Shown here: positions 1 through 64,000 of the stretch, in pieces | How positions within the stretch are numbered: the stretch's first letter is position 1 | How the letters are laid out: each line of letters begins with the position of its first letter | Source of the DNA: Roseofilum capinflatum BLCC-M114 | GTDB lineage: Bacteria > Cyanobacteriota > Cyanobacteriia > Cyanobacteriales > Desertifilaceae | Reading direction: 5' to 3' | DNA: 64,000 nt | NCBI RefSeq assembly: GCF_030068505.1 | Contig: NZ_JAQOSO010000109.1 | Location: 1-64,000 of the forward strand | Position numbers and translations under genes: made by a program | The notes under the pieces: generated by a model | The model's input: the letters and a program-made list of their open reading frames with translations, nothing else | Database searches by the model: none | What the model was told of the DNA's origin: nothing

Positions 1-60
1 CGGTTTTGAAGTAGAGGTGGGGTAGGTGACTACCTCATCGACTATAACGAATGGAGCGAA

Positions 61-124
61 GCGGAATGAAGCAATCTCCCCTATCCCGGTAAACTCGGCG
101 ATTGCTTCCCTGCGGTCGCAATGA
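61..124. repeat. Dispersed palindromic repeat
   Basis: The arms GAAGCAATC (68-76) and GATTGCTTC (100-108) form a perfect 9-bp stem. The flanks (GCGGAATGA and TGCGGTCGCAATGAC) look like the intergenic palindromes common in cyanobacterial genomes. The first 60 bases hold no recognisable coding frame. No function is inferred. Confidence 0.55.
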
Positions 125-269
125 CAACGGTTTAAACGGACATGATATTACGACGGCGTTTAGATCCGAATAAAGCAATACCCGCTAATCCAAAATTGAG
201 TCAAAGTGAGTCATTCTGCATAAAAATATAGATTATGATGATCTTGATATCTCACAAGAGAACATAAAC

Positions 270-986
270 ATGATGAAACGACCTTCAGTGGTCTCATTTT
301 TGACCTTTATTCCAGCCTTAACCCTGATGAGTCTGGTAAGTCAACCGGTTAATTCCGCCTATGCTGCTAGTCTTGGTGCTGAACTGATTCAAAATGGTAA
401 TGCAGAAACCGGAGATACCAGTGGATGGCTCACCACAGGAATTGAGATAATACCCGCTCAAAATTTTGGTTTCTTGGGATTGTCAGAAAGTACAGACCTT
501 GGCAATTTCTCGTTTACTGGAGGGCTAGGGCCTGCTCACTCTCAATCTTTAACTCAATCGATTGATGTTAGTAATCTTGCTGAAAAGATTGATAGCAGCC
601 AGATATTTTCTACTTTCAGTCTTTTTATCCAATCCCGATTAGTTGCGCCCTTATCTGACTTGGGTACAGCAACCTTATCGTTTTTAGATGAGAGTGATAA
701 TCTTCTCATGTCTGAGGAATTTCTAGATATTCCTGTAAACAATGTATTTGATTGGAATTACTTTGGCGACGAAAGGATACTACCGGTGGGCACTCGCCAA
801 ATTCAAGTCGTTCTTGATGCCAGTCGTAACGGAGGCGGTTCTTCCGATAGTGCATTCGATCAAGTTTCGCTGACTCTAAACACTGTTCCTGATGCAAAAT
901 CTGTACCTGAACCTTCTTCTATACTTGGTTTACTGGCTTTGGGTAGTGTCTGCGCGACTTACCGGTTACTCAAGCATCGAAACTAA
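270..986 (+). CDS. PEP-CTERM sorting domain protein
   Basis: Exported protein of 238 residues. The N-terminus has two basic residues and a hydrophobic stretch ending near SAYAAS, a Sec signal peptide. The C-terminus carries VPEP, a short hydrophobic helix and a basic tail (YRLLKHRN), the tripartite PEP-CTERM signal that exosortase recognises. The middle looks like a beta-rich secreted domain with an NGNAETGDTSGW stretch typical of carbohydrate-binding-like PEP-CTERM proteins. The role is unknown but is probably in the envelope or exopolymer. A second start codon follows directly at 273. No exosortase gene is in this window, so its sorting partner must lie elsewhere. Confidence 0.88.
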   Translation: MMKRPSVVSFLTFIPALTLMSLVSQPVNSAYAASLGAELIQNGNAETGDTSGWLTTGIEIIPAQNFGFLGLSESTDLGNFSFTGGLGPAHSQSLTQSIDVSNLAEKIDSSQIFSTFSLFIQSRLVAPLSDLGTATLSFLDESDNLLMSEEFLDIPVNNVFDWNYFGDERILPVGTRQIQVVLDASRNGGGSSDSAFDQVSLTLNTVPDAKSVPEPSSILGLLALGSVCATYRLLKHRN

Positions 987-1023
987 TATCAATGCAGGGA
1001 TGTTAGTCCTGTAGATTACCAAA

Positions 1024-1063
1024 TGGCGATCGCCTCTTTCTGAGCTGTGGGGGAGCGATCGCT
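1024..1063. repeat. 40-bp HIP1-bounded repeat, left copy flanking fic
   Basis: This 40-base segment starts TGGCGATCGCC and ends GGAGCGATCGCT. It is identical to 2370-2409, and the two copies bracket the fic gene and its promoter. Each end carries a HIP1-type octamer, so the unit is roughly palindromic. Confidence 0.85.
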
Positions 1064-1134
1064 AGTGTCACAATTTATCTTAATACACTACATATAGCGT
1101 GTTACTTGGGATAAAACGTCCTGAAACTCCCCTT

Positions 1135-1195
1135 ATTAACGAAAATCGACTCTTTTCGTTAATATAGAAGTGAAATCAATGCAGTATTAACGAAA
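1135..1195. promoter_or_regulatory. Palindromic operator candidate upstream of fic
   Basis: ATTAACGAAAA (1135-1145) and TTTTCGTTAAT (1153-1163) form a perfect 11-bp inverted repeat with a 7-base spacer. A third half-site, ATTAACGAAA, lies at 1186-1195, ten bases before the fic start. The arrangement fits an autoregulatory operator. The Fic protein has a C-terminal winged-helix-like region that could bind it. Binding is inferred, not shown. Confidence 0.6.
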
Positions 1196-1204
1196 CTGAT
1201 AATA

Positions 1205-2350
1205 ATGGTTCACTTAACCAGAGCAGGTCAATATGTACACCAGATAGAAGGATACCAAGCCTTTATACCTAATCCTCTACCACCTCAGCCAGAAATTTTG
1301 ATGGATCAGGAGATGTGGCATCTTTTATCTCAAGCCGATCGCGCTCTGGGTCGTTTAGACGGAGCAACTGATGCTCTCCCGAACCCAGATTTGTTTGTCT
1401 TTATGTATGTCCGTAAAGAAGCCGTTCTCTCCAGTCAAATCGAAGGTACACAAGCATCTTTAATGGATGTTCTAGAATTTGAATCCAAGGCATTAGAACC
1501 ACAGAATCCACAAGATATTGCTGAAGTAGTCAACTACATTGATGCAATTAATTATGGTCTTGAGCGACTCAAAGACCTACCAGTTTCTTTACGATTAATT
1601 CGAGAAATTCATGAAAAATTAATGCGAGGAGTCAGAGGTGCTGAACGCGATCCAGGTGAGTTTCGTCGTAGCCAAAATTGGATTGGTACAGGAGGATGTT
1701 CTTTAAAAGATGCAACTTATGTACCACCACCTCCCCATGAAATGCTCAAAGCTTTAGATAATTTAGAAAAGTTTTTGCATAGCTCTCAACCCATGCCTAC
1801 GCTGATCAAAGTTGGATTAGCTCATGCTCAATTTGAAACGATTCATCCTTTTTTGGATGGTAATGGCAGAACAGGACGGCTTTTAATTACTTTTCTATTG
1901 TGTGAACAAAATATCCTTCAGCGTCCACTACTTTATATTTCTTACTACTTTAAGAAATACCGATCTCAATATTACAATTACCTTCAGGACATTAGAGATC
2001 GTGGAAACTGGGAAAATTGGCTCAAGTTTTTCCTGCGTGGAATTTATGAAGTAGCTCAAGAAGCTGCTGCTACTGCTCGAAAAATAGTTAACTTGAAAGA
2101 AGAACATCGCCAGTTGGTACTCGCGCAAATGGGGCGTAGAGCTGCTAATGCGATCGCATTGCTTGAGAGTCTTTACTTCAAACCTATTTTTACTGTAGAG
2201 AGCGTCATAGAAATTACTAATATAAAATATCAAAATGCTAATGCTTTAATCAAGGAGCTTTGTGGTATTGGAATTCTGCAAGAAATTACTGGAAAAAAAC
2301 GAAATCGAGCCTTTTCCTATGCTCCCTATCTAGATGTTTTTCGAGACTAG
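1205..2350 (+). CDS. Fic family protein
   Basis: A Fic-domain protein of 381 residues; the family transfers AMP or related groups from nucleotides to protein hydroxyls. The catalytic motif HPFLDGNGRTGR is complete at residues 214-225, including the catalytic His and the phosphate-binding Asn/Arg. An N-terminal inhibitory motif, SSQIEG (residues 76-81), fits class II self-inhibited Fic proteins, whose inhibitory helix lies before the Fic core. The last 60 or so residues (ESLYFKPIFTVESVIEITNI onward) look like a winged helix, common in Fic proteins that control their own promoter. No separate small antitoxin gene is present, consistent with intramolecular inhibition. Perfect 40-bp repeats flank the gene, so it may have arrived as a cassette. 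The target is unknown. Confidence 0.92.
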   Translation: MVHLTRAGQYVHQIEGYQAFIPNPLPPQPEILMDQEMWHLLSQADRALGRLDGATDALPNPDLFVFMYVRKEAVLSSQIEGTQASLMDVLEFESKALEPQNPQDIAEVVNYIDAINYGLERLKDLPVSLRLIREIHEKLMRGVRGAERDPGEFRRSQNWIGTGGCSLKDATYVPPPPHEMLKALDNLEKFLHSSQPMPTLIKVGLAHAQFETIHPFLDGNGRTGRLLITFLLCEQNILQRPLLYISYYFKKYRSQYYNYLQDIRDRGNWENWLKFFLRGIYEVAQEAAATARKIVNLKEEHRQLVLAQMGRRAANAIALLESLYFKPIFTVESVIEITNIKYQNANALIKELCGIGILQEITGKKRNRAFSYAPYLDVFRD

Positions 2351-2369
2351 AAGTTATAAGCAGTAACAG

Positions 2370-2409
2370 TGGCGATCGCCTCTTTCTGAGCTGTGGGGGA
2401 GCGATCGCT
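2370..2409. repeat. 40-bp HIP1-bounded repeat, right copy flanking fic
   Basis: Identical to 1024-1063. Its right edge overlaps the stop codon (complement of 2408-2410) of the small gene on the minus strand, so the repeat sits exactly between two accessory modules. Confidence 0.85.
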
Positions 2410-2593
2410 ATGATTCTGCTGTAGAATGAGCAACATTAAGATTCTTGGTTGATTCCAAAGAAACCAACTCCTTACCGCTACTCTCCTGTCTCTTCTGCCA
2501 GTCAGCAAAGATAGCATTAAAATCATAGTTGAACGCTTTAGAATGTTCTTCTCGAATTTTGTACAATTCTTCTAAAACTTCATCTTCCCACAT
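2408..2593 (-). CDS. Small protein paired with a PIN toxin
   Basis: A 61-residue acidic protein with a helical N-terminal half (MWEDEVLEELYKIREEHSKA). It lies five bases downstream of the PIN-domain gene on the same strand, so the two are almost certainly cotranscribed. Small helical proteins beside PIN toxins usually act as the antitoxin, and that is the most likely role. The toxin-first order is less usual for VapBC. No DNA-binding motif is recognised. Its stop codon overlaps the edge of the 40-bp repeat. Confidence 0.7.
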   Translation of the reverse strand: MWEDEVLEELYKIREEHSKAFNYDFNAIFADWQKRQESSGKELVSLESTKNLNVAHSTAES

Positions 2594-2598
2594 AAATT

Positions 2599-3072
2599 CT
2601 ACTCTGCCATTAACTCATAGGGTGTACAAACTACAGGTAGCTGATATCCAAAATCGCTACAAATTTCCGCCAGTTTTCTCTGAATCTGGGCATTTGCAAT
2701 GTGTTTACAATTCCAGGTTAGCATATAATCCAATTGGTGAACCGTAGCCACTGCAATATGTATGGCATCATCAGATGCTTTAGCTGGTAAATTACTTCTC
2801 GTTAAAAATTGTATTCCTAATTCCCGTGCTGTTTCGGTAATGTTGAGTAATGGAATATCCTGTATAATTTCTAGTCTCCTTTTTACCATTTCACTATCCC
2901 CTTGACTCGCTTCATCCCAAACCACCTGCGAAATATAAAGGTTAAACTTCTCTCGACGTTCCTCCCACCACCTTCGGGTAATTTCCATATTTGCCATAAC
3001 AATCAGATTATTGCTGGGTCTGACGGTTAGATAACCCACACAACTGGTTTCAATATATACAGTTTTAGCCAT
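2599..3072 (-). CDS. PIN domain protein, VapC-like toxin
   Basis: 157-residue PIN-domain protein, presumed Mg-dependent RNase. The N-terminal VYIETSCVGYL is the first acidic strand of the PIN fold, with Glu in place of the usual Asp, as in the subgroup starting 'YIETT'. The later motif SDDAIHIAVATVHQLDYMLTWN carries the central acidic residue and the strand leading to the last metal-binding site. The length is normal for the group. It is followed closely by a 61-aa gene that probably encodes its antitoxin. The cellular RNA target cannot be read from sequence. Confidence 0.85.
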   Translation of the reverse strand: MAKTVYIETSCVGYLTVRPSNNLIVMANMEITRRWWEERREKFNLYISQVVWDEASQGDSEMVKRRLEIIQDIPLLNITETARELGIQFLTRSNLPAKASDDAIHIAVATVHQLDYMLTWNCKHIANAQIQRKLAEICSDFGYQLPVVCTPYELMAE

Positions 3073-3153
3073 ATCAATCTAAATGTATTAGTCAAACTAT
3101 AGCATTGTATGATGTGGACAAGGAGCGATCGCCACTCTCAGACCTGCAAGGGA

Positions 3154-3195
3154 GCGATCGCCTATACTAGAAGCAGCGAATGACGTGCGATCGCC
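3154..3195. repeat. 42-bp boundary repeat, copy 1
   Basis: A 42-base unit starting and ending with HIP1 octamers around TATACTAGAAGCAGCGAA. It is identical to 4738-4779 and closely matches 3883-3919. This copy lies directly downstream of the VapC stop at 3196. Confidence 0.85.
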
Positions 3196-3579
3196 TTAAA
3201 TTGTATTGATTGGGTAAGGATAAAGTGTTGCATCGATGGTCAAAAGAGTTAAATTGTGGTGTAGAGCTTGACAAATTAGCATCCGATCAAAAGGATCGCG
3301 ATGTAGAGGAGGTAAGTTAACCAGTTGAACAACACTCGCTTGATCCAGATCGAGGTTAATGATTTGATGCCGATCACGTTGTTTGGGAAGATAGATAGCA
3401 GGATTTTCTGGAAAGGGTAGCTTTCCCAACTGGTACTTGACAATTGCCTCCCAAATAGACACGACACTTAAGTAAATCTGATTATCGAGATTGCGAATAA
3501 TTTCTAGGTGCTGTATGGATAATCGGCGATCGCCACTAATAAACCACAAGAAAATATGAGTATCGAGTAGAACTCTCAT
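3196..3579 (-). CDS. VapC-like PIN toxin
   Basis: 127-residue PIN ribonuclease of the type II toxin-antitoxin class. Visible signatures are MRVLLDTHIFLWFISGD at the N-terminus (first catalytic Asp), a central Glu in SVVSIWEAIVK, and PPLHRDPFDRMLICQA carrying the third acidic site. This form is typically paired with Phd/YefM antitoxins, and the upstream gene is one. The start overlaps the antitoxin stop by four bases (ATGA), so translation is coupled. The product probably cleaves a specific RNA when the antitoxin is lost. Confidence 0.92.
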   Translation of the reverse strand: MRVLLDTHIFLWFISGDRRLSIQHLEIIRNLDNQIYLSVVSIWEAIVKYQLGKLPFPENPAIYLPKQRDRHQIINLDLDQASVVQLVNLPPLHRDPFDRMLICQALHHNLTLLTIDATLYPYPINTI

Positions 3580-3815
3580 TTTCCCTCAAAAGCACTTAGG
3601 ATATCTTCAGGTAAGGGTGCATCAAAGTCATCGGGTACAACAAACTCTCCAGCACATAAACCAAAGGGTCGTAACTCTCCCTTTTGCGGTTTAATCGGTT
3701 TAAGCTCGGCAATAGGTCGATCGCCACGAACAATAACTAATGCTTCACCAGCTTCCACTTGGTGTAAGTATTTTAAAGGATCTTGCTGGATTTGCTCGAC
3801 AGTGACACTGACCAT
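3576..3815 (-). CDS. Phd/YefM-family antitoxin
   Basis: A 79-residue antitoxin. The N-terminal MVSVTVEQIQQDPLKYLHQ and the segment GEALVIVRGDRPIAELKPI match the Phd fold that dimerises and binds DNA, leaving the C-terminal part to mask the toxin. It is the first gene of a two-gene operon with the VapC-like toxin. Its promoter and first codons lie inside a 168-bp segment (3752-3919) duplicated at 4607-4774. The palindrome TGGGTAACCCA (3835-3845), 20 bases before the start, is a candidate operator. Confidence 0.9.
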   Translation of the reverse strand: MVSVTVEQIQQDPLKYLHQVEAGEALVIVRGDRPIAELKPIKPQKGELRPFGLCAGEFVVPDDFDAPLPEDILSAFEGK

Positions 3816-3919
3816 AATCTCGGTAGTCTAAGTGTGGGTAACCCAATTCTAGCATCATCTGTGGGCATCATCAGCAAGCCAGGCGATCGCCTATACTAGA
3901 AGCAGCGAATAACGTGCGA
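3752..3919. repeat. 168-bp direct repeat, copy A
   Basis: Compared base by base with 4607-4774 (offset 855), it has two mismatches (3761 and 3911). It spans the first 22 or so codons of the phd antitoxin gene, its promoter, and the boundary repeat 3883-3919. The duplication places the phd promoter in front of the neighbouring toxin-antitoxin pair. Confidence 0.93.
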
Positions 3920-3926
3920 GAGTCCA

Positions 3927-4337
3927 CTAACGCACGAGCTGAACGTCAACATTGAGATTTAGATGACTCCATTGGCGATCGCTCGTCAGAACGGGTTGAT
4001 GAAGAGAAATACCCAGTGCCAGACAAGCGCGGTCTCCTAATGATAAACCCAGTGACTTCGTAACGGGACGCAGCATACCCGCTTGTAACGCTTGTTCTTC
4101 ACTAAACGGAATCACTTCAAGCCTTAAATTCGACAAAATTTTGGTAATTACATCTTCAGGAATATTCAATTCTGCTAACTTAGCAATTACTTCAGATAAA
4201 TTCACGCTACTAATGGCTGCCTTACCGATAAATCGCGTAACTTCTTCACTACCCTTTTCTTGATTGAGCAACGCTAAAATAGCCGAAGCATCAACCACCA
4301 CTTCACTCAACGCTCTTCTCCTGTTTCCGTTCAGCAA
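3927..4337 (-). CDS. PIN domain toxin
   Basis: Up to 136 residues. The PIN fold shows in VVVDASAILALLNQEKG (first Asp), SLGDRACLALG (central Asp) and LTSDRQW (last acidic strand). The longest frame begins within the upstream antitoxin gene. A GTG that directly follows the antitoxin stop (VVVDASA) or the TTG just before it (LSEVVVDASA) is a more likely start, giving a tightly coupled pair. It acts as the toxin partner of the gene ending at 4303. A second, broken copy of its 3' end lies at 5251-5343. Confidence 0.85.
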   Translation of the reverse strand: MLNGNRRRALSEVVVDASAILALLNQEKGSEEVTRFIGKAAISSVNLSEVIAKLAELNIPEDVITKILSNLRLEVIPFSEEQALQAGMLRPVTKSLGLSLGDRACLALGISLHQPVLTSDRQWSHLNLNVDVQLVR

Positions 4338-4605
4338 TCAACTCTTCAGAAAGAGTTCGACCTTCAGGAACATACTGTCTAAACAGAGCTTGAGCTTTTT
4401 CTACAGAAGTCAGCATCTTAAAGATTTCATCGCGACTGACGACTTCACTGTTCTCTCCTTCCTTAATGGCCTTTTCCATGGCAATATCTTCTAGCGCTTC
4501 TACCAGCAGTTCAGAAAACATCTCTCTTTCTTCTTGGATTAATTCCCGAATGGTAGCTTTCAGGAGTTGCTTGAATTCCGGTTTGTCTAAGGTAAGTTCA
4601 GTCAT
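4303..4605 (-). CDS. Antitoxin partner of the PIN toxin
   Basis: A 100-residue acidic helical protein starting MTELTLDKPEFKQLLKA. A longer frame reaches 4713, but its extra 36 residues read through a segment duplicated from the phd promoter and do not look like protein, so the start at 4605 is chosen. The ATG lies eight bases after the stop of an 18-codon phd fragment created by the duplication, so the two may be translationally coupled. Position and charge support antitoxin function. The exact family was not recognised. Confidence 0.75.
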   Translation of the reverse strand: MTELTLDKPEFKQLLKATIRELIQEEREMFSELLVEALEDIAMEKAIKEGENSEVVSRDEIFKMLTSVEKAQALFRQYVPEGRTLSEELIAERKQEKSVE

Positions 4606-4606
4606 T

Positions 4607-4774
4607 CTTCCACTTAGTGTAAGTATTTTAAAGGATCTTGCTGGATTTGCTCGACAGTGACACTGACCATAATCTCGGTAGTCTAAGTGTGGGTAACCCA
4701 ATTCTAGCATCATCTGTGGGCATCATCAGCAAGCCAGGCGATCGCCTATACTAGAAGCAGCGAATGACGTGCGA
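4607..4774. repeat. 168-bp direct repeat, copy B
   Basis: Near-identical to 3752-3919. It carries the phd promoter and the first codons of phd. A single change at 4616 turns codon 19 from CAA to TAA on the coding strand. It now forms the promoter and leader region of the antitoxin gene 4303-4605. Confidence 0.93.
4614..4670 (-). pseudogene. Truncated phd copy, 18-codon leader ORF
   Basis: It begins with the same ATG and codons as the phd antitoxin (MVSVTVEQIQQDPLKYLH) and stops at a TAA produced by one base change. Eight bases later the next antitoxin starts. It is a fragment by origin but may work as a translated leader that couples to the downstream gene. Confidence 0.75.
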
Positions 4775-4779
4775 TCGCC
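4738..4779. repeat. 42-bp boundary repeat, copy 3
   Basis: Identical over 42 bases to 3154-3195. It lies between the promoter of the 4303-4605 antitoxin and the divergent DUF433 gene. Confidence 0.85.
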
Positions 4780-4786
4780 CAATACC

Positions 4787-5140
4787 ATGCAACTAGAAGA
4801 CTTTTTTAACATCCTTACCCCCAACGATATCCGCATTAAAGGCTCCCGTATCGGAATTGAAAGCGTACTCTACGAATATATCTATCGTCATCGGACAGCA
4901 GAGCAAATTGCTAAAACCTATCCCACTTTAACCCTTGACCAAGTTTATGCCACGATCTTGTACTATTTGTGCGATCGCGAAAAGATTAGCCAATATATGT
5001 CAGATTGGCTCGATTATTGTGCAAAATCAGAACGGGAACAAGACGAAAATCCCCCAGACTTTATCCTCAAGCTTCGCCAATTGAGAGAAGAACAAAAACG
5101 CCAACTCAAGAGAAACCATGACTATTCAGTATCTCCTTGA
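4787..5140 (+). CDS. DUF433 family antitoxin-like protein
   Basis: 117 residues from the chosen ATG (MQLEDFFNILTPNDIRIKGS). An alternative upstream start falls inside the boundary repeat and is less likely. The N-terminal part has the DUF433 pattern: a 'DIRIKGSRIGIE' strand, a helix, then TAEQIAKTYPTLTLDQVYATILYYLCDRE, a predicted DNA-binding helical segment. Members usually pair with a DUF5615 PIN-like toxin whose gene overlaps the 3' end. Here that partner is reduced to a 35-codon remnant, so the antitoxin appears to be an orphan. Confidence 0.85.
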   Translation: MQLEDFFNILTPNDIRIKGSRIGIESVLYEYIYRHRTAEQIAKTYPTLTLDQVYATILYYLCDREKISQYMSDWLDYCAKSEREQDENPPDFILKLRQLREEQKRQLKRNHDYSVSP

Positions 5141-5225
5141 TGAAACTTTAGATGATCTGGTTCTAATCGCTCTAGCTGGAGATCCTGCCGATTATGAAAA
5201 CCGTATTGTTCATGTTCCACTGTAG
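5118..5225 (+). pseudogene. DUF5615 PIN-like toxin remnant
   Basis: This 35-codon frame overlaps the DUF433 gene by 23 bases. It starts MTIQYLLDETLD, which resembles the N-terminus of DUF5615 toxins, and ends in DPADYENRIVHVPL, which resembles their C-terminus. About two thirds of the usual length is missing between them, without a frameshift. The pattern fits an internal in-frame deletion that removed the catalytic core. The family assignment rests on recognition of the ends only. Confidence 0.6.
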
Positions 5226-5250
5226 CTGGGGGAGCGATCGCCCCAAAGGT

Positions 5251-5343
5251 TCATGATCGCACAAGCCGAACTTCAACATTGAGATTTAGATGACTCCATT
5301 GGCGATCGCTCGTCAGAATAGGTTGATGAAGATAAATACCCAA
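5251..5343 (-). pseudogene. 3' remnant of a PIN toxin gene
   Basis: The sequence is nearly identical to the 3' end of the PIN gene at 3927-4337, with a few substitutions. In the original frame it reads GIYLHQPILTSDRQW and on to a stop at 5251-5253. No upstream part of the toxin remains. The left part overlaps nothing else. The right part (5313-5343) is read in another frame as the C-terminal codons of the glycosyltransferase. Confidence 0.85.
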
Positions 5344-6197
5344 CTTGATCTCAAAAATTGCTGTAATCCTTGCCAACGTCCTTGGTATTGATCGCCATTT
5401 TGCTTCATCCAATCAGCGATCAGTTTTAGGCTCAGGTATCCTAAATTTAAGAGTAAGGCTAAAGCGGTTCCATGTTGCTGTAAGAAGTAGAGTTTGCTAT
5501 AGGTGGCGTGATGGAGTTTGGCTTTGATATTTTTTTGGCTCGTAGCAGAGACTTGATGAGTGACTAAAATGGCTTGAGTGACGGCGATCGCGTATCCTTG
5601 CTGAAAATAGCGCTCGCATAGATCATTATCTTCATAGTAGAGGAAGTAATGGCGATCGAATTGGGGACAAGAGGGAAATCGAGCTAAATTGAGAATTAGG
5701 CTACATCCAGATACCCAGCGCGAGGGGAAGATTTTAGAAGTCGGGTGTTCTGAGGGGGAAATAGGGTGTTGATGGGGGAGCGAGCCAAGCCATCGATTAA
5801 ATTGTCCTTGGGTGAACCAGGGGTTGCCGTGGCTGTCTTGAATTTGAGTGCCTAAAATGGCTAGGTTCGGATGCTCTTGAAAGCAGGTTTGAATGTAGTC
5901 AATGGCAGCATCGGCTAGGGTGGTATCAGGATTAATTAACCACACTAAGCTCTGGCGATCGCGTTCATAGATCCAATTTAAGCCTAAATTACAACCGCCC
6001 CCAAAGCCCAGGTTTTCCGGAGCAGTGAGCAGGGTTAAGTTGGGGTAGGTTTGGCTGAGGGGGTGCAGGGTGCGATCGCCAGGAGAGTTGTTGACGATGA
6101 TCATTTTCAGGTTAGCGCGATCGGCTTCTGGAATAGACTGGAGTAGCGCCAGAATTAAGTCGCTGGAGTAATAGTTAACGATCAGTAGATAGAGCAT
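5313..6197 (-). CDS. Family 2 glycosyltransferase, altered C-terminus
   Basis: About 294 residues from ATG 6197 (MLYLLIVNYYSS); a TTG-initiated frame adds eight residues upstream. The GT-A fold shows in the N-terminal IVNYYSSD, IIVNNSPGD, NLGFGGGCNLGL and the metal/nucleotide-binding INPDTT. The architecture is that of rhamnosyl- or related sugar transferases that build surface polysaccharide in the cytoplasm. It lies downstream of panB but is separated from it by a double hairpin. The last ten or so codons come from the PIN-toxin remnant read in another frame, so the original end of the protein has been replaced. The loss is probably small since the GT-A core is intact. Confidence 0.85.
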   Translation of the reverse strand: MLYLLIVNYYSSDLILALLQSIPEADRANLKMIIVNNSPGDRTLHPLSQTYPNLTLLTAPENLGFGGGCNLGLNWIYERDRQSLVWLINPDTTLADAAIDYIQTCFQEHPNLAILGTQIQDSHGNPWFTQGQFNRWLGSLPHQHPISPSEHPTSKIFPSRWVSGCSLILNLARFPSCPQFDRHYFLYYEDNDLCERYFQQGYAIAVTQAILVTHQVSATSQKNIKAKLHHATYSKLYFLQQHGTALALLLNLGYLSLKLIADWMKQNGDQYQGRWQGLQQFLRSSWVFIFINLF

Positions 6198-6242
6198 TTT
6201 GATAGATTGGTCAATCAGCAAAATCTTGCCCTCTCCCTATAT

Positions 6243-6293
6243 CCCTCTCCCACTGGGAGAGGGACTTTCCCCCTTCTCCTGCGGGAGAAGGGG
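6243..6293. repeat. Double-hairpin intergenic element
   Basis: CCCTCTCCC (6243-6251) pairs with GGGAGAGGG (6255-6263). CCCCTTCTCC (6270-6279) pairs with GGAGAAGGGG (6284-6293). Both stems are perfect. The element lies between panB and the glycosyltransferase gene on the minus strand and could end or attenuate panB transcription. Similar GGGAGAGGG hairpins are dispersed repeats in many bacteria. Confidence 0.7.
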
Positions 6294-6349
6294 TTAGGGG
6301 ATGAGGGGCCATGGTTGATAACTGATTTAAAAATGCTATACAGGATAGG

Positions 6350-7123
6350 TTAAGGGAACTGCCGATCGCGCACCTCCTGACTAAAGGTTTTCACCGCATC
6401 AGTAATGGTCTTTTGGAGATTCGTATAGACTTTAGCAAACGGCGGTTGCCAACTGGAGAGTCCTAAAACATCGCTGGTGACCAAAACTTGGCCATCACAG
6501 TGGGGCCCTGCGCCAATGCCAATGGTGGGAATAGGAACAGTTTGAGTAATTTTTTTTGCTAACTCATAAGTGATATTTTCCAGGATAACCGTAAAGGCTC
6601 CAGCTTCCGCAAGGGCGATCGCCTCCTGTAAAATCCTTTCCCCTTCCGCTTCTTCCTTTCCCTGTCTTCGATAACCCTGTCGATGGACAGATTGAGGCGT
6701 TACCCCCACATGACCCACCACCGGAATACCACTTAAACTCAAACGGTGAACCACCTCGATCATTTCCGGATAGCCCCCCTCCAGTTTCACCGCCCCCGCT
6801 TCAGTTTCCTTCAACACCCGACCCGCCGACCTTAAGGCCTGAATGGGGCCTTCCTGATAGCTCATAAACGGCAGATCGCAGACCACCAAAGCCTGTTTTA
6901 CCCCTCGACAGACCGCTTGAGTATGATAAATCATCTGGTCTAGGGTCACCGGTAAGGTAGTCGGGTGACCTAAAGCCACCATCGCTAGAGAATCTCCCAC
7001 TAAAATCAAATCCACTCCAGCTTGATCCAGCAATTGGGCAAATGGATAATCCCAGGCCGTCAGCATCACAAGGGGATGACCTTGATGTTTACGTTTTACT
7101 AATTGGCTGGTTGCGATCGCCAT
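6350..7123 (-). CDS. panB: 3-methyl-2-oxobutanoate hydroxymethyltransferase
   Basis: Ketopantoate hydroxymethyltransferase, 257 residues, first step of pantothenate synthesis: it moves a hydroxymethyl group from 5,10-methylene-tetrahydrofolate to 2-oxoisovalerate. The TIM barrel has the family signatures [33 protein letters not shown] (metal Asp), [11 protein letters not shown] (second metal Asp), AVKLEGG and [15 protein letters not shown]. The later [32 protein letters not shown] contains the active-site loop. The length is typical. Cytoplasmic. It seems to be transcribed alone or with the glycosyltransferase gene downstream. Confidence 0.97.
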
Positions 7124-7423
7124 TTACGATTACCCTTATGTCACAATTAAAGAAAGGAACCCTGGGCCAGTCTATGGAGTTTTCCCAGAAGCCCTTCTTA
7201 TTTTAGAAGTTTTTGCCCCTCCTGGGAAAAAGGCTTGACTCTCTTGCCCTCCAATTCTAAAGAGATCCTTAACTTTCTGAGAAAATCCTGTAATTTTCCG
7301 GGCAAGTGCTGTAGTTAGCAATTAAAGACGCTTCAGTGCTGACACGGGGAATGATAAGATCTCCAGGGTTAGCAGGGTTTATGCGCTTCAATTGTCTTTC
7401 TTTTGCTCAGTGGAAATCTACCT
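7124..7423. other. Divergent intergenic region panB / DUF928
   Basis: 300 bases between divergent genes, presumably holding both promoters. A 16-codon frame starting ATG at 7381 ends at 7431, overlapping the DUF928 start at 7424. It could be an upstream leader, but nothing else supports it. No strong hairpin or repeat was found. Confidence 0.4.
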
Positions 7424-8221
7424 ATGTTTGACTTCCTTTCTTTATCCTCAACCTTATGCCGACGGTGTATGGCGATCGCCACTATTTCCTCCTTAGTTGG
7501 TTTATCCTTAAACTTGGATGGATCGCCCACATTCGCCCAGCCCTCTTCAGAAGGTGAACAAGTGGTCTATGTTCCCCAACAGCAAAACTGGGAAGAGCCA
7601 CCTCCGGGTCTCCCAGGCCGTCGCGGTGCTGCGGGGAGTCGTACCGGCTGCGTGGGAACTGCCAATCATGACTATCAACCCTTGACTTCCTTAGTGCCCA
7701 TTAATGTCTTTGGTCTGACCACTCAAGCTTCTCCTACCCTGTATTTCTATGTTCCTCCCAATCAAGTAGACCTTGCGGAGTTGGTTTTGGAGGATGAAAT
7801 GGGTAATCGGATTGATAAAGCAAAATTAGCTCTAAAACAACAGTCCGGATTGGTCGCGGTTAATCTCGCTGACTTACCCAATTCACCGACCTTGGAGGTT
7901 AATCAGGTCTATGCTGTCTCTTTCCAATTGAACTGCCATGGACAATGGGTTGATTATGTGACGACAGGGATCAAACGGATTCCGCTAGAGGCAACCCAAC
8001 AACAAGAAGTAGGAGAAGGGGCGATCGCCGATAAAATTCGCTTCTATACCCAAAATGGCATCTGGTATGACCTCCTACAAACCCTCATCGAAGCTTATCC
8101 CCATAACCCTAACATTCCCCTGAACTTAAATACCCTATTTGCGGCTCAGGAAATCGAACTTCAACATCTATTACCCGTTATTAATCCTTCCCAGCCAAAA
8201 GTTCTCAGTTTAAGCCAATAG
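7424..8221 (+). CDS. DUF928 domain exported protein
   Basis: About 265 residues from ATG 7424 (MFDFLSLSS). A TTG 21 bases upstream is a weaker start. The N-terminus is hydrophobic up to a likely cleavage after SPTFAQP, so the protein is exported. DUF928 signatures follow: PPGLPGRRGAAGSRTGC, LTSLVPINVFGLTT, then a beta-rich domain (LYFYVPP, LVLEDEMGN, LEVNQVYAVSFQLNCHGQW). The family is almost confined to cyanobacteria and is often found with CHAT-TPR proteins. Its function is unknown. Two Cys residues (RTGC and LNC) may form a disulfide in the periplasm. Confidence 0.88.
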   Translation: MFDFLSLSSTLCRRCMAIATISSLVGLSLNLDGSPTFAQPSSEGEQVVYVPQQQNWEEPPPGLPGRRGAAGSRTGCVGTANHDYQPLTSLVPINVFGLTTQASPTLYFYVPPNQVDLAELVLEDEMGNRIDKAKLALKQQSGLVAVNLADLPNSPTLEVNQVYAVSFQLNCHGQWVDYVTTGIKRIPLEATQQQEVGEGAIADKIRFYTQNGIWYDLLQTLIEAYPHNPNIPLNLNTLFAAQEIELQHLLPVINPSQPKVLSLSQ

Positions 8222-8446
8222 TTCAACTCCCCCCATTCAACTCTTAATCTGATAGTGGGTATATATCCGACTGAGGCTCGAATCAGGCCAGCGATCGCCC
8301 CATTCATAGGTCGGCTGAATAGCATTTTTTGTCTATTTAGTCAAGACTGGGAGACTTTTATTAAATTTTTGTAACTTAGGCTACGGTTTAACCTTAAATC
8401 AGTTATCTTAAAAGAAAGCACCTTTACCTTATCGAAGCTAAAAAAA

Positions 8447-8608
8447 ATGTTTACCATGAACAAAAAACGTCAAAAACTCCAAGAAGCGGCACAAGCCCAT
8501 AAAGACAACCTACGGAAAAACTTACAGCACAGATTAGAAGTTGCTCGCACGAAAGGCGATATGTCTTTAGTCCGTCAGCTAGAAGCTGAAGCTGACTATC
8601 TAGGTTAA
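8447..8608 (+). CDS. Small basic conserved protein
   Basis: A 53-residue frame starting MFTMNKKRQKL; a second ATG at 8456 may be the real start. The protein is charged and helical: RQKLQEAAQAHKDNL, HRLEVARTKGD, then VRQLEAEADYLG. The rhythm suggests two amphipathic helices. I recognise its general form as a small protein seen in other cyanobacteria, but no function is known. It has its own upstream spacer and is followed by a strong hairpin terminator (8684-8723), which supports an expressed single-gene unit. Confidence 0.7.
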   Translation: MFTMNKKRQKLQEAAQAHKDNLRKNLQHRLEVARTKGDMSLVRQLEAEADYLG

Positions 8609-8683
8609 AGCTCGATTGTTAGCAATCCCCTGATTCACAATCAAAACTTAATCAACACTGACGCATAACACCTGTAGCTTGTA

Positions 8684-8723
8684 GGGGCGCTTCCTGTCTA
8701 GATATGATAGGAAGCGCCTCTTT
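8684..8723 (+). terminator. Rho-independent terminator
   Basis: GGGGCGCTTCCT (8684-8695) pairs with AGGAAGCGCCTC (8709-8720), followed by TTT. The stem is nearly perfect, with a 13-base loop. It lies 75 bases after the 53-aa gene and should end its transcript. Confidence 0.75.
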
Positions 8724-8841
8724 AGTTCGCCAATGGATTACCAATCCTGAGTTCTCAGCGATACAATAAACCATGAGTTTATCCTAACCACCAAAAACGT
8801 GACAACATGGCTTAATCAAAGAAATATAGCTACCATAGTTT

Positions 8842-8869
8842 ATTGCCTATTCCCCATTCCCCATTCCCT
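8842..8869. repeat. Heptamer tandem repeat (STRR-like)
   Basis: Four tandem heptamers: ATTGCCT, ATTCCCC, ATTCCCC, ATTCCCT. These resemble the short tandemly repeated repetitive sequences known in filamentous cyanobacteria. The array lies 27 bases before the start of the sigma-like gene. Confidence 0.75.
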
Positions 8870-8896
8870 ATTTGCAAGCTTGAGAGCAACAAAGCA

Positions 8897-9595
8897 ATGG
8901 ATTTGCCCCAGTTTCCTGAAACCCAGCATCCCCTAATTGAGTCCCTGGCTCACTACAGCGATCAAGAATTGCTCACCTTATTTCAGCGCCATCCGGAGTC
9001 AGGGCGATACTTTACAGCCATCTTTTGTCGCTATAACCCCATTGTTTATACTCTAATTTCCCATTGGGCGCGATCGCCCGTACAAGCAGATTATCTATTT
9101 GCTTGCACCTGGCGACATATCTACTATGAACTCGGAGGACTCCATTTACATGGAGCCACCCCTCAACCGGGTGAGTCGCCCCTCACCTTACAAAATGCGC
9201 TGATTAACTTCACTGCCTTCTGTATAAACAATATGGAGCTACCTCCAGTTGAATCTATTTATTACAACCTCCAAGAGTGTTCCCCCCCCCTCTGGTGTTA
9301 TGTCGAGCAAGCGATGGATCAATTAGAACCCATCATGCGGTTAATGATTCTGCTCTCTCAGACCTTCCACTGGAGTGAAACCCGGATAGCCGCTTATTTA
9401 CAAGCAGAAGGAGAATCCATTTCTCCCTTCCAGGTAAAAACCCAATTACAACAAGGACTAGCTTCCCTAGAAGCCACCTTACCCACCGATATCCGAACCA
9501 TATACTTCAACGTAAACCCTCAAGCGTCAGGAGCTACTGATGAATCCTTCTCCCCTAACTTTTCACCCACCCCTGAACCGATGCAAACCTTTTAG
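8897..9595 (+). CDS. Divergent sigma-70-like protein
   Basis: 232 residues from ATG 8897 (MDLPQFPETQHP). A longer frame reads through the heptamer repeat and is rejected. The segment YSDQELLTLFQRH...FCRYNPIVYTLISHWARSPVQADYLFACTWRHIYYEL has the helix pattern of sigma region 2. LRLMILLSQTFHWSETRIAAYLQAEGE resembles a weak region 4. Similar proteins in cyanobacteria are labelled sigma-70 family, but the match here is by pattern only. A small single-pass membrane protein gene follows after one base, an arrangement seen for sigma/anti-sigma pairs. Confidence 0.55.
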   Translation: MDLPQFPETQHPLIESLAHYSDQELLTLFQRHPESGRYFTAIFCRYNPIVYTLISHWARSPVQADYLFACTWRHIYYELGGLHLHGATPQPGESPLTLQNALINFTAFCINNMELPPVESIYYNLQECSPPLWCYVEQAMDQLEPIMRLMILLSQTFHWSETRIAAYLQAEGESISPFQVKTQLQQGLASLEATLPTDIRTIYFNVNPQASGATDESFSPNFSPTPEPMQTF

Positions 9596-9596
9596 G

Positions 9597-9803
9597 ATGC
9601 CATCTTCTGCTCGGCTAGAATTTACGCCCCTCTTGTGGGTGATGGTGATCGGATTACTCCTACCCTATTATGGTAGTCTTCCTTTAGGATTACCTGGTCG
9701 GCCGGTCGGGCAGTCCCTCGAAGAACAACTTCAGGAGAGTTTACCCCTGCGTTGTCATATGCAGGCGATCGCCTTGGAACAAGATCGATCCCCTCACTCC
9801 TGA
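9597..9803 (+). CDS. Small single-pass membrane protein
   Basis: 68 residues from ATG 9597, directly after the stop of the sigma-like gene (9593-9595), so the two are coupled. It has one hydrophobic segment (LLWVMVIGLLLPYYGSLPLG) followed by a polar tail with EEQLQESLPLRCHMQA. The start at 9540 would overlap the previous gene by 56 bases and is less likely. It could hold the preceding protein at the membrane, but that is inference from gene order only. Confidence 0.6.
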   Translation: MPSSARLEFTPLLWVMVIGLLLPYYGSLPLGLPGRPVGQSLEEQLQESLPLRCHMQAIALEQDRSPHS

Positions 9804-9854
9804 CCTTCCCTTCTCCTGAAACTCGGTCACAATGCCATAAAATCCTAATTCTGA

Positions 9855-10424
9855 ATGCCTGATCCCTATGCCATCCGTATGGCTCAAATCCAAGATCTTA
9901 AAGGTCTCAGTGACCTCTTAGCTGAATGTTTCCACACTTTCAAAGGGTGGAAAATTTGGTTTCGTTGGTTGAGCCTGTTGGTTCGTTGGGGAATTTATGA
10001 AGATTTGAAACAACGATGGCGCACCGCTTCTCCCTACTATGGTTGTTGGGTAGCTGTGTATCAAGGACACTCAGGCAAACCCGAAGTCAGTCGAGAGCAA
10101 CCAGAGCGGTTAGCGGGAATGGTAGAAGTTTCCTTGCGGTCTTGGTCAGATTGGAGTCAATGGTCTCAATATCCTTATATTTCCAATTTAGCGGTCAAAC
10201 CAGAAGACCGCCATCAAGGGTTAGCTCAACAACTGCTGGAGCATTGTGAACAAACGGCGTTGAAATGGGGATGTGAAGAAATTTATCTTCATGTTTTGGA
10301 GAATAACCATCCTGCGCGGTGTCTCTACTATAAGGTGGGTTATCGTCTGCACCAGGTGGAACTCAGTTGGAGTACCCTGCTGCTGGGGAAACCGAAACGT
10401 CTATTTTTGCAAAAACGTCTCTAA
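9855..10424 (+). CDS. GNAT family N-acetyltransferase
   Basis: 189 residues. The GNAT core is visible: an N-terminal IRMAQIQDLKGLSDLLAECF strand-helix, ISNLAVKPEDRHQGLAQQLLEHCEQTA (motif A, acetyl-CoA pyrophosphate loop with Q-G-L-A), and EEIYLHVLENNHPARCLYYKVGY (motif B). The central insertion around WIWFRWLSLL-like aromatic residues is longer than in RimI. The substrate is unknown. The stop is three bases before the start of the HetZ-family gene, so the two are cotranscribed. Confidence 0.88.
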   Translation: MPDPYAIRMAQIQDLKGLSDLLAECFHTFKGWKIWFRWLSLLVRWGIYEDLKQRWRTASPYYGCWVAVYQGHSGKPEVSREQPERLAGMVEVSLRSWSDWSQWSQYPYISNLAVKPEDRHQGLAQQLLEHCEQTALKWGCEEIYLHVLENNHPARCLYYKVGYRLHQVELSWSTLLLGKPKRLFLQKRL

Positions 10425-10427
10425 GCG

Positions 10428-11564
10428 GTGAGTCTGATGAGCGTTCTGAAACAATTAACAGATGATTGGCGATCGCGTCTTCAAGTTGAATGTTCTGATT
10501 ATTCTCAGGAGGTTCATCAGAGCATTATTGATTGGTTAATCGGAGAAAATCCCGATCGCTTGCTGGATCTTAATTCAGAAGATTGGGAGATTGCCGTAGC
10601 AGCCATGGATTATCGTTATCGAATTTTACAAAAAAGATATTTAGGAGTGCCCCCGGAAGTCGCTTACAAAAAGCTGATGAAGCGGTTAGCCAGCTTATTT
10701 TTAATTCGTAACAAAATTCGCACCTGGGTTGCCTTAAGTCGCGATCGCCAGCGCAGCGTCGTAGATGTGCTTCAAGAAGTAATTCAGGAATTATTACAGA
10801 GCGATCACTACCTCAAACAACAAATGGGATTAATCCAACAGATTACCCCCCAGCGATGGCTCCAAAACACCCTCATTTTAGCCACCTTAGAAGAATATTG
10901 CCTGCGCCCGATCCGCAATCAACCCCTGCTGCTCTATCGGTTTCTGAACTATCTGCGGCGTACCCAGCGCGGAGGAATGACCAATATTCCCACGGGTAAC
11001 TTAGTGCGGCTCATTTCCGAAGAACTGACCTCAGAAGACAGTGACGATCCCATTAGTCTCTTAGATCGGCAGGCGATCGCCGAATACAAAGACACCCAAG
11101 CCTATCTACAACAACAACGTTATCGAAAAGCCGTCGCCAAAGAATTTCAAGCCTACCTCTATGAAACCCTAGGAGAAAAAGCCGCGAATTGGCTGCAATT
11201 CTATCTTCAAGGACGCACCCAAGAAGAAATTTCTACCCTCCTGGATCTCTCAGTTAAACAAGTCTATCGCCTGCGAGAAAAAGTCAGCTATCATGCCATT
11301 CGCATCTTCGCCCTTAAACAGCAACCCGAATTAGTCAGCCATTGGCTAGAAATTTCCTTAGAAGACCACAGTCTAGGCTTAACCCCCAGCCAATGGCAAA
11401 CCTATTGGGACAGCCTTACCCCCACCCAAAAACAGTTACTCGAACTGCTCAAAGAGCAAACCCCACCCCATGAAATTGGCGAAATCTTAAACTGGAAAAC
11501 CACTCAAGTCATAGCAGAATGGAGTAAGCTATACTTAGCCGCCCAATCTCTCCGGAATCCCTAA
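10428..11564 (+). CDS. HetZ-related protein
   Basis: 378 residues from GTG 10428; an ATG nine bases on is an alternative. The C-terminal half contains two helix-turn-helix-like stretches: GRTQEEISTLLDLSVKQVYRLREKVSYHAI and PPHEIGEILNWKTTQVIAEW. The layout and many residues match the HetZ homologue at 28293-29414, for example W-LE-S/G-LE--LGL-P--W near the junction and TQV...W at the end, so the two are paralogues. HetZ is a heterocyst-differentiation regulator in Anabaena. This copy is probably a DNA-binding or sigma-like regulator, but its targets are unknown. It is tightly linked to the GNAT gene. Confidence 0.7.
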   Translation: MSLMSVLKQLTDDWRSRLQVECSDYSQEVHQSIIDWLIGENPDRLLDLNSEDWEIAVAAMDYRYRILQKRYLGVPPEVAYKKLMKRLASLFLIRNKIRTWVALSRDRQRSVVDVLQEVIQELLQSDHYLKQQMGLIQQITPQRWLQNTLILATLEEYCLRPIRNQPLLLYRFLNYLRRTQRGGMTNIPTGNLVRLISEELTSEDSDDPISLLDRQAIAEYKDTQAYLQQQRYRKAVAKEFQAYLYETLGEKAANWLQFYLQGRTQEEISTLLDLSVKQVYRLREKVSYHAIRIFALKQQPELVSHWLEISLEDHSLGLTPSQWQTYWDSLTPTQKQLLELLKEQTPPHEIGEILNWKTTQVIAEWSKLYLAAQSLRNP

Positions 11565-11760
11565 GTGTTTTTACCTTAAATCTCTCAGTTATGCGATCGG
11601 GGTGCAAGTTCTCAAGGGTGCGTCACAATCCTATTAACTAGCCATTAAGCAGCCCTTGGATCGGGAAAATCAGGGCATCGATCCCAGTTGTGCGATCTAC
11701 TTGAATAGATAACTGTCAACACTCAACTATCCCTTACCCTTGCCCAGCGTCCTCATCATT

Positions 11761-12930
11761 ATGCCAGCACCGATCATGAGCTTACCCTCTCCTTCCTTTC
11801 ATTCTTCTTCCACTTCTCATCTGAATATTGACAGCGATCGCATTTTTCCCCTACTCGATCGCGCCCTGTCCTTTGAAGCCTGTTTGTATCATCAAGTGCT
11901 TCCCCTAGCCTTAGAAGGAAGTCGGCTCAGATTAGGGATGGTCGATCCAGAAGATAACAGCGCCCTCAATTATTGCCGTCAAATTCTATCTTACCTGCGA
12001 TGCTCCATTGTGACGCAGAAAATTTCCTCAGATCTACATCAATCGATCCTCAAAGCCTATCTCAATCATATTAGCTCCCAACAACAACCGCCTCCTGCCC
12101 TGCCAGAACTCTCTTCATCCCCAGCTCCCCCCTCTAGATACCAGGGAAATGCGGAATCAGACCATTGGCAAAATCGACCGACGTTAGTCTTAGATGCAGA
12201 CGAGGGACTCAATTTAGTACAGAATGAGGCTCCTGAGTCTGACTCAACGGCTAAACCACCTCCTTCCGTTGCGCCCCTCAAACCGATTAAAGGCTTACCC
12301 GAATTAAACATCCAAGCTCAGTATTTATCCAGTCCAGTAGAAAGACTGGCTACCCTACCCCCCTCCATCCTCTGGCAAGAATTGCTCAGTCGAGTCTTAG
12401 TGGGGGGGATTGGGCGACTATTTTTTGAGCGCCATCCTCACCATGGGCGAGTATTATGGAGCTTAAATGGTGTCGTCCAATCTGTATTAGATAATTTACC
12501 TTTAGACCAGTTTCAGGGCGTGATTCATGAGCTAAAATTACTCAGCCGCTTACCGTTAATTCCGGTGAAAACGGTCAAAGAGGTAGAACTCGAACGGTAT
12601 TATAACCAAGAGCGCTTATTATTACGTTTGCGGGTGATGCCCGGTAAACATGGGGAAGATGCAACGCTGCAAGTGTTGCGAGGAGCTGCGTTGAAATTTC
12701 ACCAACGGCAGCAGATTACGACGATGGGTAGAGATGCTTTGACGATCGCCCAACAGTTACAGAAGAAGTTAAACGATCTGCGCGATCGCGCCCATGGCGA
12801 TACCCAGTTATCGGGCAAAGAATTAGAATCCCTCACCAGCTTAAATCAGATCTTAGTTCATTTAACGGCACAAGTTCAGGATTTACAAGCGTTACGCTCT
12901 GAAAAGTTAAATCAGAAATCCGAGACTTAG
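11761..12930 (+). CDS. MshEN / PilB N-terminus-like protein without motor
   Basis: About 389 residues from ATG 11761; 11776 is another option. The first part (LLDRALSFEACLYHQVLPLALEGSRLRLGMVDPEDNSAL) matches the MshEN domain found at the N-terminus of PilB/GspE secretion ATPases, which binds c-di-GMP in some members. The later part (LLSRVLVGGIGRLFFERHPHHGRVLWSLNGVVQSVL, then LRVMPGKHGEDATLQVLRG) resembles the N2 domain of PilB. No Walker A, Asp box or Walker B motif follows. The C-terminus is a helical coil. It is probably a regulator of type IV pilus or secretion machinery and not a motor. Confidence 0.65.
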   Translation: MPAPIMSLPSPSFHSSSTSHLNIDSDRIFPLLDRALSFEACLYHQVLPLALEGSRLRLGMVDPEDNSALNYCRQILSYLRCSIVTQKISSDLHQSILKAYLNHISSQQQPPPALPELSSSPAPPSRYQGNAESDHWQNRPTLVLDADEGLNLVQNEAPESDSTAKPPPSVAPLKPIKGLPELNIQAQYLSSPVERLATLPPSILWQELLSRVLVGGIGRLFFERHPHHGRVLWSLNGVVQSVLDNLPLDQFQGVIHELKLLSRLPLIPVKTVKEVELERYYNQERLLLRLRVMPGKHGEDATLQVLRGAALKFHQRQQITTMGRDALTIAQQLQKKLNDLRDRAHGDTQLSGKELESLTSLNQILVHLTAQVQDLQALRSEKLNQKSET

Positions 12931-12955
12931 ATCCAATTCAGCCGGATTGGATCTA
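12928..12955 (+). terminator. Hairpin at the stop codon of the MshEN gene
   Basis: TAGATCCAAT (12928-12937) and ATTGGATCTA (12946-12955) form a perfect 10-bp stem with an 8-base loop. The left arm begins with the stop codon itself. No U-run follows, so termination would be weak or the hairpin may protect the 3' end. Confidence 0.5.
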
Positions 12956-12956
12956 A

Positions 12957-13103
12957 TATCAAATCCGCTTGAATACCATAATTAAAAATGTAGGGAGCAA
13001 GATGCTCCCACTCCAGTAATATCAAATAATTGAGGGAGTGCGGGCATCTTGCCCGCTAGTTTAACTCATTTTCATGTCCGCTTGCGGAAACCGGACTTGA
13101 TAT
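12957..13103. mobile_element. MITE-like element, copy A
   Basis: About 147 bases bounded by TATCAAATCCG (12957-12967) and CGGACTTGATA (near 13092-13102), 11-base inverted ends with one mismatch. Inside are two hairpins, GGGAGC/GCTCCC (12993-13009) and GCGGGC/GCCCGC (13040-13056). The same parts occur in reversed order at 34710-34858, so the two copies are inverted relative to each other. There is no coding capacity. Confidence 0.8.
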
Positions 13104-13126
13104 AACGAATTAGCCCAAAGCAGTGA

Positions 13127-13171
13127 AAAACAACTGCCTCCCCTCTATAACCAGAAGGAGGCAGTTGTTTT
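13127..13171. terminator. Bidirectional terminator
   Basis: AAAACAACTGCCTCC (13127-13141) and GGAGGCAGTTGTTTT (13157-13171) form a perfect 15-bp stem with A- and T-rich feet on both sides. It lies between the convergent MshEN gene and CocE-like hydrolase gene and can end transcripts from both. Confidence 0.9.
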
Positions 13172-13266
13172 CGAGCTTATCCTGTAGCCACAGCTATCTT
13201 AGCTCCCCCTCTTCTGAGATATAGTAACAATGACTACGGGGATCGAAGGGAATTGGGAAAAAGAGT

Positions 13267-14898
13267 TTAAAAACTTGATTCTAGGGGTAAGAGGAGTCGG
13301 GAGGGACAAGCGCCACCTGATTGAAGGGTGAAGGTAATCACCTGAGCATCAATTAAACGACTTTGGGCCCCACATTGTCCTGTACCCGGATTCACCGGGT
13401 AAGCAGGGAAACAAGCCCCACTTAAACTTAAACGCAGACTACTGCCAACAGGTAATTGTATACAGGTCGATTGTAAGTGGATTTGTAGGGGGGTTTGGGT
13501 TTGATTGACACAGAGATAGCCTTGGGTAAAGTTATAAACTCGACCATCGGGTTTGACTTCCGAGAGGATGGCGCACAGGTCAAAGCTGTGAGTCGAGGCT
13601 TGGGCATAAACTTCAACGATCGCCTCTCCTAAAATACAGACAGGTTCTGTTAAGGGTTCGCTGGTATAGGTCACGGTATCGGTGCGACATTCGAGTAAGG
13701 AGCGATCGCAAGCTCCAAAGGGACTATACACATGGCCTCCCAAAGCCGGAAACGGTCGCCAGGGGTCATGAACCCAGCGATCTACACTGTCATTAGGGGG
13801 CAGATTTTCGATCAAAAAGCCCTCTTTATCGCTGATATTGGCCAGTCCCGTACTGGAGAGATAATAGGACTTTGGGGAATGGGAGGGCCATTGAGAGAGC
13901 GATCGCCATCGGTTACTTCCCATCTCAAACACCGAAATTGGAGGCATATCCAACCGTCCCGTATCCTGACCCTTGAGAAACTGATTAAACCAATTCACCT
14001 GAATCATATCAATAGGACTCCCGGCGGCCGCCCCATAATCCAATTCTCCCACCTTACGCCCCCAAGGGAGATGGGCCCAGGGGCCGATGATGAGATGTTG
14101 GGGATAACTACTGCGACCAGCCAACTGATGATACCAGCGCAACGTGCCCCGCAAATAGGGATCGAACCAGCCCCCAATATGGAGCATGGGTAAATCCACA
14201 CCATCTAAATTCGGCGATAAGTCTTGCCAATACTCATCCAGTTCCGGATGCTCTAACCACCGGTGATAAAAAGCATCGGGGCAATATTTCCGCAAGGTTT
14301 CATCTAAGCGCGGTTCTCGGCCATGGATGGGAAGATTTCGGGAGGCACTGTAGAGAATTTGATGGGCGATCGCATCTTTTTTTAATCGTGCCGTTTCAGC
14401 CGCTAATTGCAGGGCCCAACCTAAATTACCCGCCAAACAAAAGGCTCCCCCTTCATAGGCCCAATCTGCATATAAATCATAAGCAATCATCGCCGGACAG
14501 AGGGTTTTAAGCGCTTTCGGTTTCCCTGAAGCCGCATACAATTGGGTCATTCCCTGATAAGAAAACCCATACATACCCACCTCTCCCGTACTTCCAGGCA
14601 GTTGGGCCGCCCAATTAATCGTATCAATACCATCTTCGACTTCATGGGTAAACAGGTGAAACTCCCCTTGGGACGTTCCCCGACCGCGCACATCTTGAAT
14701 CACCACAATATAGCCATGGGCCGCATACCATTGGGGGTGAGCATAGACCACCGTCGAGGCAATTTCCCGACCATAGGGTTGCCGCATCAGCAGCACCGGA
14801 TAGGGGCCCTCTCCTTCCGGTTGATAAATATCAGCATCGAGTCTGACTCCATCACGAGCGATCAGGGATGCTGTTTGTTTGGGACGCAGAGTTAACAT
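13267..14898 (-). CDS. CocE/NonD family hydrolase
   Basis: 543-residue serine hydrolase of the CocE / X-Pro dipeptidyl-peptidase S15 family. The nucleophile elbow GMYGFSYQGMTQ (GxSxxG) sits in the N-terminal third. The acid is probably in LHIGGWFDPYLRGTL. The following IIGPWAHLPWG may carry the catalytic His. The C-terminal third is the jelly-roll domain of the family (EPLTEPVCILGEAIVEVYAQ, SFDLCAILSEVKPDGRVYN). There is no signal peptide, so it is cytoplasmic. The substrate, an ester or amide, is unknown. The length is normal. Confidence 0.92.
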   Translation of the reverse strand: MLTLRPKQTASLIARDGVRLDADIYQPEGEGPYPVLLMRQPYGREIASTVVYAHPQWYAAHGYIVVIQDVRGRGTSQGEFHLFTHEVEDGIDTINWAAQLPGSTGEVGMYGFSYQGMTQLYAASGKPKALKTLCPAMIAYDLYADWAYEGGAFCLAGNLGWALQLAAETARLKKDAIAHQILYSASRNLPIHGREPRLDETLRKYCPDAFYHRWLEHPELDEYWQDLSPNLDGVDLPMLHIGGWFDPYLRGTLRWYHQLAGRSSYPQHLIIGPWAHLPWGRKVGELDYGAAAGSPIDMIQVNWFNQFLKGQDTGRLDMPPISVFEMGSNRWRSLSQWPSHSPKSYYLSSTGLANISDKEGFLIENLPPNDSVDRWVHDPWRPFPALGGHVYSPFGACDRSLLECRTDTVTYTSEPLTEPVCILGEAIVEVYAQASTHSFDLCAILSEVKPDGRVYNFTQGYLCVNQTQTPLQIHLQSTCIQLPVGSSLRLSLSGACFPAYPVNPGTGQCGAQSRLIDAQVITFTLQSGGACPSRLLLPLESSF

Positions 14899-14956
14899 AA
14901 TTGCCTAGAAACGTTAGGACTGGAGAACAGTGCAGCCACTACACCTAATAGATAGT

Positions 14957-15256
14957 GTACGGTGGGCAAGGCGATCGGAGTAAACCTTACGTTTCTCACT
15001 TGACCTTGCTCATCCTACCCAGCCGTAGGGTGGGCAAGGTCAAGGGCGTAAATTCTCAACCCTCCCCTGAGACCTTGCCCACCTGACTTGTTCAGTGAAT
15101 TTAGCAGGTCAGTGTAGGGTGGGCAGGAATAGAAAAGAAAATGTGTATACTCATCAATATATCCTGCCCACCTTATCCTTGACTGGAGGCTGTACGGTGG
15201 GCAAGGTCTAATGACCAAATTCCAGATTTTCTGCGATCAACTTGCCCACCCTACTG
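14957..15256. repeat. Array of GGTGGGCAAG hairpin repeats
   Basis: Between divergent genes lie at least seven copies, in both orientations, of a unit like TACGGTGGGCAAGG or its complement CCTTGCCCACC, near 14959, 15024, 15073, 15115, 15162, 15194 and 15241. Neighbouring units pair into stems of roughly 10-14 bp. They fill most of the 414-base gap 14899-15312, leaving little room for the promoters of the hydrolase and the response regulator. Confidence 0.8.
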
Positions 15257-15312
15257 GATTATTACTTGAGGTCGGGGAGTGTCAACGCGTGAAGCGCTGT
15301 AACTAGATAAAG

Positions 15313-15990
15313 ATGAAAATTTTGTTGGTAGAAGACGACGATCGCATTGCCGAAGCCTTAGCGGAAGCTTTAAGGGATCGCCATTATACCGTGGATATTG
15401 CCGAAGATGGGGAACTCGGTTGGGCATTTATAGAATCAGCCGCGTATAATCTGATTTTGTTAGATGTAATGCTCCCCAAACTTGATGGCATTGAATTGTG
15501 TCAGCGACTGCGACAAAAGGGCTATACCATTCCTGTACTCATGCTCACCGCTAGAGATACTAGCACCGATAAAGTGATGGGCTTAGATGCAGGTGCAGAT
15601 GATTATGTGGTGAAACCCTTTGATTTACCAGAACTGATGGCGCGGGTGAGGGCACTTTTGCGCCGCAATCATGATATCTTACCGCCGATTCTGGAATGGG
15701 GAGAACTGCAACTTGACCCCAATACCTGTAATGTGGAATATGCAGGGCAATTGCTACAACTTACGCCGAAAGAGTATAGTTTATTAGAATTATTTCTTCG
15801 CAGCCATGGTCGGTGTTTAAGTCGGAGTATGATTTTAGATCAAGTCTGGTGTTTTGAAGAACAACCAGGGGAAGAAACAGTAAAAGTTCATTTACGCTCT
15901 TTGCGGCAAAAATTAAAAGCTGCGGGAGCGCCTGCGAATTATATTGAAACGGTTTATGGCTTGGGATACCGACTCAATCAAAATATCTAA
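15313..15990 (+). CDS. OmpR-family response regulator
   Basis: 225 residues. The N-terminal receiver has the acidic pocket EDDD (7-10), phospho-acceptor Asp51 in LILLDVMLP, the LTARD switch Thr, and the VVKPFD Lys. The C-terminal winged helix contains LQLTPKEYSLLELFLRSHG and the recognition segment VKVHLRSLRQKLKA, ending in YIETVYGLGYRL. It resembles the RppA/NrsR type of cyanobacterial regulators that respond to redox or metal signals. It is cotranscribed with the histidine kinase, whose start overlaps its 3' end by 35 bases. The DNA target is unknown. Confidence 0.93.
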   Translation: MKILLVEDDDRIAEALAEALRDRHYTVDIAEDGELGWAFIESAAYNLILLDVMLPKLDGIELCQRLRQKGYTIPVLMLTARDTSTDKVMGLDAGADDYVVKPFDLPELMARVRALLRRNHDILPPILEWGELQLDPNTCNVEYAGQLLQLTPKEYSLLELFLRSHGRCLSRSMILDQVWCFEEQPGEETVKVHLRSLRQKLKAAGAPANYIETVYGLGYRLNQNI

Positions 15991-17311
15991 GCGTCCGTTT
16001 AATCGTTTGCGCTGGCGGTTGTTGCTTTCCTATTTAGGGGTGATGATGGCGATTTTGGGTACTTCAACTTTGGCGGTTTATGAGTTTTTTGCGAATAGTT
16101 TATATGCCCAATTGGATCATCAGTTGTTGACGTTGGCAGATGCTGGGGTGCATGGTTTAGAGGCGGTGAAAGAACGATACGAGGAGGAGGAGGATGATGA
16201 TGAGGATGATGATGATTATGAGGCGATCGCCCCTCGGTTAGATAATGATGGCGATCTCGATATTCCCTGGCAAAACTTTCGCCAACCCGCTCAAGGCATT
16301 GAATGGTTTGATGAACGGGGCAATCTCTTAGCCAAACAAGGGCGCATTTTTCCCCCTGTACCCCTCGTTCTGCGGAGTTCTAATGAGGGTTCTGGACATA
16401 CCGTTAGGGGGGGAATTCGTACCCTGACTTGGGTGGCTCATGAGCAGGATGAGGACGATCTCGACATTGAAGGCTATGTGCGCGTCAGTCAATCTACAGA
16501 AGCGGTAGAGGAGGTGCTGGTAAAGTTGCGCTGGGGAATGCTCTTAGGAGGAGCGATCGCCGCCAGCTTAACGGCAGTCGGAGGCATCTGGTTAACCGAT
16601 CGCTCCCTCAAACCCATTGAAGCCAGCTTTAACCAACTCAAACAGTTTACCGCCGATGCTTCCCATGAATTGCGATCGCCCCTAACTGCCATCAAAACCT
16701 CCGTCGATGTCATGCTCTCCCATCCAGAGCGCATCCATCCCGCCGATATCAAGAAATTTGACGCAATCGCCAGCGCTCTCAAGCAAATGATCCGCCTAGT
16801 CGAAGATCTCCTCATCCTCGCTCGCACCGATCAAAGCAGTCATCCCAGTCAATGGGTAAACCTACCCCTCGAAGAACTCTTAGAAGACTTAATCGACTTA
16901 TGGCTACCCCAAGCCGAAGCCAAAGACATTATCCTCCGAGCCGATGAGATCGCCCCAGTCACCATCCAAGCAGATCCCTTTTTATTACAGCGCCTATTTG
17001 CCAATCTCCTCGAAAACGCCTTAAACTACACCCCCCCAGGCGGAAAAATCACCCTTTCCCTAGAGCAACAAGAAGACTGGATTACAGTTTCCATCCAAGA
17101 TACCGGCATCGGTATTGCCCCCGAACACCTGCCCCTCGTTTTCGATCGCCTCTGGAGAGCCGACAAAGCCCGCACCCGTCGCGCAGGCGGTTCCGGCTTA
17201 GGCTTGGCGATCGCCAAAAGCATCGCCGAACACCATCAAGGACACATTCTCGTCACCAGTCAACTCAACCTAGGCAGTTGTTTCCAAGTCCTCCTACCGA
17301 TTAATTTCTAA
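15956..17311 (+). CDS. Sensor histidine kinase with acidic sensor loop
   Basis: About 451 residues from ATG 15956. A TTG at 15944 would add four. It has an N-terminal membrane helix (LLLSYLGVMMAILGTSTLAV), an extracytoplasmic sensor domain, and a second helix (WGMLLGGAIAASLTAVGGIWL). The cytoplasmic kinase has the phospho-acceptor His237 in ASHELRSPLTA, an N box (NLLENALNYTPPGG), and G boxes (DTGIGIAPEHL, GGSGLGLAIAKSIAEHH). The sensor domain carries a run of 13 Glu/Asp in 14 residues (DNA 16181-16222), which could bind cations. It signals to the overlapping OmpR-type regulator. The next gene encodes a His-containing membrane protein, possibly part of the same response. Confidence 0.92.
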   Translation: MAWDTDSIKISKRPFNRLRWRLLLSYLGVMMAILGTSTLAVYEFFANSLYAQLDHQLLTLADAGVHGLEAVKERYEEEEDDDEDDDDYEAIAPRLDNDGDLDIPWQNFRQPAQGIEWFDERGNLLAKQGRIFPPVPLVLRSSNEGSGHTVRGGIRTLTWVAHEQDEDDLDIEGYVRVSQSTEAVEEVLVKLRWGMLLGGAIAASLTAVGGIWLTDRSLKPIEASFNQLKQFTADASHELRSPLTAIKTSVDVMLSHPERIHPADIKKFDAIASALKQMIRLVEDLLILARTDQSSHPSQWVNLPLEELLEDLIDLWLPQAEAKDIILRADEIAPVTIQADPFLLQRLFANLLENALNYTPPGGKITLSLEQQEDWITVSIQDTGIGIAPEHLPLVFDRLWRADKARTRRAGGSGLGLAIAKSIAEHHQGHILVTSQLNLGSCFQVLLPINF

Positions 17312-17380
17312 CCCTTTCCGAGTTTTTTACTTTTCATCCCTAAAGTGAATCCTAGGTCAAATATTAGAGGACGAAACCCC

Positions 17381-17950
17381 ATGAATCAGCGCACCTTTCG
17401 CAAAATTCATCGTCAAGTTGCCCCCATCTTATTCTTGCCCCTCATGATTTCCGCCTTAAGCGGCATCGGCTACCGCCTAGGAAAAAGTTGGTTTGGCATG
17501 TCTGGAGAAGCTGCCGATATTTTCATGATCTTCCATCAAGGGGAATATCTCGGCGACGCACTCAAACCCATCTATGTCTTGCTTCTAGGCATCGGTTTAA
17601 TCGGCATGATTGTCACCGGCGTAACCATGAGTCGATTTTGGCAACCTTCCAACCCCAAAGCCTCCAGTTCCCTACCCGCCTTTCGGCAAATTCACCGCAA
17701 ATTTGCCCCCATCATCTTTCTGCCCTTAGCCCTCAGTGCATTTACAGGTATCTTCTATCGCATTGGCAAAAGTTGGTTCGGTATGTCTTCCGAGCAAGCC
17801 GAAATTTTTATGGACATTCACCAAGGTGAATATTTTGGCGACTTCGGTAAACCCATTTATGTGCTTTTAGTCGGGTTAGGATTAATTGCCATGTTAGCCA
17901 CAGGCATTAAGATGACCGGCATTTTTCGCCAACGTCGCCCCCAAGAGTAA
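17381..17950 (+). CDS. PepSY-TM-like membrane protein with internal duplication
   Basis: 189 residues from ATG 17381, which has an AGAGGA ribosome site; an upstream GTG gives a poor N-terminus. It is made of two similar halves offset by 95 residues: FRKIHR/FRQIHR, GKSWFGMS in both, then FHQGEYLGD/IHQGEYFGD and KPIYVLL in both. Each half has two hydrophobic segments. His10, His52, His105 and His147 are conserved between halves and could bind heme or metal. It follows the two-component genes by 69 bases on the same strand and may be controlled by or work with them. It is related in style to PepSY-associated membrane helices. Confidence 0.75.
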   Translation: MNQRTFRKIHRQVAPILFLPLMISALSGIGYRLGKSWFGMSGEAADIFMIFHQGEYLGDALKPIYVLLLGIGLIGMIVTGVTMSRFWQPSNPKASSSLPAFRQIHRKFAPIIFLPLALSAFTGIFYRIGKSWFGMSSEQAEIFMDIHQGEYFGDFGKPIYVLLVGLGLIAMLATGIKMTGIFRQRRPQE

Positions 17951-18099
17951 CTCGAATTTCTCCCTTTTTATCTCCTGGCTAAAATTGACCCATTTTGCCT
18001 CTATGTCTGTTGACAATCCACTTAAGCTAAGATGAGAGCATCCACCTGTACATCAGGCTTGTCAATAGAAAGATGGTTTATTCATAGAGGTTAACTGCC

Positions 18100-19353
18100 A
18101 TGGCGCAGGATAGAAGAGCCAAATCCAAATCGTCAATTCGTCCCCCATCTCAGAGCATCTTAAGGCAACGGCTAAATGATAGCCAATGGACAAGATTTAT
18201 CAGCGAACTTTTAGGAAATAGTGGACATTTTCTCATCGTTAAGATTTTAACGGATATCATCTTAGATGGCTGGTTTGACTTTATTCATGACCCGACTGAA
18301 TATATCTTAATTGCTGCCATGATGGTGCAAACTTGGTATTTGTCTCGACCCAATGCCCATCGGTTGTGGGGCAATATTCTAGGCGTTTCTATTTACACTA
18401 TTATTGATGTGCCCGCAGACGGTTTAGGCTTTTTCCAAGATTATATTCATATCATTTTCTGGTCGTTTTCTTTAATCATTGCTATCTTACAGCACCTGCG
18501 CTTTGAAGGGAATAAAAACCGAGAAAACTGGATTATTCCCTTAGAAAGCTTAGTCCGCAGTGGCATGGTGGTGGCTTTCTATGTGGCGGTGGAAGTTAAA
18601 TCCTATGAACTTCCTCTGTATTGGGACTTAACCTCTAATTTTTGGCAAGAAAGCTCCCATCTTTTCTTGGTCGTCAGTATGCTATTGGTGGGAATTCTCT
18701 TAGGCTTGCAATCTTTACAAATTACCAAACAACGAGAAGAACTGCAAGAGACCGCCAAACTTTTAGGGAATATGGCAGAATGGGGCATGGGCGCTCATGT
18801 GGTGGAAACGGCTCTGAGTAATCCAGAGGCTTTAGCGTTTCAAAAGTGCGATCGCACGATTATCTTTATGGATATTCGCGGCTTCACCCATTGGTGCGAA
18901 ACCACCTCACCGGATTTAGTCGCCGCCGTTCTCAATCAATATTATACCCAAGTTGAACCGGCTGCCTCTCGCTATCAACCCCTGAGAATCACCTTTACAG
19001 CCGATGAAGTGATGGCCATTTATGCCACTCCAGGACAAGGCGTTGCTGCTGCCAAAGCCATGCAAAAAGCAGCTTTAACCGTCCTCACTCCCTATAAGAT
19101 TGGTGCGGGATGTGCTGTCCATTGTGGTCAAGTGACCGAAGGCTTATTTGGGAGTCAAGATGTACGCACTTATACTGTGATTGGAGATGTCGTTAACACG
19201 GCCAAACGACTAGAAAGCGCCACGCCAGCCGGAGAAATCACCCTTTCTGATGCCGTCTATCATGCCATGAGCCAAGACTTAAAAGTTCAACCCTGTGAAC
19301 CCATTAGCGCTAAAGGGAAATCGGAGAAATTAATCGCTTGGCGATTAGGGTAA
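18100..19353 (+). CDS. Membrane-anchored adenylate/guanylate cyclase
   Basis: 417 residues. The N-terminal half has several hydrophobic segments (IIDVPADGLGFFQDYIHIIF, SFSLIIAILQ, LFLVVSMLLVGILLGL), then a short coiled linker. The C-terminal class III cyclase domain shows the first metal Asp in TIIFMDIRGFTHW, a second in FTADEVMAIY, and VIGDVVNTAKRLESA with the transition-state Asn and Arg. All key catalytic positions appear present, so it should be active. The residues that choose ATP or GTP were not assigned with certainty. It is membrane bound with the catalytic domain in the cytoplasm, and makes cAMP or cGMP. Confidence 0.88.
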   Translation: MAQDRRAKSKSSIRPPSQSILRQRLNDSQWTRFISELLGNSGHFLIVKILTDIILDGWFDFIHDPTEYILIAAMMVQTWYLSRPNAHRLWGNILGVSIYTIIDVPADGLGFFQDYIHIIFWSFSLIIAILQHLRFEGNKNRENWIIPLESLVRSGMVVAFYVAVEVKSYELPLYWDLTSNFWQESSHLFLVVSMLLVGILLGLQSLQITKQREELQETAKLLGNMAEWGMGAHVVETALSNPEALAFQKCDRTIIFMDIRGFTHWCETTSPDLVAAVLNQYYTQVEPAASRYQPLRITFTADEVMAIYATPGQGVAAAKAMQKAALTVLTPYKIGAGCAVHCGQVTEGLFGSQDVRTYTVIGDVVNTAKRLESATPAGEITLSDAVYHAMSQDLKVQPCEPISAKGKSEKLIAWRLG

Positions 19354-19381
19354 TACAGTGCAAAGCGCTGTAAATGCCTCA

Positions 19382-19392
19382 TATCAAGTCCG
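19382..19392. repeat. Solo MITE end motif
   Basis: TATCAAGTCCG matches the 11-base inverted end of the element at 34710-34858. It lies in the 50-base gap between convergent genes, with no inner hairpins. It could be a remnant left after deletion, or a short repeat in its own right. Confidence 0.5.
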
Positions 19393-19403
19393 TTTTTAAA
19401 TTT

Positions 19404-20261
19404 TTAATTGATAATCCCTTCAAAGAGGGCGGAATAGTCATCATCGAAATGGCCGCGATCGCCGGATTTTTCTAAGACTTTGCCGATTCCCTCTAGCAAA
19501 CTCGCGTCTAACCCTAGCTCTCTGGCGGTTTGCAGAAATAACCGGGTATCTTTGAGCAGATGTTTCACCGGGAAATTGGGGTTACTGTACTGGCGATCGA
19601 GCATTCGTTGCAGTTTCTTGTCAAATGTGGGAGCATAGAGGGCACTTTGGCGCACCAGTTGCATGAAGGCTTCTGTGTCGATTCCTTCCTGTCGAATTAA
19701 ATGTAAACTCAGGGCAAAGGCGGTGGTGAGGGAGGCAATTAACTGGTTCATGGCTAATTTGACTGTGGCTGCACTGCCTACAGGGCCAAGGTGGAGCGGC
19801 TCCGGGCCGAAGGTTTGCAAGAGGGGTAGCCAGGTTTGAAAGTCCGCTTCAGATGCGCCTACCATCACCAACAGCGTCCCTTTCTTCACTTCCGGAATAC
19901 TGCCTAATACGGGCGCTTCTAAGTAATTTCCTCCGGCTTGGCGAATTTGTTGATCTAGGGTTTTGGTTTCTGTGGGGGCAATGGTTCCCATCTGGATAAG
20001 GGTGTGGCCTTCTAATCCTGATTGGGTGGTAGGATTGAGGATAACCTCGGCGATCACCTCAGCATTGGTGAGCATCAGGAGCGTACAGTCCGATGATTGT
20101 AGGACTTCCAGGGGAGAAGAGGCGATTTTCACCCCTTGTTCTGCTAAGGGTTTGACCTTCTCTGGTGTACGATTATAGGCAGTGACCTGATATCCGGATG
20201 TTTGTAATTTCAGGGCCATGGGACTACCCATTAGTCCTGTGCCTATGATACCGACTCTCAC
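19404..20261 (-). CDS. NAD(P)-dependent beta-hydroxyacid dehydrogenase
   Basis: 285 residues from GTG 20261, preceded by a strong AGGAGG site. The N-terminal Rossmann motif GIIGTGLMGSPMALKL and NRTPEKV favour NADP through the Arg after the second strand. The substrate-binding loop is EAPVLGSIPEVKKG. The catalytic Lys sits in AATVKLAMNQLIAS. The C-terminal all-helical domain has the family pattern KDTRLFLQTARELGL. It belongs to the 3-hydroxyisobutyrate / glyoxylate (GLYR) reductase group, most likely an aldehyde or glyoxylate reductase in the cytoplasm. The exact substrate is unresolved. Confidence 0.9.
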   Translation of the reverse strand: MRVGIIGTGLMGSPMALKLQTSGYQVTAYNRTPEKVKPLAEQGVKIASSPLEVLQSSDCTLLMLTNAEVIAEVILNPTTQSGLEGHTLIQMGTIAPTETKTLDQQIRQAGGNYLEAPVLGSIPEVKKGTLLVMVGASEADFQTWLPLLQTFGPEPLHLGPVGSAATVKLAMNQLIASLTTAFALSLHLIRQEGIDTEAFMQLVRQSALYAPTFDKKLQRMLDRQYSNPNFPVKHLLKDTRLFLQTARELGLDASLLEGIGKVLEKSGDRGHFDDDYSALFEGIIN

Positions 20262-20307
20262 AAGTGTCCTCCTCAGTTCCTTTTGATTCTTGACTGTTCT
20301 CTGACCT

Positions 20308-21627
20308 ATGGCTCATTATAGCGATCGCGAAGCCCATATTCCCTTTGACCGCCATCATCTGATTGAATTATGTCTCAGAGATGGGAAGCTTCCCAAACGC
20401 GATCGGGAAAAATTCCGCCAATTTTGTCAGCTTCTATCCGCCTATTATCATTTTCACTTCCACTCAATTGTAGAAGATCTAAAAGACTACTACACACCCT
20501 TTAATCCCTATGAGAAACTTTCCGAGTTTCAGAGCTTTACAGCCACCGAGCAGCAACAGATGGAAGCTGACTTCTTTAATCGTTTTGAGCAAGTTTTAGA
20601 ACGGGCTAATTATTTCCCCCTCTCCCAAGAAACTCTAGAGAAAGCCTTTGCCCAACGCTCCCTGATTGAACTGAAAACCGATATTGATTTTAAAGACTTC
20701 GATCGAATGCTCTTCTATTGTCAGGGAGACATTTATGAGCTAATAACCCGTAAGAAATGGTGGTTTCGCACCGTTACCGAAACCCTGGATATCTTCGAGC
20801 GGGTTGTAGTGGCCATAAAATTCAAAGACGAGTCCTATTTTACCGAAGCTGAAAACCTCAAGTTTACTCCAGGAAAAATTTATCTCTTTTATTATCAAAA
20901 TGTCCCTAAATTTGACTTAGAATTCCTATTTCCCAACGTCAAAGTGAGCATGACCTGGAAAGACCGACTGATCCTAATCGGATCGGCTATTGGTGCAGCT
21001 ATCCCCCTGATGATCAAGATTTTACCCCAAGTGGTGATTATTGTCGGTGTTATCCTATTTTTTACGGGGACTCTGCCGGGAATGGAAAATATGAAAGCGG
21101 ATGAAGAAGACGTGCGAAATTTAACTCCAGCCTTGTTAGCCACTCTGTCCCTGTTGCTGGCCTTTGGAGGATTTGCATTTAAACAATATAACAGCTACAA
21201 AAACAAAAAAATTAAGTTCCAGAAAAAAGTGACTGAAACCCTGTTTTTCAAGAACTTAGCCAACAATACCAGCGTTTTTCATGCCCTCATTGATACCGCA
21301 GAGGAAGAAGAATGTAAAGAGATTATTCTAGTCTACTATCATTTACTCACCAGTGGCAAACCCATGACTCCAGAAGACTTAGACGATCGCATTGAGTCCT
21401 GGATGGAAACAACTTGGAATTGTCAGATTGACTTTGATATTAATGGCCCCTTGAAAAATTTATACAATATTCGGGGAAGATTAAATAATATGCAGGGTAA
21501 ACCCCAATCAGATATTCCGTTATTGAGCTATGATGAGTGGGGTAAATGTCAAGTTAAATCCTTAGATGATTCCTTGGAAATTTTAGATTATTTATGGGAT
21601 AATGCTTTTCGATATAGCCATGGTTAG
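20308..21627 (+). CDS. TMEM143-family (DUF3754) membrane protein
   Basis: 439 residues. The N-terminal half is soluble and aromatic-rich (REAHIPFDRHHLIELCL, FCQLLSAYYHFHFHSIVEDLKDYY). Two hydrophobic hairpins lie in the middle (LILIGSAIGAAIPLMIKILPQVVIIVGVILFF and LTPALLATLSLLLAFGGFAF). The C-terminal domain begins near YNSYKNKKIKFQKKVTETLFFKNLANN. I recognise the arrangement as TMEM143/DUF3754, shared by cyanobacteria and plant plastids or mitochondria, with no established function. It is followed by an ABC ATPase gene after 44 bases on the same strand, so they may be cotranscribed. Confidence 0.8.
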   Translation: MAHYSDREAHIPFDRHHLIELCLRDGKLPKRDREKFRQFCQLLSAYYHFHFHSIVEDLKDYYTPFNPYEKLSEFQSFTATEQQQMEADFFNRFEQVLERANYFPLSQETLEKAFAQRSLIELKTDIDFKDFDRMLFYCQGDIYELITRKKWWFRTVTETLDIFERVVVAIKFKDESYFTEAENLKFTPGKIYLFYYQNVPKFDLEFLFPNVKVSMTWKDRLILIGSAIGAAIPLMIKILPQVVIIVGVILFFTGTLPGMENMKADEEDVRNLTPALLATLSLLLAFGGFAFKQYNSYKNKKIKFQKKVTETLFFKNLANNTSVFHALIDTAEEEECKEIILVYYHLLTSGKPMTPEDLDDRIESWMETTWNCQIDFDINGPLKNLYNIRGRLNNMQGKPQSDIPLLSYDEWGKCQVKSLDDSLEILDYLWDNAFRYSHG

Positions 21628-21671
21628 ATCGATGCTAGACACTGGGGGAACAATTACCCATTACCCAAGAC

Positions 21672-22331
21672 ATGAATACTCATACTTGTTTATCTGTGCA
21701 TCAAATTGGGCGCAAAATTCAAGAAAAATGGCTATGGAGAAATTTAACCTTTAGTTTAAAACCGGGATCTCGCTTGGGGTTAGGGGGAGCATCGGGAACA
21801 GGAAAAACTCTCTTATTACGCGCTCTAGCAGGACTCGATCCTTTGGATGAAGGCCAGATTTTATGGTCTAAACAGCCGGGAGAAGACTGCAATATCACCC
21901 CGAAACTCTTACCTTATTATCGTTCCCAAGCCATTTATATCCATCAACAACCTAGCCTATTTGAAGGAACGGTAGAGGAGAATTTACAGGTTGTTTATAC
22001 TCTGAAAATTCATGAACATAAAACCTATAATTTGGAATATATTAAAATGTTACTGAGCCAACTGAATCGCCCTTCAGACTTTTTGCAACGACCAGCCACA
22101 ACTTTATCGGGAGGAGAGCGGCAAATTCTGAGTTTTATTCGCGCTCTACAACTGCATCCAATGATTTTGTTTTTAGATGAACCGACGGCATCTCTTGACC
22201 CGCAAACGACGGAACAAGTGGAAAATTTAATCGATCGTTGGATTCAGGAAAATCCTCACAGGTGCTGTATTTGGACAAGTCACGATAGTCAGCAAATGGA
22301 GCGGGTAACGAGCGATCGCCTAGAATTGTAG
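21672..22331 (+). CDS. ABC transporter ATP-binding protein
   Basis: 219 residues, a single nucleotide-binding domain. Walker A GGASGTGKT (around residue 40), Q-loop in IYIHQQPSLFEG, signature LSGGERQ, Walker B MILFLDEPTASLD and switch His in WTSHDSQQ are all intact, so it should hydrolyse ATP. The size and LFEGTVEENL segment resemble the YbbL/FetA group, which needs a separate YbbM/FetB permease. No such permease is encoded here. Membrane proteins flank it on both sides: the TMEM143-like protein upstream and the 427-residue protein 48 bases downstream. Either may be a partner, or the permease lies elsewhere. Confidence 0.88.
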   Translation: MNTHTCLSVHQIGRKIQEKWLWRNLTFSLKPGSRLGLGGASGTGKTLLLRALAGLDPLDEGQILWSKQPGEDCNITPKLLPYYRSQAIYIHQQPSLFEGTVEENLQVVYTLKIHEHKTYNLEYIKMLLSQLNRPSDFLQRPATTLSGGERQILSFIRALQLHPMILFLDEPTASLDPQTTEQVENLIDRWIQENPHRCCIWTSHDSQQMERVTSDRLEL

Positions 22332-22379
22332 AAGGACGGATAAACCAACGAGCAAGAGAGACACGAAGAGGTAGTAGAC

Positions 22380-23663
22380 ATGGCTGTTCCTAATCTGAAA
22401 CTGATGGAAGCTGTGGAAAATTTGGGGTATCGGGTAACTGTGGGGGATGTGGCGGCTCGCACAGGGTTGAATGTGGAGGAAACCCAACAGGGACTGTTAG
22501 CTCTGGCTGCGGATGCGGGTGGACATCTCCAGGTGGCTGAGTCGGGGGATATTGCCTATCTGTTTCCCCAGAATTTTCGCACGATTTTACAAGGGAAGTT
22601 TTGGCGCTTGCGTTGGCAAAAGACGAGTCAACAGATTTGGCGGGTGTTATTTTATCTGATTCGGATTTCTTTTGGCATTCTGCTGATTTTGTCTTTGGTC
22701 TTGATTTTAGTGACGATCGCCGTCATTGTCATCAGTCTGCAATCGTCCCAAGACGGAGATTCCGATCGCGGAGGAGGCGATCGGGGGCGATCGTCGGTGC
22801 GTTTCTTTTGGTTTCCCCTCAATTTAGGGGATTGGTGGATGTTTTATCCTGACTATTCCAGTCCAAACCGTCACCAGCGCTCCTCGTCAGACCTGAACTT
22901 TTTAGAGGCGATTTTTTCCTTTTTATTTGGGGATGGTAACCCCAATGCCTATTTAGAAGAGCGGCGTTGGCAGGCGATCGCCTCAATCATTCGTTCTCAA
23001 CAGGGCGCTGTAGTGGCAGAACAAATCGCCCCCTATTTGGATGATTTAGGCAAGGGGTACGATCGCGAATATGAGAATTATCTCTTACCCGTTTTGGTGC
23101 GCTTTAATGGTCGTCCGGAAGTGACTCCAGAAGGAGGAATCGTCTACCAATTTCCCGATTTACAAATTACGGCGACTGCGGAAGAAGAGGAAAAACACGC
23201 TTCCTACCTCAAGGAAAAGAAATGGCGATTTAGTACCGCGAGTTCCACCCAAATTATATTGGCGATCGGTTTAGGAGCGGCGAATCTGATTGGGGCATTA
23301 GTTTTGGGGAGTTTATTAGCAGATGGCACAGTGGCGGCTGAATTGGGGGGATTAGTGGCGTTTGTAGAGTCCATTTATGGGATTTTGTTAGCCTACGGTA
23401 TTGGCTTTTTAGCCATTCCCCTGGGTCGCTATTTGTGGTTAGGACAAGCCAATCAGAAAATTGAACACCGCAATCAAATGCGCCGCGATCGCCGTTCTCT
23501 GCTCCACAATCCTACCCCAGAAATTCAGCAGAAACTCGACTATGCCAAAGGTCTAGGCAAAAAACAGGCGATCGCTCCTGACGATCTAGCCTATACCACC
23601 GAAACCGATATCCTAGAGCAAGACATTAACCAACTTACAGATAGAGAAGACCCCCAGACCTAG
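22380..23663 (+). CDS. Conserved cyanobacterial/plastid membrane protein
   Basis: 427 residues. The N-terminal 75 residues look like a winged helix (LMEAVENLGYRVTVGDVAARTGLNVEETQQGLLALAADA). A long membrane segment follows (VLFYLIRISFGILLILSLVLILVTIAVIVI), then a Ser/Arg/Gly linker, a helical region, a second winged-helix-like unit, and two further hydrophobic segments (LAIGLGAANLIGALVLGSLL, IYGILLAYGIGFLAIPLGRYLW). I recognise the general form as a protein shared with plant plastids but cannot assign a function. It ends a run of three same-strand genes. There are no Cys clusters. Confidence 0.65.
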   Translation: MAVPNLKLMEAVENLGYRVTVGDVAARTGLNVEETQQGLLALAADAGGHLQVAESGDIAYLFPQNFRTILQGKFWRLRWQKTSQQIWRVLFYLIRISFGILLILSLVLILVTIAVIVISLQSSQDGDSDRGGGDRGRSSVRFFWFPLNLGDWWMFYPDYSSPNRHQRSSSDLNFLEAIFSFLFGDGNPNAYLEERRWQAIASIIRSQQGAVVAEQIAPYLDDLGKGYDREYENYLLPVLVRFNGRPEVTPEGGIVYQFPDLQITATAEEEEKHASYLKEKKWRFSTASSTQIILAIGLGAANLIGALVLGSLLADGTVAAELGGLVAFVESIYGILLAYGIGFLAIPLGRYLWLGQANQKIEHRNQMRRDRRSLLHNPTPEIQQKLDYAKGLGKKQAIAPDDLAYTTETDILEQDINQLTDREDPQT

Positions 23664-23685
23664 CAGGGAGTTTTTATTAATTACC

Positions 23686-23696
23686 CGGACTTGATA
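23686..23696. repeat. Solo MITE end motif, inverted
   Basis: CGGACTTGATA is the exact complement of the motif at 19382-19392 and matches the right end of the element at 34710-34858. It lies in a convergent gap of 60 bases, with no hairpins. Confidence 0.5.
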
Positions 23697-23723
23697 TCAT
23701 TAGTTTGCTGGATCGATCAGGTA

Positions 23724-24914
23724 CTACGTGAGATAATGCATCGGATCGACAGGCGTACCATTTTCCCGCACTTCAAAGTGTAAATGCGGCCCGGTAGAGA
23801 GTCCAGTTGAGCCAGTAGAGGCAACTACATCCCCTTGAGTCACATTTTGTCCTTCCTGCACATAAACCTGACTGGCATGGGCGTAGAGCGTTGTTACCCC
23901 ATTACCATGATCGAGAATCACCGTATTACCATAACCCCCATACCATCCGGCAAAGAGAACCACCCCATTTTGAGCAGCATAAATGGGACTGCCATAATCA
24001 GCAGCAAAATCCATCCCAGCATGAAATCGTTGATAGCCAAAAATGGGATGAATACGCCAACCAAAATTACTGGAAAACTCCCCATAACTGGGAGTTAGCA
24101 TTTTGCCAGGTTTGAGCTTTAAAACTTTGCGTAGAGATAAAGAAGCTGTTTGTAAGCGCTGGCGAATTAGCTCTTCTAGACCTTGGGAATCTTTTTGTAA
24201 TTGCAAATAGGCGGCTTTGAGAGCGTCTCGATCGCTATTCAAGCGTTCAATTAATTGGGTTTGCACTTGGCTTTGAGTTTTATAGTCGCTTTTTTGATTC
24301 ACCAATTGTTGGCGCATCAGCAACAGTTGATTATAGGTTTGTTCAACGTCTAGGGTCTGCTGTTGAGTTTCATCTAAAGCCGTTTTAACCGTCAGCAAGA
24401 GTTGGCGATCGGCTAAGGCCAATTGTTTTAAGCGATGACGACGACTGAGAAAGTCGGTCAGGGTTTCACTCTGAAGCAATACGGAGAAGCCAGAGTGACG
24501 CGGTTGCTTCTGGAGAAATTGGAAGCGGGCGATCGCTCCTTGAGCTAAGGCTTGATACTCTTGTTCTTGGGTTTCTAGCTCTCCTTGGAGGCGATCGAGG
24601 TTGGTGGTGGTCTCGTCAATTTGCGCTTCAATCCCCTTGAGTTGATCGTCTGTGAGCTGTAACGTACTTTTCAGACCTTTCAGGTGTTCTTGAGCTGCTT
24701 TCTCTAGGTTTTTCAACCGCTCTTGTTCCCCAGAAATCAGTTTTTGATCCTGTTCCAGTTGTTCCTGTTGTTGTTGAAGCCGATCGATGGAGGGGGAAGC
24801 CTGGGCGATCGCACTGAGGGATAACCATAGACAAACCATCATCCAACCCACAAAAAGTAACTTTAGAACCCTTTGCTTCACCCTAGCCCACTCAATCACT
24901 TGACCCCACTCCAT
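23724..24914 (-). CDS. M23 peptidase with coiled coil (EnvC/NlpD-like)
   Basis: 396 residues from ATG 24914; a TTG start adds five. A signal peptide (LLFVGWMMVCLWLSLSAIAQA) precedes about 200 residues of coiled coil rich in Gln, Glu and Leu. The C-terminal M23/LytM domain has GWRIHPIFGYQRFHAGMDFAA (first His and Asp of the zinc site), a central YGGYGNTVILDHGNG, and GPHLHFEVREN with the HxH zinc pair. All catalytic ligands are present, so it may cut peptidoglycan cross-links itself, unlike degenerate EnvC activators. It acts in the periplasm, probably in cell division or wall turnover. Confidence 0.92.
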   Translation of the reverse strand: MEWGQVIEWARVKQRVLKLLFVGWMMVCLWLSLSAIAQASPSIDRLQQQQEQLEQDQKLISGEQERLKNLEKAAQEHLKGLKSTLQLTDDQLKGIEAQIDETTTNLDRLQGELETQEQEYQALAQGAIARFQFLQKQPRHSGFSVLLQSETLTDFLSRRHRLKQLALADRQLLLTVKTALDETQQQTLDVEQTYNQLLLMRQQLVNQKSDYKTQSQVQTQLIERLNSDRDALKAAYLQLQKDSQGLEELIRQRLQTASLSLRKVLKLKPGKMLTPSYGEFSSNFGWRIHPIFGYQRFHAGMDFAADYGSPIYAAQNGVVLFAGWYGGYGNTVILDHGNGVTTLYAHASQVYVQEGQNVTQGDVVASTGSTGLSTGPHLHFEVRENGTPVDPMHYLT

Positions 24915-25040
24915 AACTGAAACACTCAATCAAAACTTATAGCGTACAATCATGCTATTGTAGTCAATAACTCAGACTCTAAAAATTTAATTGACCACAA
25001 AAAATAGTTCACACCCTCTCAATCATTTGGAGCCAGCACT

Positions 25041-25490
25041 ATGGGATTATTTGATGCCTTTCGTAAAGAAGGTGTAAAAAACAGCCAAGTTACCCTCGGC
25101 CCGGCGGAATCCTTTGCTGCCATTATGTTATTAGTGGTTGCGGCTGATGGCTATTTAGCCGATGATGAAGTCCGCCTTCTCAATACTACCCTCAGCCGTA
25201 TGAGGCTCTTTCGTAGCTATTCTGAGGATGTCATGCGCCGCATGTTTGATAGTCTTTGTGGTACGCTACGGCGTGATGGGGGCAAAGTTCTGTTTGATGC
25301 GGCGATCGCCACCTTACCCCATGATTTGTACGATACCACCTTTGCGATCGCCACTGACTTGGTTCTCGCTGATGGTCAAGTTACAGACGAAGAAGAAAAC
25401 CTCCTCGGTAGTCTCTGTCGCGCCCTAGAATTACCCGATACCCTCGTCAATCAAATCATTCAAGTCATGATGATTAAAAATAAAGGATAA
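25041..25490 (+). CDS. TerB-family protein
   Basis: 149 residues, all helical. The TerB signature is repeated: ESFAAIMLLVVAADGYLADDEVRLL and FAIATDLVLADGQVTDEEENLL, each an acidic loop after a hydrophobic helix (ADG....DE). These loops bind divalent cations in TerB-like domains. Despite the tellurite name, stand-alone copies in cyanobacteria have no proven resistance role. No other ter genes are nearby. It is cytoplasmic and appears to be a single-gene unit. Confidence 0.85.
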   Translation: MGLFDAFRKEGVKNSQVTLGPAESFAAIMLLVVAADGYLADDEVRLLNTTLSRMRLFRSYSEDVMRRMFDSLCGTLRRDGGKVLFDAAIATLPHDLYDTTFAIATDLVLADGQVTDEEENLLGSLCRALELPDTLVNQIIQVMMIKNKG

Positions 25491-26561
25491 GTCTTTCTTA
25501 TTACTGGATTCAGGCCAAAAGCCCATGTCGGAAGATCCATCACTCTAATTCAAGGGGAAACCTCCGTCAACAAAGTCATCACCATTAGCGGTTTAACTCT
25601 AGAGGAAATTAAACAGAAAATAGACCGCCAACTCACTTAAATTCCCATAGACTCGATTGACCTGTAAGGGTGGGTGTACTCAGATCTAAGCAACCCAAGA
25701 TTGCGTCCATCCACCCTAACCGTCAACTCCCCTATCAACTTCCAATCGGCAGTGAAAGGGGATCTCAAACTAATCTAACGAGCGCTACTACGAGATCTCG
25801 ACAATCCGGCAGTGCGTTTGGCAAACGTCAACAGCACATACACAGACATTAGATACATAGCAGCTAAAGCAACGATGATGAGGGGCAAACCAGTGTACAT
25901 AGGGCATCAATATTAAGTAGCGGAAAAGGAACAAGTACAAGGATTTCAAAGCTGAGGTAACCTCCAGTTAAGCCAGCGGCCAGTCTGACTCTGGAGATAG
26001 ACTTAAACCAGTCCACTTGATCGCTTTCAACTGCTTTACCAAAGACTCTTCGTACTCTGAAATATATGGGCTATATCAAGAGGAACAAATTGTCCTGGCA
26101 CACCTAAAAAATATACAAACGACAGCCCAAGTTCTGATAACTCCTCGATCGAAATAGACTCGGAAAGACACTTAACTCTACAAGAGTTTAGGGTAAGACT
26201 TAAAAGCCTTACCAAAACAGAATCCTTCCACCAACAAGACTTGATTGAGGTTAACTTGTATCAGACCTGACTTGTACGACTTTGCAGTTTTCCAGTTGGG
26301 TTCCTGAGTGATTTGAAATCCTTATTATTCAATCTAACACAAAAGTTTCAATTTGCTGAGGGAATAGTGCCAAATTTTGAAAAAAATCCCAAAATCGGTA
26401 AACTTGCCCCTTATCGGCTCCATAGAGCGTCCCTATGGTCTCTTTCGCTCGGCAACCCGTATCGGTAGAAGGGTCTCGATTCCAATTCCCTGACAAACGA
26501 CAACATGGTATTAGAATAAATATGTAAAGTTTCGTAACTAACGGCAGAGTCAGCTTAATTC
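25491..26561. other. Gene-poor region with decayed frames
   Basis: 1,071 bases with no convincing full gene. Between 25491 and 25640 an open frame without a start ends in KVITISGLTLEEIKQKIDRQ. It continues the TerB frame past its stop, and looks like a gene fragment. Around 25960-26160 another start-less frame of nearly 60 codons is seen. A 41-aa frame lies on the minus strand (25775-25900). The 3' part is presumably the promoter and leader of the prenyl synthase gene. Confidence 0.5.
25775..25900 (-). CDS. Putative 41-aa single-pass membrane protein
   Basis: The frame starts MYTGLPLIIVALAAMYLMSV and continues YVLLTFAKRTAG to an Arg/Ser-rich tail. One membrane helix with a basic C-terminus is typical of the many very short cyanobacterial membrane proteins in photosynthetic or NDH-1 complexes. 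I could not match it to a named subunit. There is no clear ribosome site, and it lies in a decayed region, so it may be chance. Confidence 0.4.
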   Translation of the reverse strand: MYTGLPLIIVALAAMYLMSVYVLLTFAKRTAGLSRSRSSAR

Positions 26562-27533
26562 ATGACCTCAACGACCTCCTTATTCCATCCAGTTGAAGCA
26601 GATGTACATCTGCTAACGGAAAACTTGAAACAGTTGGTTAGTGCGCGTCATCCGATCCTGTTTGCAGCCGCCGAGTACCTCTTTGGAGCAGGGGGGAAAC
26701 GACTGAGACCCGCAATTGTCCTATTAATCTCTAGGGCAACCACGACCAACGAAGACATCACCGATCGCCATCGGCGTTTAGCGGAAATCACCGAAATGAT
26801 CCATACCGCCAGCCTCGTCCATGATGATGTCGTCGATGAATCCGATCTGCGCCGGGGTCTTCCCACGGTTCACAGCAGCTTTGGCAACCGCATTGCCGTC
26901 TTAGCTGGAGATTTCCTCTTTGCCCAATCCTCCTGGTATCTGGCCAACTTAGATAATCTTGCCGTCGTCAAGCTTCTCTCAGAAGTGATTATGGACTTAG
27001 CAGAAGGAGAAATCCAACAAGGACTAAGACGATTCGACACCACGTTATCCCTGGAAGACTATTTAGAAAAAAGTTATTACAAAACCGCATCGCTGATCGC
27101 CAATAGTGCAAAAGCAGCCGGAGTTTTGAGCAATGTGTCTGAAGAGATGGCCCAAAATCTCTATCTGTATGGGCGCAATTTAGGATTAGCCTTTCAAATT
27201 GTGGATGATATTCTCGATTTTACCGGTTCTGACGAAGCCTTGGGGAAACCCGCAGCATCAGATTTGAAAAGTGGCAATCTCACAGCTCCCGTATTATATG
27301 CCCTAGAAGAACAGCCCGGTTTAGAAGCCCTGATTGAGCGAGAATTTAAGGAACCGGGAGATTTAGACCAAGCATTAGATTGGATTAATCACTCTGAAGG
27401 ATTACCTCGTTCTCGCGAACTGGCAGCCGAACATGCTCGCCGAGCGCGTCAAGGTTTAGTCGATCTGCCAAAAACCGAATCTTACGAAACGCTAATCAAC
27501 TTGACGGACTATGTACTGCGTCGTTTATATTAG
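26562..27533 (+). CDS. All-trans polyprenyl (solanesyl-type) diphosphate synthase
   Basis: 323 residues, isoprenyl synthase fold. The first Asp-rich motif is in SLVHDDVVDESDLRRG and the second in FQIVDDILDFTG. GAGGKRLRPAIVLL binds isopentenyl diphosphate. Small residues before the first motif (IHTAS) leave space for a long chain, consistent with solanesyl-type synthases that make the plastoquinone side chain. Cytoplasmic or membrane-associated. Usual length. It is called sds in some cyanobacteria, but the exact chain length cannot be read here. A 1-kb gene-poor region lies upstream. Confidence 0.93.
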   Translation: MTSTTSLFHPVEADVHLLTENLKQLVSARHPILFAAAEYLFGAGGKRLRPAIVLLISRATTTNEDITDRHRRLAEITEMIHTASLVHDDVVDESDLRRGLPTVHSSFGNRIAVLAGDFLFAQSSWYLANLDNLAVVKLLSEVIMDLAEGEIQQGLRRFDTTLSLEDYLEKSYYKTASLIANSAKAAGVLSNVSEEMAQNLYLYGRNLGLAFQIVDDILDFTGSDEALGKPAASDLKSGNLTAPVLYALEEQPGLEALIEREFKEPGDLDQALDWINHSEGLPRSRELAAEHARRARQGLVDLPKTESYETLINLTDYVLRRLY

Positions 27534-27590
27534 ATGTCTTTCAGAAGTGAGAGGATAGGGGGATGGGGAGATAGGGGAATGAGCGATTAC

Positions 27591-27618
27591 CCATGACCCA
27601 TAACCCATTACCCATTAC
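27591..27618. repeat. Heptamer tandem repeat (STRR-like)
   Basis: Four heptamers: CCATGAC, CCATAAC, CCATTAC, CCATTAC. They lie eight bases before the 3' end of the following minus-strand gene, in a convergent gap. Confidence 0.65.
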
Positions 27619-27625
27619 CTCCAAT

Positions 27626-28111
27626 TCAAGCCATATTGGGAGGAATATTAGACATGGGGGGAGCTGAACCCGAAGAGAGTTGAGCCAAATAAGACTGAAT
27701 TAAATTTTTCACATCTTCAGAGCGCACTTCTACAGCAGCTTGCAAATTGCCTGGAGTTTCAAAGAAAACTAAACTATCAATCGGCAAGGTCACTATTTGA
27801 AACAGAAGGGCAGTAATGGCGATCGGGACAGCCATCAAGTTAGGCTCGTCTTTAGCTGAAGGAGACTGAGCCGCATCTTTGAGGGAGGGAAAGGCATAAA
27901 TCACCTTCTTGGTGAATCCCGGTTCCTCATTATTGCTTAGGGTGGTGAACACCCACTCCTGGTTGACCGATTGCAAAATATAATATTGAGAATGTTGAAG
28001 TTGTTGGGCTAAGGCTTTCAGGGCAGGAGCGATCGCCGCTATGATCTGGGGTGTTGTACCATCTTGAGGGGCTTGATCGATTAAGGCTTGAATCTGGTCA
28101 TCTAAATCCAT
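27626..28111 (-). CDS. Conserved cyanobacterial protein of unknown function
   Basis: 161 residues, no signal peptide. The N-terminal half is helical (LDDQIQALIDQAPQDG, IIAAIAPALKALAQQLQHSQYYILQS). The second half is a beta-rich region (VNQEWVFTTLSNN, VPIAITALLFQIVTLPIDSLVFFE), then a helix (DVKNLIQSYLAQLS) and a Pro/Asn-rich tail. I recognise the layout from other cyanobacteria but no function is known. It is divergent from hetZ with a 181-base gap, so the two may share a control region. Confidence 0.7.
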   Translation of the reverse strand: MDLDDQIQALIDQAPQDGTTPQIIAAIAPALKALAQQLQHSQYYILQSVNQEWVFTTLSNNEEPGFTKKVIYAFPSLKDAAQSPSAKDEPNLMAVPIAITALLFQIVTLPIDSLVFFETPGNLQAAVEVRSEDVKNLIQSYLAQLSSGSAPPMSNIPPNMA

Positions 28112-28292
28112 AGGTTGAGCTTGGGTAGCATCGTGTCTTTAGTCTAGATTCCCAGTCTAGCCGATCGAAAGAGCAAAAAGACCAGAATTAACCAAATCTC
28201 AAACTCTTCAACCTATTCTCACAACACTTCAACCCAAGCTATGTTACCTTCATCTAAGCAAATCACTCTGGTTAGGGGGGATAAAGGAACTT

Positions 28293-29414
28293 GTGGAGCA
28301 GATTTATACAACTATCTTTGAACTCCTATGGGAGCAACTCCAAAAGTCAACCCAAGCGGGAGAGCGCAACTGTCGGCAAGTCGCCCATCGCATCGCTGGA
28401 GAAGTGACCCGCATTTGCATCGAGAGTCAACGGATTCAAGCATCCGGGGAAATAGAAGAGTGGGCGAAAAAGCTGGCTCAACTGCGCCTCAAGCAATGTT
28501 TACACTATTACCAGCAAGGTTCGGTTAAAGGTCGCCGAGATCTCCATAGCACCTTAGCGGCGATCGTCTATGGCTATATTAATCCATCTTATCGGTCAGC
28601 CAGTTATGCGGCCCGCACCACTTTAATTGAGGATTTTTTACAAGCCTTTTACCTCGAATCCTTCAATGCCTTCCGCCGAGAGACTGAACTACCCTTTAGC
28701 TATCATCCCAAAACCCGATTAGAAATTGGCGAATTTATGGCCTTTGCCGAGCGCTATGCCAAACGCCGCATTCGTCTGAGAGGCAACCGCTCGCAACAAC
28801 TGATTATTTTACGAGCGCAAACCTTTTCTCAACAACAACCTCCAGAAGATTTAGTAGACATTGAAAGTGCCTCAGAAGGGGGAAGTGCGGACTCAGAGTC
28901 TGAACGGCCCAGTCCCGGACTCTCCCAAGTCCGCAAGGCCATCAGTAATCAGGAGCCAATCCCGGAAGCCGATGAGATTACCGAAAAAGTAACCCAAATG
29001 CTTTTAGCGTATCTAGAAGAACGAGGGCAACAACAGTGTGCAGATTATTTTGTCTTCCGTTTACTCGATTTAGCCACCTCACAAATTGAATGGATTTTAG
29101 AGATTACCCCTAGGGAACGGGATTATCTGCAACAACGGTTCAAGTATCACTTAGAACGGTTTGCCCTTGGCCCCCATTGGGAATTAGTGCATGAATGGTT
29201 AGAAGCGGGCTTAGAACAAAATTTAGGCTTAATGCCCCAAGAGTGGGAAACGTTTACCAAGCAGCTCTCGGAAGAGCAGCAGCAACATTTAAATTTGAGA
29301 CAAAATAACTTTAATGATGAAGCGATCGCCGATCGACTCGAATGTACACTAACTCAAGTGCAAAAACGATGGATAAAGATCCTAGCGCAAGCTTGGGCGA
29401 TCCGCAATGCTTAA
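28293..29414 (+). CDS. hetZ: Heterocyst differentiation protein HetZ homologue
   Basis: 373 residues from GTG 28293, preceded by AAGGA. The N-terminal NCRQVAHRIAGEVTRICIESQRIQASGE, LHSTLAAIVYGYINPSYR and IILRAQTFSQQQPPEDLVDIE match HetZ as I remember it. The C-terminal half has a helix-turn-helix-like block (ITPRERDYLQQRFKYHLERFAL) and a second (DEAIADRLECTLTQVQKRW). In Anabaena, HetZ acts early in heterocyst differentiation and binds DNA. Non-heterocystous filamentous species also have it, so its presence does not prove heterocysts. patU follows after 27 bases, the conserved hetZ-patU order. Confidence 0.85.
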   Translation: MEQIYTTIFELLWEQLQKSTQAGERNCRQVAHRIAGEVTRICIESQRIQASGEIEEWAKKLAQLRLKQCLHYYQQGSVKGRRDLHSTLAAIVYGYINPSYRSASYAARTTLIEDFLQAFYLESFNAFRRETELPFSYHPKTRLEIGEFMAFAERYAKRRIRLRGNRSQQLIILRAQTFSQQQPPEDLVDIESASEGGSADSESERPSPGLSQVRKAISNQEPIPEADEITEKVTQMLLAYLEERGQQQCADYFVFRLLDLATSQIEWILEITPRERDYLQQRFKYHLERFALGPHWELVHEWLEAGLEQNLGLMPQEWETFTKQLSEEQQQHLNLRQNNFNDEAIADRLECTLTQVQKRWIKILAQAWAIRNA

Positions 29415-29441
29415 ATTAATCCGGAGAATTCACAATTTGCC

Positions 29442-30488
29442 ATGAATAGAGACCCAGAAGCCAAAATTGAAGCCCTGTTTAGTTGGCTCCTCAATCCTCC
29501 AGTGGATGACTCTTCTCCAGATTCAGAAGAAGGGATATCTAACCCCAGCCCCAATGAACATTCATCCCGATGGATGGCTCAATCCGATGAATCATCTGGG
29601 GATGGGGAGGAACTCGATCCTTTGGAGTCCGAAGATATTGATGGCATCTATCCCCCCCATTTAAGTTCCCAGGGCCAACCTTTAGAGATAGGAGAGATAC
29701 CCGCCGTGCAAGATCGTTTCCAGGCTTTATTAAAGCGACGCATTCAAGCTGAAATGCAATCCAATCTTCCCTTATTTCCTTGGGAGACCACGATTATGGA
29801 CTATGAGGATGACCCCTGTGAGGCAATTTCCTCTCCTCCTGTCCTTTCTCAACCTTGGATGCTACAGCTCAAACAATTGAATCTTCCTGTTCCAGTAGAA
29901 TTTCCTGAGTCTTTACTTGCCCAATTACTCGATCGCTGTCAACAGGTTGCCCAGTCTACCCTACAAGAGCCAGCTAAACTGGTGCAAGCGGTAGAAAATT
30001 TATTTCCCAATGACTTTCTGGCCTTGAATCAGATTACCAGTCGGTTATTGTTCGTCTATCGTGACCCCAATTCTAACCCGACTGAATCTCGTTCTCCCTT
30101 GGTGTATGAGGAAGCTCAACCCTCGCAAAAAATGCGGCTTTCTCTATTAGCGGCCCAAAAAATTCTCGAAACCCTCACCTTAGCTCCCGTGGTCAATCAA
30201 GCCCCAACTGAACGGGAATGGGAAACTGAAGTAGGATTACTGAGAGTTTGGGCAAATTATACTCAAGGTGAAAAGGGGTCGCAACTGCAAGTAGAAGCCC
30301 TGCTTCCTTGTGCCGGAAGTGTGCAGATCCAGGGTGAGGGTGGACAGGCGATCGCCAAACGCAATGCTCCAGGATATGTGAGTGTAGACTTATTTGATGT
30401 GATAGCAAATGGCCCCTATAGCTTAATTATTGAGCTAGAAAATAATCCCGAAGCACCCTTGATGTTTGCCATTCAACCCAGCCCCTAG
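29442..30488 (+). CDS. patU: PatU homologue, pattern-formation protein
   Basis: 348 residues. The N-terminal 80 residues are acidic and low in complexity. A helix follows (VQDRFQALLKRRIQAEMQSNLPLFPWETTI), then LDRCQQVAQSTLQEPAKLVQAVENLFP and a beta-rich C-terminal domain (LEVEALLP-type strands: GSQLQVEALLPCAGSVQIQ). In Anabaena 7120 this gene is split into patU5 and patU3 next to hetZ; here it is one intact frame. It affects heterocyst spacing in Anabaena, but the molecular function is unknown. The gene lies 27 bases after hetZ in one operon. Identification rests on context and remembered segments. Confidence 0.8.
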   Translation: MNRDPEAKIEALFSWLLNPPVDDSSPDSEEGISNPSPNEHSSRWMAQSDESSGDGEELDPLESEDIDGIYPPHLSSQGQPLEIGEIPAVQDRFQALLKRRIQAEMQSNLPLFPWETTIMDYEDDPCEAISSPPVLSQPWMLQLKQLNLPVPVEFPESLLAQLLDRCQQVAQSTLQEPAKLVQAVENLFPNDFLALNQITSRLLFVYRDPNSNPTESRSPLVYEEAQPSQKMRLSLLAAQKILETLTLAPVVNQAPTEREWETEVGLLRVWANYTQGEKGSQLQVEALLPCAGSVQIQGEGGQAIAKRNAPGYVSVDLFDVIANGPYSLIIELENNPEAPLMFAIQPSP

Positions 30489-30590
30489 AGCTTCTTAGCT
30501 CCAGCTCGGATACAAGAACAAAAAAATCTTGTTACACTAGCTTTTAGCTTAAAGTGAGCTTTTTTGAGCAAGCGTAACCAGAAATAGACT

Positions 30591-32933
30591 ATGGCAAACT
30601 CATCAGGGACGCGCCAGAGAGCAAACCTGCCCTTCTTATCCGATCTGTGGAAACGTTTAGAGCGTCTTCCTAAACCCGTGGCTGAAGAATCCATGTTCTT
30701 AAGAATATTGGTTCAAGCTTTAGTCAGTGTGGGAATTATGGCCACCGATGTGGCCGCCGGAACCCAAATGAGTCTGTGGGCCGTTCCTGTGGGGATGATC
30801 GGGGCCCTGTGGAGTTGGTATCGACGCAGAGATCGCAATGTAGTCACGAAATTTGCGATCGCCATTGGCATGTTAATTGCCCTATTTGTCTTCTTCGGAA
30901 ACCTGTTTACCCAGCTCAATGATACCCGCTTGGTTCTGGCTGAACTGCTGGTTCATCTCCAAGTCTTACATAGTTTCGATCTACCGCGCCGCAAAGACTT
31001 GGGCTATTCCATGATTATTGGGCTAATTTTAATTGGTGTGGCTGCCACTCTGAGCCAAACCCTAGCCTTTTCTCCCCTATTATTTGTGTTTCTGGCGATC
31101 GCCCTTCCCACCCTAGTCTTAGATTATCGCTCACGCCTCGGATTATCGCCCCTAACCTGGACTCGAAAGCGCAGATCCTCTTCAGATAACCGGCTCTCCT
31201 TAGCACCTGAACTGGCCCCCAAACAACTGGGCTTGATGCTGTTAGTAATTCTGGGATTAGGGATGGCCCTGTTTGCCGCTTTCCCTAGAGTTCCGGGCTA
31301 TCAATTCCGCAATTTCCCCGTTAGCGCTCCTCCGATGATGGAAGAAGAAGACCAAAGCTTTCAGGGACTACCGGGAACCATTACCAACCCAGAAACTGCC
31401 GAAGACGGAGAAGGTGAGGGTGCAGGGGAAGGGGGAGATGCTCCTAGGGAAGGAGCGGGTCAGATGGATGAGACCTTTTACTATGGATTTAATAGCCAAA
31501 TTAACCAGAATTTGCGAGGTGAACTGACTCCCCAGGTGATGTTGCGGGTTCGCTCTCAGGCCGAAGGGTTTTGGCGAGTTCTAGGGTTTGATCACTACAC
31601 AGGCCAAGGATGGGAAATTCGCCAAGAGGATACGGCATTGGTGGAACGTCCGGGTTGGTCGTATAAGTTCGATCTCCCTCGTAGTCACTCTCTAGCTAGA
31701 AGTCGGGAAATAGTGCAAACCTATACAGTGGTTGAACGTTTACCCAACTTAATTCCCGCCTTGTATCAAGCTGAGGATCTGTATTTTCCCACGCGGGAAG
31801 TAGGGATGGATAAACATGGAGGGTTGCGATCGCCCCTAAACCTACGGGAAGGCTTAACTTATACGGTCATTTCCGAGGTTCCCTATCGCGATCGCTCTAT
31901 CCTGCGGGAAGCTTCAACCGACTATTCTCAAGAGATTCGCGACCTGTATCTGCAAATTCCCCCAGAAATTGCCGATCGCATCCGTCAGAAAACTGAGGAA
32001 GCCTTAGCGACTTCAGAAAATCCCTTAACCGATCCCTACGAAAAATCCCTCTATCTGGCTCAATATCTGAAACAACGCTATAGTCTACAGCCACAACTCC
32101 CCTTTTTTGATGAGAGTGAAGACCTGGTAGAAGCCTTTTTATTTAAGTATCAAGGGGGCTATCCCGATCACTTTTCCACCACCTTAACGGTTATGTTAAG
32201 AGCGATCGGCATTCCTGCCCGTCTAGCCGTCGGCTTTGGGCCAGGGGAATTTAATCCCTTTACCGGACTGTATGTGGTTCGCAATACCGATGCCTTTGGC
32301 CTCACCGAAGTCTATTTTCCAGAGTATGGCTGGTTTGCCTTTGACCCCATCCCCGGCCATCCCCTGATTCCCCCCTCTATTGCTGACTATCAGAGCTTTA
32401 GTGTCCTGCGCCAGTTTTGGAACTGGGTGGCGGGTTGGTTACCCTCTCCGGTGAAAAATGCATTTACGGCGATCGGGGCGTTTATTATGACCGTTTTAGT
32501 CAGATCCCTGATTCGCCTCTGGCAACTGATTTCTAATGGTTGGACAGGATTCTTTATTGGCGCAATTTTAGCGATCGCCCTCTCCTTTGCTGTCTGGGTT
32601 TTATTCAAACAATGGCAACAATGGCGGCGACAAAGATGGCTCTCCAAACTCCATCCCATGGAGCGCATTTATCAAGAATACTTAGGCATTCTCAGAGAAG
32701 CCGGTTATCCCAAACATCCCGCCCAAACCCCCCAAGAATATGCCCACAGTTTGCGCGGCAAGTATGGCTCAGAAGCAGCGCAAGTAATTGACGAGATTCC
32801 CCAAGCCTATGTGAAATGGCGCTATGGCGGCATCGAAACTCAGTCTATTCCGGATTTGCAGCAGGGTTTGCAACAGTTAAAACAAAGGTCTCGACAAAGA
32901 AAATTACAAACCCAGGATGCAATTAAAAACTAG
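30591..32933 (+). CDS. Transglutaminase-fold membrane protein (TgpA-like), degenerate
   Basis: 780 residues. The N-terminal DUF3488 part has about six membrane helices between residues 35 and 235. A transglutaminase-like domain follows (residues 450-610), one more helix near 650-675, and a C-terminal DUF4129-like domain (YQEYLGILREAGYPKHPAQTPQEYA). In active TgpA-type domains the core reads G-Y-C-E-H-F; here it is GGYPDHF, with Pro525 at the Cys position. The His normally in 'HAW' is replaced in DAFGLTEVYFP. The last acid (FDPIPG) remains. So it is probably a structural or binding protein rather than an enzyme. It is a cyanobacterial variant of a broad family. Confidence 0.85.
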   Translation: MANSSGTRQRANLPFLSDLWKRLERLPKPVAEESMFLRILVQALVSVGIMATDVAAGTQMSLWAVPVGMIGALWSWYRRRDRNVVTKFAIAIGMLIALFVFFGNLFTQLNDTRLVLAELLVHLQVLHSFDLPRRKDLGYSMIIGLILIGVAATLSQTLAFSPLLFVFLAIALPTLVLDYRSRLGLSPLTWTRKRRSSSDNRLSLAPELAPKQLGLMLLVILGLGMALFAAFPRVPGYQFRNFPVSAPPMMEEEDQSFQGLPGTITNPETAEDGEGEGAGEGGDAPREGAGQMDETFYYGFNSQINQNLRGELTPQVMLRVRSQAEGFWRVLGFDHYTGQGWEIRQEDTALVERPGWSYKFDLPRSHSLARSREIVQTYTVVERLPNLIPALYQAEDLYFPTREVGMDKHGGLRSPLNLREGLTYTVISEVPYRDRSILREASTDYSQEIRDLYLQIPPEIADRIRQKTEEALATSENPLTDPYEKSLYLAQYLKQRYSLQPQLPFFDESEDLVEAFLFKYQGGYPDHFSTTLTVMLRAIGIPARLAVGFGPGEFNPFTGLYVVRNTDAFGLTEVYFPEYGWFAFDPIPGHPLIPPSIADYQSFSVLRQFWNWVAGWLPSPVKNAFTAIGAFIMTVLVRSLIRLWQLISNGWTGFFIGAILAIALSFAVWVLFKQWQQWRRQRWLSKLHPMERIYQEYLGILREAGYPKHPAQTPQEYAHSLRGKYGSEAAQVIDEIPQAYVKWRYGGIETQSIPDLQQGLQQLKQRSRQRKLQTQDAIKN

Positions 32934-33110
32934 CCTGACCGGTTAAAATAGAAGACGATCCTCCTCCCTTATTCTATGCATATATTTGATACCTCTTGCC
33001 TCTTGCCTAGCGCGAAGGGCTATATCATACATTACCAAATTATCTTTAAGCAATGGGGCCTCTTGAGCAGGCAGAGGCTAAAATAGTTGGCGTTAAAATA
33101 AGGCTCTAGC

Positions 33111-34559
33111 ATGACCCCTGCCATGAATAATCATCCGATTCATAATACTTTTAAGATTCTTCCCCTGATTGCCAGTGCCATGGTGTTAGCCTCTTGTGGC
33201 AAAGAGCAAGTACAGGCAACAGCAACCGCTCGTCCGGCGGTTCCCGTCGCTTTTGGAGAGGTGGAATCGGGGCGGGTCAGCGATGGCACAGAATATAATG
33301 TGGCCTTAGTGTCAAGGGAAATAGCCAATGTGCGCCCTAGGGTGAGTGGAAATATTTTAGAGCGCTATGTGGAGTTAGGCGATCGCGTCACCGCCGGACA
33401 ACGAATGTTTGTCATCGATCCCATTGAACAACAGGCTGCCGTGAATTCCCAACTGGCGCAAGTCGGATCGGCAACAGCCGCCGTAGAGACCGCCAAAAGT
33501 AATCTGCAATCGGCGATCGCCGAACGGGCCCGCATTGCCGCCGAAAAAGACCTCAACTCCGCCCGCGCCAACTGGGAAAACGCCAAATCCACCCTCCTCT
33601 CCCAAGAAGCCGAACTCACTCGCAGGCAAGCCCAACTCGACTATCAAACCCTAGAAAATGAGCGCTACCAAGCCCTCGCTGCCGATGGAGCCGTTTCCCA
33701 AGAAACCGCCGATCAAACCAAACGCTCCTATCTGCAAGCCCAAGCCGATGTCAAAAACCAAGAAAAAGTGATCGAAGCCGCTCAATCTCAAGTCGAGAGT
33801 ACCCGCCGAGCCTACGATCGCCTCATTGCCTCCGTCGATGCCCAACTCGCCGCCCAAGATCAAGTCATCGCCGGAGCTAGGGCCGAAATTGCCCGTGCCG
33901 AACAAGACCTGCAACGCACCCGGCAACAAGCCGCCGAAGCAGAAGCCCGGTTAGGATTCTATGAAATTAACGCGCCCTTTTCCGGAACCGTGGGCAACGT
34001 CCCCATCAAAGTCGGGGATTTTGTCGATAGCCAAACCCTTCTAGCCACCGTCAGCCAATCCCAACCCTTAGAAGTGCTGATTCAAATTCCCATTGACCGG
34101 TTGGCCCAAGTCCGTATTGGCACAAAAATCGAACTCAAAACCCAAGATAATCAACCCATTACCACCATTCCCGTCTCCTTCATTTCCCCCCAAACCGATC
34201 CCAATACCCAAACCATTACCATTAAAGGCATCTATGCCAACGCCCAAAACCAACTCCGAACCGATCAATTGGTCAAAGCCAAAGTCGTTTGGGAAGATCG
34301 ACCCAGCTTAACCATTCCCACCACTGCTATCAAGCGCATTGGGGGCCAAGCCTTTGTATTTGTGGTCAATGAATCAGAAGGGCAACAAGTCGCGACCCAA
34401 ACCCCCGTCACCCTAGGCAGTATCACCGGGCAAAACTTTGTCGTTCAAGAGGGCTTACAAGGAGGAGAAACCATCGTCACCGAAGGGGTGGTTAAACTCT
34501 TCGATGGGGCTGCCGTGGTCGATGCCAGCACCTTGCCCAATTCTGCGGAACAATCTTAA
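33111..34559 (+). CDS. RND efflux periplasmic adaptor (MFP)
   Basis: 482-residue membrane fusion protein. A lipoprotein-type signal ends in MVLASCGKE, so the mature N-terminal Cys is lipidated. The domain order is standard: half-barrel and lipoyl part (NVRPRVSGNILERYVELGDRV), a long coiled hairpin of about 200 residues (longer than usual), the second lipoyl half (GFYEINAPFSGTVGNVPIKVGDFVD), then beta-barrel and membrane-proximal domains (IPTTAIKRIGGQAFVFVV). It links the inner-membrane pump, encoded 350 bases downstream, to an outer-membrane channel. No TolC gene is here. The substrate is unknown. Confidence 0.93.
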   Translation: MTPAMNNHPIHNTFKILPLIASAMVLASCGKEQVQATATARPAVPVAFGEVESGRVSDGTEYNVALVSREIANVRPRVSGNILERYVELGDRVTAGQRMFVIDPIEQQAAVNSQLAQVGSATAAVETAKSNLQSAIAERARIAAEKDLNSARANWENAKSTLLSQEAELTRRQAQLDYQTLENERYQALAADGAVSQETADQTKRSYLQAQADVKNQEKVIEAAQSQVESTRRAYDRLIASVDAQLAAQDQVIAGARAEIARAEQDLQRTRQQAAEAEARLGFYEINAPFSGTVGNVPIKVGDFVDSQTLLATVSQSQPLEVLIQIPIDRLAQVRIGTKIELKTQDNQPITTIPVSFISPQTDPNTQTITIKGIYANAQNQLRTDQLVKAKVVWEDRPSLTIPTTAIKRIGGQAFVFVVNESEGQQVATQTPVTLGSITGQNFVVQEGLQGGETIVTEGVVKLFDGAAVVDASTLPNSAEQS

Positions 34560-34673
34560 GCCAGAAATCTTAAGCAATGTAACAGGCTTCTCTTGTGAAA
34601 ATCCAGCCTTAAGATAAACTGAAGGCATTTACGAGCGATTTTTTAATGAAGTCGGGTTACCCTAAACCTGTTA

Positions 34674-34684
34674 TATCAAGTCCG
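34674..34684. repeat. Extra MITE end motif beside copy B
   Basis: TATCAAGTCCG lies 25 bases left of the same motif at 34710-34720, so copy B has a doubled left end. Confidence 0.6.
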
Positions 34685-34709
34685 ATTAAACCGCTATGAT
34701 TACAAATCA

Positions 34710-34858
34710 TATCAAGTCCGGTGAATGGGAAAAAACAAGCGGGCAAGATGCCCGCACTCCTGGAATCCCTTGATATTACTGGAGTGGGAGCGTCTCGCTC
34801 CCTAGACTTTGAATTGTGGGGTTTCCGCTTCGTGGACATGAATAACCGGACTTGATAT
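34710..34858. mobile_element. MITE-like element, copy B
   Basis: About 149 bases with perfect 11-base inverted ends, TATCAAGTCCG (34710-34720) and CGGACTTGATA (about 34847-34857). Hairpins GCGGGC/GCCCGC (34739-34755) and GGGAGC/GCTCCC (34786-34802) lie inside. The order is reversed relative to 12957-13103. The element sits between the RND adaptor and pump genes and could affect their co-expression. Confidence 0.8.
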
Positions 34859-34863
34859 GCAAC

Positions 34864-34898
34864 ATTCCCCATTCCCTATTCCCCATTCCCTATTCCCC
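34864..34898. repeat. Heptamer tandem repeat (STRR-like)
   Basis: Five tandem heptamers alternating ATTCCCC and ATTCCCT, ending ten bases before the RND pump start. Any ribosome site of the pump gene is therefore weak or embedded in the repeat edge. Confidence 0.85.
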
Positions 34899-34908
34899 AA
34901 AATGACCC

Positions 34909-37900
34909 ATGCTCCTAAGTATTGCTGACAACTTCATCAAGCGACCTGTCTTAACCACCGTTTGCTCCATCCTCATCGTCCTGGTGGGGGGCATTTGTTT
35001 GCCTTTACTGCCGATTTCCCAATTGCCCCAGTTGGCGAATACGGAGGTACAGGTGACTGCCAGTTATACTGGCGCAGATGTGCAAACGGCGGAAACGACT
35101 ACCACTACCATTATAGAGCGAGAAATTAATGGGGTGGAGAATATGAAATATATGTACTCCAACACCAATAATGGGGGGTTGACCTCCATTCGGGTGGCCT
35201 TTCCCCAAGAAGTAGACCGGGATATTGCTCAGGTGAATGTGCAAAACCGGGTTGCTGTGGCTGAACCCCAACTCCCCGCAGAAGTGAAGCAAACCGGGGT
35301 GAAAACGGATAAAGCTTCACCCAATATTCTTTTGGTGCTGGGATTTTCCTCCGATCGCGATGAGTCGGGAGATTATTTTTACGATGAGATCTTTATGAGT
35401 AACTATATCGATCTCAATATTCTCGACCAACTTAAACGACTTCCAGGGGTAGGACAAGCCACACTATTGGGCGATCGCAAATATGCCATGCGAATTTGGC
35501 TCGACCCCAATAAAATGGCAGCACGGGGACTGGCAGCTTCAGATGTGGTCAATGCTCTGAGAGAACAAAACCTGCAAGTGGGAGCCGGGAAAATAGGTCA
35601 AGCCCCAGCCCCAGAGGGACAACTGTTTGAAATTCCCCTGCAAGCCACTGGTCGATTTGCTGATGTTAGCGAATTTGAAGAACTGGTGGTCAAGGTTGGC
35701 TCTGGGGGAACTTTAGTCAAGCTTAAAGATGTGGCGCAAGTGGAATTAGGGGCACAGGATTATACGGTAAATGTACTCTTAAATACTGATCCAGGGGTGG
35801 GGATTGCCATCTATCAGTTGCCGGGATCAAATGCTTTGGAAACCGCTCAAGCTGTGAAGTCAGAGATGCAAAGATTATCGGCAGACTTCCCTCCAGGCAT
35901 GAATATGGTCGTTGCTTATGATACGACGACATTTATTAATAAGTCTTTGGAAGAAGTGGTCATCACCCTCTTCCAGGCGATCGGTTTGGTGATCCTGATT
36001 CTGTTTGTGTTTCTCCAGGACTGGCGCTCAACTCTGGTTCCGGCGATCGCCATTCCCGTTGCCTTAATTGGGGCGGCTGCGGGTTTAATGTTTGCGGGCT
36101 TTGAAATCAATACCCTCACCCTGTTCGCCTTCACCCTGGCTTCCGGTTTAGTGGTGGATGATGCGATCGTAATTGTAGAAGCGGTATCGAGCAAAATAGA
36201 AGAGGGAATGCAAGCCAGACAAGCCGCCCTCGATGCCATGGAAGAACTCACCGGCGCAACGATCGCCACCTCAGCCGTACTCATGGCCGTATTTATCCCC
36301 GTCTCCTTCTTCCCTGGAACCACGGGCATTATCTACAAACAATTCGCCCTCACCATCGCCTTTGCCGTCGCCTGCTCCACCTTTAACGCCCTCACCTTCT
36401 CCCCCACCATGTCCGCCTTGCTCTTGCGGCGCAAAGAAGAACCCCATGGGCCCCTGGCTTGGCTATTCAACCAATTTAACCGAGGGTTTGGTTGGGTGCA
36501 GGCTCGCTATGGGAATTTGATTGAATTTCTCACCCGCATCAATGCCCTAGTCATCGGCGTATTTGTTCTTGGTTTAGTGGCCACCGTTTGGATGTATAAC
36601 ACCGTTCCCAGTGGCTTTGTGCCCGAAGAAGACCAAGGCTATTTTCTGGTCATTTATCAAGCTCCCGATGGCGTATCCCTAGACTATACCGCCGGAGTGG
36701 CCAAAAAAGTCGAGGAAAAAATCCGTTCTGTGCCTGAAGTCGAGCATACCTTTGGCGCAGCCGGTTATAGCTTTGATGGTCAAGACCCCAGTAAAGGGAT
36801 CTTCTTTGTCAACTTAAAATCTTGGGATGAGCGACCCACCGCCGAGCAGTCAGTGTATGGCGTTTTGCAAAAGGTTAATCGCTCTTTAGGCACGATTCCC
36901 GAAGTGTTTGCCTTGGCGGTCAATGCCCCTCCAGTCCAAGGGATGGGGAATACCGGGGGCTTTGAGTTCCAACTACAAGACCGCACCGGTAATGCAACAA
37001 TTCAAGACCTGCTCAATAATGCCAACCGTTTAATTGGGGCAGTCAACTCAGATGAGTATCCGGCGGTTGCTGGTGCATATACCCAGTTTACGGCCGATAA
37101 AGCCCAAAAAAGAGTCGAGGTATTGCGCGATCGCGCTAAAGCCCTAAATGTAGATGTCAATGAAGTCTTTGCTACCCTCGCCACCTATCTGGGATCGAGT
37201 TACGTTAATGATTTTGTCCTCGGACAGCGCCAATATCGGGTTTATGTGCAAGCCGATGCTCAATATCGCTCCGATCCCGAAGATATTAATCAGCTTTATG
37301 TGCGATCTAGGGACGGCACAATGGTTCCCTTGGGGAGTTTAATTAAGCTCACCGAGTTTACCGGCCCGGAGATTATTCAACACTTTAATGTCTTCCGGTC
37401 GATTAAAATTCAAGGTAACCCAGCTCGTGGCTATAGTTCTGGACAGGCGATCGCCGCCATGGAACAAGCCGCCAGCGAAGTCCTAGACCCCGGTTTTGGC
37501 TACTCCTGGCAAGGAACCGCCCTAGAAGAAAAAGCCTCTGGAGGCAGCGCCCCCATCATCTTCGGTCTCGGCTTTATCATGGTATTCCTGGTCTTAGCTG
37601 CTCAGTATGAGAGCTACATTGACCCCACCATTATCATGCTGTCGGTTCCTCTCTCTGTGTTAGGGGCCCTCTCTGCCATTTGGTTCCGCGCCAATGTGGT
37701 GCAAGCGGGAGGCCTTTGGCCCATCGTCACCAACGATGTGTACTGCCAAGTTGCCCTGGTCATGCTGATCGGGTTAGCCTCCAAAAACTCCATTCTGATC
37801 GTCGAGTTTGCCAACCAACTCCATGAAAAGGGTCTAGACTTCACCAAAGCTGCTACCCAAGCCGCCGAGCAGCGTTTCCGTCCCATTCAAATGACCGCCT

Positions 37901-38262
37901 TTTCTACCCTAGTGGGCTTTTGGCCTCTGGTAACAGCCTCTGGTGCAGGGTCGAGCAGTCGTTGGTCTTTGGGAACCGCTATTTTTGGGGGAATGCTGGT
38001 GGGAACCATTCTCAGTTTGGTGATTACACCCAACTTGTATATTGCCGTCAAAACCCTAGAAGCCCGTTTACTCAAGGGTGAAAAACCGCAAAAACCGACC
38101 GGAGGTTCAGGAGGTTTAGGAGCGCTGGGAAGTTTGTCTGGTTTATTGAAAAAACCCATGGCCAAGAATGGCCACAGCACTAATGGGACGACCGAAGATC
38201 AAGCAGATGAGCCGACGGAACCAGAGACCTTATCGGAAGAGTCCGAAAGCGGTAAACGCTAA
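34909..38262 (+). CDS. RND efflux pump permease (HAE1/AcrB type)
   Basis: 1,117 residues, somewhat longer than AcrB because of a charged C-terminal tail of about 50 residues rich in Gly, Asn and Glu. It has twelve predicted helices and two large periplasmic loops. The start FIKRPVLTTVCSILIVLVGG is typical of HAE1 pumps. In TM4 the proton-relay pair is GLVVDDAIVIVEAV. The central FxPEDQGYF-like motif is GFVPEEDQGYF. It exports hydrophobic compounds with proton antiport and forms a trimer with the upstream adaptor. The MITE-like element and heptamer repeat separate it from the adaptor gene. Its stop overlaps that of convergent csaB by four bases. Confidence 0.95.
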   Translation: MLLSIADNFIKRPVLTTVCSILIVLVGGICLPLLPISQLPQLANTEVQVTASYTGADVQTAETTTTTIIEREINGVENMKYMYSNTNNGGLTSIRVAFPQEVDRDIAQVNVQNRVAVAEPQLPAEVKQTGVKTDKASPNILLVLGFSSDRDESGDYFYDEIFMSNYIDLNILDQLKRLPGVGQATLLGDRKYAMRIWLDPNKMAARGLAASDVVNALREQNLQVGAGKIGQAPAPEGQLFEIPLQATGRFADVSEFEELVVKVGSGGTLVKLKDVAQVELGAQDYTVNVLLNTDPGVGIAIYQLPGSNALETAQAVKSEMQRLSADFPPGMNMVVAYDTTTFINKSLEEVVITLFQAIGLVILILFVFLQDWRSTLVPAIAIPVALIGAAAGLMFAGFEINTLTLFAFTLASGLVVDDAIVIVEAVSSKIEEGMQARQAALDAMEELTGATIATSAVLMAVFIPVSFFPGTTGIIYKQFALTIAFAVACSTFNALTFSPTMSALLLRRKEEPHGPLAWLFNQFNRGFGWVQARYGNLIEFLTRINALVIGVFVLGLVATVWMYNTVPSGFVPEEDQGYFLVIYQAPDGVSLDYTAGVAKKVEEKIRSVPEVEHTFGAAGYSFDGQDPSKGIFFVNLKSWDERPTAEQSVYGVLQKVNRSLGTIPEVFALAVNAPPVQGMGNTGGFEFQLQDRTGNATIQDLLNNANRLIGAVNSDEYPAVAGAYTQFTADKAQKRVEVLRDRAKALNVDVNEVFATLATYLGSSYVNDFVLGQRQYRVYVQADAQYRSDPEDINQLYVRSRDGTMVPLGSLIKLTEFTGPEIIQHFNVFRSIKIQGNPARGYSSGQAIAAMEQAASEVLDPGFGYSWQGTALEEKASGGSAPIIFGLGFIMVFLVLAAQYESYIDPTIIMLSVPLSVLGALSAIWFRANVVQAGGLWPIVTNDVYCQVALVMLIGLASKNSILIVEFANQLHEKGLDFTKAATQAAEQRFRPIQMTAFSTLVGFWPLVTASGAGSSSRWSLGTAIFGGMLVGTILSLVITPNLYIAVKTLEARLLKGEKPQKPTGGSGGLGALGSLSGLLKKPMAKNGHSTNGTTEDQADEPTEPETLSEESESGKR

Positions 38263-39326
38263 CGGGTGATGAGATAACGATGTAGCATCTGTTGATGTTG
38301 CATCGTTTGCCCCCGAATCTCTTCAAGGTGTGCAGGGGTTAGGGGTTGTCGATGTTTGTAGAAGTCGATCCAAGTTTGGCTAATTTGGCTGGGGTCTTCT
38401 GGGAGCCGATCGAGTTCCCAGCCGGGAAGATTAAACTGTTCCATCAGTTGGGTGACCTTGGGATCGTAACTGAGGGCAAAGCAAGGACACCCCATGGAAG
38501 CGGCCATGATTAAACCGTGGAGTCGCATGGCGATCGCCATTTGGACTTGACTAAAGATACTTTTATACTGTTCTGGGCGATCGCCCATCCAAATTTCACT
38601 GACCTGGGGAAGCGCTTCATGGACTCTTTGGGCCAGGTCTAAATCGCTTTTGGGCTGGAAGGGTAATAAGAGGAGATGACTTTGGGTGCCCCGTTGTAGC
38701 TCAATTAAGGCTTGGGTCAGGATTTGCAGCCGATCTGCTGTCAGTTGGGGATGGGGACGCAACACTACGGCAATTCTCGGATGGGGTAAATGATCTAGAC
38801 TTTGAACAGGGAGAGGGTCTAAGGCCCAAACTGGATCGGGAGCCAGGATATGAGGAATTTTCCAATCTGTTAAGAGTTGCGCCGACTGGCGATCGCGCAC
38901 ACTAACTGCCGTACATCCACCAAAGAGCGATCGCGCCAGTTGGCGAGTCAGAGCAGAATTTAAGGGGCCGATCCCTTGTCCCCAAGCCAGGGTCACTTTC
39001 CCCATCCGTTGCGCTAGGGCCATGAGGGCAAAATAATAAAGGGGCGATCGCCAACTGGTCACATCTTGTATTAAACTTCCTCCTCCCCAGATAAACCCAT
39101 CCGCAGAGGCTAAGGTGCGCCAGAGATCGGCGATCGAAGTGCGATCGCGCCAGCGATGCGTAGCATTATTGCAGGTTTCCACCCCATACTGTTGCTGTGT
39201 TTCCTCGCAGTTGGCTGACAACACGACCGGAGTCACCGTTTCCGGTAACATCTGCAATAGAGTCACCAACAGGGCTTCATCTCCAGCATTTCCCTGGCCA
39301 TAGTATCCACATAACACCACACGCAT
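38259..39326 (-). CDS. csaB: Polysaccharide pyruvyl transferase CsaB
   Basis: 355 residues. The N-terminal VVLCGYYGQGNAGDEALLVTLLQ is the glycine-rich signature of CsaB. GFIWGGGSLIQDVTSWRSPLYY and VTLAWGQGIGPLNS follow, then a C-terminal half with FPFQPKSDLDLAQ-type loops and AMRLHGLIMAASMGCPCFALSYDPK. CsaB pyruvylates a cell-wall-linked polysaccharide that anchors SLH-domain surface proteins, using phosphoenolpyruvate. In cyanobacteria it probably serves S-layer or outer-membrane anchoring. Cytoplasmic. It converges with the RND pump gene and follows acs on the same strand with a 69-base gap. Confidence 0.93.
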   Translation of the reverse strand: MRVVLCGYYGQGNAGDEALLVTLLQMLPETVTPVVLSANCEETQQQYGVETCNNATHRWRDRTSIADLWRTLASADGFIWGGGSLIQDVTSWRSPLYYFALMALAQRMGKVTLAWGQGIGPLNSALTRQLARSLFGGCTAVSVRDRQSAQLLTDWKIPHILAPDPVWALDPLPVQSLDHLPHPRIAVVLRPHPQLTADRLQILTQALIELQRGTQSHLLLLPFQPKSDLDLAQRVHEALPQVSEIWMGDRPEQYKSIFSQVQMAIAMRLHGLIMAASMGCPCFALSYDPKVTQLMEQFNLPGWELDRLPEDPSQISQTWIDFYKHRQPLTPAHLEEIRGQTMQHQQMLHRYLITR

Positions 39327-39357
39327 ATCAATTCAAGATTAAAAATGATTGTGTCGG

Positions 39358-39387
39358 GGCGGGTTCCCCCATTGGAGATAACCCGCC
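39358..39387 (-). terminator. Possible terminator after acs
   Basis: GGCGGGTT (39358-39365) and AACCCGCC (39380-39387) form an 8-bp stem between the acs stop and the csaB start. There is no clear T-run in the acs direction, so read-through into csaB is possible. Confidence 0.4.
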
Positions 39388-39395
39388 TTGCTTGA

Positions 39396-41366
39396 TTAAC
39401 TATCTTCGCGCAATTTGTCGAGTACACTACGGTCTTCTAAGGTCGAAGTATCCCCGGCAATTTCTTGACCTCCCGCTAGGGAGCGCAGTAAGCGACGCAT
39501 AATCTTACCCGATCGCGTTTTCGGCAGAGCATCCGTAAAGCGGATCTCACTGGGACGAGCTAGGGCCCCAATTTCAGCCACCACATGCTGCTTTAACTCT
39601 TTTTCTAGCGCTTCTGAACCACTATAGGTTCCTTCTAGGGTGACAAAGGCAACAATTTCTTCCCCTTTGAGTTCATCGGGTTTACCGACTACAGCCGCCT
39701 CAGCAACGGAGGGATGGGAAACCAGTGCCGATTCAATTTCCATGGTTCCTAACCGGTGACCGGAAACATTCACCACATCATCAACCCGGCCCATCACCCA
39801 GTAATAGCCATCTTCATCCTTACGCGCTCCATCACCGGCAAAGTAGAGATATTGGCCATCTTTGGGGGGTATATGTTCCCAATAGGTGCGCCGGAAGCGA
39901 TCGGGATCGCCGTAAACCGTCCGCATCATACTCGGCCAAGGATGGCGTACCACCAAATAGCCCCCCTGATTATCCTCTACTGGATTGCCTTCTAGGTCTA
40001 CGATATCGGCCAAAATGCCAGGGAAGGGTAGGGTGGCTGAACCGGGTTTGGTGGGAATGGCTCCGGGTAAGGGAGTGAGCATAAACCCGCCGGTTTCCGT
40101 TTGCCACCAGGTATCAACAATAGGGCATTTTTCATGGCCGATAATGCGGTGATACCACATCCAAGCTTCTGGGTTAATGGGTTCGCCCACTGTGCCTAAA
40201 ATCCGCAGGGAGGAGAGGTCGCGGGCGTTGGGGTGATGTTCTCCCAGTTTGATGAAGGCGCGAATAGCAGTAGGCGCGGTATAGAAGATGGTTACGCCGT
40301 ATTTTTCCACTACATCCCACAAACAACCAGGGTTCGAGGCACGGGGGGCCCCTTCGTACATGACGGTGGTGGCTCCATTGGAGAGGGGGCCATAGACAAT
40401 ATAACTGTGGCCAGTAATCCAGCCCACATCAGCGGTACACCAGTAAACGTCGGTTTCTTGCAGGTCAAAGGCCCATTTGAGGGTCATGTGGGTGTAGAGG
40501 TTATAACCGCCGGTGGTGTGAACGACTCCTTTGGGTTTGCCGGTGGTTCCGGAGGTGTAGAGGATGAAGAGCATGTCTTCGCTGTCCATGGGTTCGGCGG
40601 GACAGTGGGCGGAAACTCCGGCTTGTAGGTCGTGCCACCAGTGATCCCGGCCGGGTTCCATGTGTACCTGTTGGTTGGTGCGCTGGACGACGAGGACGTT
40701 ATCGACAGAAGGGACGGCGTTATCGGCGATCGCCTTATCCACCTGGGGCTTGAGAGGGACAATATTATCTTTACGCCAGCCTCCATCAGCAGTAATGACG
40801 AGTTTGGCTTCTGCATCCACAAGACGGTCTTTCAGGGCTTCCGCACTAAAGCCGCCAAAAATGACGGTATGGGGTGCGCCAATGCGGGCGCAGGCTAAGA
40901 GGGCGATCGCCGCTTCGGGGATCATGGGCATATAGATGCCGACGCGATCGCCTTTTTGCACCCCTAACTGTTTCAGCACATTGGCCATTTGGCAGACTTC
41001 CCGATGCAGTTGGGCGTAGGTGAGGGTGCGGGAGTCTCCCGGTTCTCCTTCCCAGATTAGAGCCGCTTTATTTTTGCGCCAGGTCTTGAGGTGGCGATCG
41101 AGACAATTATAAGAAATATTAATTTTCCCCCCCACAAACCACTGGGCAAAGGGAGGTTGCCAGTCCAGGACTTGATCCCACTTCTCAAACCAGTCTAATT
41201 CTTGCTCGGCCAGTTCAGCCCAAAACCCTTGGGGGTCAGCTTTGGCTTTTTCACAGAGCTGCTGATACTCTTCCAGGCTTTTAATCTGGGCATTTTGGGC
41301 AAATTCTGCTGAGGGGTGAAATTGACGTTTTTCTTTGAGGATCGATTCAATGGTTGGTTGTGACAT
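39396..41366 (-). CDS. acs: Acetyl-CoA synthetase
   Basis: 656 residues, the normal length. It activates acetate with ATP and CoA via acetyl-AMP. The ANL-family motifs are present: [20 protein letters not shown] (P-loop), [13 protein letters not shown] (A4-A5 region), [38 protein letters not shown] (hinge), and the C-terminal [12 protein letters not shown] whose Lys is essential and a known acetylation site. It is cytoplasmic and probably scavenges acetate. The upstream gap to the next minus-strand gene is about 150 bases. Confidence 0.97.
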
Positions 41367-41519
41367 GCTATGGAGGCGATCTTAAGTAAAGGTCTATCCC
41401 CTCTTTGTAATCCAGAATCACACCAATATAGATTGAGTTTCATTAAGTTTAAGATTTGCACTAGGTGCGGGTCATCTCCACCGCCCCCTGTCTCCCCATT
41501 CTCTCCATACCCTCATGGT

Positions 41520-42200
41520 CTAATAAACCCTGCCTCGATACACTCGTTTGTGACGGGCTTTTTCTGCATCATTTTTTCCCGATTGACTTAAAGAAGGTAC
41601 AGGTTGCAGAGGGGGACGAGAATCTCCATTGATCTCGGATGGGGCAAAAGGATCAGCAGGATGCTCTAGAACTTCATGATTATTTAGAGAGTTGGCAAAG
41701 GAGGGCGTTGATAAGGATTGGGCATTTTCGAGATCTTGTTTTAACTCCAGTAGACAAGACACCAAGGGATCATTGTGAATCGCTAATCCTCCCAGAGCGG
41801 ATAATACTTTTTTAGTACCCGCAATCACTTTTAGGGCTAGGGTATCGGCTTCAAAGGGGGGGAGAATATCGATCGCTCCATAGGCGATCGCCGCTTGTCG
41901 TTGCTGATGGTTAATTTCCGCCTCACTGCTTTCTAGGAGAATCACCGGCACTGGGACAGGGTTCTCTAGAGAGCTACGACAAAATTGCTCGATATCTAAA
42001 TCTGGCGTTTGTCGATCCATGAGAATCACATGGGGCCGGGTTTGAGGGCTAGAGTTAATCTCCTGTAGCTGCTCCGATAAGTTGGCTACTGATGCCGACA
42101 GAATGACTGCCAAGTTTTGCGAGATTAACACTCTTTGCCATACCCACCGTTGGAAGTCGCAGGGTTGGCATAAAAGGACAGTTGCTCTTGGATTAGTCAT
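41520..42200 (-). CDS. Degenerate receiver-domain protein with YRG tail
   Basis: 226 residues. The first 130 look like a receiver domain: TVLLCQPCDFQRWVWQRVL (first strand, acidic pair reduced to one Asp), HVILMDRQTPDLD (phospho-site Asp62), VILLESSEAE, and IDILPPFEADTL where the usual Lys of 'KPF' is Pro. Loss of the Lys and one acid suggests phosphorylation-independent function. The second half is low complexity and ends in KRVYRGRVY, a tail resembling the YRG motifs on some cyanobacterial proteins. There is no output domain. It is divergent from amt by 192 bases. Function unknown. Confidence 0.7.
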   Translation of the reverse strand: MTNPRATVLLCQPCDFQRWVWQRVLISQNLAVILSASVANLSEQLQEINSSPQTRPHVILMDRQTPDLDIEQFCRSSLENPVPVPVILLESSEAEINHQQRQAAIAYGAIDILPPFEADTLALKVIAGTKKVLSALGGLAIHNDPLVSCLLELKQDLENAQSLSTPSFANSLNNHEVLEHPADPFAPSEINGDSRPPLQPVPSLSQSGKNDAEKARHKRVYRGRVY

Positions 42201-42392
42201 AGAAGGATTAGACCGCTTGATTTAGAGTAACATTGTGCAAATTCAGAACTATAAGCTAAGTTTATAACTTAATCTTTTGATTAGCTGTTTTTAAAGTTTT
42301 CCTCAAGATCGGTATAACAGAAAACAGTACAAAGATTCTGTATCATTTAATGCATTTAAGAATCGGATTTTCTAGGCAAAATTAAAGCTTAA

Positions 42393-44003
42393 ATGATTAA
42401 GATTAGATGGACTCTTCTCCTGGGACTTCCCCAAATCCGAAGAGTCCAGCCCTTGCCAAAGTTTCCAATGACACTTAAATTGTTTACCCAAAATCCGTAT
42501 ATTCAAGAGATGAAAAAACAGTATTCGCGATTGAAGCCAAAGGTTTTCAAGCCGGAAACTCACTCGAAAATAAGTATTAAGGAATACTCACTCTGGTTTT
42601 GGGCAAGTCTCGGAGTGATGACGGCTTTAATTCCTTTGGGATGGCAGGCGATCGCCCAAGCCCAGACTCCAAGTGGTTTGAGTAGTGACATCCCCGATCA
42701 AATGCAAATCATCCTCAATACGTTGTGGGTGATTTTTACTGGAGTGCTGGTGTTTTTTATGAATGCTGGCTTTGCCATGCTAGAAACAGGCTTTTGCCGC
42801 CATAAAAGTGCTGTTAATATTTTAGCAAAAAATCTGATTGTGTTTGCCTTATCCTCTCTAGCCTTTTGGGCCACTGGCTTTGCCTTGATGTTTGGCGATG
42901 GCAACCCCTTTATTGGACTGCAAGGGTTTTTCCTCACTGGCCCTGACAATAGTCCCGCCGTGGGAGAAGCCTATGAAGGGGTCTATCGCTCCCTCGATTG
43001 GGCTGCTATTCCCCTGAAAGCTAAATTTTTCTTTCAACTGGCCTTTGCGGGTACAGCCGCGACGATTGTCTCTGGAGCCGTGGCCGAACGGATTAAATTT
43101 GCTGCCTTTATTCTGTTTAGCGTGGGCTTAGTAGGATTGGCTTACAGCGTCATTGGTCATTGGATTTGGGGCGATGGATGGCTCGCCCAACTGGGCTTTT
43201 GGGATTTTGCTGGCTCGACCGTTGTTCATTCTGTGGGTGGATGGGGGGCTTTTATGGGGGCAGTTTTATTGGGGCCGCGCATCGATAAATATCCAGATGG
43301 GCAAATTGCTGCTATTCCGGGCCATAATTTAGCGATTTCTACCCTAGGGTGTCTGATTTTGTGGTTGGGATGGTTTGGATTTAATCCGGGTTCGACGTTA
43401 ACGGCTGATCCAGAAGCGATTACCCATATTATTTTGACTACGAATATGTCAGCGGCCGCTAGTGGGGTCACGGCTACGGTGGTGTCTTGGCGCTATTTTG
43501 GTAAGCCAGATCTGACGATGATTATTAATGGGATTTTGGCTGGGTTAGTTGCTGTTACGGCCTCCTGTGCTTATATCAATATGGGGAGCGCGATCGCCAT
43601 TGGTACGATCTCTGGCATCATTGTGGTCTTTTCTGTCGTGTATTTGGAACAATGGCACATTGATGATCCGGTTGGGGCGATTTCTGTCCATTTGGTCTGT
43701 GGGATCTGGGGAACGTTGGCACTAGGTTTGTTTAGTGTGGGGCCCGATATTTATCCCTGGTATGGTGAAACGGCGGGCCCCTTGGCAGGCTTGCTTTTAG
43801 GGGGTGGGTATTCTCAGTTACTCAATCAGTTATTGGGGGTGCTTGCCGTTGGGTTTGCCATGATTGCGTTTAGTTTGCTGTTGTGGTTGAGCCTTAGTTT
43901 TACAGTGGGGATACGAGTGAGTCCCATGGAGGAACAAGAGGGCTTGGATCTGAGCGAACACAGTATGGAAGCCTATAGTGGGTTTGTGAAAGAACAGGAG
44001 TGA
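42393..44003 (+). CDS. amt: Ammonium transporter (Amt family)
   Basis: Up to 536 residues; ATGs at 42468 and 42510 are alternative starts that give a more usual N-terminus. A first hydrophobic segment ends near AIAQAQ and may be a cleaved signal. Eleven transmembrane helices follow. The Amt signature FAGTAATIVSGAVAERIKF is near the middle. The twin pore His residues lie in TVVHSVGGWGAFMGA and GAISVHLVCGIWG. The transporter conducts ammonia/ammonium into the cytoplasm. In cyanobacteria it is usually NtcA-controlled, but I found no GTA-N8-TAC site upstream. The C-terminal tail is short and acidic. Confidence 0.95.
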   Translation: MIKIRWTLLLGLPQIRRVQPLPKFPMTLKLFTQNPYIQEMKKQYSRLKPKVFKPETHSKISIKEYSLWFWASLGVMTALIPLGWQAIAQAQTPSGLSSDIPDQMQIILNTLWVIFTGVLVFFMNAGFAMLETGFCRHKSAVNILAKNLIVFALSSLAFWATGFALMFGDGNPFIGLQGFFLTGPDNSPAVGEAYEGVYRSLDWAAIPLKAKFFFQLAFAGTAATIVSGAVAERIKFAAFILFSVGLVGLAYSVIGHWIWGDGWLAQLGFWDFAGSTVVHSVGGWGAFMGAVLLGPRIDKYPDGQIAAIPGHNLAISTLGCLILWLGWFGFNPGSTLTADPEAITHIILTTNMSAAASGVTATVVSWRYFGKPDLTMIINGILAGLVAVTASCAYINMGSAIAIGTISGIIVVFSVVYLEQWHIDDPVGAISVHLVCGIWGTLALGLFSVGPDIYPWYGETAGPLAGLLLGGGYSQLLNQLLGVLAVGFAMIAFSLLLWLSLSFTVGIRVSPMEEQEGLDLSEHSMEAYSGFVKEQE

Positions 44004-44067
44004 AAGCACAGGAGTAAGATCAATTGACAATTCAAAATGGGTGTAGGTAGGGGGAACGTTGATTCTT

Positions 44068-45114
44068 ATGAACTGGGATAGCTGGTTTAAGCGGATTGAA
44101 GATCTGGTGATGCTCCATTCTCCAAGTGGGGTGGAGGGAGAAATGAATCAGTTTCTGTTGGCGGAGTTTAAACGCTTGGGGGTGGAGGTGACGATGGATT
44201 GGGCCGATAATGTGATTGCTAAAATTCCTGGTCAAGAGGGGAGTCGGGCGATCGCCATTACGGCCCATAAGGATGAAATTGGCGCAATAGTCAAGCGGGT
44301 TCAATCCCAGGGACGGTTAGAGGTGGGCAAGCTGGGAGGCTCCTTTCCTTGGGTGTATGGGGAGGGGGTGGTGGATATTTTGGGCGATCGCCGCACAATT
44401 TCCGGTATCCTCAGTTTTGGCTCTCGCCATGTTTCCCATGAGTCTCCCCAAAAGGTGCAGCAGGAAACGAAACCTGTAGAGTGGGAAAAGGTTTGGATCG
44501 AAACCAAGCTCACTCAGGAGCAGTTACAAGAGGCTGGGGTGCGTCCGGGAACTCGTGTGGTGGTGGGGAAACACCGCAAGCGGGCCATCCGGTTGCATGA
44601 TTATATTGCCAGTTATACGTTGGATAATAAGGCTTCGGTGGCTATTCTCTTAGGTCTGGCCGAGCGGGTGAAAGAGCCACCTGTGGATGTCTATTTGGTG
44701 GCTTCGGCTAAGGAAGAGGTGGGAGCTATTGGAGCGTTGTATTTTAGCCAGCACCATCGGTTAGAAGCCTTGATTGCTCTGGAAATCTGCCCTTTAGCTC
44801 CAGAATATCCGATCGCCGATGGGGTGGCTCCGGTTTTGCTCTCCCAAGATAGTTATGGCCTCTATGATGAGGGCTTAAATAAGGAGTTACAACAGGCGGC
44901 TGACGCGGCCCAAATTCCTATCCAACGGGCGATTCTAAGTGGGTTTGGCAGTGATGCCTCCATTGCCATGAAGTTCGGCCATGTGGCTCGTGGAGCCTGT
45001 TTGGGTTTCCCCACCCAGAATACCCATGGCTATGAAATTGCCCATTTAGGGGCGATCGGCAATTGTCTCGAAATTTTAGTGCGCTATGTTAGCTCCATTA
45101 AACCTTACGTCTGA
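44068..45114 (+). CDS. M42 family aminopeptidase
   Basis: 348 residues from ATG 44068; a TTG nine bases upstream is less likely. The dinuclear-metal fold is visible: ITAHKDEIGAIVK (first His and Asp), SYTLDNKASVAILLGL (bridging Asp), VASAKEEVGAIGALYF (catalytic base Glu and metal Glu), ALEICPLAPEYPIAD and a last His in CLGFPTQNTHGYEIAH. Members are cytoplasmic, often large-complex aminopeptidases. Some relatives are endoglucanase-annotated by error. It follows amt by 64 bases on the same strand, with no sign of functional linkage. Confidence 0.93.
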   Translation: MNWDSWFKRIEDLVMLHSPSGVEGEMNQFLLAEFKRLGVEVTMDWADNVIAKIPGQEGSRAIAITAHKDEIGAIVKRVQSQGRLEVGKLGGSFPWVYGEGVVDILGDRRTISGILSFGSRHVSHESPQKVQQETKPVEWEKVWIETKLTQEQLQEAGVRPGTRVVVGKHRKRAIRLHDYIASYTLDNKASVAILLGLAERVKEPPVDVYLVASAKEEVGAIGALYFSQHHRLEALIALEICPLAPEYPIADGVAPVLLSQDSYGLYDEGLNKELQQAADAAQIPIQRAILSGFGSDASIAMKFGHVARGACLGFPTQNTHGYEIAHLGAIGNCLEILVRYVSSIKPYV

Positions 45115-45344
45115 GGATTGAATGGAATTTTTTAACTCTCTGGTTAGGAATCCTGATGATTCATGAGGCTTTTTGTATCTCGGTATACCAAAAAAGCCCT
45201 ATATAAACCTTTCCTAAAAAACGTAAAGTTATGTAAACTGTTTATAGAGGGATGTGAACCTTAACTTTCACAGGTTTTTCACATTCACCTCCTATCATGA
45301 TGAACATGAGGAACACACCAGTAAGGAATTTTTAGGAGCCGATT

Positions 45345-45644
45345 ATGTCTGTAAGTTTACCCTCCATCATCCAAGAACAATTCGTCAAACCCTTCAAATA
45401 CTGGAACGATGGTGTCCAGGAAGCGATGTCTTACCAAAATGAAATGTATACTTACGTCCGTTCTTACAGCCAAGAGAAACGTCTACAAGCCTATGGCTAT
45501 GCCTGTGACATGGCTGAAAAAAACGTCAGAAGCTGCATTACTTGCTCTGAGCAAGGCTACAAAGTTTGGGTGAATCTCAAGTCTCTGGCCAATCAGCAAG
45601 TTGATGAAGCTCAAACCCTGAACCTCAGCCCCGCTTTCTCCTAA
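45345..45644 (+). CDS. Small conserved protein of unknown function
   Basis: 99 residues, preceded by a good AGGAGC site. It is helical and aromatic-rich (IIQEQFVKPFKYWNDGVQEAMSYQNEMYTYVRSYSQEKRLQAYGYACDMAEKNVRSCITCSEQG). Three Cys residues (one in YAC, two in CITC) could bind a metal or be redox active, though there is only one CxxC-like pair. I recognise no family. Upstream lies a 230-base spacer with AT-rich stretches that probably holds its promoter. The stop is seven bases from the convergent ArsA-type gene. Confidence 0.75.
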   Translation: MSVSLPSIIQEQFVKPFKYWNDGVQEAMSYQNEMYTYVRSYSQEKRLQAYGYACDMAEKNVRSCITCSEQGYKVWVNLKSLANQQVDEAQTLNLSPAFS

Positions 45645-45651
45645 TCCTCTT

Positions 45652-47547
45652 CTAGAACGATTCAAACAGTAATCGTGCAGCTCCTTGAATCCGCACAAGA
45701 GGTTGAATAGAGCGAGGCAAGGGAGGAAGATGAATCACAGTTTGCTCGCTATCAAAACCCAATTGGTCATGACGATCGCAACTATAGTTCCAAACCACAT
45801 AGTTTTGATTAACCTCTAGATCCTTCAACGATGTACTTAATCGATGGTGTTCCGCTAAAATCGCCGGTTGATTCTGTACCACCCCAATAAATTCAGTATG
45901 CCGATCATCCTTTAGTTTTTTCTGGGCTGTAACTACCCGTTTTCTCAGGGTGCGGAGTTCGCCCATAAACTCGGTACGTCCGAGAACATCTTGATATTTA
46001 ATCCATAATTTGAACACCCAGGCTAACCAGTCGGCTAAGGCTGTGGGCATTTCTAGAAATCGCAGTAAATGGCCGGTGGGTGCAGTATCCAGGATGATTA
46101 AATCTTGCTCTTGACTCTCCAAGAGTTCCATGACGGCTAAGAGGGCGAGAATTTCATCAATCCCAGGGAAGGAGAGGGAGACGAGTTTCCGCCAAGCTTC
46201 TGGGCCATAGAGTAATTTTAGGTTTTCCTGGGTGGGAGAATCGCCGCTAATCATTTCAGCCAGTTCCCAAAGATAGTCCTCGCGAAATTGATTGAGAAGC
46301 ACTTGAGAATCGATTTCTGCGGCCGTTAGGTTGGGGAGATCGATCGCCTGGGGATCGTGGTCTAAAGGCTGTCCAAAGGCATCCCCCAAGGAATGGGCCG
46401 GATCGATGGAAATCACCCGGACTTGCTGTTTGGGGTGGGTTTGGGCCATTCCCCAGGCGATCGCCGCCGCTACCGTAGTTTTCCCCACTCCCCCTTTACC
46501 GCCAACGATGATTAAGCGGCGCTGTTGGGCGATAAAATCGGGTAAACCCGGTGGGATGCGATCGGGCCAAGTGACCTCAGTGGAGGCAATTTCCCCATCC
46601 TGCACCGTCACTGGGCACATCTGGGCCATGACCCGATCTAAGGCTTCACTTCCCAAGGGAGGACTGGCGCATTGGGCAATCCCCAACAGGGGCAAACTAT
46701 CCACCAGTTCCTGAAATTGGGGGAGAATCTGCTGCTGCTCTGCATAGCGGTCTCGATCCCCTGGGGATAAATCTTCCGATCCCGCTACCAACCGATTCAC
46801 CCAAACCCCTCCCAAGGGAATCTGCAACCCTTGTAGAGAGGTGACAAACCGCCGAGTTTCTTCTAAACTCATGGCTTCAGCGATCCCCACCACGACGCAA
46901 CGGGTGCGCTCTTGATCTTGCAATAGGGCCCGTCCCGTTTGCAGATCGGCCTTCATATCTTGTAAAAACTCATCTCCTCGATCGCCCTGATAGCGACCGG
47001 TAAACGCTTCACTGATAGCCCGGTGCTTTTCCTGGAACAGATCCAGGGCTTCTAAAAACTGGTCAAGAAAATCCATTAACCCCAATAGATTCAGCGCATG
47101 GCCACTGGGGGCCATATCCACCACTACCCGGTCTACTTCTTGCTCGCGCAACAGACGCTGAATCTCTAAGATTCCCATTAATTCATCGAGTCCCGGCCAA
47201 CTTAAATCCCAGACGGGGGTTAAATCTTCGGCTGCTGCAAAACTGCCCCGTTCCACCAGCAGTTGTAAGACTTCACCGTAGCGCTGTTTAAATTCTTGTA
47301 GTAGAGCTGCTGCATCGAGGGCTTGGACTTCTAGATTAGGCAGATCCGGGAGGGAAAGGCGATCGCCGCTAACCCGACATTGCAGGACATCCCCCAAGGA
47401 ATGGGCCGGATCGGTCGAGAGCAGTAACACCTTCTCGTTGGGGAACTGTTGGCCCCAATAGCGAGCAAACCCACAGGAGAGGGTGGTTTTCCCCACGCCC
47501 CCTTTCCCACTCAAGAGCAATAGTTGTAGGCGATCGTATGAATTCAT
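45652..47547 (-). CDS. Tandem ArsA/GET3-type ATPase
   Basis: 631 residues, two fused ATPase domains. Both have the deviant Walker A GKGGVGKTT (near residues 14 and 350), a switch Asp in STDPAHSLGDVLQ and SIDPAHSLGDAFGQ, and conserved 'DMAPSGH' and 'DTAPTGH' motifs. It resembles the bacterial ArsA pumps in layout, but I see no cluster of metal-binding Cys and no ArsB gene. A GET3-like membrane-protein targeting or another chaperone-type role is more likely. Cytoplasmic. pyrR ends about 40 bases upstream on the same strand, without known functional relation. Confidence 0.9.
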   Translation of the reverse strand: MNSYDRLQLLLLSGKGGVGKTTLSCGFARYWGQQFPNEKVLLLSTDPAHSLGDVLQCRVSGDRLSLPDLPNLEVQALDAAALLQEFKQRYGEVLQLLVERGSFAAAEDLTPVWDLSWPGLDELMGILEIQRLLREQEVDRVVVDMAPSGHALNLLGLMDFLDQFLEALDLFQEKHRAISEAFTGRYQGDRGDEFLQDMKADLQTGRALLQDQERTRCVVVGIAEAMSLEETRRFVTSLQGLQIPLGGVWVNRLVAGSEDLSPGDRDRYAEQQQILPQFQELVDSLPLLGIAQCASPPLGSEALDRVMAQMCPVTVQDGEIASTEVTWPDRIPPGLPDFIAQQRRLIIVGGKGGVGKTTVAAAIAWGMAQTHPKQQVRVISIDPAHSLGDAFGQPLDHDPQAIDLPNLTAAEIDSQVLLNQFREDYLWELAEMISGDSPTQENLKLLYGPEAWRKLVSLSFPGIDEILALLAVMELLESQEQDLIILDTAPTGHLLRFLEMPTALADWLAWVFKLWIKYQDVLGRTEFMGELRTLRKRVVTAQKKLKDDRHTEFIGVVQNQPAILAEHHRLSTSLKDLEVNQNYVVWNYSCDRHDQLGFDSEQTVIHLPPLPRSIQPLVRIQGAARLLFESF

Positions 47548-47589
47548 AGCACCAGGATCGGTTGTCCATCCCCTATGGTACTACCAGTT

Positions 47590-48150
47590 TTACTCTGAAA
47601 CATCTCCACTGGTATTGCGAGTAATTAACTCTACCGCATCATAGCCATCCACTTCCTTTAAATACACTTTCACATTTTCTTCCCTAGAGGTCGGCAATTG
47701 TTTCCCACTAAAATCAGGATGAATCGGTAATTCTCGATGACCCCTGTCCACCAACACCACCAGCCAAATTTCTGCGGGTCTACCATAATCACTAACCGCA
47801 TTCAGGGCCGCTCGAATTGTCCGCCCTTTGTAGATCACATCATCCACTAAAACTACGGTTTTGCCCGACAAATCCAGGGGAATTTCCGTTTTTGCTGGAG
47901 TTCGCACCCCAATTTGATCCAAATCATCCCGATAAAAGGTAACATCTAAGGCTCCAACTGGAACGGAGGTTTGTTCAAGCAGCGTAATTTGTTCGGCAAT
48001 TAAATGGGCTAAAGGGACTCCACGGGTATGGATACCCAGGAGGACAATTTGCGATAATTCCCCGGATTTTTCTATAATCTGGGAGGCTAACCGAGTTAAG
48101 GTGCGACGAATTTCGTCAGCATCAAGAATTTCAACAATTTGAGCGGTCAT
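47590..48150 (-). CDS. pyrR: Bifunctional PyrR regulator / uracil phosphoribosyltransferase
   Basis: 186 residues. The PRPP-binding motif is [21 protein letters not shown]. The dimerisation and RNA-binding face include [20 protein letters not shown]. The C-terminal part ([33 protein letters not shown]) is typical. In Gram-positive bacteria it attenuates the pyr operon by binding mRNA. In cyanobacteria it may only salvage uracil. No other pyr genes lie here, and no PyrR-type leader was found in front of it. Confidence 0.95.
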
Positions 48151-48276
48151 GATCGCAGACAGATAGGGCGTTATTCAGGCCAGTTCGCCAAAATAGATGT
48201 TTTAATTATGGTCGATCCACCTGAAAAAAGCGAGGGTCTGCAACCAGTTAGCTCAGAGCCAGTCCAGTGGGCGATC

Positions 48277-49257
48277 CTAAAAGAGTAATCCCAGAGCAAT
48301 CCCTAGCCCTAACCACAGCAAAAAACAAGAGCGAGTGAGGGTTAAGGCTTGCCAGATAGAGTCGGGGGTAATGGGGTGGATTGGATCGCCTAAAGGGGGT
48401 TTAATTTTGATCGTTCCTCTATAGGTATTGACTCCCCCTAATTGAACTCCTAGAATGGCTGCATAGACACATTCACTCCATCCAGAATTGGGACTAGGGT
48501 CATGGATTGCATCCCGTTGACATAGGGCCCAAACTTTTTTTAATTGACCAGATAATAGCCCCAGAGTAATCACCGTTAAGCGACAGGGAAGCCAGGTGAG
48601 GAAGTCTTCGAGTTTGGCACTAAACCAACCCATATATAAGTAGGGGGGTTCTCGATAGCCAATCATGGAATCTAAGGTGCTGGCTGCTTTGTACCCCATG
48701 GCCAGAGGGAGAGGGCTTAAACCGGGAATTAGAGTGCCTAAAATAGCATAAAAGAGGGGTGCTGTCACACCGTCAATAGCATTTTCAGCTAGGGTTTCTA
48801 GGACAGCTCGAAGAATTTCTGGTTCATCCAGGGTTTGGGTGTCTCGACCCACATACAAACTAAGCTTTTGACGGGCACTGTCGAGATCCCCAGCTTGTAG
48901 AGGATGGAGAACCTCTAGGGCAGCATGGTGTAAACTTCTGCCCGCAAAACAACTGGCTAAAAGTACACTTTCGATACTGATTCCTAGGAGGGGATGAACA
49001 GTGTTAGCCAGCCAGATGATTCTATCACTAACTAGGGCAGCCATGCCTATAACCGTAAGACCTAGGGCAACTCCTGCCCATCGTTGGCTTCGGGGAGAGT
49101 GGCAAAATTTGAGAATAAGCTCACTTCCTTGGGCGATCGATTTTCCCATTAGTTGAACAGGATGGGGCCAATGCCAAGGATCGCCGATCAGAAAATCCAG
49201 AATTGAGGCGATCGCTAAACTGATCGGGGGCCAGAAGAACACCATAAGTTTTTGCAC
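48277..49257 (-). CDS. cbiB: Adenosylcobinamide-phosphate synthase CbiB
   Basis: 326 residues from GTG 49257, whose G is the last base of the preceding stop TAG; ATG 12 bases on is an alternative. It is an integral membrane enzyme that attaches the aminopropanol arm to adenosylcobyric acid in cobalamin (pseudocobalamin) synthesis. Signature segments are LDFLIGDPWHWPHPVQLMGK, LDSARQKLSLYVGRDTQTLDEPEILRAVLETLAENAIDGVTAPLFY and KAASTLDSMIGYREPPYLYMG. At least five hydrophobic helices. Also called cobD in other naming. It overlaps the Rrf2 regulator gene by one base, so the two are cotranscribed. Confidence 0.95.
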   Translation of the reverse strand: MQKLMVFFWPPISLAIASILDFLIGDPWHWPHPVQLMGKSIAQGSELILKFCHSPRSQRWAGVALGLTVIGMAALVSDRIIWLANTVHPLLGISIESVLLASCFAGRSLHHAALEVLHPLQAGDLDSARQKLSLYVGRDTQTLDEPEILRAVLETLAENAIDGVTAPLFYAILGTLIPGLSPLPLAMGYKAASTLDSMIGYREPPYLYMGWFSAKLEDFLTWLPCRLTVITLGLLSGQLKKVWALCQRDAIHDPSPNSGWSECVYAAILGVQLGGVNTYRGTIKIKPPLGDPIHPITPDSIWQALTLTRSCFLLWLGLGIALGLLF

Positions 49258-49700
49258 TAAACGACAAAATTACTGGCTTCTCCTTGGGAGGCTTGCCAAC
49301 TGCGAGCATCGAAGTACAGGTCTTCTAGGGAAATAGTATACAACGATTCTTTGAGTTTTTGATGTAGGCGATTCCATAAGCTATAGGTTACCCAGTCTTC
49401 CACTTGATTGTTATCGGGAGGAGAATCCGCCAGTGTCGGTAAGGTTTCTCCCACGGCTTCGAGAATTTGCCCCAGAGAAATATGGGCCGGTTGATGGGCT
49501 AAACCGTAGCCTCCTTGGGCCCCTCGAAGGGAATAAACTAGACCCGCTTCTCGCAGTTGAATCAGCAGTTTTTCTAAATAGGCCGCCGAGATCTGTTGAC
49601 GAGTGGCGATCGCTTGCACAGATGAGGGGCCATATCCCGGTTGTAAGGTTAAATCTAACAGGGCCTTAACACTATAATGTCCACGGGTTGTCAACTTCAT
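49257..49700 (-). CDS. Rrf2 family transcriptional regulator
   Basis: 147 residues. The winged helix is MKLTTRGHYSVKALLDLTLQ, VQAIATRQQISAAYLEKLLIQLREAGLVYSLRGAQGGYGLA, the Rrf2 hallmark. There is no Cys at all, so it cannot hold an Fe-S cluster through Cys as IscR or NsrR do. It resembles the CymR-like group that senses through partners or ligands. It overlaps cbiB and is divergent from cyAbrB by 227 bases. Its target might include cbiB, but this is only context. Confidence 0.93.
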   Translation of the reverse strand: MKLTTRGHYSVKALLDLTLQPGYGPSSVQAIATRQQISAAYLEKLLIQLREAGLVYSLRGAQGGYGLAHQPAHISLGQILEAVGETLPTLADSPPDNNQVEDWVTYSLWNRLHQKLKESLYTISLEDLYFDARSWQASQGEASNFVV

Positions 49701-49927
49701 CTTTGGGGCAATCTATGGGTGGGATGGGGGGACTTACAATCTTGATGAAATCCCTAACGATGCTTCAGTTAGGATGAGGGTGTCTGAGGTCACGATTTTA
49801 TTCTGACATGGGTCAACTTTTGTGCGAGGGGTTGTAATATATTGTTACTATCCGGTGAAAAGAACAACTTTTTTTTTCGGCAAATATCAGTTAAACTGAA
49901 AACAGTTCTAAATTAAGCCGTTAAGTG

Positions 49928-50320
49928 ATGAGTAAAACAGAGAAAATGAAACCTCTAGTCGGTCAAGAGTTAGTTAACAAGGTTAAAGAGCTAGACCACC
50001 TGAGCAAAGAGGATAAAGCTAAAGAATGTGGCTACTCTACCACCACTAAAGGTGGGGTAGAGCGGGTGAATATGATGAAATTCCTCAATGCATTAATCGA
50101 CGCTGAAGGAATTGAGCTAGATGGGAAAAACTCATCGAATGGGCGAGGTGGACGCAGCGCCAGCTATCGGATTAGTGTGCAATCGAATGGTAACTTACTG
50201 ATCGGGGCAGCCTATACTAAGCAGATGGATCTGCAACCGGGTGATGAGTTTGAAATTTCTTTAGGCCGCAAACATATTCATCTCAAGCAAATCGGATCGG
50301 AAGAGAATGGTGAAGACTAA
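49928..50320 (+). CDS. cyAbrB-type transcriptional regulator
   Basis: 130 residues from ATG 49928, just after a GTG. The N-terminal helical part (LVNKVKELDHLSKEDKAKECGYSTTTKGG) and a C-terminal AbrB-like DNA-binding part (NGNLLIGAAYTKQMDLQPGDEFEISLGRKHIHLKQI) are arranged as in cyAbrB proteins, where the AbrB domain is at the C-terminus. The opening MSKTEKMKPL suggests the cyAbrB1 rather than cyAbrB2 subgroup. Members control nitrogen and carbon genes and help organise chromatin in the cytoplasm. The upstream region contains a T-run and probable promoter. Confidence 0.93.
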   Translation: MSKTEKMKPLVGQELVNKVKELDHLSKEDKAKECGYSTTTKGGVERVNMMKFLNALIDAEGIELDGKNSSNGRGGRSASYRISVQSNGNLLIGAAYTKQMDLQPGDEFEISLGRKHIHLKQIGSEENGED

Positions 50321-50495
50321 GCCTTGACTCCCCCTTTCGGATCAATCGATGGGTGATCTAACCTCCTGAATCCACGCCCGTGAAGGGATCTGGAGGGGAG
50401 AAATGCAGGAAAAAAAACCAGAACACACTGATTCTGGAGAAGTCCCCAAAAGAGTAAGGATTCTTAACCTGATTTCTCCCTAGGCCTGGGGTAGA

Positions 50496-50924
50496 ATGAA
50501 AAGGGTTTTCAACGCATTAAGTGCAATGAATGCAGATACATTTAATTTTGAGAGTCACTCGCCTACCTGTCCCATTTGTCATCGAGTTCAGGTCTTACCT
50601 TTAGAACAGTTGAACAGTGGACTCTATATCTGTCCCTATTGTCAGCAACGATTAGTGGTCAGTAAGAGTGGCCATTATGTGCGCGATCCATTCATGTTGA
50701 AACCTTTTATTTCCAGTCAATTATTGCGCCGCCAAAGTCATCCCCTAGCGAGGGCGATCAGAGACTGTGGAAGTGCGAAACTCCCCTATTGGATTACAGT
50801 GATGGTGAGTATTGTCCTGTTTAGTTTGGCTTTAGCTGCGACTGAACGGGTAAAACCGGTAGAGAATCCGATCCCCCATTGGATAGAAGAAGGGAGTCAG
50901 ATGATGCGATCGCTACATCCATAA
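50496..50924 (+). CDS. Zinc-ribbon membrane protein
   Basis: 142 residues; a second ATG at 50526 is an alternative start. The N-terminal part has a zinc ribbon, CPICHRVQ...CPYCQQ (two CxxC pairs about 25 residues apart). One membrane helix follows (LPYWITVMVSIVLFSLALAAT) and a short tail. The ribbon faces the cytoplasm if the helix is N-in. Function unknown. Its last 12 bases overlap the 3' end of the convergent ArnT-like gene. Confidence 0.75.
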   Translation: MKRVFNALSAMNADTFNFESHSPTCPICHRVQVLPLEQLNSGLYICPYCQQRLVVSKSGHYVRDPFMLKPFISSQLLRRQSHPLARAIRDCGSAKLPYWITVMVSIVLFSLALAATERVKPVENPIPHWIEEGSQMMRSLHP

Positions 50925-52586
50925 GCTGGAACTCGAACCGGAAGCGGAAAAGGCTGAAGATTGGGTTACCAATGTCCACCCTTCTGCCGATCCTAACCGT
51001 TGGACTCTGTTGGGAAACCGAGCTTCGAGTTCCTGTAATCCCTGTTGGTCTAAAAGAAGATAGGGTTGGGGATATTTCGACCAAGTTTCTAGAATTTGGT
51101 CAAAGTTAGCCGGAATCAAGCGGCGATCGCTATAAAAATCGAGGGAAGGCCGACCATGGGGATAATTAGTCATAATCGGTTGTTGAACAGGAGTATGGGC
51201 AATTAACACTTGGGCAACTGGTTTAACCGCAAATCCTTCTTCAAGTTCCCACACCCAAATGGGAGAAGCCATCAATAGCAATAACGACACATAACAGCCC
51301 CAGGCCAACATGCCAATAAACTGATAATCGCGTTGTTGAAATAAAAGGCTCACCACGGTTAAGGTTACCGCAACCGATCCCACCACCGCAAGAATCATCC
51401 AACTCGACAGTCTTTGAGCGATCGCCAGATAAAAAGTAGCGCCCCAAGCGACAAAGCCCAAGCTGCAAAAACACCCGGTTAAGGCATGGATAAACCGGGG
51501 TTTTAATCGGGGAAACCCTTGGGAATAGGCCGTCCAAAACTCTGTCAGTTGTGCCCCTCCCGCTAATGCTAAAGCCGGATATAAAGGCAGTACATACCAA
51601 GGCAACTTGGTACTCATGATAGAAATAGCGGCGAAATAAACACTGGCCCAAACTAAAACTAACTTGCCCCAACTCCAACTGCGATGTTGCCAAGCTAATC
51701 GCAAACCGGGAATAAACATCAACAACCAGGGCGCTGATAATTTGAGAATTTCCAACAGATAATACCACGGAGGGCCCGATCGATTTTCTACAGACTGCCA
51801 AATGCGACTCAAGGATTGATGCACTAAACCGGTTTCTAGAAACGGGTTACCATAATGGAGCAGTTGCATACCGTACCAGAGGGTGACGGGAGTCAACCCC
51901 AGGAGAACCCCCATCCACAGATACGCCGACTTGAGTAAACGGGGGGTATCCCAGGCTAAAAAAATCAGGGCGATCGCCCCTAACAACAGGGCTAAAATAC
52001 TTTTAGTCAGAGCAATTAAACCCAACCCTAACCCCACGCCTAAACTATAGGGAAGATTGCGCCGTCCTTTGAGCGCAAATAGTACCATCAGCAGCAAAAA
52101 ACATAAAACTGGCCCATCTAACATGGCCAACCGGCCATGGCGAACCACGGGTAATAATGTTAAATAAATCAGCGTCGAAAAAAGGGCTGGTAGTCGTTGA
52201 CGAAACAACTCTAAACCCAAACCATAAAAGAGAGGAACTGAGGTTGCACTCAGCAGGGCAGAAGGAAAACGAGTGGCCCATTCATTCACCCCCACCCCGT
52301 GATACATTAAGGCAATTAACCAATGCACCAGGGGCGGTTTATTAAAATAGGGTAATCCTGATAAGGTGGGAAAGATCCAACCCTCCCAACTCGATGAGCG
52401 GCTCATATTACGAGCAACTTGGGCGATCGTCCCTTCATCCCAATCTCTTAAGGGCACTCCCCCTAAATTAATCATAAATAGCACAAGGGCGGCTACTAAA
52501 AATCCCAACGCCCAAAAGCGATCGATCGGATGATCCACTCTCAGAAAAGGCTTGGGAGATTGAATAGACCAAAAATTACGGTACAT
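50913..52586 (-). CDS. ArnT-like glycosyltransferase (GT39/PMT fold)
   Basis: 557 residues with about ten membrane helices. The N-terminal loop motif PLRDWDEGTIAQVARNM carries the Asp-Glu pair typical of GT-C enzymes. The first external loop has GWIFPTLSGLPYFNKPPLVHWLIALMYHGVGVNEWATRFPSAL, the conserved 'KPPL' of ArnT/PMT family. These enzymes move a sugar from a polyprenyl-phosphate donor to lipid A, protein or another acceptor on the outer face of the plasma membrane. Acceptor and donor are unknown here. The gene appears to be monocistronic and convergent with the zinc-ribbon gene. Confidence 0.9.
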   Translation of the reverse strand: MYRNFWSIQSPKPFLRVDHPIDRFWALGFLVAALVLFMINLGGVPLRDWDEGTIAQVARNMSRSSSWEGWIFPTLSGLPYFNKPPLVHWLIALMYHGVGVNEWATRFPSALLSATSVPLFYGLGLELFRQRLPALFSTLIYLTLLPVVRHGRLAMLDGPVLCFLLLMVLFALKGRRNLPYSLGVGLGLGLIALTKSILALLLGAIALIFLAWDTPRLLKSAYLWMGVLLGLTPVTLWYGMQLLHYGNPFLETGLVHQSLSRIWQSVENRSGPPWYYLLEILKLSAPWLLMFIPGLRLAWQHRSWSWGKLVLVWASVYFAAISIMSTKLPWYVLPLYPALALAGGAQLTEFWTAYSQGFPRLKPRFIHALTGCFCSLGFVAWGATFYLAIAQRLSSWMILAVVGSVAVTLTVVSLLFQQRDYQFIGMLAWGCYVSLLLLMASPIWVWELEEGFAVKPVAQVLIAHTPVQQPIMTNYPHGRPSLDFYSDRRLIPANFDQILETWSKYPQPYLLLDQQGLQELEARFPNRVQRLGSAEGWTLVTQSSAFSASGSSSSLWM

Positions 52587-52728
52587 GGAAGTCAGGAGGG
52601 GAAGTCAGCAGTCATGAGGATCGCTATCAACTGGTATAGTATACGCTTTCAGGGGAAAGAATTTCTGTTCGGCAAGCAAAGAGCTTAGTGATTATTGATT
52701 ACCTGTGTATGAATGGGAGGCTGAGTCT

Positions 52729-53130
52729 ATGGTTAAACAAGTGCATCGAGTCGAACGGCATACAGGAGGTCGAGGGTCAAAAATTGCGGCTACTGCGATT
52801 ATTTGGCCCTGTGCGGTGGCGATGTTAGCCATTTGTATTCCGATTGTAAAAGTGGTCAAGAGTGAGTTTGTTCCCCTAGCGGTGATTTTAGGAGCCAGTG
52901 GCAGCACGGCTTTAGTTTGGTTTAGTCCGGCGATCGCCTCTGGAAAACAGGAGAATGAGTGGGATGGATCGGCTGAAATCCTGGCTTCCCAAGGGGTCGA
53001 TCCGGCCCAATGGGCAGAAAGTACAAGCTTAGTGAAAACGGTTGAGTCAGAGGAGATGAGTCCCCAAAGCTGGAGTAATGCATCGGAATCGAATCAGGAC
53101 TCGATTACCCCGATTTTGCCTCTGTGGTAG
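52729..53130 (+). CDS. Small two-helix membrane protein
   Basis: 133 residues from ATG 52729, which has a GGGAGG site at the right distance; a GTG 24 bases upstream is less likely. Two hydrophobic helices (TAIIWPCAVAMLAICIPIVKVV and LAVILGASGSTALVWFSPAIASG) precede a polar acidic tail of about 60 residues. No family recognised. It is followed after 93 bases by the Ycf23 gene on the same strand. Confidence 0.7.
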   Translation: MVKQVHRVERHTGGRGSKIAATAIIWPCAVAMLAICIPIVKVVKSEFVPLAVILGASGSTALVWFSPAIASGKQENEWDGSAEILASQGVDPAQWAESTSLVKTVESEEMSPQSWSNASESNQDSITPILPLW

Positions 53131-53223
53131 TCCGGAGGGTTTTATGAATTTTGGCCCAATTTTGTCTAAGGGACGTGGCACAATTAAGGGTACATTAACT
53201 ATCGTTATCAGAGATTAGGTTTT

Positions 53224-53967
53224 ATGGCGATTCTTCCTCAACTGCAACCCGCTTTAGCCCAAGGACGGGCACTGAAAGTGATTAGTGGGTTAATGAATTT
53301 TGATGCCGATCGCACAGCTATGGTGGTGAAGGCTGCCGATCGCGGGGGGGCAACGTTTGTGGATATTGCTGCCGATCCCGATTTGGTGCGTCTTGGCCGC
53401 AGTTTGACGAGTCTACCCCTATGTGTTTCTGCCGTGGAGCCGCAGAAATTTGTGGCAGCAGTGGACGCGGGAGCGGATTTGATTGAGATTGGGAATTTTG
53501 ATGCGTTCTATGCCCAAGGACGGCGATTTGAGGCGGATGAGGTTTTGGCGCTGACGCAAGACGTGCGATCGCTGCTTCCCGATATCATGCTCTCGGTGAC
53601 CGTTCCTCACATTTTACCCTTGGATGAACAGGTACAGTTAGCCCAAGCCTTGGTTGCTGAAGGTGCAGATGTGATTCAAACGGAAGGGGGAACCAGCAGT
53701 CAACCTACCCATTCGGGCACATTGGGATTAATTGAAAAAGCGGCTCCTACCTTAGCGGCTGCCTATGAAATTTCCCGTGGGGTAGAAGTGCCAGTGTTAT
53801 GTGCCTCTGGCTTGTCTAATGTTACCGCACCCATGGCGATCGCCTCTGGCGCTCAAGGTATTGGCGTGGGTTCAGCGATTAACCGGTTAGATAATGAGTT
53901 GGCAATGGTGGCTGTGGTGCGTTCTCTGGTAGAAGCACTGAATTCGGCGATCGTCCTCCATTCCTAA
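53224..53967 (+). CDS. ycf23: Ycf23 / DUF561 protein
   Basis: 247 residues. A TIM-barrel-like protein conserved in cyanobacteria and some plastids as Ycf23. Signatures: GRALKVISGLMNFDADRTAMVVKAADRGGATFVDIAAD, LIEIGNFDAFYAQGRRF, DVIQTEGGTSSQPTHSGTLGLIEKAAPTLAAAYEISRGVEVPVLCASGLSNVTAPMAIASGAQGIGVGSA. The closing GxGSA loop suggests phosphate binding. A role in transcription or carbon metabolism has been proposed, but none is settled. Cytoplasmic. Normal length. Confidence 0.92.
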   Translation: MAILPQLQPALAQGRALKVISGLMNFDADRTAMVVKAADRGGATFVDIAADPDLVRLGRSLTSLPLCVSAVEPQKFVAAVDAGADLIEIGNFDAFYAQGRRFEADEVLALTQDVRSLLPDIMLSVTVPHILPLDEQVQLAQALVAEGADVIQTEGGTSSQPTHSGTLGLIEKAAPTLAAAYEISRGVEVPVLCASGLSNVTAPMAIASGAQGIGVGSAINRLDNELAMVAVVRSLVEALNSAIVLHS

Positions 53968-54015
53968 CTATAGTCGATTCGCTGGGGCAGGAAGACATAG
54001 CAGGAAGACATAATT

Positions 54016-54086
54016 GTAGGGGCGTTTCATGTCGCATTGGCGTAGCCTGCGCGGAGCGCATAGCGAAACGGCCGGAAAGCCCCTAC
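54016..54086. repeat. Dispersed hairpin repeat
   Basis: GTAGGGGC (54016-54023) pairs with GCCCCTAC (54079-54086), and the inner GTTTC (54024-54028) with GAAAC (54065-54069). The core CGTAGCCTGCGCGGAGCGCA resembles dispersed palindromes common in cyanobacteria. A 13-base direct repeat (GCAGGAAGACATA) lies just before it. It may end the ycf23 transcript. Confidence 0.65.
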
Positions 54087-54155
54087 AGATATCGTCGTTG
54101 TAGATAAACTGCCCCAGTATCAACCTTAATCGAATTTAGACACACTCAAAACCCC

Positions 54156-55508
54156 TTAAAAATCCACCAAATTCTCCTCAACGCCCTGTTCTTTGAGCCA
54201 GGCGATCGCCCCTTCCGGGCCATCCTGGGCCCGTCGCAGCAGCGCCCCCCAAGTCAGAACAGCCTTCTGCTTCGGATCAACAGCGATCGCCCCCTTAATC
54301 CGAGTCCATAAAACCCCCGTATCCGTCGCCAACAAGCGATCGATTTCCTCCCGACTCTCCGAAGCCTTATAAATCTCCAACGCCTCATCCCAGCGCCCGT
54401 CAACGATCCGCGTGAACACCTGCTGACTCGGAGAAGCCCAAGATTGCTTGGCATTATGGGCACTCAAATGGGCATGACGGTTAATCAACTCCCATTGTCC
54501 TTGAATATCTACCGACCATCCCGGTTTATTCCACAAACCATGCAACCGTTGCTTCGCCGGAGTCCATAACCCACTTTTCGCCAACTGCATGGCCTCGGCA
54601 TACTCAGAACCCTTCAACAACATCCGATCCAGAGAAACCGGTTGCAACTCCACAGGAGCCGGTAAAAACGTCCTCGGTTGCACCTGATACATCTCAAACC
54701 GTGGCTCCAAACCCATCGTCTGATTCACCGTCAAAAACGGCTGTTGAGGCCACTTCGGATGCTTCGACCAGACCGGCAACTCATTGGCTGGACTCGTCCA
54801 ACTGGCAAACGACCCAACATAGGTAGTCTTGGGATTGTAATAAATCATCTGACCATAGAGAATCTCTTTGCCCTCCCTCGTCACCGTCCCCGTCAGATTC
54901 ACCCACTGCGCCGACTCACGATTAACCAGAGCGCCATTACTCCACTTTAACCCCGTCAACGGTAGGGGTTCATTAGACGTTTCCGTTTTTAAGTTCAAAG
55001 GCTGAAGGACAAAACTCTCTGTCGGGGACTCAATCTCCAGTTGATTAATAAACTGATACATCGGTTTCGCCCGCTCAAACGGCTCTGGATCGCTAATGCG
55101 GCGATAAATTCTTAACTGATAAATATACCGACAAGTGGGAGATCCCGGCGCATCCGGTTGACACCCCTGGCGATGGGCAAAAATCGGCAGCATCATATCC
55201 TCATAGGGGCCCACTTTCATCTCCAAGGGATAACCGGGAGTGTAACCCGATTGAATCAGCTTATCCTCAATTTCATCTAACGTTTGCAGAGACCGGCGAT
55301 TGGTTTCCCCTAACTGGGTGGTTTTCGGTAAATATTGATTCACCCAAATCAGAGCATCTGGATTGACCATCAATTGTAGAGCCACCCAAACTCCAGCCAC
55401 CACACTAGAGAGTCCCAAGGTCAACACAATCAGGCCAAAAATAGCCTGTAGGGAAGACGGCCGCTGAGGGTCGCTTTCAGAAAATACGCTTCCTGTATCC
55501 TCATTCAT
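54156..55508 (-). CDS. Conserved membrane-anchored protein of unknown function
   Basis: 450 residues. One N-terminal helix (IFGLIVLTLGLSSVVAGVWVALQLMV) anchors a large soluble part, probably in the periplasm. The middle contains two Cys (GCQPDAPGSPTCRY) that may form a disulfide and strands typical of a beta sandwich. The C-terminal third (ALRRAQDGPEG-type helices) is TPR-like (DGRWDEALEIYKASESREEIDRLLATD, RIKGAIAVDP). I recognise it as cyanobacterial, but no function is known. It follows the GT4 gene on the same strand with a gap of 52 bases, so they may form an operon. Confidence 0.7.
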   Translation of the reverse strand: MNEDTGSVFSESDPQRPSSLQAIFGLIVLTLGLSSVVAGVWVALQLMVNPDALIWVNQYLPKTTQLGETNRRSLQTLDEIEDKLIQSGYTPGYPLEMKVGPYEDMMLPIFAHRQGCQPDAPGSPTCRYIYQLRIYRRISDPEPFERAKPMYQFINQLEIESPTESFVLQPLNLKTETSNEPLPLTGLKWSNGALVNRESAQWVNLTGTVTREGKEILYGQMIYYNPKTTYVGSFASWTSPANELPVWSKHPKWPQQPFLTVNQTMGLEPRFEMYQVQPRTFLPAPVELQPVSLDRMLLKGSEYAEAMQLAKSGLWTPAKQRLHGLWNKPGWSVDIQGQWELINRHAHLSAHNAKQSWASPSQQVFTRIVDGRWDEALEIYKASESREEIDRLLATDTGVLWTRIKGAIAVDPKQKAVLTWGALLRRAQDGPEGAIAWLKEQGVEENLVDF

Positions 55509-55560
55509 AGAGTTTCAATTCCCAAAGCTGCGGACAGCAATTCACAACCATTAATGAAAA

Positions 55561-56781
55561 TTAACCTTGGGTTGCAGTCAGGAGCGCTTTCTCATAGCGC
55601 ATACCTACCCGTTCCCAAGTGTACTCCTGTTCAATCAACTCTCGGCCGTTACGGGACAATTTTTTTCTTAAAGGCGGATTTTCAAACAAACGACTAATGT
55701 TCACCACATAATCTTCGATGGTATTAGCTCGCAGGGCCCGTTGGGGAATCTCCGGCCCATCGGCGGCCAAACCTTCTAAAGCGCGATCGCTCGCTACCAC
55801 CGGAATCCCTGTGGCCATGGCTTCGAGAGTCCTATTCTTCATCCCCAAACCGGTACGAATGGGAATCACACAAACCGTCGCGCTATGCAAATATTCAACC
55901 AGAGAAGGGACTTCTCCCGTAACCGTGATTCCCGGCCGCTCTCCAAGGGCGCTCACTTCAGGTACAGGTCTAGCTCCAACCAGCTTCAGGGAAACCTCCC
56001 GATAGCGATTTTGGAGTTGGGGAAACACTTCTAAGCTCAAAAACCGGGCCGCATCAATATTGACTCGATTATCCATTGCTGCCATAAACAGCAATTGATG
56101 ACCTCCGGGATCTTCGGTACGCTTAGGAAACAAGCTCAGATCGACACCATTGCCAATCACGCTAATACGGCTTTCTGGGTTCATCTCCAGCAGAGTCCGT
56201 TTATCCTCAGTGGTCATGACTACAAGATGGCGAAACTTACTCATATAGCGTTTTTCATACTGTCGCAGCAGGGGCAAACTAATTTGATCTCGCACTTGAT
56301 TGTCGGATGTCTTGGTTTGTAACTGATTTTTATGCGTGCGATAGACTGAGTTATGGATATTGGCCAGGGTTCCATAATGGTTTTGCCACTCTGGACGCAC
56401 ATAAATTTCATTGAGCCGATGTTCACAGGCGATCGCATCAAAGCCTTGAGTCGCGACGGCTCGATCGACCCACTGCTGCATGGGTTCTGAAAATATGGAC
56501 TTTACAGCGCTAGGTGTTCCTTGTTGAAAGAAGTTTTGAAAGCGCTTGAGTTTAGAGAATTTTCCGGGAGTCGGTTCTGGAGGAGGGGGAAAGACGACTA
56601 ACTCATGAACATACTCGCGCAAGGCTTCAAGGTGGGCATCACTGACTTGATTGGTCTGTTGCGTAACCAGGGTGATAGAATGATCTCGACTTAAATATTT
56701 GAGTAAATGAAAAGTTCTCATCTGTATTCTCCCTTCTGTGGGAGGATAAGGAAAGGTGACAGAGAGCATTAAAATTTTCAT
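55561..56781 (-). CDS. Family 4 glycosyltransferase
   Basis: 406 residues, GT-B fold. The N-terminal domain starts MKILMLSVTFPYPPTEGRIQMRTFHLLKYLS. The donor-binding domain has LLFMAAMDNRVNIDAARFL, VTGEVPSLVEYLHSATVCVIPIRTGLGMKNRTLEAMATGIPVVASDRALEGL, where the 'E-x-x-A-x-G-x-P-V' motif contacts the nucleotide sugar. It resembles glycosyltransferases of exopolysaccharide systems associated with PEP-CTERM genes. Cytoplasmic or membrane-associated. It is divergent from sbcD with 110 bases between. Confidence 0.9.
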   Translation of the reverse strand: MKILMLSVTFPYPPTEGRIQMRTFHLLKYLSRDHSITLVTQQTNQVSDAHLEALREYVHELVVFPPPPEPTPGKFSKLKRFQNFFQQGTPSAVKSIFSEPMQQWVDRAVATQGFDAIACEHRLNEIYVRPEWQNHYGTLANIHNSVYRTHKNQLQTKTSDNQVRDQISLPLLRQYEKRYMSKFRHLVVMTTEDKRTLLEMNPESRISVIGNGVDLSLFPKRTEDPGGHQLLFMAAMDNRVNIDAARFLSLEVFPQLQNRYREVSLKLVGARPVPEVSALGERPGITVTGEVPSLVEYLHSATVCVIPIRTGLGMKNRTLEAMATGIPVVASDRALEGLAADGPEIPQRALRANTIEDYVVNISRLFENPPLRKKLSRNGRELIEQEYTWERVGMRYEKALLTATQG

Positions 56782-56891
56782 TGTTTTTTTTAAATAGAGA
56801 GATTCAATGCTCTCTATTATTCATCATCTCTGATGAAGCATCAATGGTCAGACCCTCTTTGAAATGGTCATCTCAATTTTAATCCTTAAGT

Positions 56892-58142
56892 ATGGCTCGA
56901 TTTTTACATCTGTCTGATGTTCATCTAGGATTCGATCGCTACGATAATGCCGATCGCACGAAGGATTTCTTTTTTGCGTTTCAGGATGCTCTGGAGAAAT
57001 ATGCGATCGCCGAATCTGTGGATTTTGTCATCATTGCGGGAGACTTATTCGAGCATCGCCAAATTCTACCGGCAACCCTGAACCAGGCTCAGATTGGCTT
57101 AGAATTGCTGCAAAAGGCTAATATTCCGGTGTTGGCGATCGAGGGCAATCATGATAACCTCCCCTATGGCACTAGAACCAGTTGGTTGCGCTATTTAGCC
57201 GATAGTGGGTTGCTGATTTTACTCGAACCCAATGCTGACCAAGCTTACGATCGCTGGACTCCGGAAACACAGCAGGGAGGCTATATCGATCTGCCTTGTG
57301 ATGTTAGGGTGATTGGATCTCGCTGGTATGGTGCATCTGCTCCGAAGGCGATCGCTCAGTTGGCAGAGTCGATTCAAAAGTTGCCCACTCCCCCCACCTA
57401 TCAAATCATGTTATTTCACCATGGTTTAGAGGGGCAAATTTCGCGCTATTCGGGGGCACTCAAATATGAGGAGTTACAACCGCTCAAGGATGCGGGAATT
57501 GATTATTTGGCGTTGGGCCATATTCATAAACAGTATACGGCCGAAGGATGGATTTTTAATCCTGGCTCTACGGAAGCCAATAGTATTGCCGAAGGGCAGG
57601 ATCAAAACCCTAGAGGTGTGTATTTAGTTACTCTGGAGGAGGGGGAAATTCAGGCTGATTTAAAGCGAGACTATTATCAGCGACCGATTGTCCGCCTTAA
57701 GTTAAAGGTGAATAAGGAGCAAACGCAAGAGGAAGTTGAAGAAGCGGCGGTGGAGAAGGTGAGTAAGGAAAAAGACAAGATGAGGGGGGCGATCGTTGAA
57801 CTGCGAATTGAGGGACAATTGGGATTTAATCGCTTAGATATTAATGTGCGTCAATTACGGCAAAAATTACATGAAAAAAGTGAAGCGCTGATTTTCTTGC
57901 TCAAATATGAAGTCACCGGAACGGAATATGAAAGTCCTTTCCCCAAAGGTGGAGACCCCCCAAAACGGGAAGAGATTGAACAACAAGTTTTTGAGGATTT
58001 ACTCAGCGCCAATACCAATTATCAGCATCAAGCCGAACCTCTAGCCAAAGGCTTAAGAGTGCTAAAACAACAGGTTTTAGACAGCGAACATCCCTCTGTT
58101 CTCTATCAGTTTGTCGAGCAATTATTGACAGAGAAAGAGTAG
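56892..58142 (+). CDS. sbcD: DNA repair exonuclease SbcD
   Basis: 416 residues, Mre11/SbcD metallophosphoesterase. All five phosphoesterase motifs are seen: LHLSDVHLGFDRY, IIAGDLFEHR, IEGNHDNLPYG, IMLFHHGLEG and LGHIHKQYTA. These hold two Mn ions for nuclease activity on DNA ends and hairpins. The C-terminal cap (EALIFLLKYEVTGTEYE) is followed by a helical tail. It works with SbcC, which is not in this window. Cytoplasmic. Confidence 0.92.
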   Translation: MARFLHLSDVHLGFDRYDNADRTKDFFFAFQDALEKYAIAESVDFVIIAGDLFEHRQILPATLNQAQIGLELLQKANIPVLAIEGNHDNLPYGTRTSWLRYLADSGLLILLEPNADQAYDRWTPETQQGGYIDLPCDVRVIGSRWYGASAPKAIAQLAESIQKLPTPPTYQIMLFHHGLEGQISRYSGALKYEELQPLKDAGIDYLALGHIHKQYTAEGWIFNPGSTEANSIAEGQDQNPRGVYLVTLEEGEIQADLKRDYYQRPIVRLKLKVNKEQTQEEVEEAAVEKVSKEKDKMRGAIVELRIEGQLGFNRLDINVRQLRQKLHEKSEALIFLLKYEVTGTEYESPFPKGGDPPKREEIEQQVFEDLLSANTNYQHQAEPLAKGLRVLKQQVLDSEHPSVLYQFVEQLLTEKE

Positions 58143-58203
58143 GGGCTTGCATACAGCGCTTTGCGCTTTTAAGTAATGAGTAATGAGTACAGAAGAGGGG
58201 TAT

Positions 58204-59724
58204 TTATGACGAGGATTGCCGACAGGAGCGCCGTTGGCGATCGATTTGCGGTTCTTGCCAAGAAAAAGCAAAATGACTAATGGCTGAAATGCGGCCCTGC
58301 CACCGTTGCAAATCACGCATCTGAGCTTCTAAAGAGGGACGATTTCTGTAATCTCGTCCCCATTGTCCGGCTAAGACGGGCTTAACTTGCACATTTTGAG
58401 CCGCCATACTTAACACCCGCTCCACCTGTTCGGTAATACACTCGGTTCCGCCACAAACACCGTAGGACATGGGATGCCATTCCATAGAGGCGGGGAATCT
58501 GTCCCAAGGTTGCAGGCGGGAATCATAACCTTTGCCCACTACTTTGTTAGCATCAGGGAAAAAGACCGCTCCGGTGGGTAACCCTTGCCGTTGAGCCGGG
58601 GCACTGGCGAGAACCAGAAAATCGATCACCCCTTGCAGAGCATGGGCAACACTGAGTAACCAGAGTTCCTGTTGTAGGCGGTTTTGCTGTTGTCTTAAAC
58701 TGAGGGAGCCTTGGGGAGTATTGCGACCTTGCCACAGGGGTTGCCCTTCTTGGGGATAGCGCTGCTTGGCGGCTTGCAGATCGTCAATGGTAATGTATCC
58801 TTTGCTGATATAGGCTTGAATGATGTATTGACCCTGGTTATTCGTGGCCCGTTGATAGAGCGCCTGTTGGGAGGCGGGGCCATAAATCCATAAATCTTGG
58901 ACTTTGGTGGCGACGGAAGCGGGGCCGGTGAGCCGAGGATAGCGAATATAGTCAAAGAGCATCCCATCAGGCTGACGTTTGAGGATGGAGTTGACTAAAT
59001 AATAATAATCTCGTTTGGCTTGGGGATGATAGGGATCGATAAATACATTCTGGCTGTCGCCTCCGGTGAGATCGTAGCCGGTGTCTTTTGCGTCATGAAC
59101 GGAGAGGCTGGTTTGGTTGTTGCCGTTGCGGGCTAGGGCTTGTTGGCGATCGCCCAACAAACTATAGTTATAACCAAAGTTCATGGAAAAGAGCCAGGCA
59201 TAAGCCCGTAACCCCCGTTCTCTAGCTTTCTCAATGGCTAGGGCTAACAAATCAGCATTTTCCTGCCCCTGAAGCCGAACTACAGAGGGCCAAGGGGTGG
59301 GATTATCGTTGGCGGGTAAGAGAACCTGACCGTTAAAAAAGGCTTCAATATAGACCTCGTTATAGCCCTTATTGACAATCTCATCCATCACCCGATCTAA
59401 GTTTCCGTTAAATAAATCACAGGGATAGAGGCGCAGCCAAATGGCTTGGGTTTGGGGCCAAGTGCGGGCGCGGCAATTTTGCAGTTGGGCGGTATGTTGT
59501 TGAACTAAAGCTTGATAGCGCTGTTGGGCTTCAGGATTTCCACTCAGGGCGGCTTGGCGTGCCTGTTCTTTTGCTTGCCGCTCTTGATTGGATAACTGAC
59601 AGTGGGCATTGACAGCCGCAGAGCCGGGTTTGACCTGGGTCAGGGTTCCTAAAATGGGGGAGAGAAGCAGAAATAAGGCCAGCCAAAGATTGAACTTGTA
59701 AGGTCTCAAGAAGGGAGAAGTCAT
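58204..59724 (-). CDS. Exported GH10-like (GHL10) glycosyl hydrolase
   Basis: 506 residues. A signal peptide (LWLALFLLLSPILGTLTQ) leads to an extracytoplasmic TIM-barrel domain of the GHL10 type. Typical segments are IWLRLYPCDLFNGNLDRVMDEIVNKGYNEVYIEAFFNGQVLLP, GLRAYAWLFSMNFGYNY, GGDSQNVFIDPYHPQAKRDYYYLVNSIL and DGMLFDYIRYPR. The acidic residues at the strand ends (DPYHP, DYIRYPR) fit catalytic roles. It probably acts on a periplasmic or exopolymer glycan. Substrate unknown. There are two Cys (CGGTECI) near the C-terminus that may pair. Confidence 0.88.
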   Translation of the reverse strand: MTSPFLRPYKFNLWLALFLLLSPILGTLTQVKPGSAAVNAHCQLSNQERQAKEQARQAALSGNPEAQQRYQALVQQHTAQLQNCRARTWPQTQAIWLRLYPCDLFNGNLDRVMDEIVNKGYNEVYIEAFFNGQVLLPANDNPTPWPSVVRLQGQENADLLALAIEKARERGLRAYAWLFSMNFGYNYSLLGDRQQALARNGNNQTSLSVHDAKDTGYDLTGGDSQNVFIDPYHPQAKRDYYYLVNSILKRQPDGMLFDYIRYPRLTGPASVATKVQDLWIYGPASQQALYQRATNNQGQYIIQAYISKGYITIDDLQAAKQRYPQEGQPLWQGRNTPQGSLSLRQQQNRLQQELWLLSVAHALQGVIDFLVLASAPAQRQGLPTGAVFFPDANKVVGKGYDSRLQPWDRFPASMEWHPMSYGVCGGTECITEQVERVLSMAAQNVQVKPVLAGQWGRDYRNRPSLEAQMRDLQRWQGRISAISHFAFSWQEPQIDRQRRSCRQSSS

Positions 59725-60048
59725 GAAAAACAGATCGAGTGGGTTGCAGGAGTTGGTAGGGGTGGGTTCTCCCCGATCTAGGATACCGAAGATCGATGAG
59801 GTGAATTCGCCCTAAGACTACCGATCATTGTACCGAGTGAAGGGGGGAAAATCTGGATGAGGCGATCGCCAGTTATATGAGTCCGATAGGAGATCCGTAG
59901 TTTACCGAATCTTCATATCCATGTGAAGAGTTGGTGAAGAAGGGGATTTAAGCTAGTCACGAGCAAAACTGGCAGCTTAAATTAGGGATATGACATGCAC
60001 TCAATCTTATTCAAACCCCTAAACGTGCGCTACCCAGGAGAAATAATT
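59725..60048. other. Intergenic region before PEP-CTERM gene
   Basis: 324 bases between divergent genes. It carries one HIP1 octamer, and a CTTCA...TGAAG half-palindrome near 59912. It probably holds both promoters. A strong AGGAG ribosome site (60037-60041) lies before the PEP-CTERM start. Confidence 0.4.
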
Positions 60049-60807
60049 ATGAAATCCTCTCAAGTTTTTGCAGCGATAATGCCCCGCATCGCTGGCGCGA
60101 TCGCCACTACCACCACCTTAAGCTTACTCTCTATGACCAGCGCCGCCCAAGCCTTCACCATTGGCGGCCATCTCAATGGAGCTGAATTTGACGACTTAGG
60201 TTTAGACATTCCCTGGGCAGCAGAAAGCCGCATTGGTCGTGTAGGAGACCATGAACTGAATATTCACGACCATACCAACAGTTCCCAAAATCGGGTGCAA
60301 GCCAACTATGATAGTTGGGTAAGTGGTGAAGCGGTTGATTTTTCCTTAGCCTTTGACAGTCTGCTCAATACCCTCACCTATACCGTCGCTGGTATTGAAC
60401 TGAGCAAAACCGAGATCTTCGAGGATAATTTTTCCGACCTCTACATCCGCACCAGCGCTCGCAAGGAAGGAACCAGTATGGTGGTGGATAACTTATTCTT
60501 GAGTGATGAAACCATGTCATCCGCTATTGGCGCTTTCTCTAGCGCCTCTTGTTCAAGTGGAGTCGGTTGTGGCTACGTTGATGCTGACTATCTTCACATC
60601 GGCAATATCGTCGGTGACTTTACCCTCACAGGACAATCAACCATGACTTGGTTAGAAGGCGCGAAACCCAATAATTCTAATCTCGCCTATCAGATTAAAT
60701 TGGTTGAAGGAGATCCAGGGGTTTCTGTTCCAGAACCCGCTACCTTGTCTCTGTTCTCTCTCGGTTTAGTGGGTTTGTTGGCTGGTCGCAAACGCCGTCA
60801 ATCTTAA
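60049..60807 (+). CDS. PEP-CTERM sorting domain protein
   Basis: 252 residues from ATG 60049, chosen for the AGGAG site eight bases before it; an upstream ATG at 59995 is less likely. A signal peptide ends near SAAQAF. The mature part is beta-rich with THIGGHLNGAEFDDLGL-like strands and two Cys (CSSGVGC) likely to pair. The C-terminal signal is VPEPATLSLFSLGLVGLLAGRKRRQS, a classic PEP-CTERM with a strongly basic tail. It is exported and processed by exosortase, which lies elsewhere. It is convergent with the CHAT gene, 28 bases away. Confidence 0.92.
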   Translation: MKSSQVFAAIMPRIAGAIATTTTLSLLSMTSAAQAFTIGGHLNGAEFDDLGLDIPWAAESRIGRVGDHELNIHDHTNSSQNRVQANYDSWVSGEAVDFSLAFDSLLNTLTYTVAGIELSKTEIFEDNFSDLYIRTSARKEGTSMVVDNLFLSDETMSSAIGAFSSASCSSGVGCGYVDADYLHIGNIVGDFTLTGQSTMTWLEGAKPNNSNLAYQIKLVEGDPGVSVPEPATLSLFSLGLVGLLAGRKRRQS

Positions 60808-60835
60808 TGAAGATTCACTGAGAGTAGAGGGTATT

Positions 60836-63553
60836 TTATAGTCCCTTTGAAGGTTGCCATTCTCCCTGGAGGGTGAAAGCTGCCCAGAAGTAAGGCAGTT
60901 GGTATTCTTCGCTATTCCAAAGTTCTAGCTGGGCAGCTCGGAGAGCGGCGGCGGGCGAGAGGTTGTTTTGCAGCATGTTTTGATACAGGTGAATCATCAG
61001 TTGGGCGGTGGCGCGGTCATCGACTTGCCAGAGACTAACGATCGCCCGTGCCGCACCCGCATAGAGGAAGCCTCTAGTCAGTCCAATTAAGCCTTCACCC
61101 CGAACCGCTTTTCCGAGTCCCGTTTCGCAGGCGCTGAGAACCACGAGTTCAGCGCGAAGATCGAGGTTATAGATCTCGTGGAGACGGAGAAAACCGTCGA
61201 TCGCCTCTCCTTCGGGGTTGAGCAGAGAAAGAACTAAGCCGGAGAGTTCCGGGGTGATACTGTTGAGCAGTCCATGGGTGGCAAAGTGGAGGATGCGATA
61301 TTGGCTGATGTCGGGACTGGTAGCGATCGCCTTAGACGCTTGGAACCCAAAGCCTTGGGTTGTTTGTTCTGGGGGCAATAGGGCGAGAATTTCTTCAGCT
61401 TCTGCTTGGGTAAAGGGGAGGCGATCGAAAATGAGTCCCGCTTCTCTAGCCGATCGCTCTAACTCTGGTGGTAAAAAATTTTCTGCGGGTTGAGTTTCAA
61501 GTTTAAGCCGGTTGTCTTGGGGACTAAACACCGGATCGGCAAGGATCGCTAGGGTTTTGGGGGCGGGTTGGCGTTGGGCAATATCCTGCCTGAGTTGACC
61601 GAGACTAGAGGCACTGGGAAGGGTGACGAGTTCATAATCAACAATCAGAGGGGTATAGGTATTTACAGAAGCCGGAGCAGCGATCGCCGCCCAAGGAATG
61701 TATTGTAGTCCCCCATCACTGATAATTGCCAGCCGTTCCCCCTCCAGATAGGGAGCAATGGGGTCTAAAATCATGGTGCTGAGGATGTGCGCTGCTCCTT
61801 CTGTGCGTCGTCGGCGAATTCTGAGGGTGGGAGCAATCACCGCTTCCCGAAACTCGGCGGCAGCTTTTTCGATCGCCTCTCGGCTCGGCAGTTGGGCACT
61901 ATGCAAACCATTAGAATTTAAAACCCATACAGTGCTGCGCTCTTTTCCCAGAGCATAGGTGATGAGAGTCGTATCCCGATCCACGACTTGCTGTTGCATC
62001 TGCGCCACAGTCAGGGGTTGGGGTTGGGTGAGGTTGGCGTAGTGGGGACTGGTGGCACGGATACGAGCGCGAACATCGCGGTAAGTGAGTAATAACTCTT
62101 CTATTTCTCGATCGAGTTGTGCCGCTAGATCGGCTTGATAATGGTTTCGCAGCAGCCTAAGTTTTCGCTCTTCTAGGGCGGATAGTTGCTCTCTGAGGTC
62201 TGTTTCTTGTGCAACCAGTGCCGGATCGACTCCCGTATGCAAGTCAATTTTAGCTTCTGTGAGCAAGTCCAGGAGCGATCGCCCACTGGCTCGTTCTTTG
62301 GCTTCTAAAGCTTGAGCATCATATCCGCGATCGGGGTTATTTCGATGAAGCTCCATGAGCAGATCGATATAAAACTCATAATACTCTTGCTTGCTGGCAA
62401 AAAATGTGCTTCTGAGATCCTGGGCACTGACGCGGGTTCGCAGATCCTCGATCAAGGTAAGGGCGCTTTCTATAGTCGTTTGAGCCAGTTCGAGATCCCC
62501 GTGTTGGCGCTGCGCTTGGGCAATAGAATAGAGTGTCAGGGCTTCCTTGGGGCGATCGCCCACCTGTCGCCGTAATTCCAGAGCCTGGTTATAGTAAGTT
62601 AGGGCTAACTCTAAATCGCCTTGTTGGGCATAAACATAGCCCAGATTATTTAAGGTACTCGCTTTTCCGGCGCGATCGCCCAATTTTTCCCATAACGGCA
62701 GCGCATTCACATAAGTTGCTAAAGCATTATCGAGCTTATCCAACTTCGCATAGACAAAGCCAATATTATTAAACGTACTCGCCTTTCCCCTTAGATCCTC
62801 CTCCTCTTGCCACAGTTCCAGGGCATCCTGATAGTAAATCAAAGCTTGGGAATAGCGCTCCAAATCGCTATAAGTTCCACCAATATTATTTAACGTTGCG
62901 GCGATCGATTTTGAATTGCCCAACTCCTTCACTAACTCCAAAGCGCGGTTGTAGGTAGCAAGCGCCTGGTTATAGTCCCCCAACTCCGTATAGACGACAC
63001 CAATATTATTCAACGTCGCCGCCTCTCCCGTTTGGAAATTGACACTGCGCCAAACCCCCAACGCCTGATTATACATATCCAAAGCCTCTTGGGTGTTAGA
63101 GAGCTTTGTATGCACCTGCGCCAAGGACAACAGCACACTGGCTTCGGTTTGGGGACGACTAGCCGTTCTCGGTAAAAGCTGGTTATAAAGGGAGAATGCT
63201 TGGTCAAACTCCCCCAACTCGCGATAGGTTAACCCCATCCAATTGAGGATGATGATTTCCTGGGCAGTATTTTCACTCTCTTGCGAAAGCTTGAGTGCCA
63301 CTTCCCAAGACTTCAGCGCCTCCCGCAGTCCCGTGGCTGTTCCTTGGGTATAGTGTTTCATCCCTTCTCGGAACATCTCCATAGCTTCTGGGGAACTTTC
63401 CACCCCCCAGGCTAGGGGTTCTGCATGGGGACGGTGAGGAGCGAACGGAATTGGGGCGAAAAGTTTTTCGCCCCCAATTGCCAAAAGTATGCCCAATAGG
63501 ACAGCGAAGAGCCACAGCCTGAAACGGGTTGGAGTTAAGCGATTGAAACTCAT
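60836..63553 (-). CDS. TPR-CHAT domain protein
   Basis: 905 residues. An N-terminal hydrophobic segment (FRLWLFAVLLGILLAIGGEKLF) is a signal anchor, so the protein is probably exported. About eight TPR units follow, many with 40-residue spacing (ATLNNIGVVYTELGDYNQAL and its relatives). A coiled region precedes the CHAT (caspase HetF-associated with TPRs) protease domain. Its His is in YRILHFATHGLLNS and its Cys in LVVLSACETGLGKAVRGEG, both intact. CHAT proteins are peptidases related to caspases and separase. The substrate is unknown. It is divergent from a FecR-domain gene by 31 bases, so both share one control region. Confidence 0.93.
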   Translation of the reverse strand: MSFNRLTPTRFRLWLFAVLLGILLAIGGEKLFAPIPFAPHRPHAEPLAWGVESSPEAMEMFREGMKHYTQGTATGLREALKSWEVALKLSQESENTAQEIIILNWMGLTYRELGEFDQAFSLYNQLLPRTASRPQTEASVLLSLAQVHTKLSNTQEALDMYNQALGVWRSVNFQTGEAATLNNIGVVYTELGDYNQALATYNRALELVKELGNSKSIAATLNNIGGTYSDLERYSQALIYYQDALELWQEEEDLRGKASTFNNIGFVYAKLDKLDNALATYVNALPLWEKLGDRAGKASTLNNLGYVYAQQGDLELALTYYNQALELRRQVGDRPKEALTLYSIAQAQRQHGDLELAQTTIESALTLIEDLRTRVSAQDLRSTFFASKQEYYEFYIDLLMELHRNNPDRGYDAQALEAKERASGRSLLDLLTEAKIDLHTGVDPALVAQETDLREQLSALEERKLRLLRNHYQADLAAQLDREIEELLLTYRDVRARIRATSPHYANLTQPQPLTVAQMQQQVVDRDTTLITYALGKERSTVWVLNSNGLHSAQLPSREAIEKAAAEFREAVIAPTLRIRRRRTEGAAHILSTMILDPIAPYLEGERLAIISDGGLQYIPWAAIAAPASVNTYTPLIVDYELVTLPSASSLGQLRQDIAQRQPAPKTLAILADPVFSPQDNRLKLETQPAENFLPPELERSAREAGLIFDRLPFTQAEAEEILALLPPEQTTQGFGFQASKAIATSPDISQYRILHFATHGLLNSITPELSGLVLSLLNPEGEAIDGFLRLHEIYNLDLRAELVVLSACETGLGKAVRGEGLIGLTRGFLYAGAARAIVSLWQVDDRATAQLMIHLYQNMLQNNLSPAAALRAAQLELWNSEEYQLPYFWAAFTLQGEWQPSKGL

Positions 63554-63584
63554 ATTATTTTATACATTTGAAAATCATCAACCT

Positions 63585-64000
63585 ATGAATACTCTGCCCA
63601 GAATTTCTCGTATTCTTATCAGCAGTTTACTCGCGAGTGGAACAATTTTCTGTTCTCCCCTCTCTAGCTTGGCTCAAATTAACCAAGCTGAAGTGAACGA
63701 AATTTTAGATAGTGAAGAAGTCTTCATCGAAGAAAACCCCGCCAAAGTGGAAGATCAAGCCGATTTTGGCCAAGCCGTGGTTACCCAAGAAGCTAGAGCG
63801 GGTCTAGAGTTTAATAATGGAGCTGTGGGTCGTTTGGGAAGTCATTCTTCGGTTACCGTCGGTCAATGTGTGGAAGTGAAAAATGGTCAATTGCTGGTGA
63901 GCGGGCCAGTTGATGGTTGTATTGCCGGTTTTTTAGTCAATGTTCAAGGAACGCTTTATCTTTTAGAAATAGATGCGGAAAATAATGGCAATATCAAGGT
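63585..64000 (+). CDS. FecR-domain exported protein (partial)
   Basis: The first 138 codons, cut by the window end. It opens MNTLPRISRILISSLLASGT and has a signal peptide ending near SSLAQI. A FecR-like domain follows: ARAGLEFNNGAVGRLGSHSSVTVGQCVEVKNGQLLVSGPVDGC and FLVNVQGTLYLLEID. In cyanobacteria FecR-domain proteins often lie beside CHAT-TPR genes and are thought to be envelope components, not Fe regulators. The divergent placement 31 bases from the CHAT gene supports a linked role. The full length and C-terminal domains are not visible. Confidence 0.85.
   Translation, partial: MNTLPRISRILISSLLASGTIFCSPLSSLAQINQAEVNEILDSEEVFIEENPAKVEDQADFGQAVVTQEARAGLEFNNGAVGRLGSHSSVTVGQCVEVKNGQLLVSGPVDGCIAGFLVNVQGTLYLLEIDAENNGNIK

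Follow-up and report, generated by a model that had tools for sequence, protein, structure and literature searches.

Two short repeats, copies A and B, lie in opposite orientation in the window, the analysed stretch of 64,000 nucleotides from Roseofilum capinflatum BLCC-M114 (G000; genome of 5.37 Mb in 120 contigs). The preliminary description had read them as a MITE family with inverted ends and two inner hairpins; all parts are present as described, and the family reading is supported (Table 1). The spans given there, 12957-13103 and 34710-34858, hold the elements, but the last base of each is already flank, and the true ends are 13102 and 34857. The 11-bp inverted ends are shared overall, with one mismatch between the left end of copy A, TATCAAATCCG, and TATCAAGTCCG. 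Copy B splits an efflux adaptor-pump pair, as had been proposed: a gene encoding HlyD-type domains (33111-34559) lies on one side and an AcrB-type gene (34909-38262) on the other. Neither ORF is broken, since copy B sits in the intergenic stretch. The insertion is shared with the related genome G001, which has an extra 49-bp tandem unit there; it is therefore probably older than the split of G000 and G001. Copy B is without an intact target-site duplication, as its flanks are TCA and TGC. The predicted fold of copy A (folded with one flank base) has a z-score of -5.10, and its minimum-energy form unites both hairpins in a single long stem. The 36-bp piece that abuts the left side of copy B and the lone end motifs at 19382 and 23686 are additions to the preliminary description.

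Table 1. Repeat elements, their parts and related motifs in the window.
Feature	Position	Strand	Basis
Target-site duplication TAA, left of copy A	12954..12956	.	flank reading
Copy A, 146-bp double-hairpin MITE	12957..13102	+	ends, target-site duplication TAA/TAA, fold z -5.10
Left TIR of copy A, TATCAAATCCG, 1 mismatch	12957..12967	+	motif search
Copy A hairpin 1, GGGAGC-AAGAT-GCTCCC, followed by ACTCC	12993..13009	+	sequence reading
Copy A hairpin 2, GCGGGC-ATCTT-GCCCGC, preceded by GGAGT	13040..13056	+	sequence reading
Right TIR of copy A	13092..13102	-	motif search
Target-site duplication TAA, right of copy A	13103..13105	.	flank reading
Lone end motif between two ORFs	19382..19392	+	motif search
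Lone end motif; inward sequence resembles right end of L037 MITE type	23686..23696	-	motif search, comparison
Left-end piece, 36 bp, of another MITE type of the family (TATCAAGTCCGATTAAACCGCTATGATTAC...)	34674..34709	+	by-eye comparison with the L037 element
Copy B, 148-bp double-hairpin MITE, reversed, between adaptor and pump genes	34710..34857	-	blastn, fold, flanks; same insertion in G001
Copy B hairpin 2, GCGGGC/GCCCGC	34739..34755	-	motif search
Copy B hairpin 1, GGGAGC-GAGAC-GCTCCC	34786..34802	-	motif search

The ends are not a product of chance. With up to one mismatch, the end motif occurs nine times in the window, and 100 shuffles gave a mean of 0.91 and a maximum of 4. In the whole genome, 129 exact TATCAAGTCCG ends stand against none of the reversed pattern. 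Further copies, which the preliminary description had suggested looking for, are abundant. Copy B as blastn query yielded at least 42 matches in its own genome, itself included; this is a lower bound because 40 of 198 candidate places were scored. The commonest lengths of the double-hairpin MITE are 164, 146, 148 and 166 bp (search range 120-190 bp). The elements are thus short, multicopy, bounded by inverted ends and too short for a transposase gene. By a crude test, 29 of the 30 best-scoring copies in the own genome lie outside ORFs; one copy (L023) is within an ORF that runs off the end of its contig. Where both neighbouring genes were present (26 copies), nine pairs were convergent, 16 ran in the same direction and one was divergent.

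Among the 120 matches listed in a core scan of the genome collection, only Roseofilum acuticapitatum BLCC-M154 and R. halophilum BLCC-M91 appeared. Hairpin-bearing MITEs are present in G000, G001 and G003, and two Roseofilum genomes have 114 and 243 ends preceded by TNA. The TATCAAGTCCG ends enclose at least three different cores. The core GTCATTGCGA...GCAATGAC is found in L033, L035, L036, L038, L040 and other loci, the core GTAGGTGGGCAGG...CCTGCCCACC in L037, and the core of L034 is a mixture of these two types. Inverted ends 1.9 kb apart were also seen around a 484-aa ORF (L031), which by eye is not a transposase.

Target sites and their duplication show that the elements insert at TNA and duplicate three bases. 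Pairs of TIRs were collected for all core types, overlapping and false pairs included: 69 of 119 had identical 3-bp flanks, all of them TNA, and none matched at 4 bp. The middle base of the identical flanks is nearly evenly distributed (TCA 21, TGA 18, TAA 17, TTA 13). The double-hairpin type provided 80 rows, in which alternative ends of one element are counted apart (L018, L039 and copy B). TNA is present on both sides in 68 rows; the flanks are identical in 53 of these, with about 17 expected for a random middle base, and 27 of the 80 rows are without identical flanks. Empty sites lack exactly the stretch TATCAAG...CTTGATA plus one TNA. They were obtained for L020 (empty in L063), L077 (L095 and L061) and L136 (L160 and L048). 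For L077, L136 and L064, the sequence compared as empty may come from a different repeat copy and not from the orthologous site. In L196, a 146-bp MITE has inserted at a TCA in the central spacer of another copy and is flanked by TCA on both sides. The target-site duplications and empty sites that the preliminary description had proposed as a check are thus present, and the repeats are a real MITE family that has recently been mobile. No exact empty site for copy A or B was obtained in the related genomes compared: in G003 the adaptor and pump genes are separated by a different intergenic stretch that lacks the element, and the two flanks of copy A match separate contigs in G001, G003, G004 and G005 among the candidates scored.

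The inner core consists of two REP-like hairpins arranged as an inverted pair, GGGAGC..GCTCCC-ACTCC ... GGAGT-GCGGGC..GCCCGC. Both have the foot GGAGT; in copy A the loop ATCTT is common to them as well, and two compensated pairs distinguish them. The observation that spacers differ while stems are kept was correct: hairpin 1 has the loop AAGAT in copy A and GAGAC in copy B, with one compensatory pair. Among 203 rows for hairpin 1, some of them tandem or partial units, the loop was AAGAT in 126, GAGAC in 71 and another sequence in six. The earlier suggestion of selection on structure or compensatory change is supported in part: the stems are kept with compensatory differences, but these amount to a small number of changes passed on to many copies. 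Correction of palindromes during replication would be expected to leave the same trace. The loop and stem data show that the palindromes are kept; the reason for keeping them is outside these data.

The hairpin pair can be separated from the MITE: it is a REP-like dimer that exists on its own. The counts of GGAGTGCGGGCNNNNNGCCCGC were 59 in G000, 280 in G001 and 94 in G003, and it is present in 10 of 291 genomes in all; G002, G004 and G005 have none. G106 has the dimer in tandem, with a period of 85-87 bp, and G170 has a related tandem array of 132-135 bp. Both arrays are without MITE ends, TNATATCAAGTCCG is absent from both genomes, and they sit in other families of the order. Compact dimers without ends occur in the own genome as well (L032, L321). 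Palindromes with a tetranucleotide foot, here GGAG, in inverted pairs are features of REP, BIME and REPIN elements.

An element with the same ends and a transposase gene was found in other genera of the order and in the genus (G004), but not in the own genome; the preliminary description had proposed to look for such an IS. Of the 291 genomes of the order, 138 contain TNATATCAAGTCCG. The reversed control turns up in 23 genomes, once or twice in each, so chance may account for many of the single hits. Counts of 30 or more, beyond chance, were present in genomes outside Roseofilum, for example, G013, G086, G097 and G159. Three inverted end pairs about 1.2 kb apart in other genera (L220-L222) enclose an IS630-type transposase gene. 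L221 has 1137 bp, an open frame of 353 aa and TCA/TCA flanks; L222 has 1194 bp, an open frame and unequal flanks (TTA/TGA); L220 has 1185 bp, a broken frame and TTA/TTA flanks. The transposases of L221 and L222 match the IS630 profile NF033545 with 219.9 and 228.2 bits (cut-off 100; E-values 5e-65 and 1.5e-67) and also PF13358. Within the genus, transposase matches were numerous in G004 (41, most of them fragments at contig ends) and weak in G005 (five). The search gave no match in G000, G001, G002 and G003, among them the three genomes with hairpin-bearing MITEs, which counts against this partner; a repeated IS may be lost from fragmented assemblies. In G004, 17 fetched loci end on the right in an exact TIR, and all ten that were read continue with TNA. 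The right end of a G004 transposase fragment agrees with that of the L037 MITE in 31 of 34 bases, and in 20 of 23 beyond the 11-bp TIR. For the double-hairpin type, in contrast to the L037 type, clear similarity to the partner is confined to the TIR.

Transposase matches at an E-value of 1e-60 or better occur in at least 43 of the 291 genomes, with up to seven candidates scored in each. The flank survey used 20 of 30 related loci, those that were near full length; partial matches and L283 were left out, and L264 and L265 stand for the elements already described as L221 and L222. In 16 of the 20, a TIR pair was located. All 16 have TNA on both sides, identical in ten, with about four expected for a random middle base, and unequal in six. 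L268 was missed by the end pattern because of one T, yet its ends are present with TAA on both sides. The spacing of the second D and the E of the catalytic residues is usually 34 residues in the IS630 family. It was 31 residues in all 12 distinct transposases scored (14 rows; frames with an LQPAE-type motif).

The textbook rule of the IS1031 group of the IS5 family is a TNA duplication, and the 3-bp TNA duplication would suit an element of this group as the mobiliser of the MITEs. Such a mobiliser is nevertheless highly implausible. The elements bearing these ends encode an IS630 transposase. The 16 DUF4096 (PF13340) loci of the genus, many of them cut by contig ends, hold single ends in some cases but in none an inverted pair with up to two mismatches in each end. 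Two of the three DDE_Tnp_1 loci of the own genome are without any end, and in the third a single loose inverted pair has three mismatches in total and lacks TNA on one side; neither set of loci thus offers a convincing end pair for an IS5/IS1031 partner. A different mobiliser, a RAYT (Y1) transposase, could act on the hairpin dimer as a REPIN or BIME, with the MITE ends incidental. The inverted palindrome pair with its GGAG foot, the tandem arrays in G106 and G170 and the compact copies without ends in the own genome agree with this. The flanks, the empty sites and the nested copy, however, define a moving unit that extends from TIR to TIR. The hairpins were absent from all 30 Y1 loci read, out of 61 Y1 matches in eight genomes (up to 1.5 kb on each side, several cut by contig ends). 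Nor do they occur around the two genes of RAYT length in the own genome, whose loci have other repeats, with a GTAG foot. The RAYT association of REP elements was thus not found in the loci read, and movement of the dimer by such an enzyme is quite improbable.

Alternatively, a role at the RNA or DNA level could maintain the elements, as 3'-end hairpins, terminators or processing sites, with their movement in the past. Four predicted folds with z-scores of -5.1 to -6.8, the position outside ORFs and the near absence from divergent gene pairs fit this. The intergenic bias is, however, expected from selection against gene disruption alone, and no Rfam family was matched in the window. Recent movement is indicated by the near-identical 164-bp copies at many sites, by the empty sites and by the nested insertion. 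A family maintained by function is therefore unlikely, although less so than the two other mobilisers.

The best explanation is that copies A and B very probably belong to a MITE family, commonly of 146-166 bp, with a hairpin-dimer core, which is moved in trans by an IS630-family transposase via its TATCAAGTCCG ends and inserts at TNA. Good but indirect evidence makes the IS630-family IS the likely partner. Its transposase would recognise the ends of the MITEs in trans; the MITEs would be excised and reinserted by cut and paste at TNA, with three bases duplicated. This mobilisation is suggested by the common ends, the common insertion rule and the enzyme family. The Roseofilum lineage probably captured the hairpin dimer, which was then amplified with the MITE. 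A broader reading has about even chances: a cyanobacterial IS630-type clade, whose transposases have the second D and the E 31 residues apart, may have switched the rule of its superfamily from TA to TNA with a 3-bp duplication, and in Roseofilum may spread REP-like hairpin dimers as MITE cargo, one mobile repeat riding another. The family is a well-populated natural set in which to study shifts in the target rule of IS630/Tc1/mariner transposases, with the ends in two Roseofilum genomes and the partner in a third. It also provides a setting for asking how a DDE transposase comes to spread REP-like hairpins. For annotation, it accounts for numerous short repeats between genes, and for some breaks between contigs, in Roseofilum genomes.

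The system is ordinary in kind; what is unusual is that an IS630-type element follows a TNA rule and that the cargo is REP-like. With the IS1031 group of the IS5 family, the partner shares the TNA duplication but not the transposase family, as it matches the IS630 profile instead of an IS5-type transposase. Its transposase is like those of IS630/Tc1-mariner (ITm) elements (NF033545, PF13358) but has 31 instead of 34 residues between the second D and the E. The target site differs as well: according to PMC8533490, ITm members recognise TA and duplicate these two bases, with TATA reported for Sailor, whereas TNA was present on both sides in 16 of 16 partner elements with located ends. The partner's TNA is therefore a departure from the stated rule, and the element, with an IS630 enzyme, is a variant and not a typical member. 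A limited open-access literature search, including sections of PMC10214660, found no report of TNA for IS630, and a search with the letters of the ends and hairpins matched no cyanobacterial paper, judged by title. The GTAG-15 REP dimers of Anabaena variabilis likewise place a REP dimer inside a palindromic element; their outer palindrome (TATAGGA...) is unlike TATCAAGTCCG, and the relevant passage names no mobiliser (PMC3733652). Nezha and other cyanobacterial MITEs, as described in the excerpts of PMC3733652 and PMC10969869 that cite them, are similarly short and non-coding, with TIRs, a target duplication and many, mostly intergenic copies. By these descriptions, the REP-like dimer core and the TNA duplication set the Roseofilum family apart.

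The inter-hairpin spacer of both double-hairpin MITEs in the window contains TAA-TATCAA(G), in which half of the MITE's own end follows a TNA. This half end may be the trace of an old nested insertion or of end-to-core recombination.

Short ATTCCCC/ATTCCCT repeats adjoin copy B on its right. G001, another Roseofilum genome, lacks 14 bp of them, and similar runs lie beside several further MITE copies.

At one locus of G001, the central spacer of a double-hairpin MITE is interrupted by a second, with TCA on either side. Single hairpins or whole dimers are multiplied locally in tandem at five sites (L128, L118, L059, L320 and one in the Roseofilum genome G003), in units of about 24 to 126 bp.

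GTAGGTTGGGTTGAACGAAGTGAAACCCAAC repeats lie on either side of a RAYT-length Y1 transposase gene in the window's own genome (G000) and in G003 (L347); the G000 copy carries one in-frame TAG. GTAGGGTGTGTT repeats adjoin a second RAYT-length gene.

Coordinates of the features (G, genome; C, contig; L, fetched locus)
Feature	Location	Positions
Spacer, copy A	window	13010-13039
Spacer, copy B	window	34756-34785
Short repeats	window	34859-34905
Nested insertion	L196, G001:C66	about 1300-1700
Tandem units	G003:C21	1170-1263
GTAGGTTGGGTTGAACGAAGTGAAACCCAAC-flanked gene	L177, G000:C7	55721-56086
GTAGGTTGGGTTGAACGAAGTGAAACCCAAC-flanked gene	L347, G003	
Gene beside GTAGGGTGTGTT	L176, G000:C18	287-655
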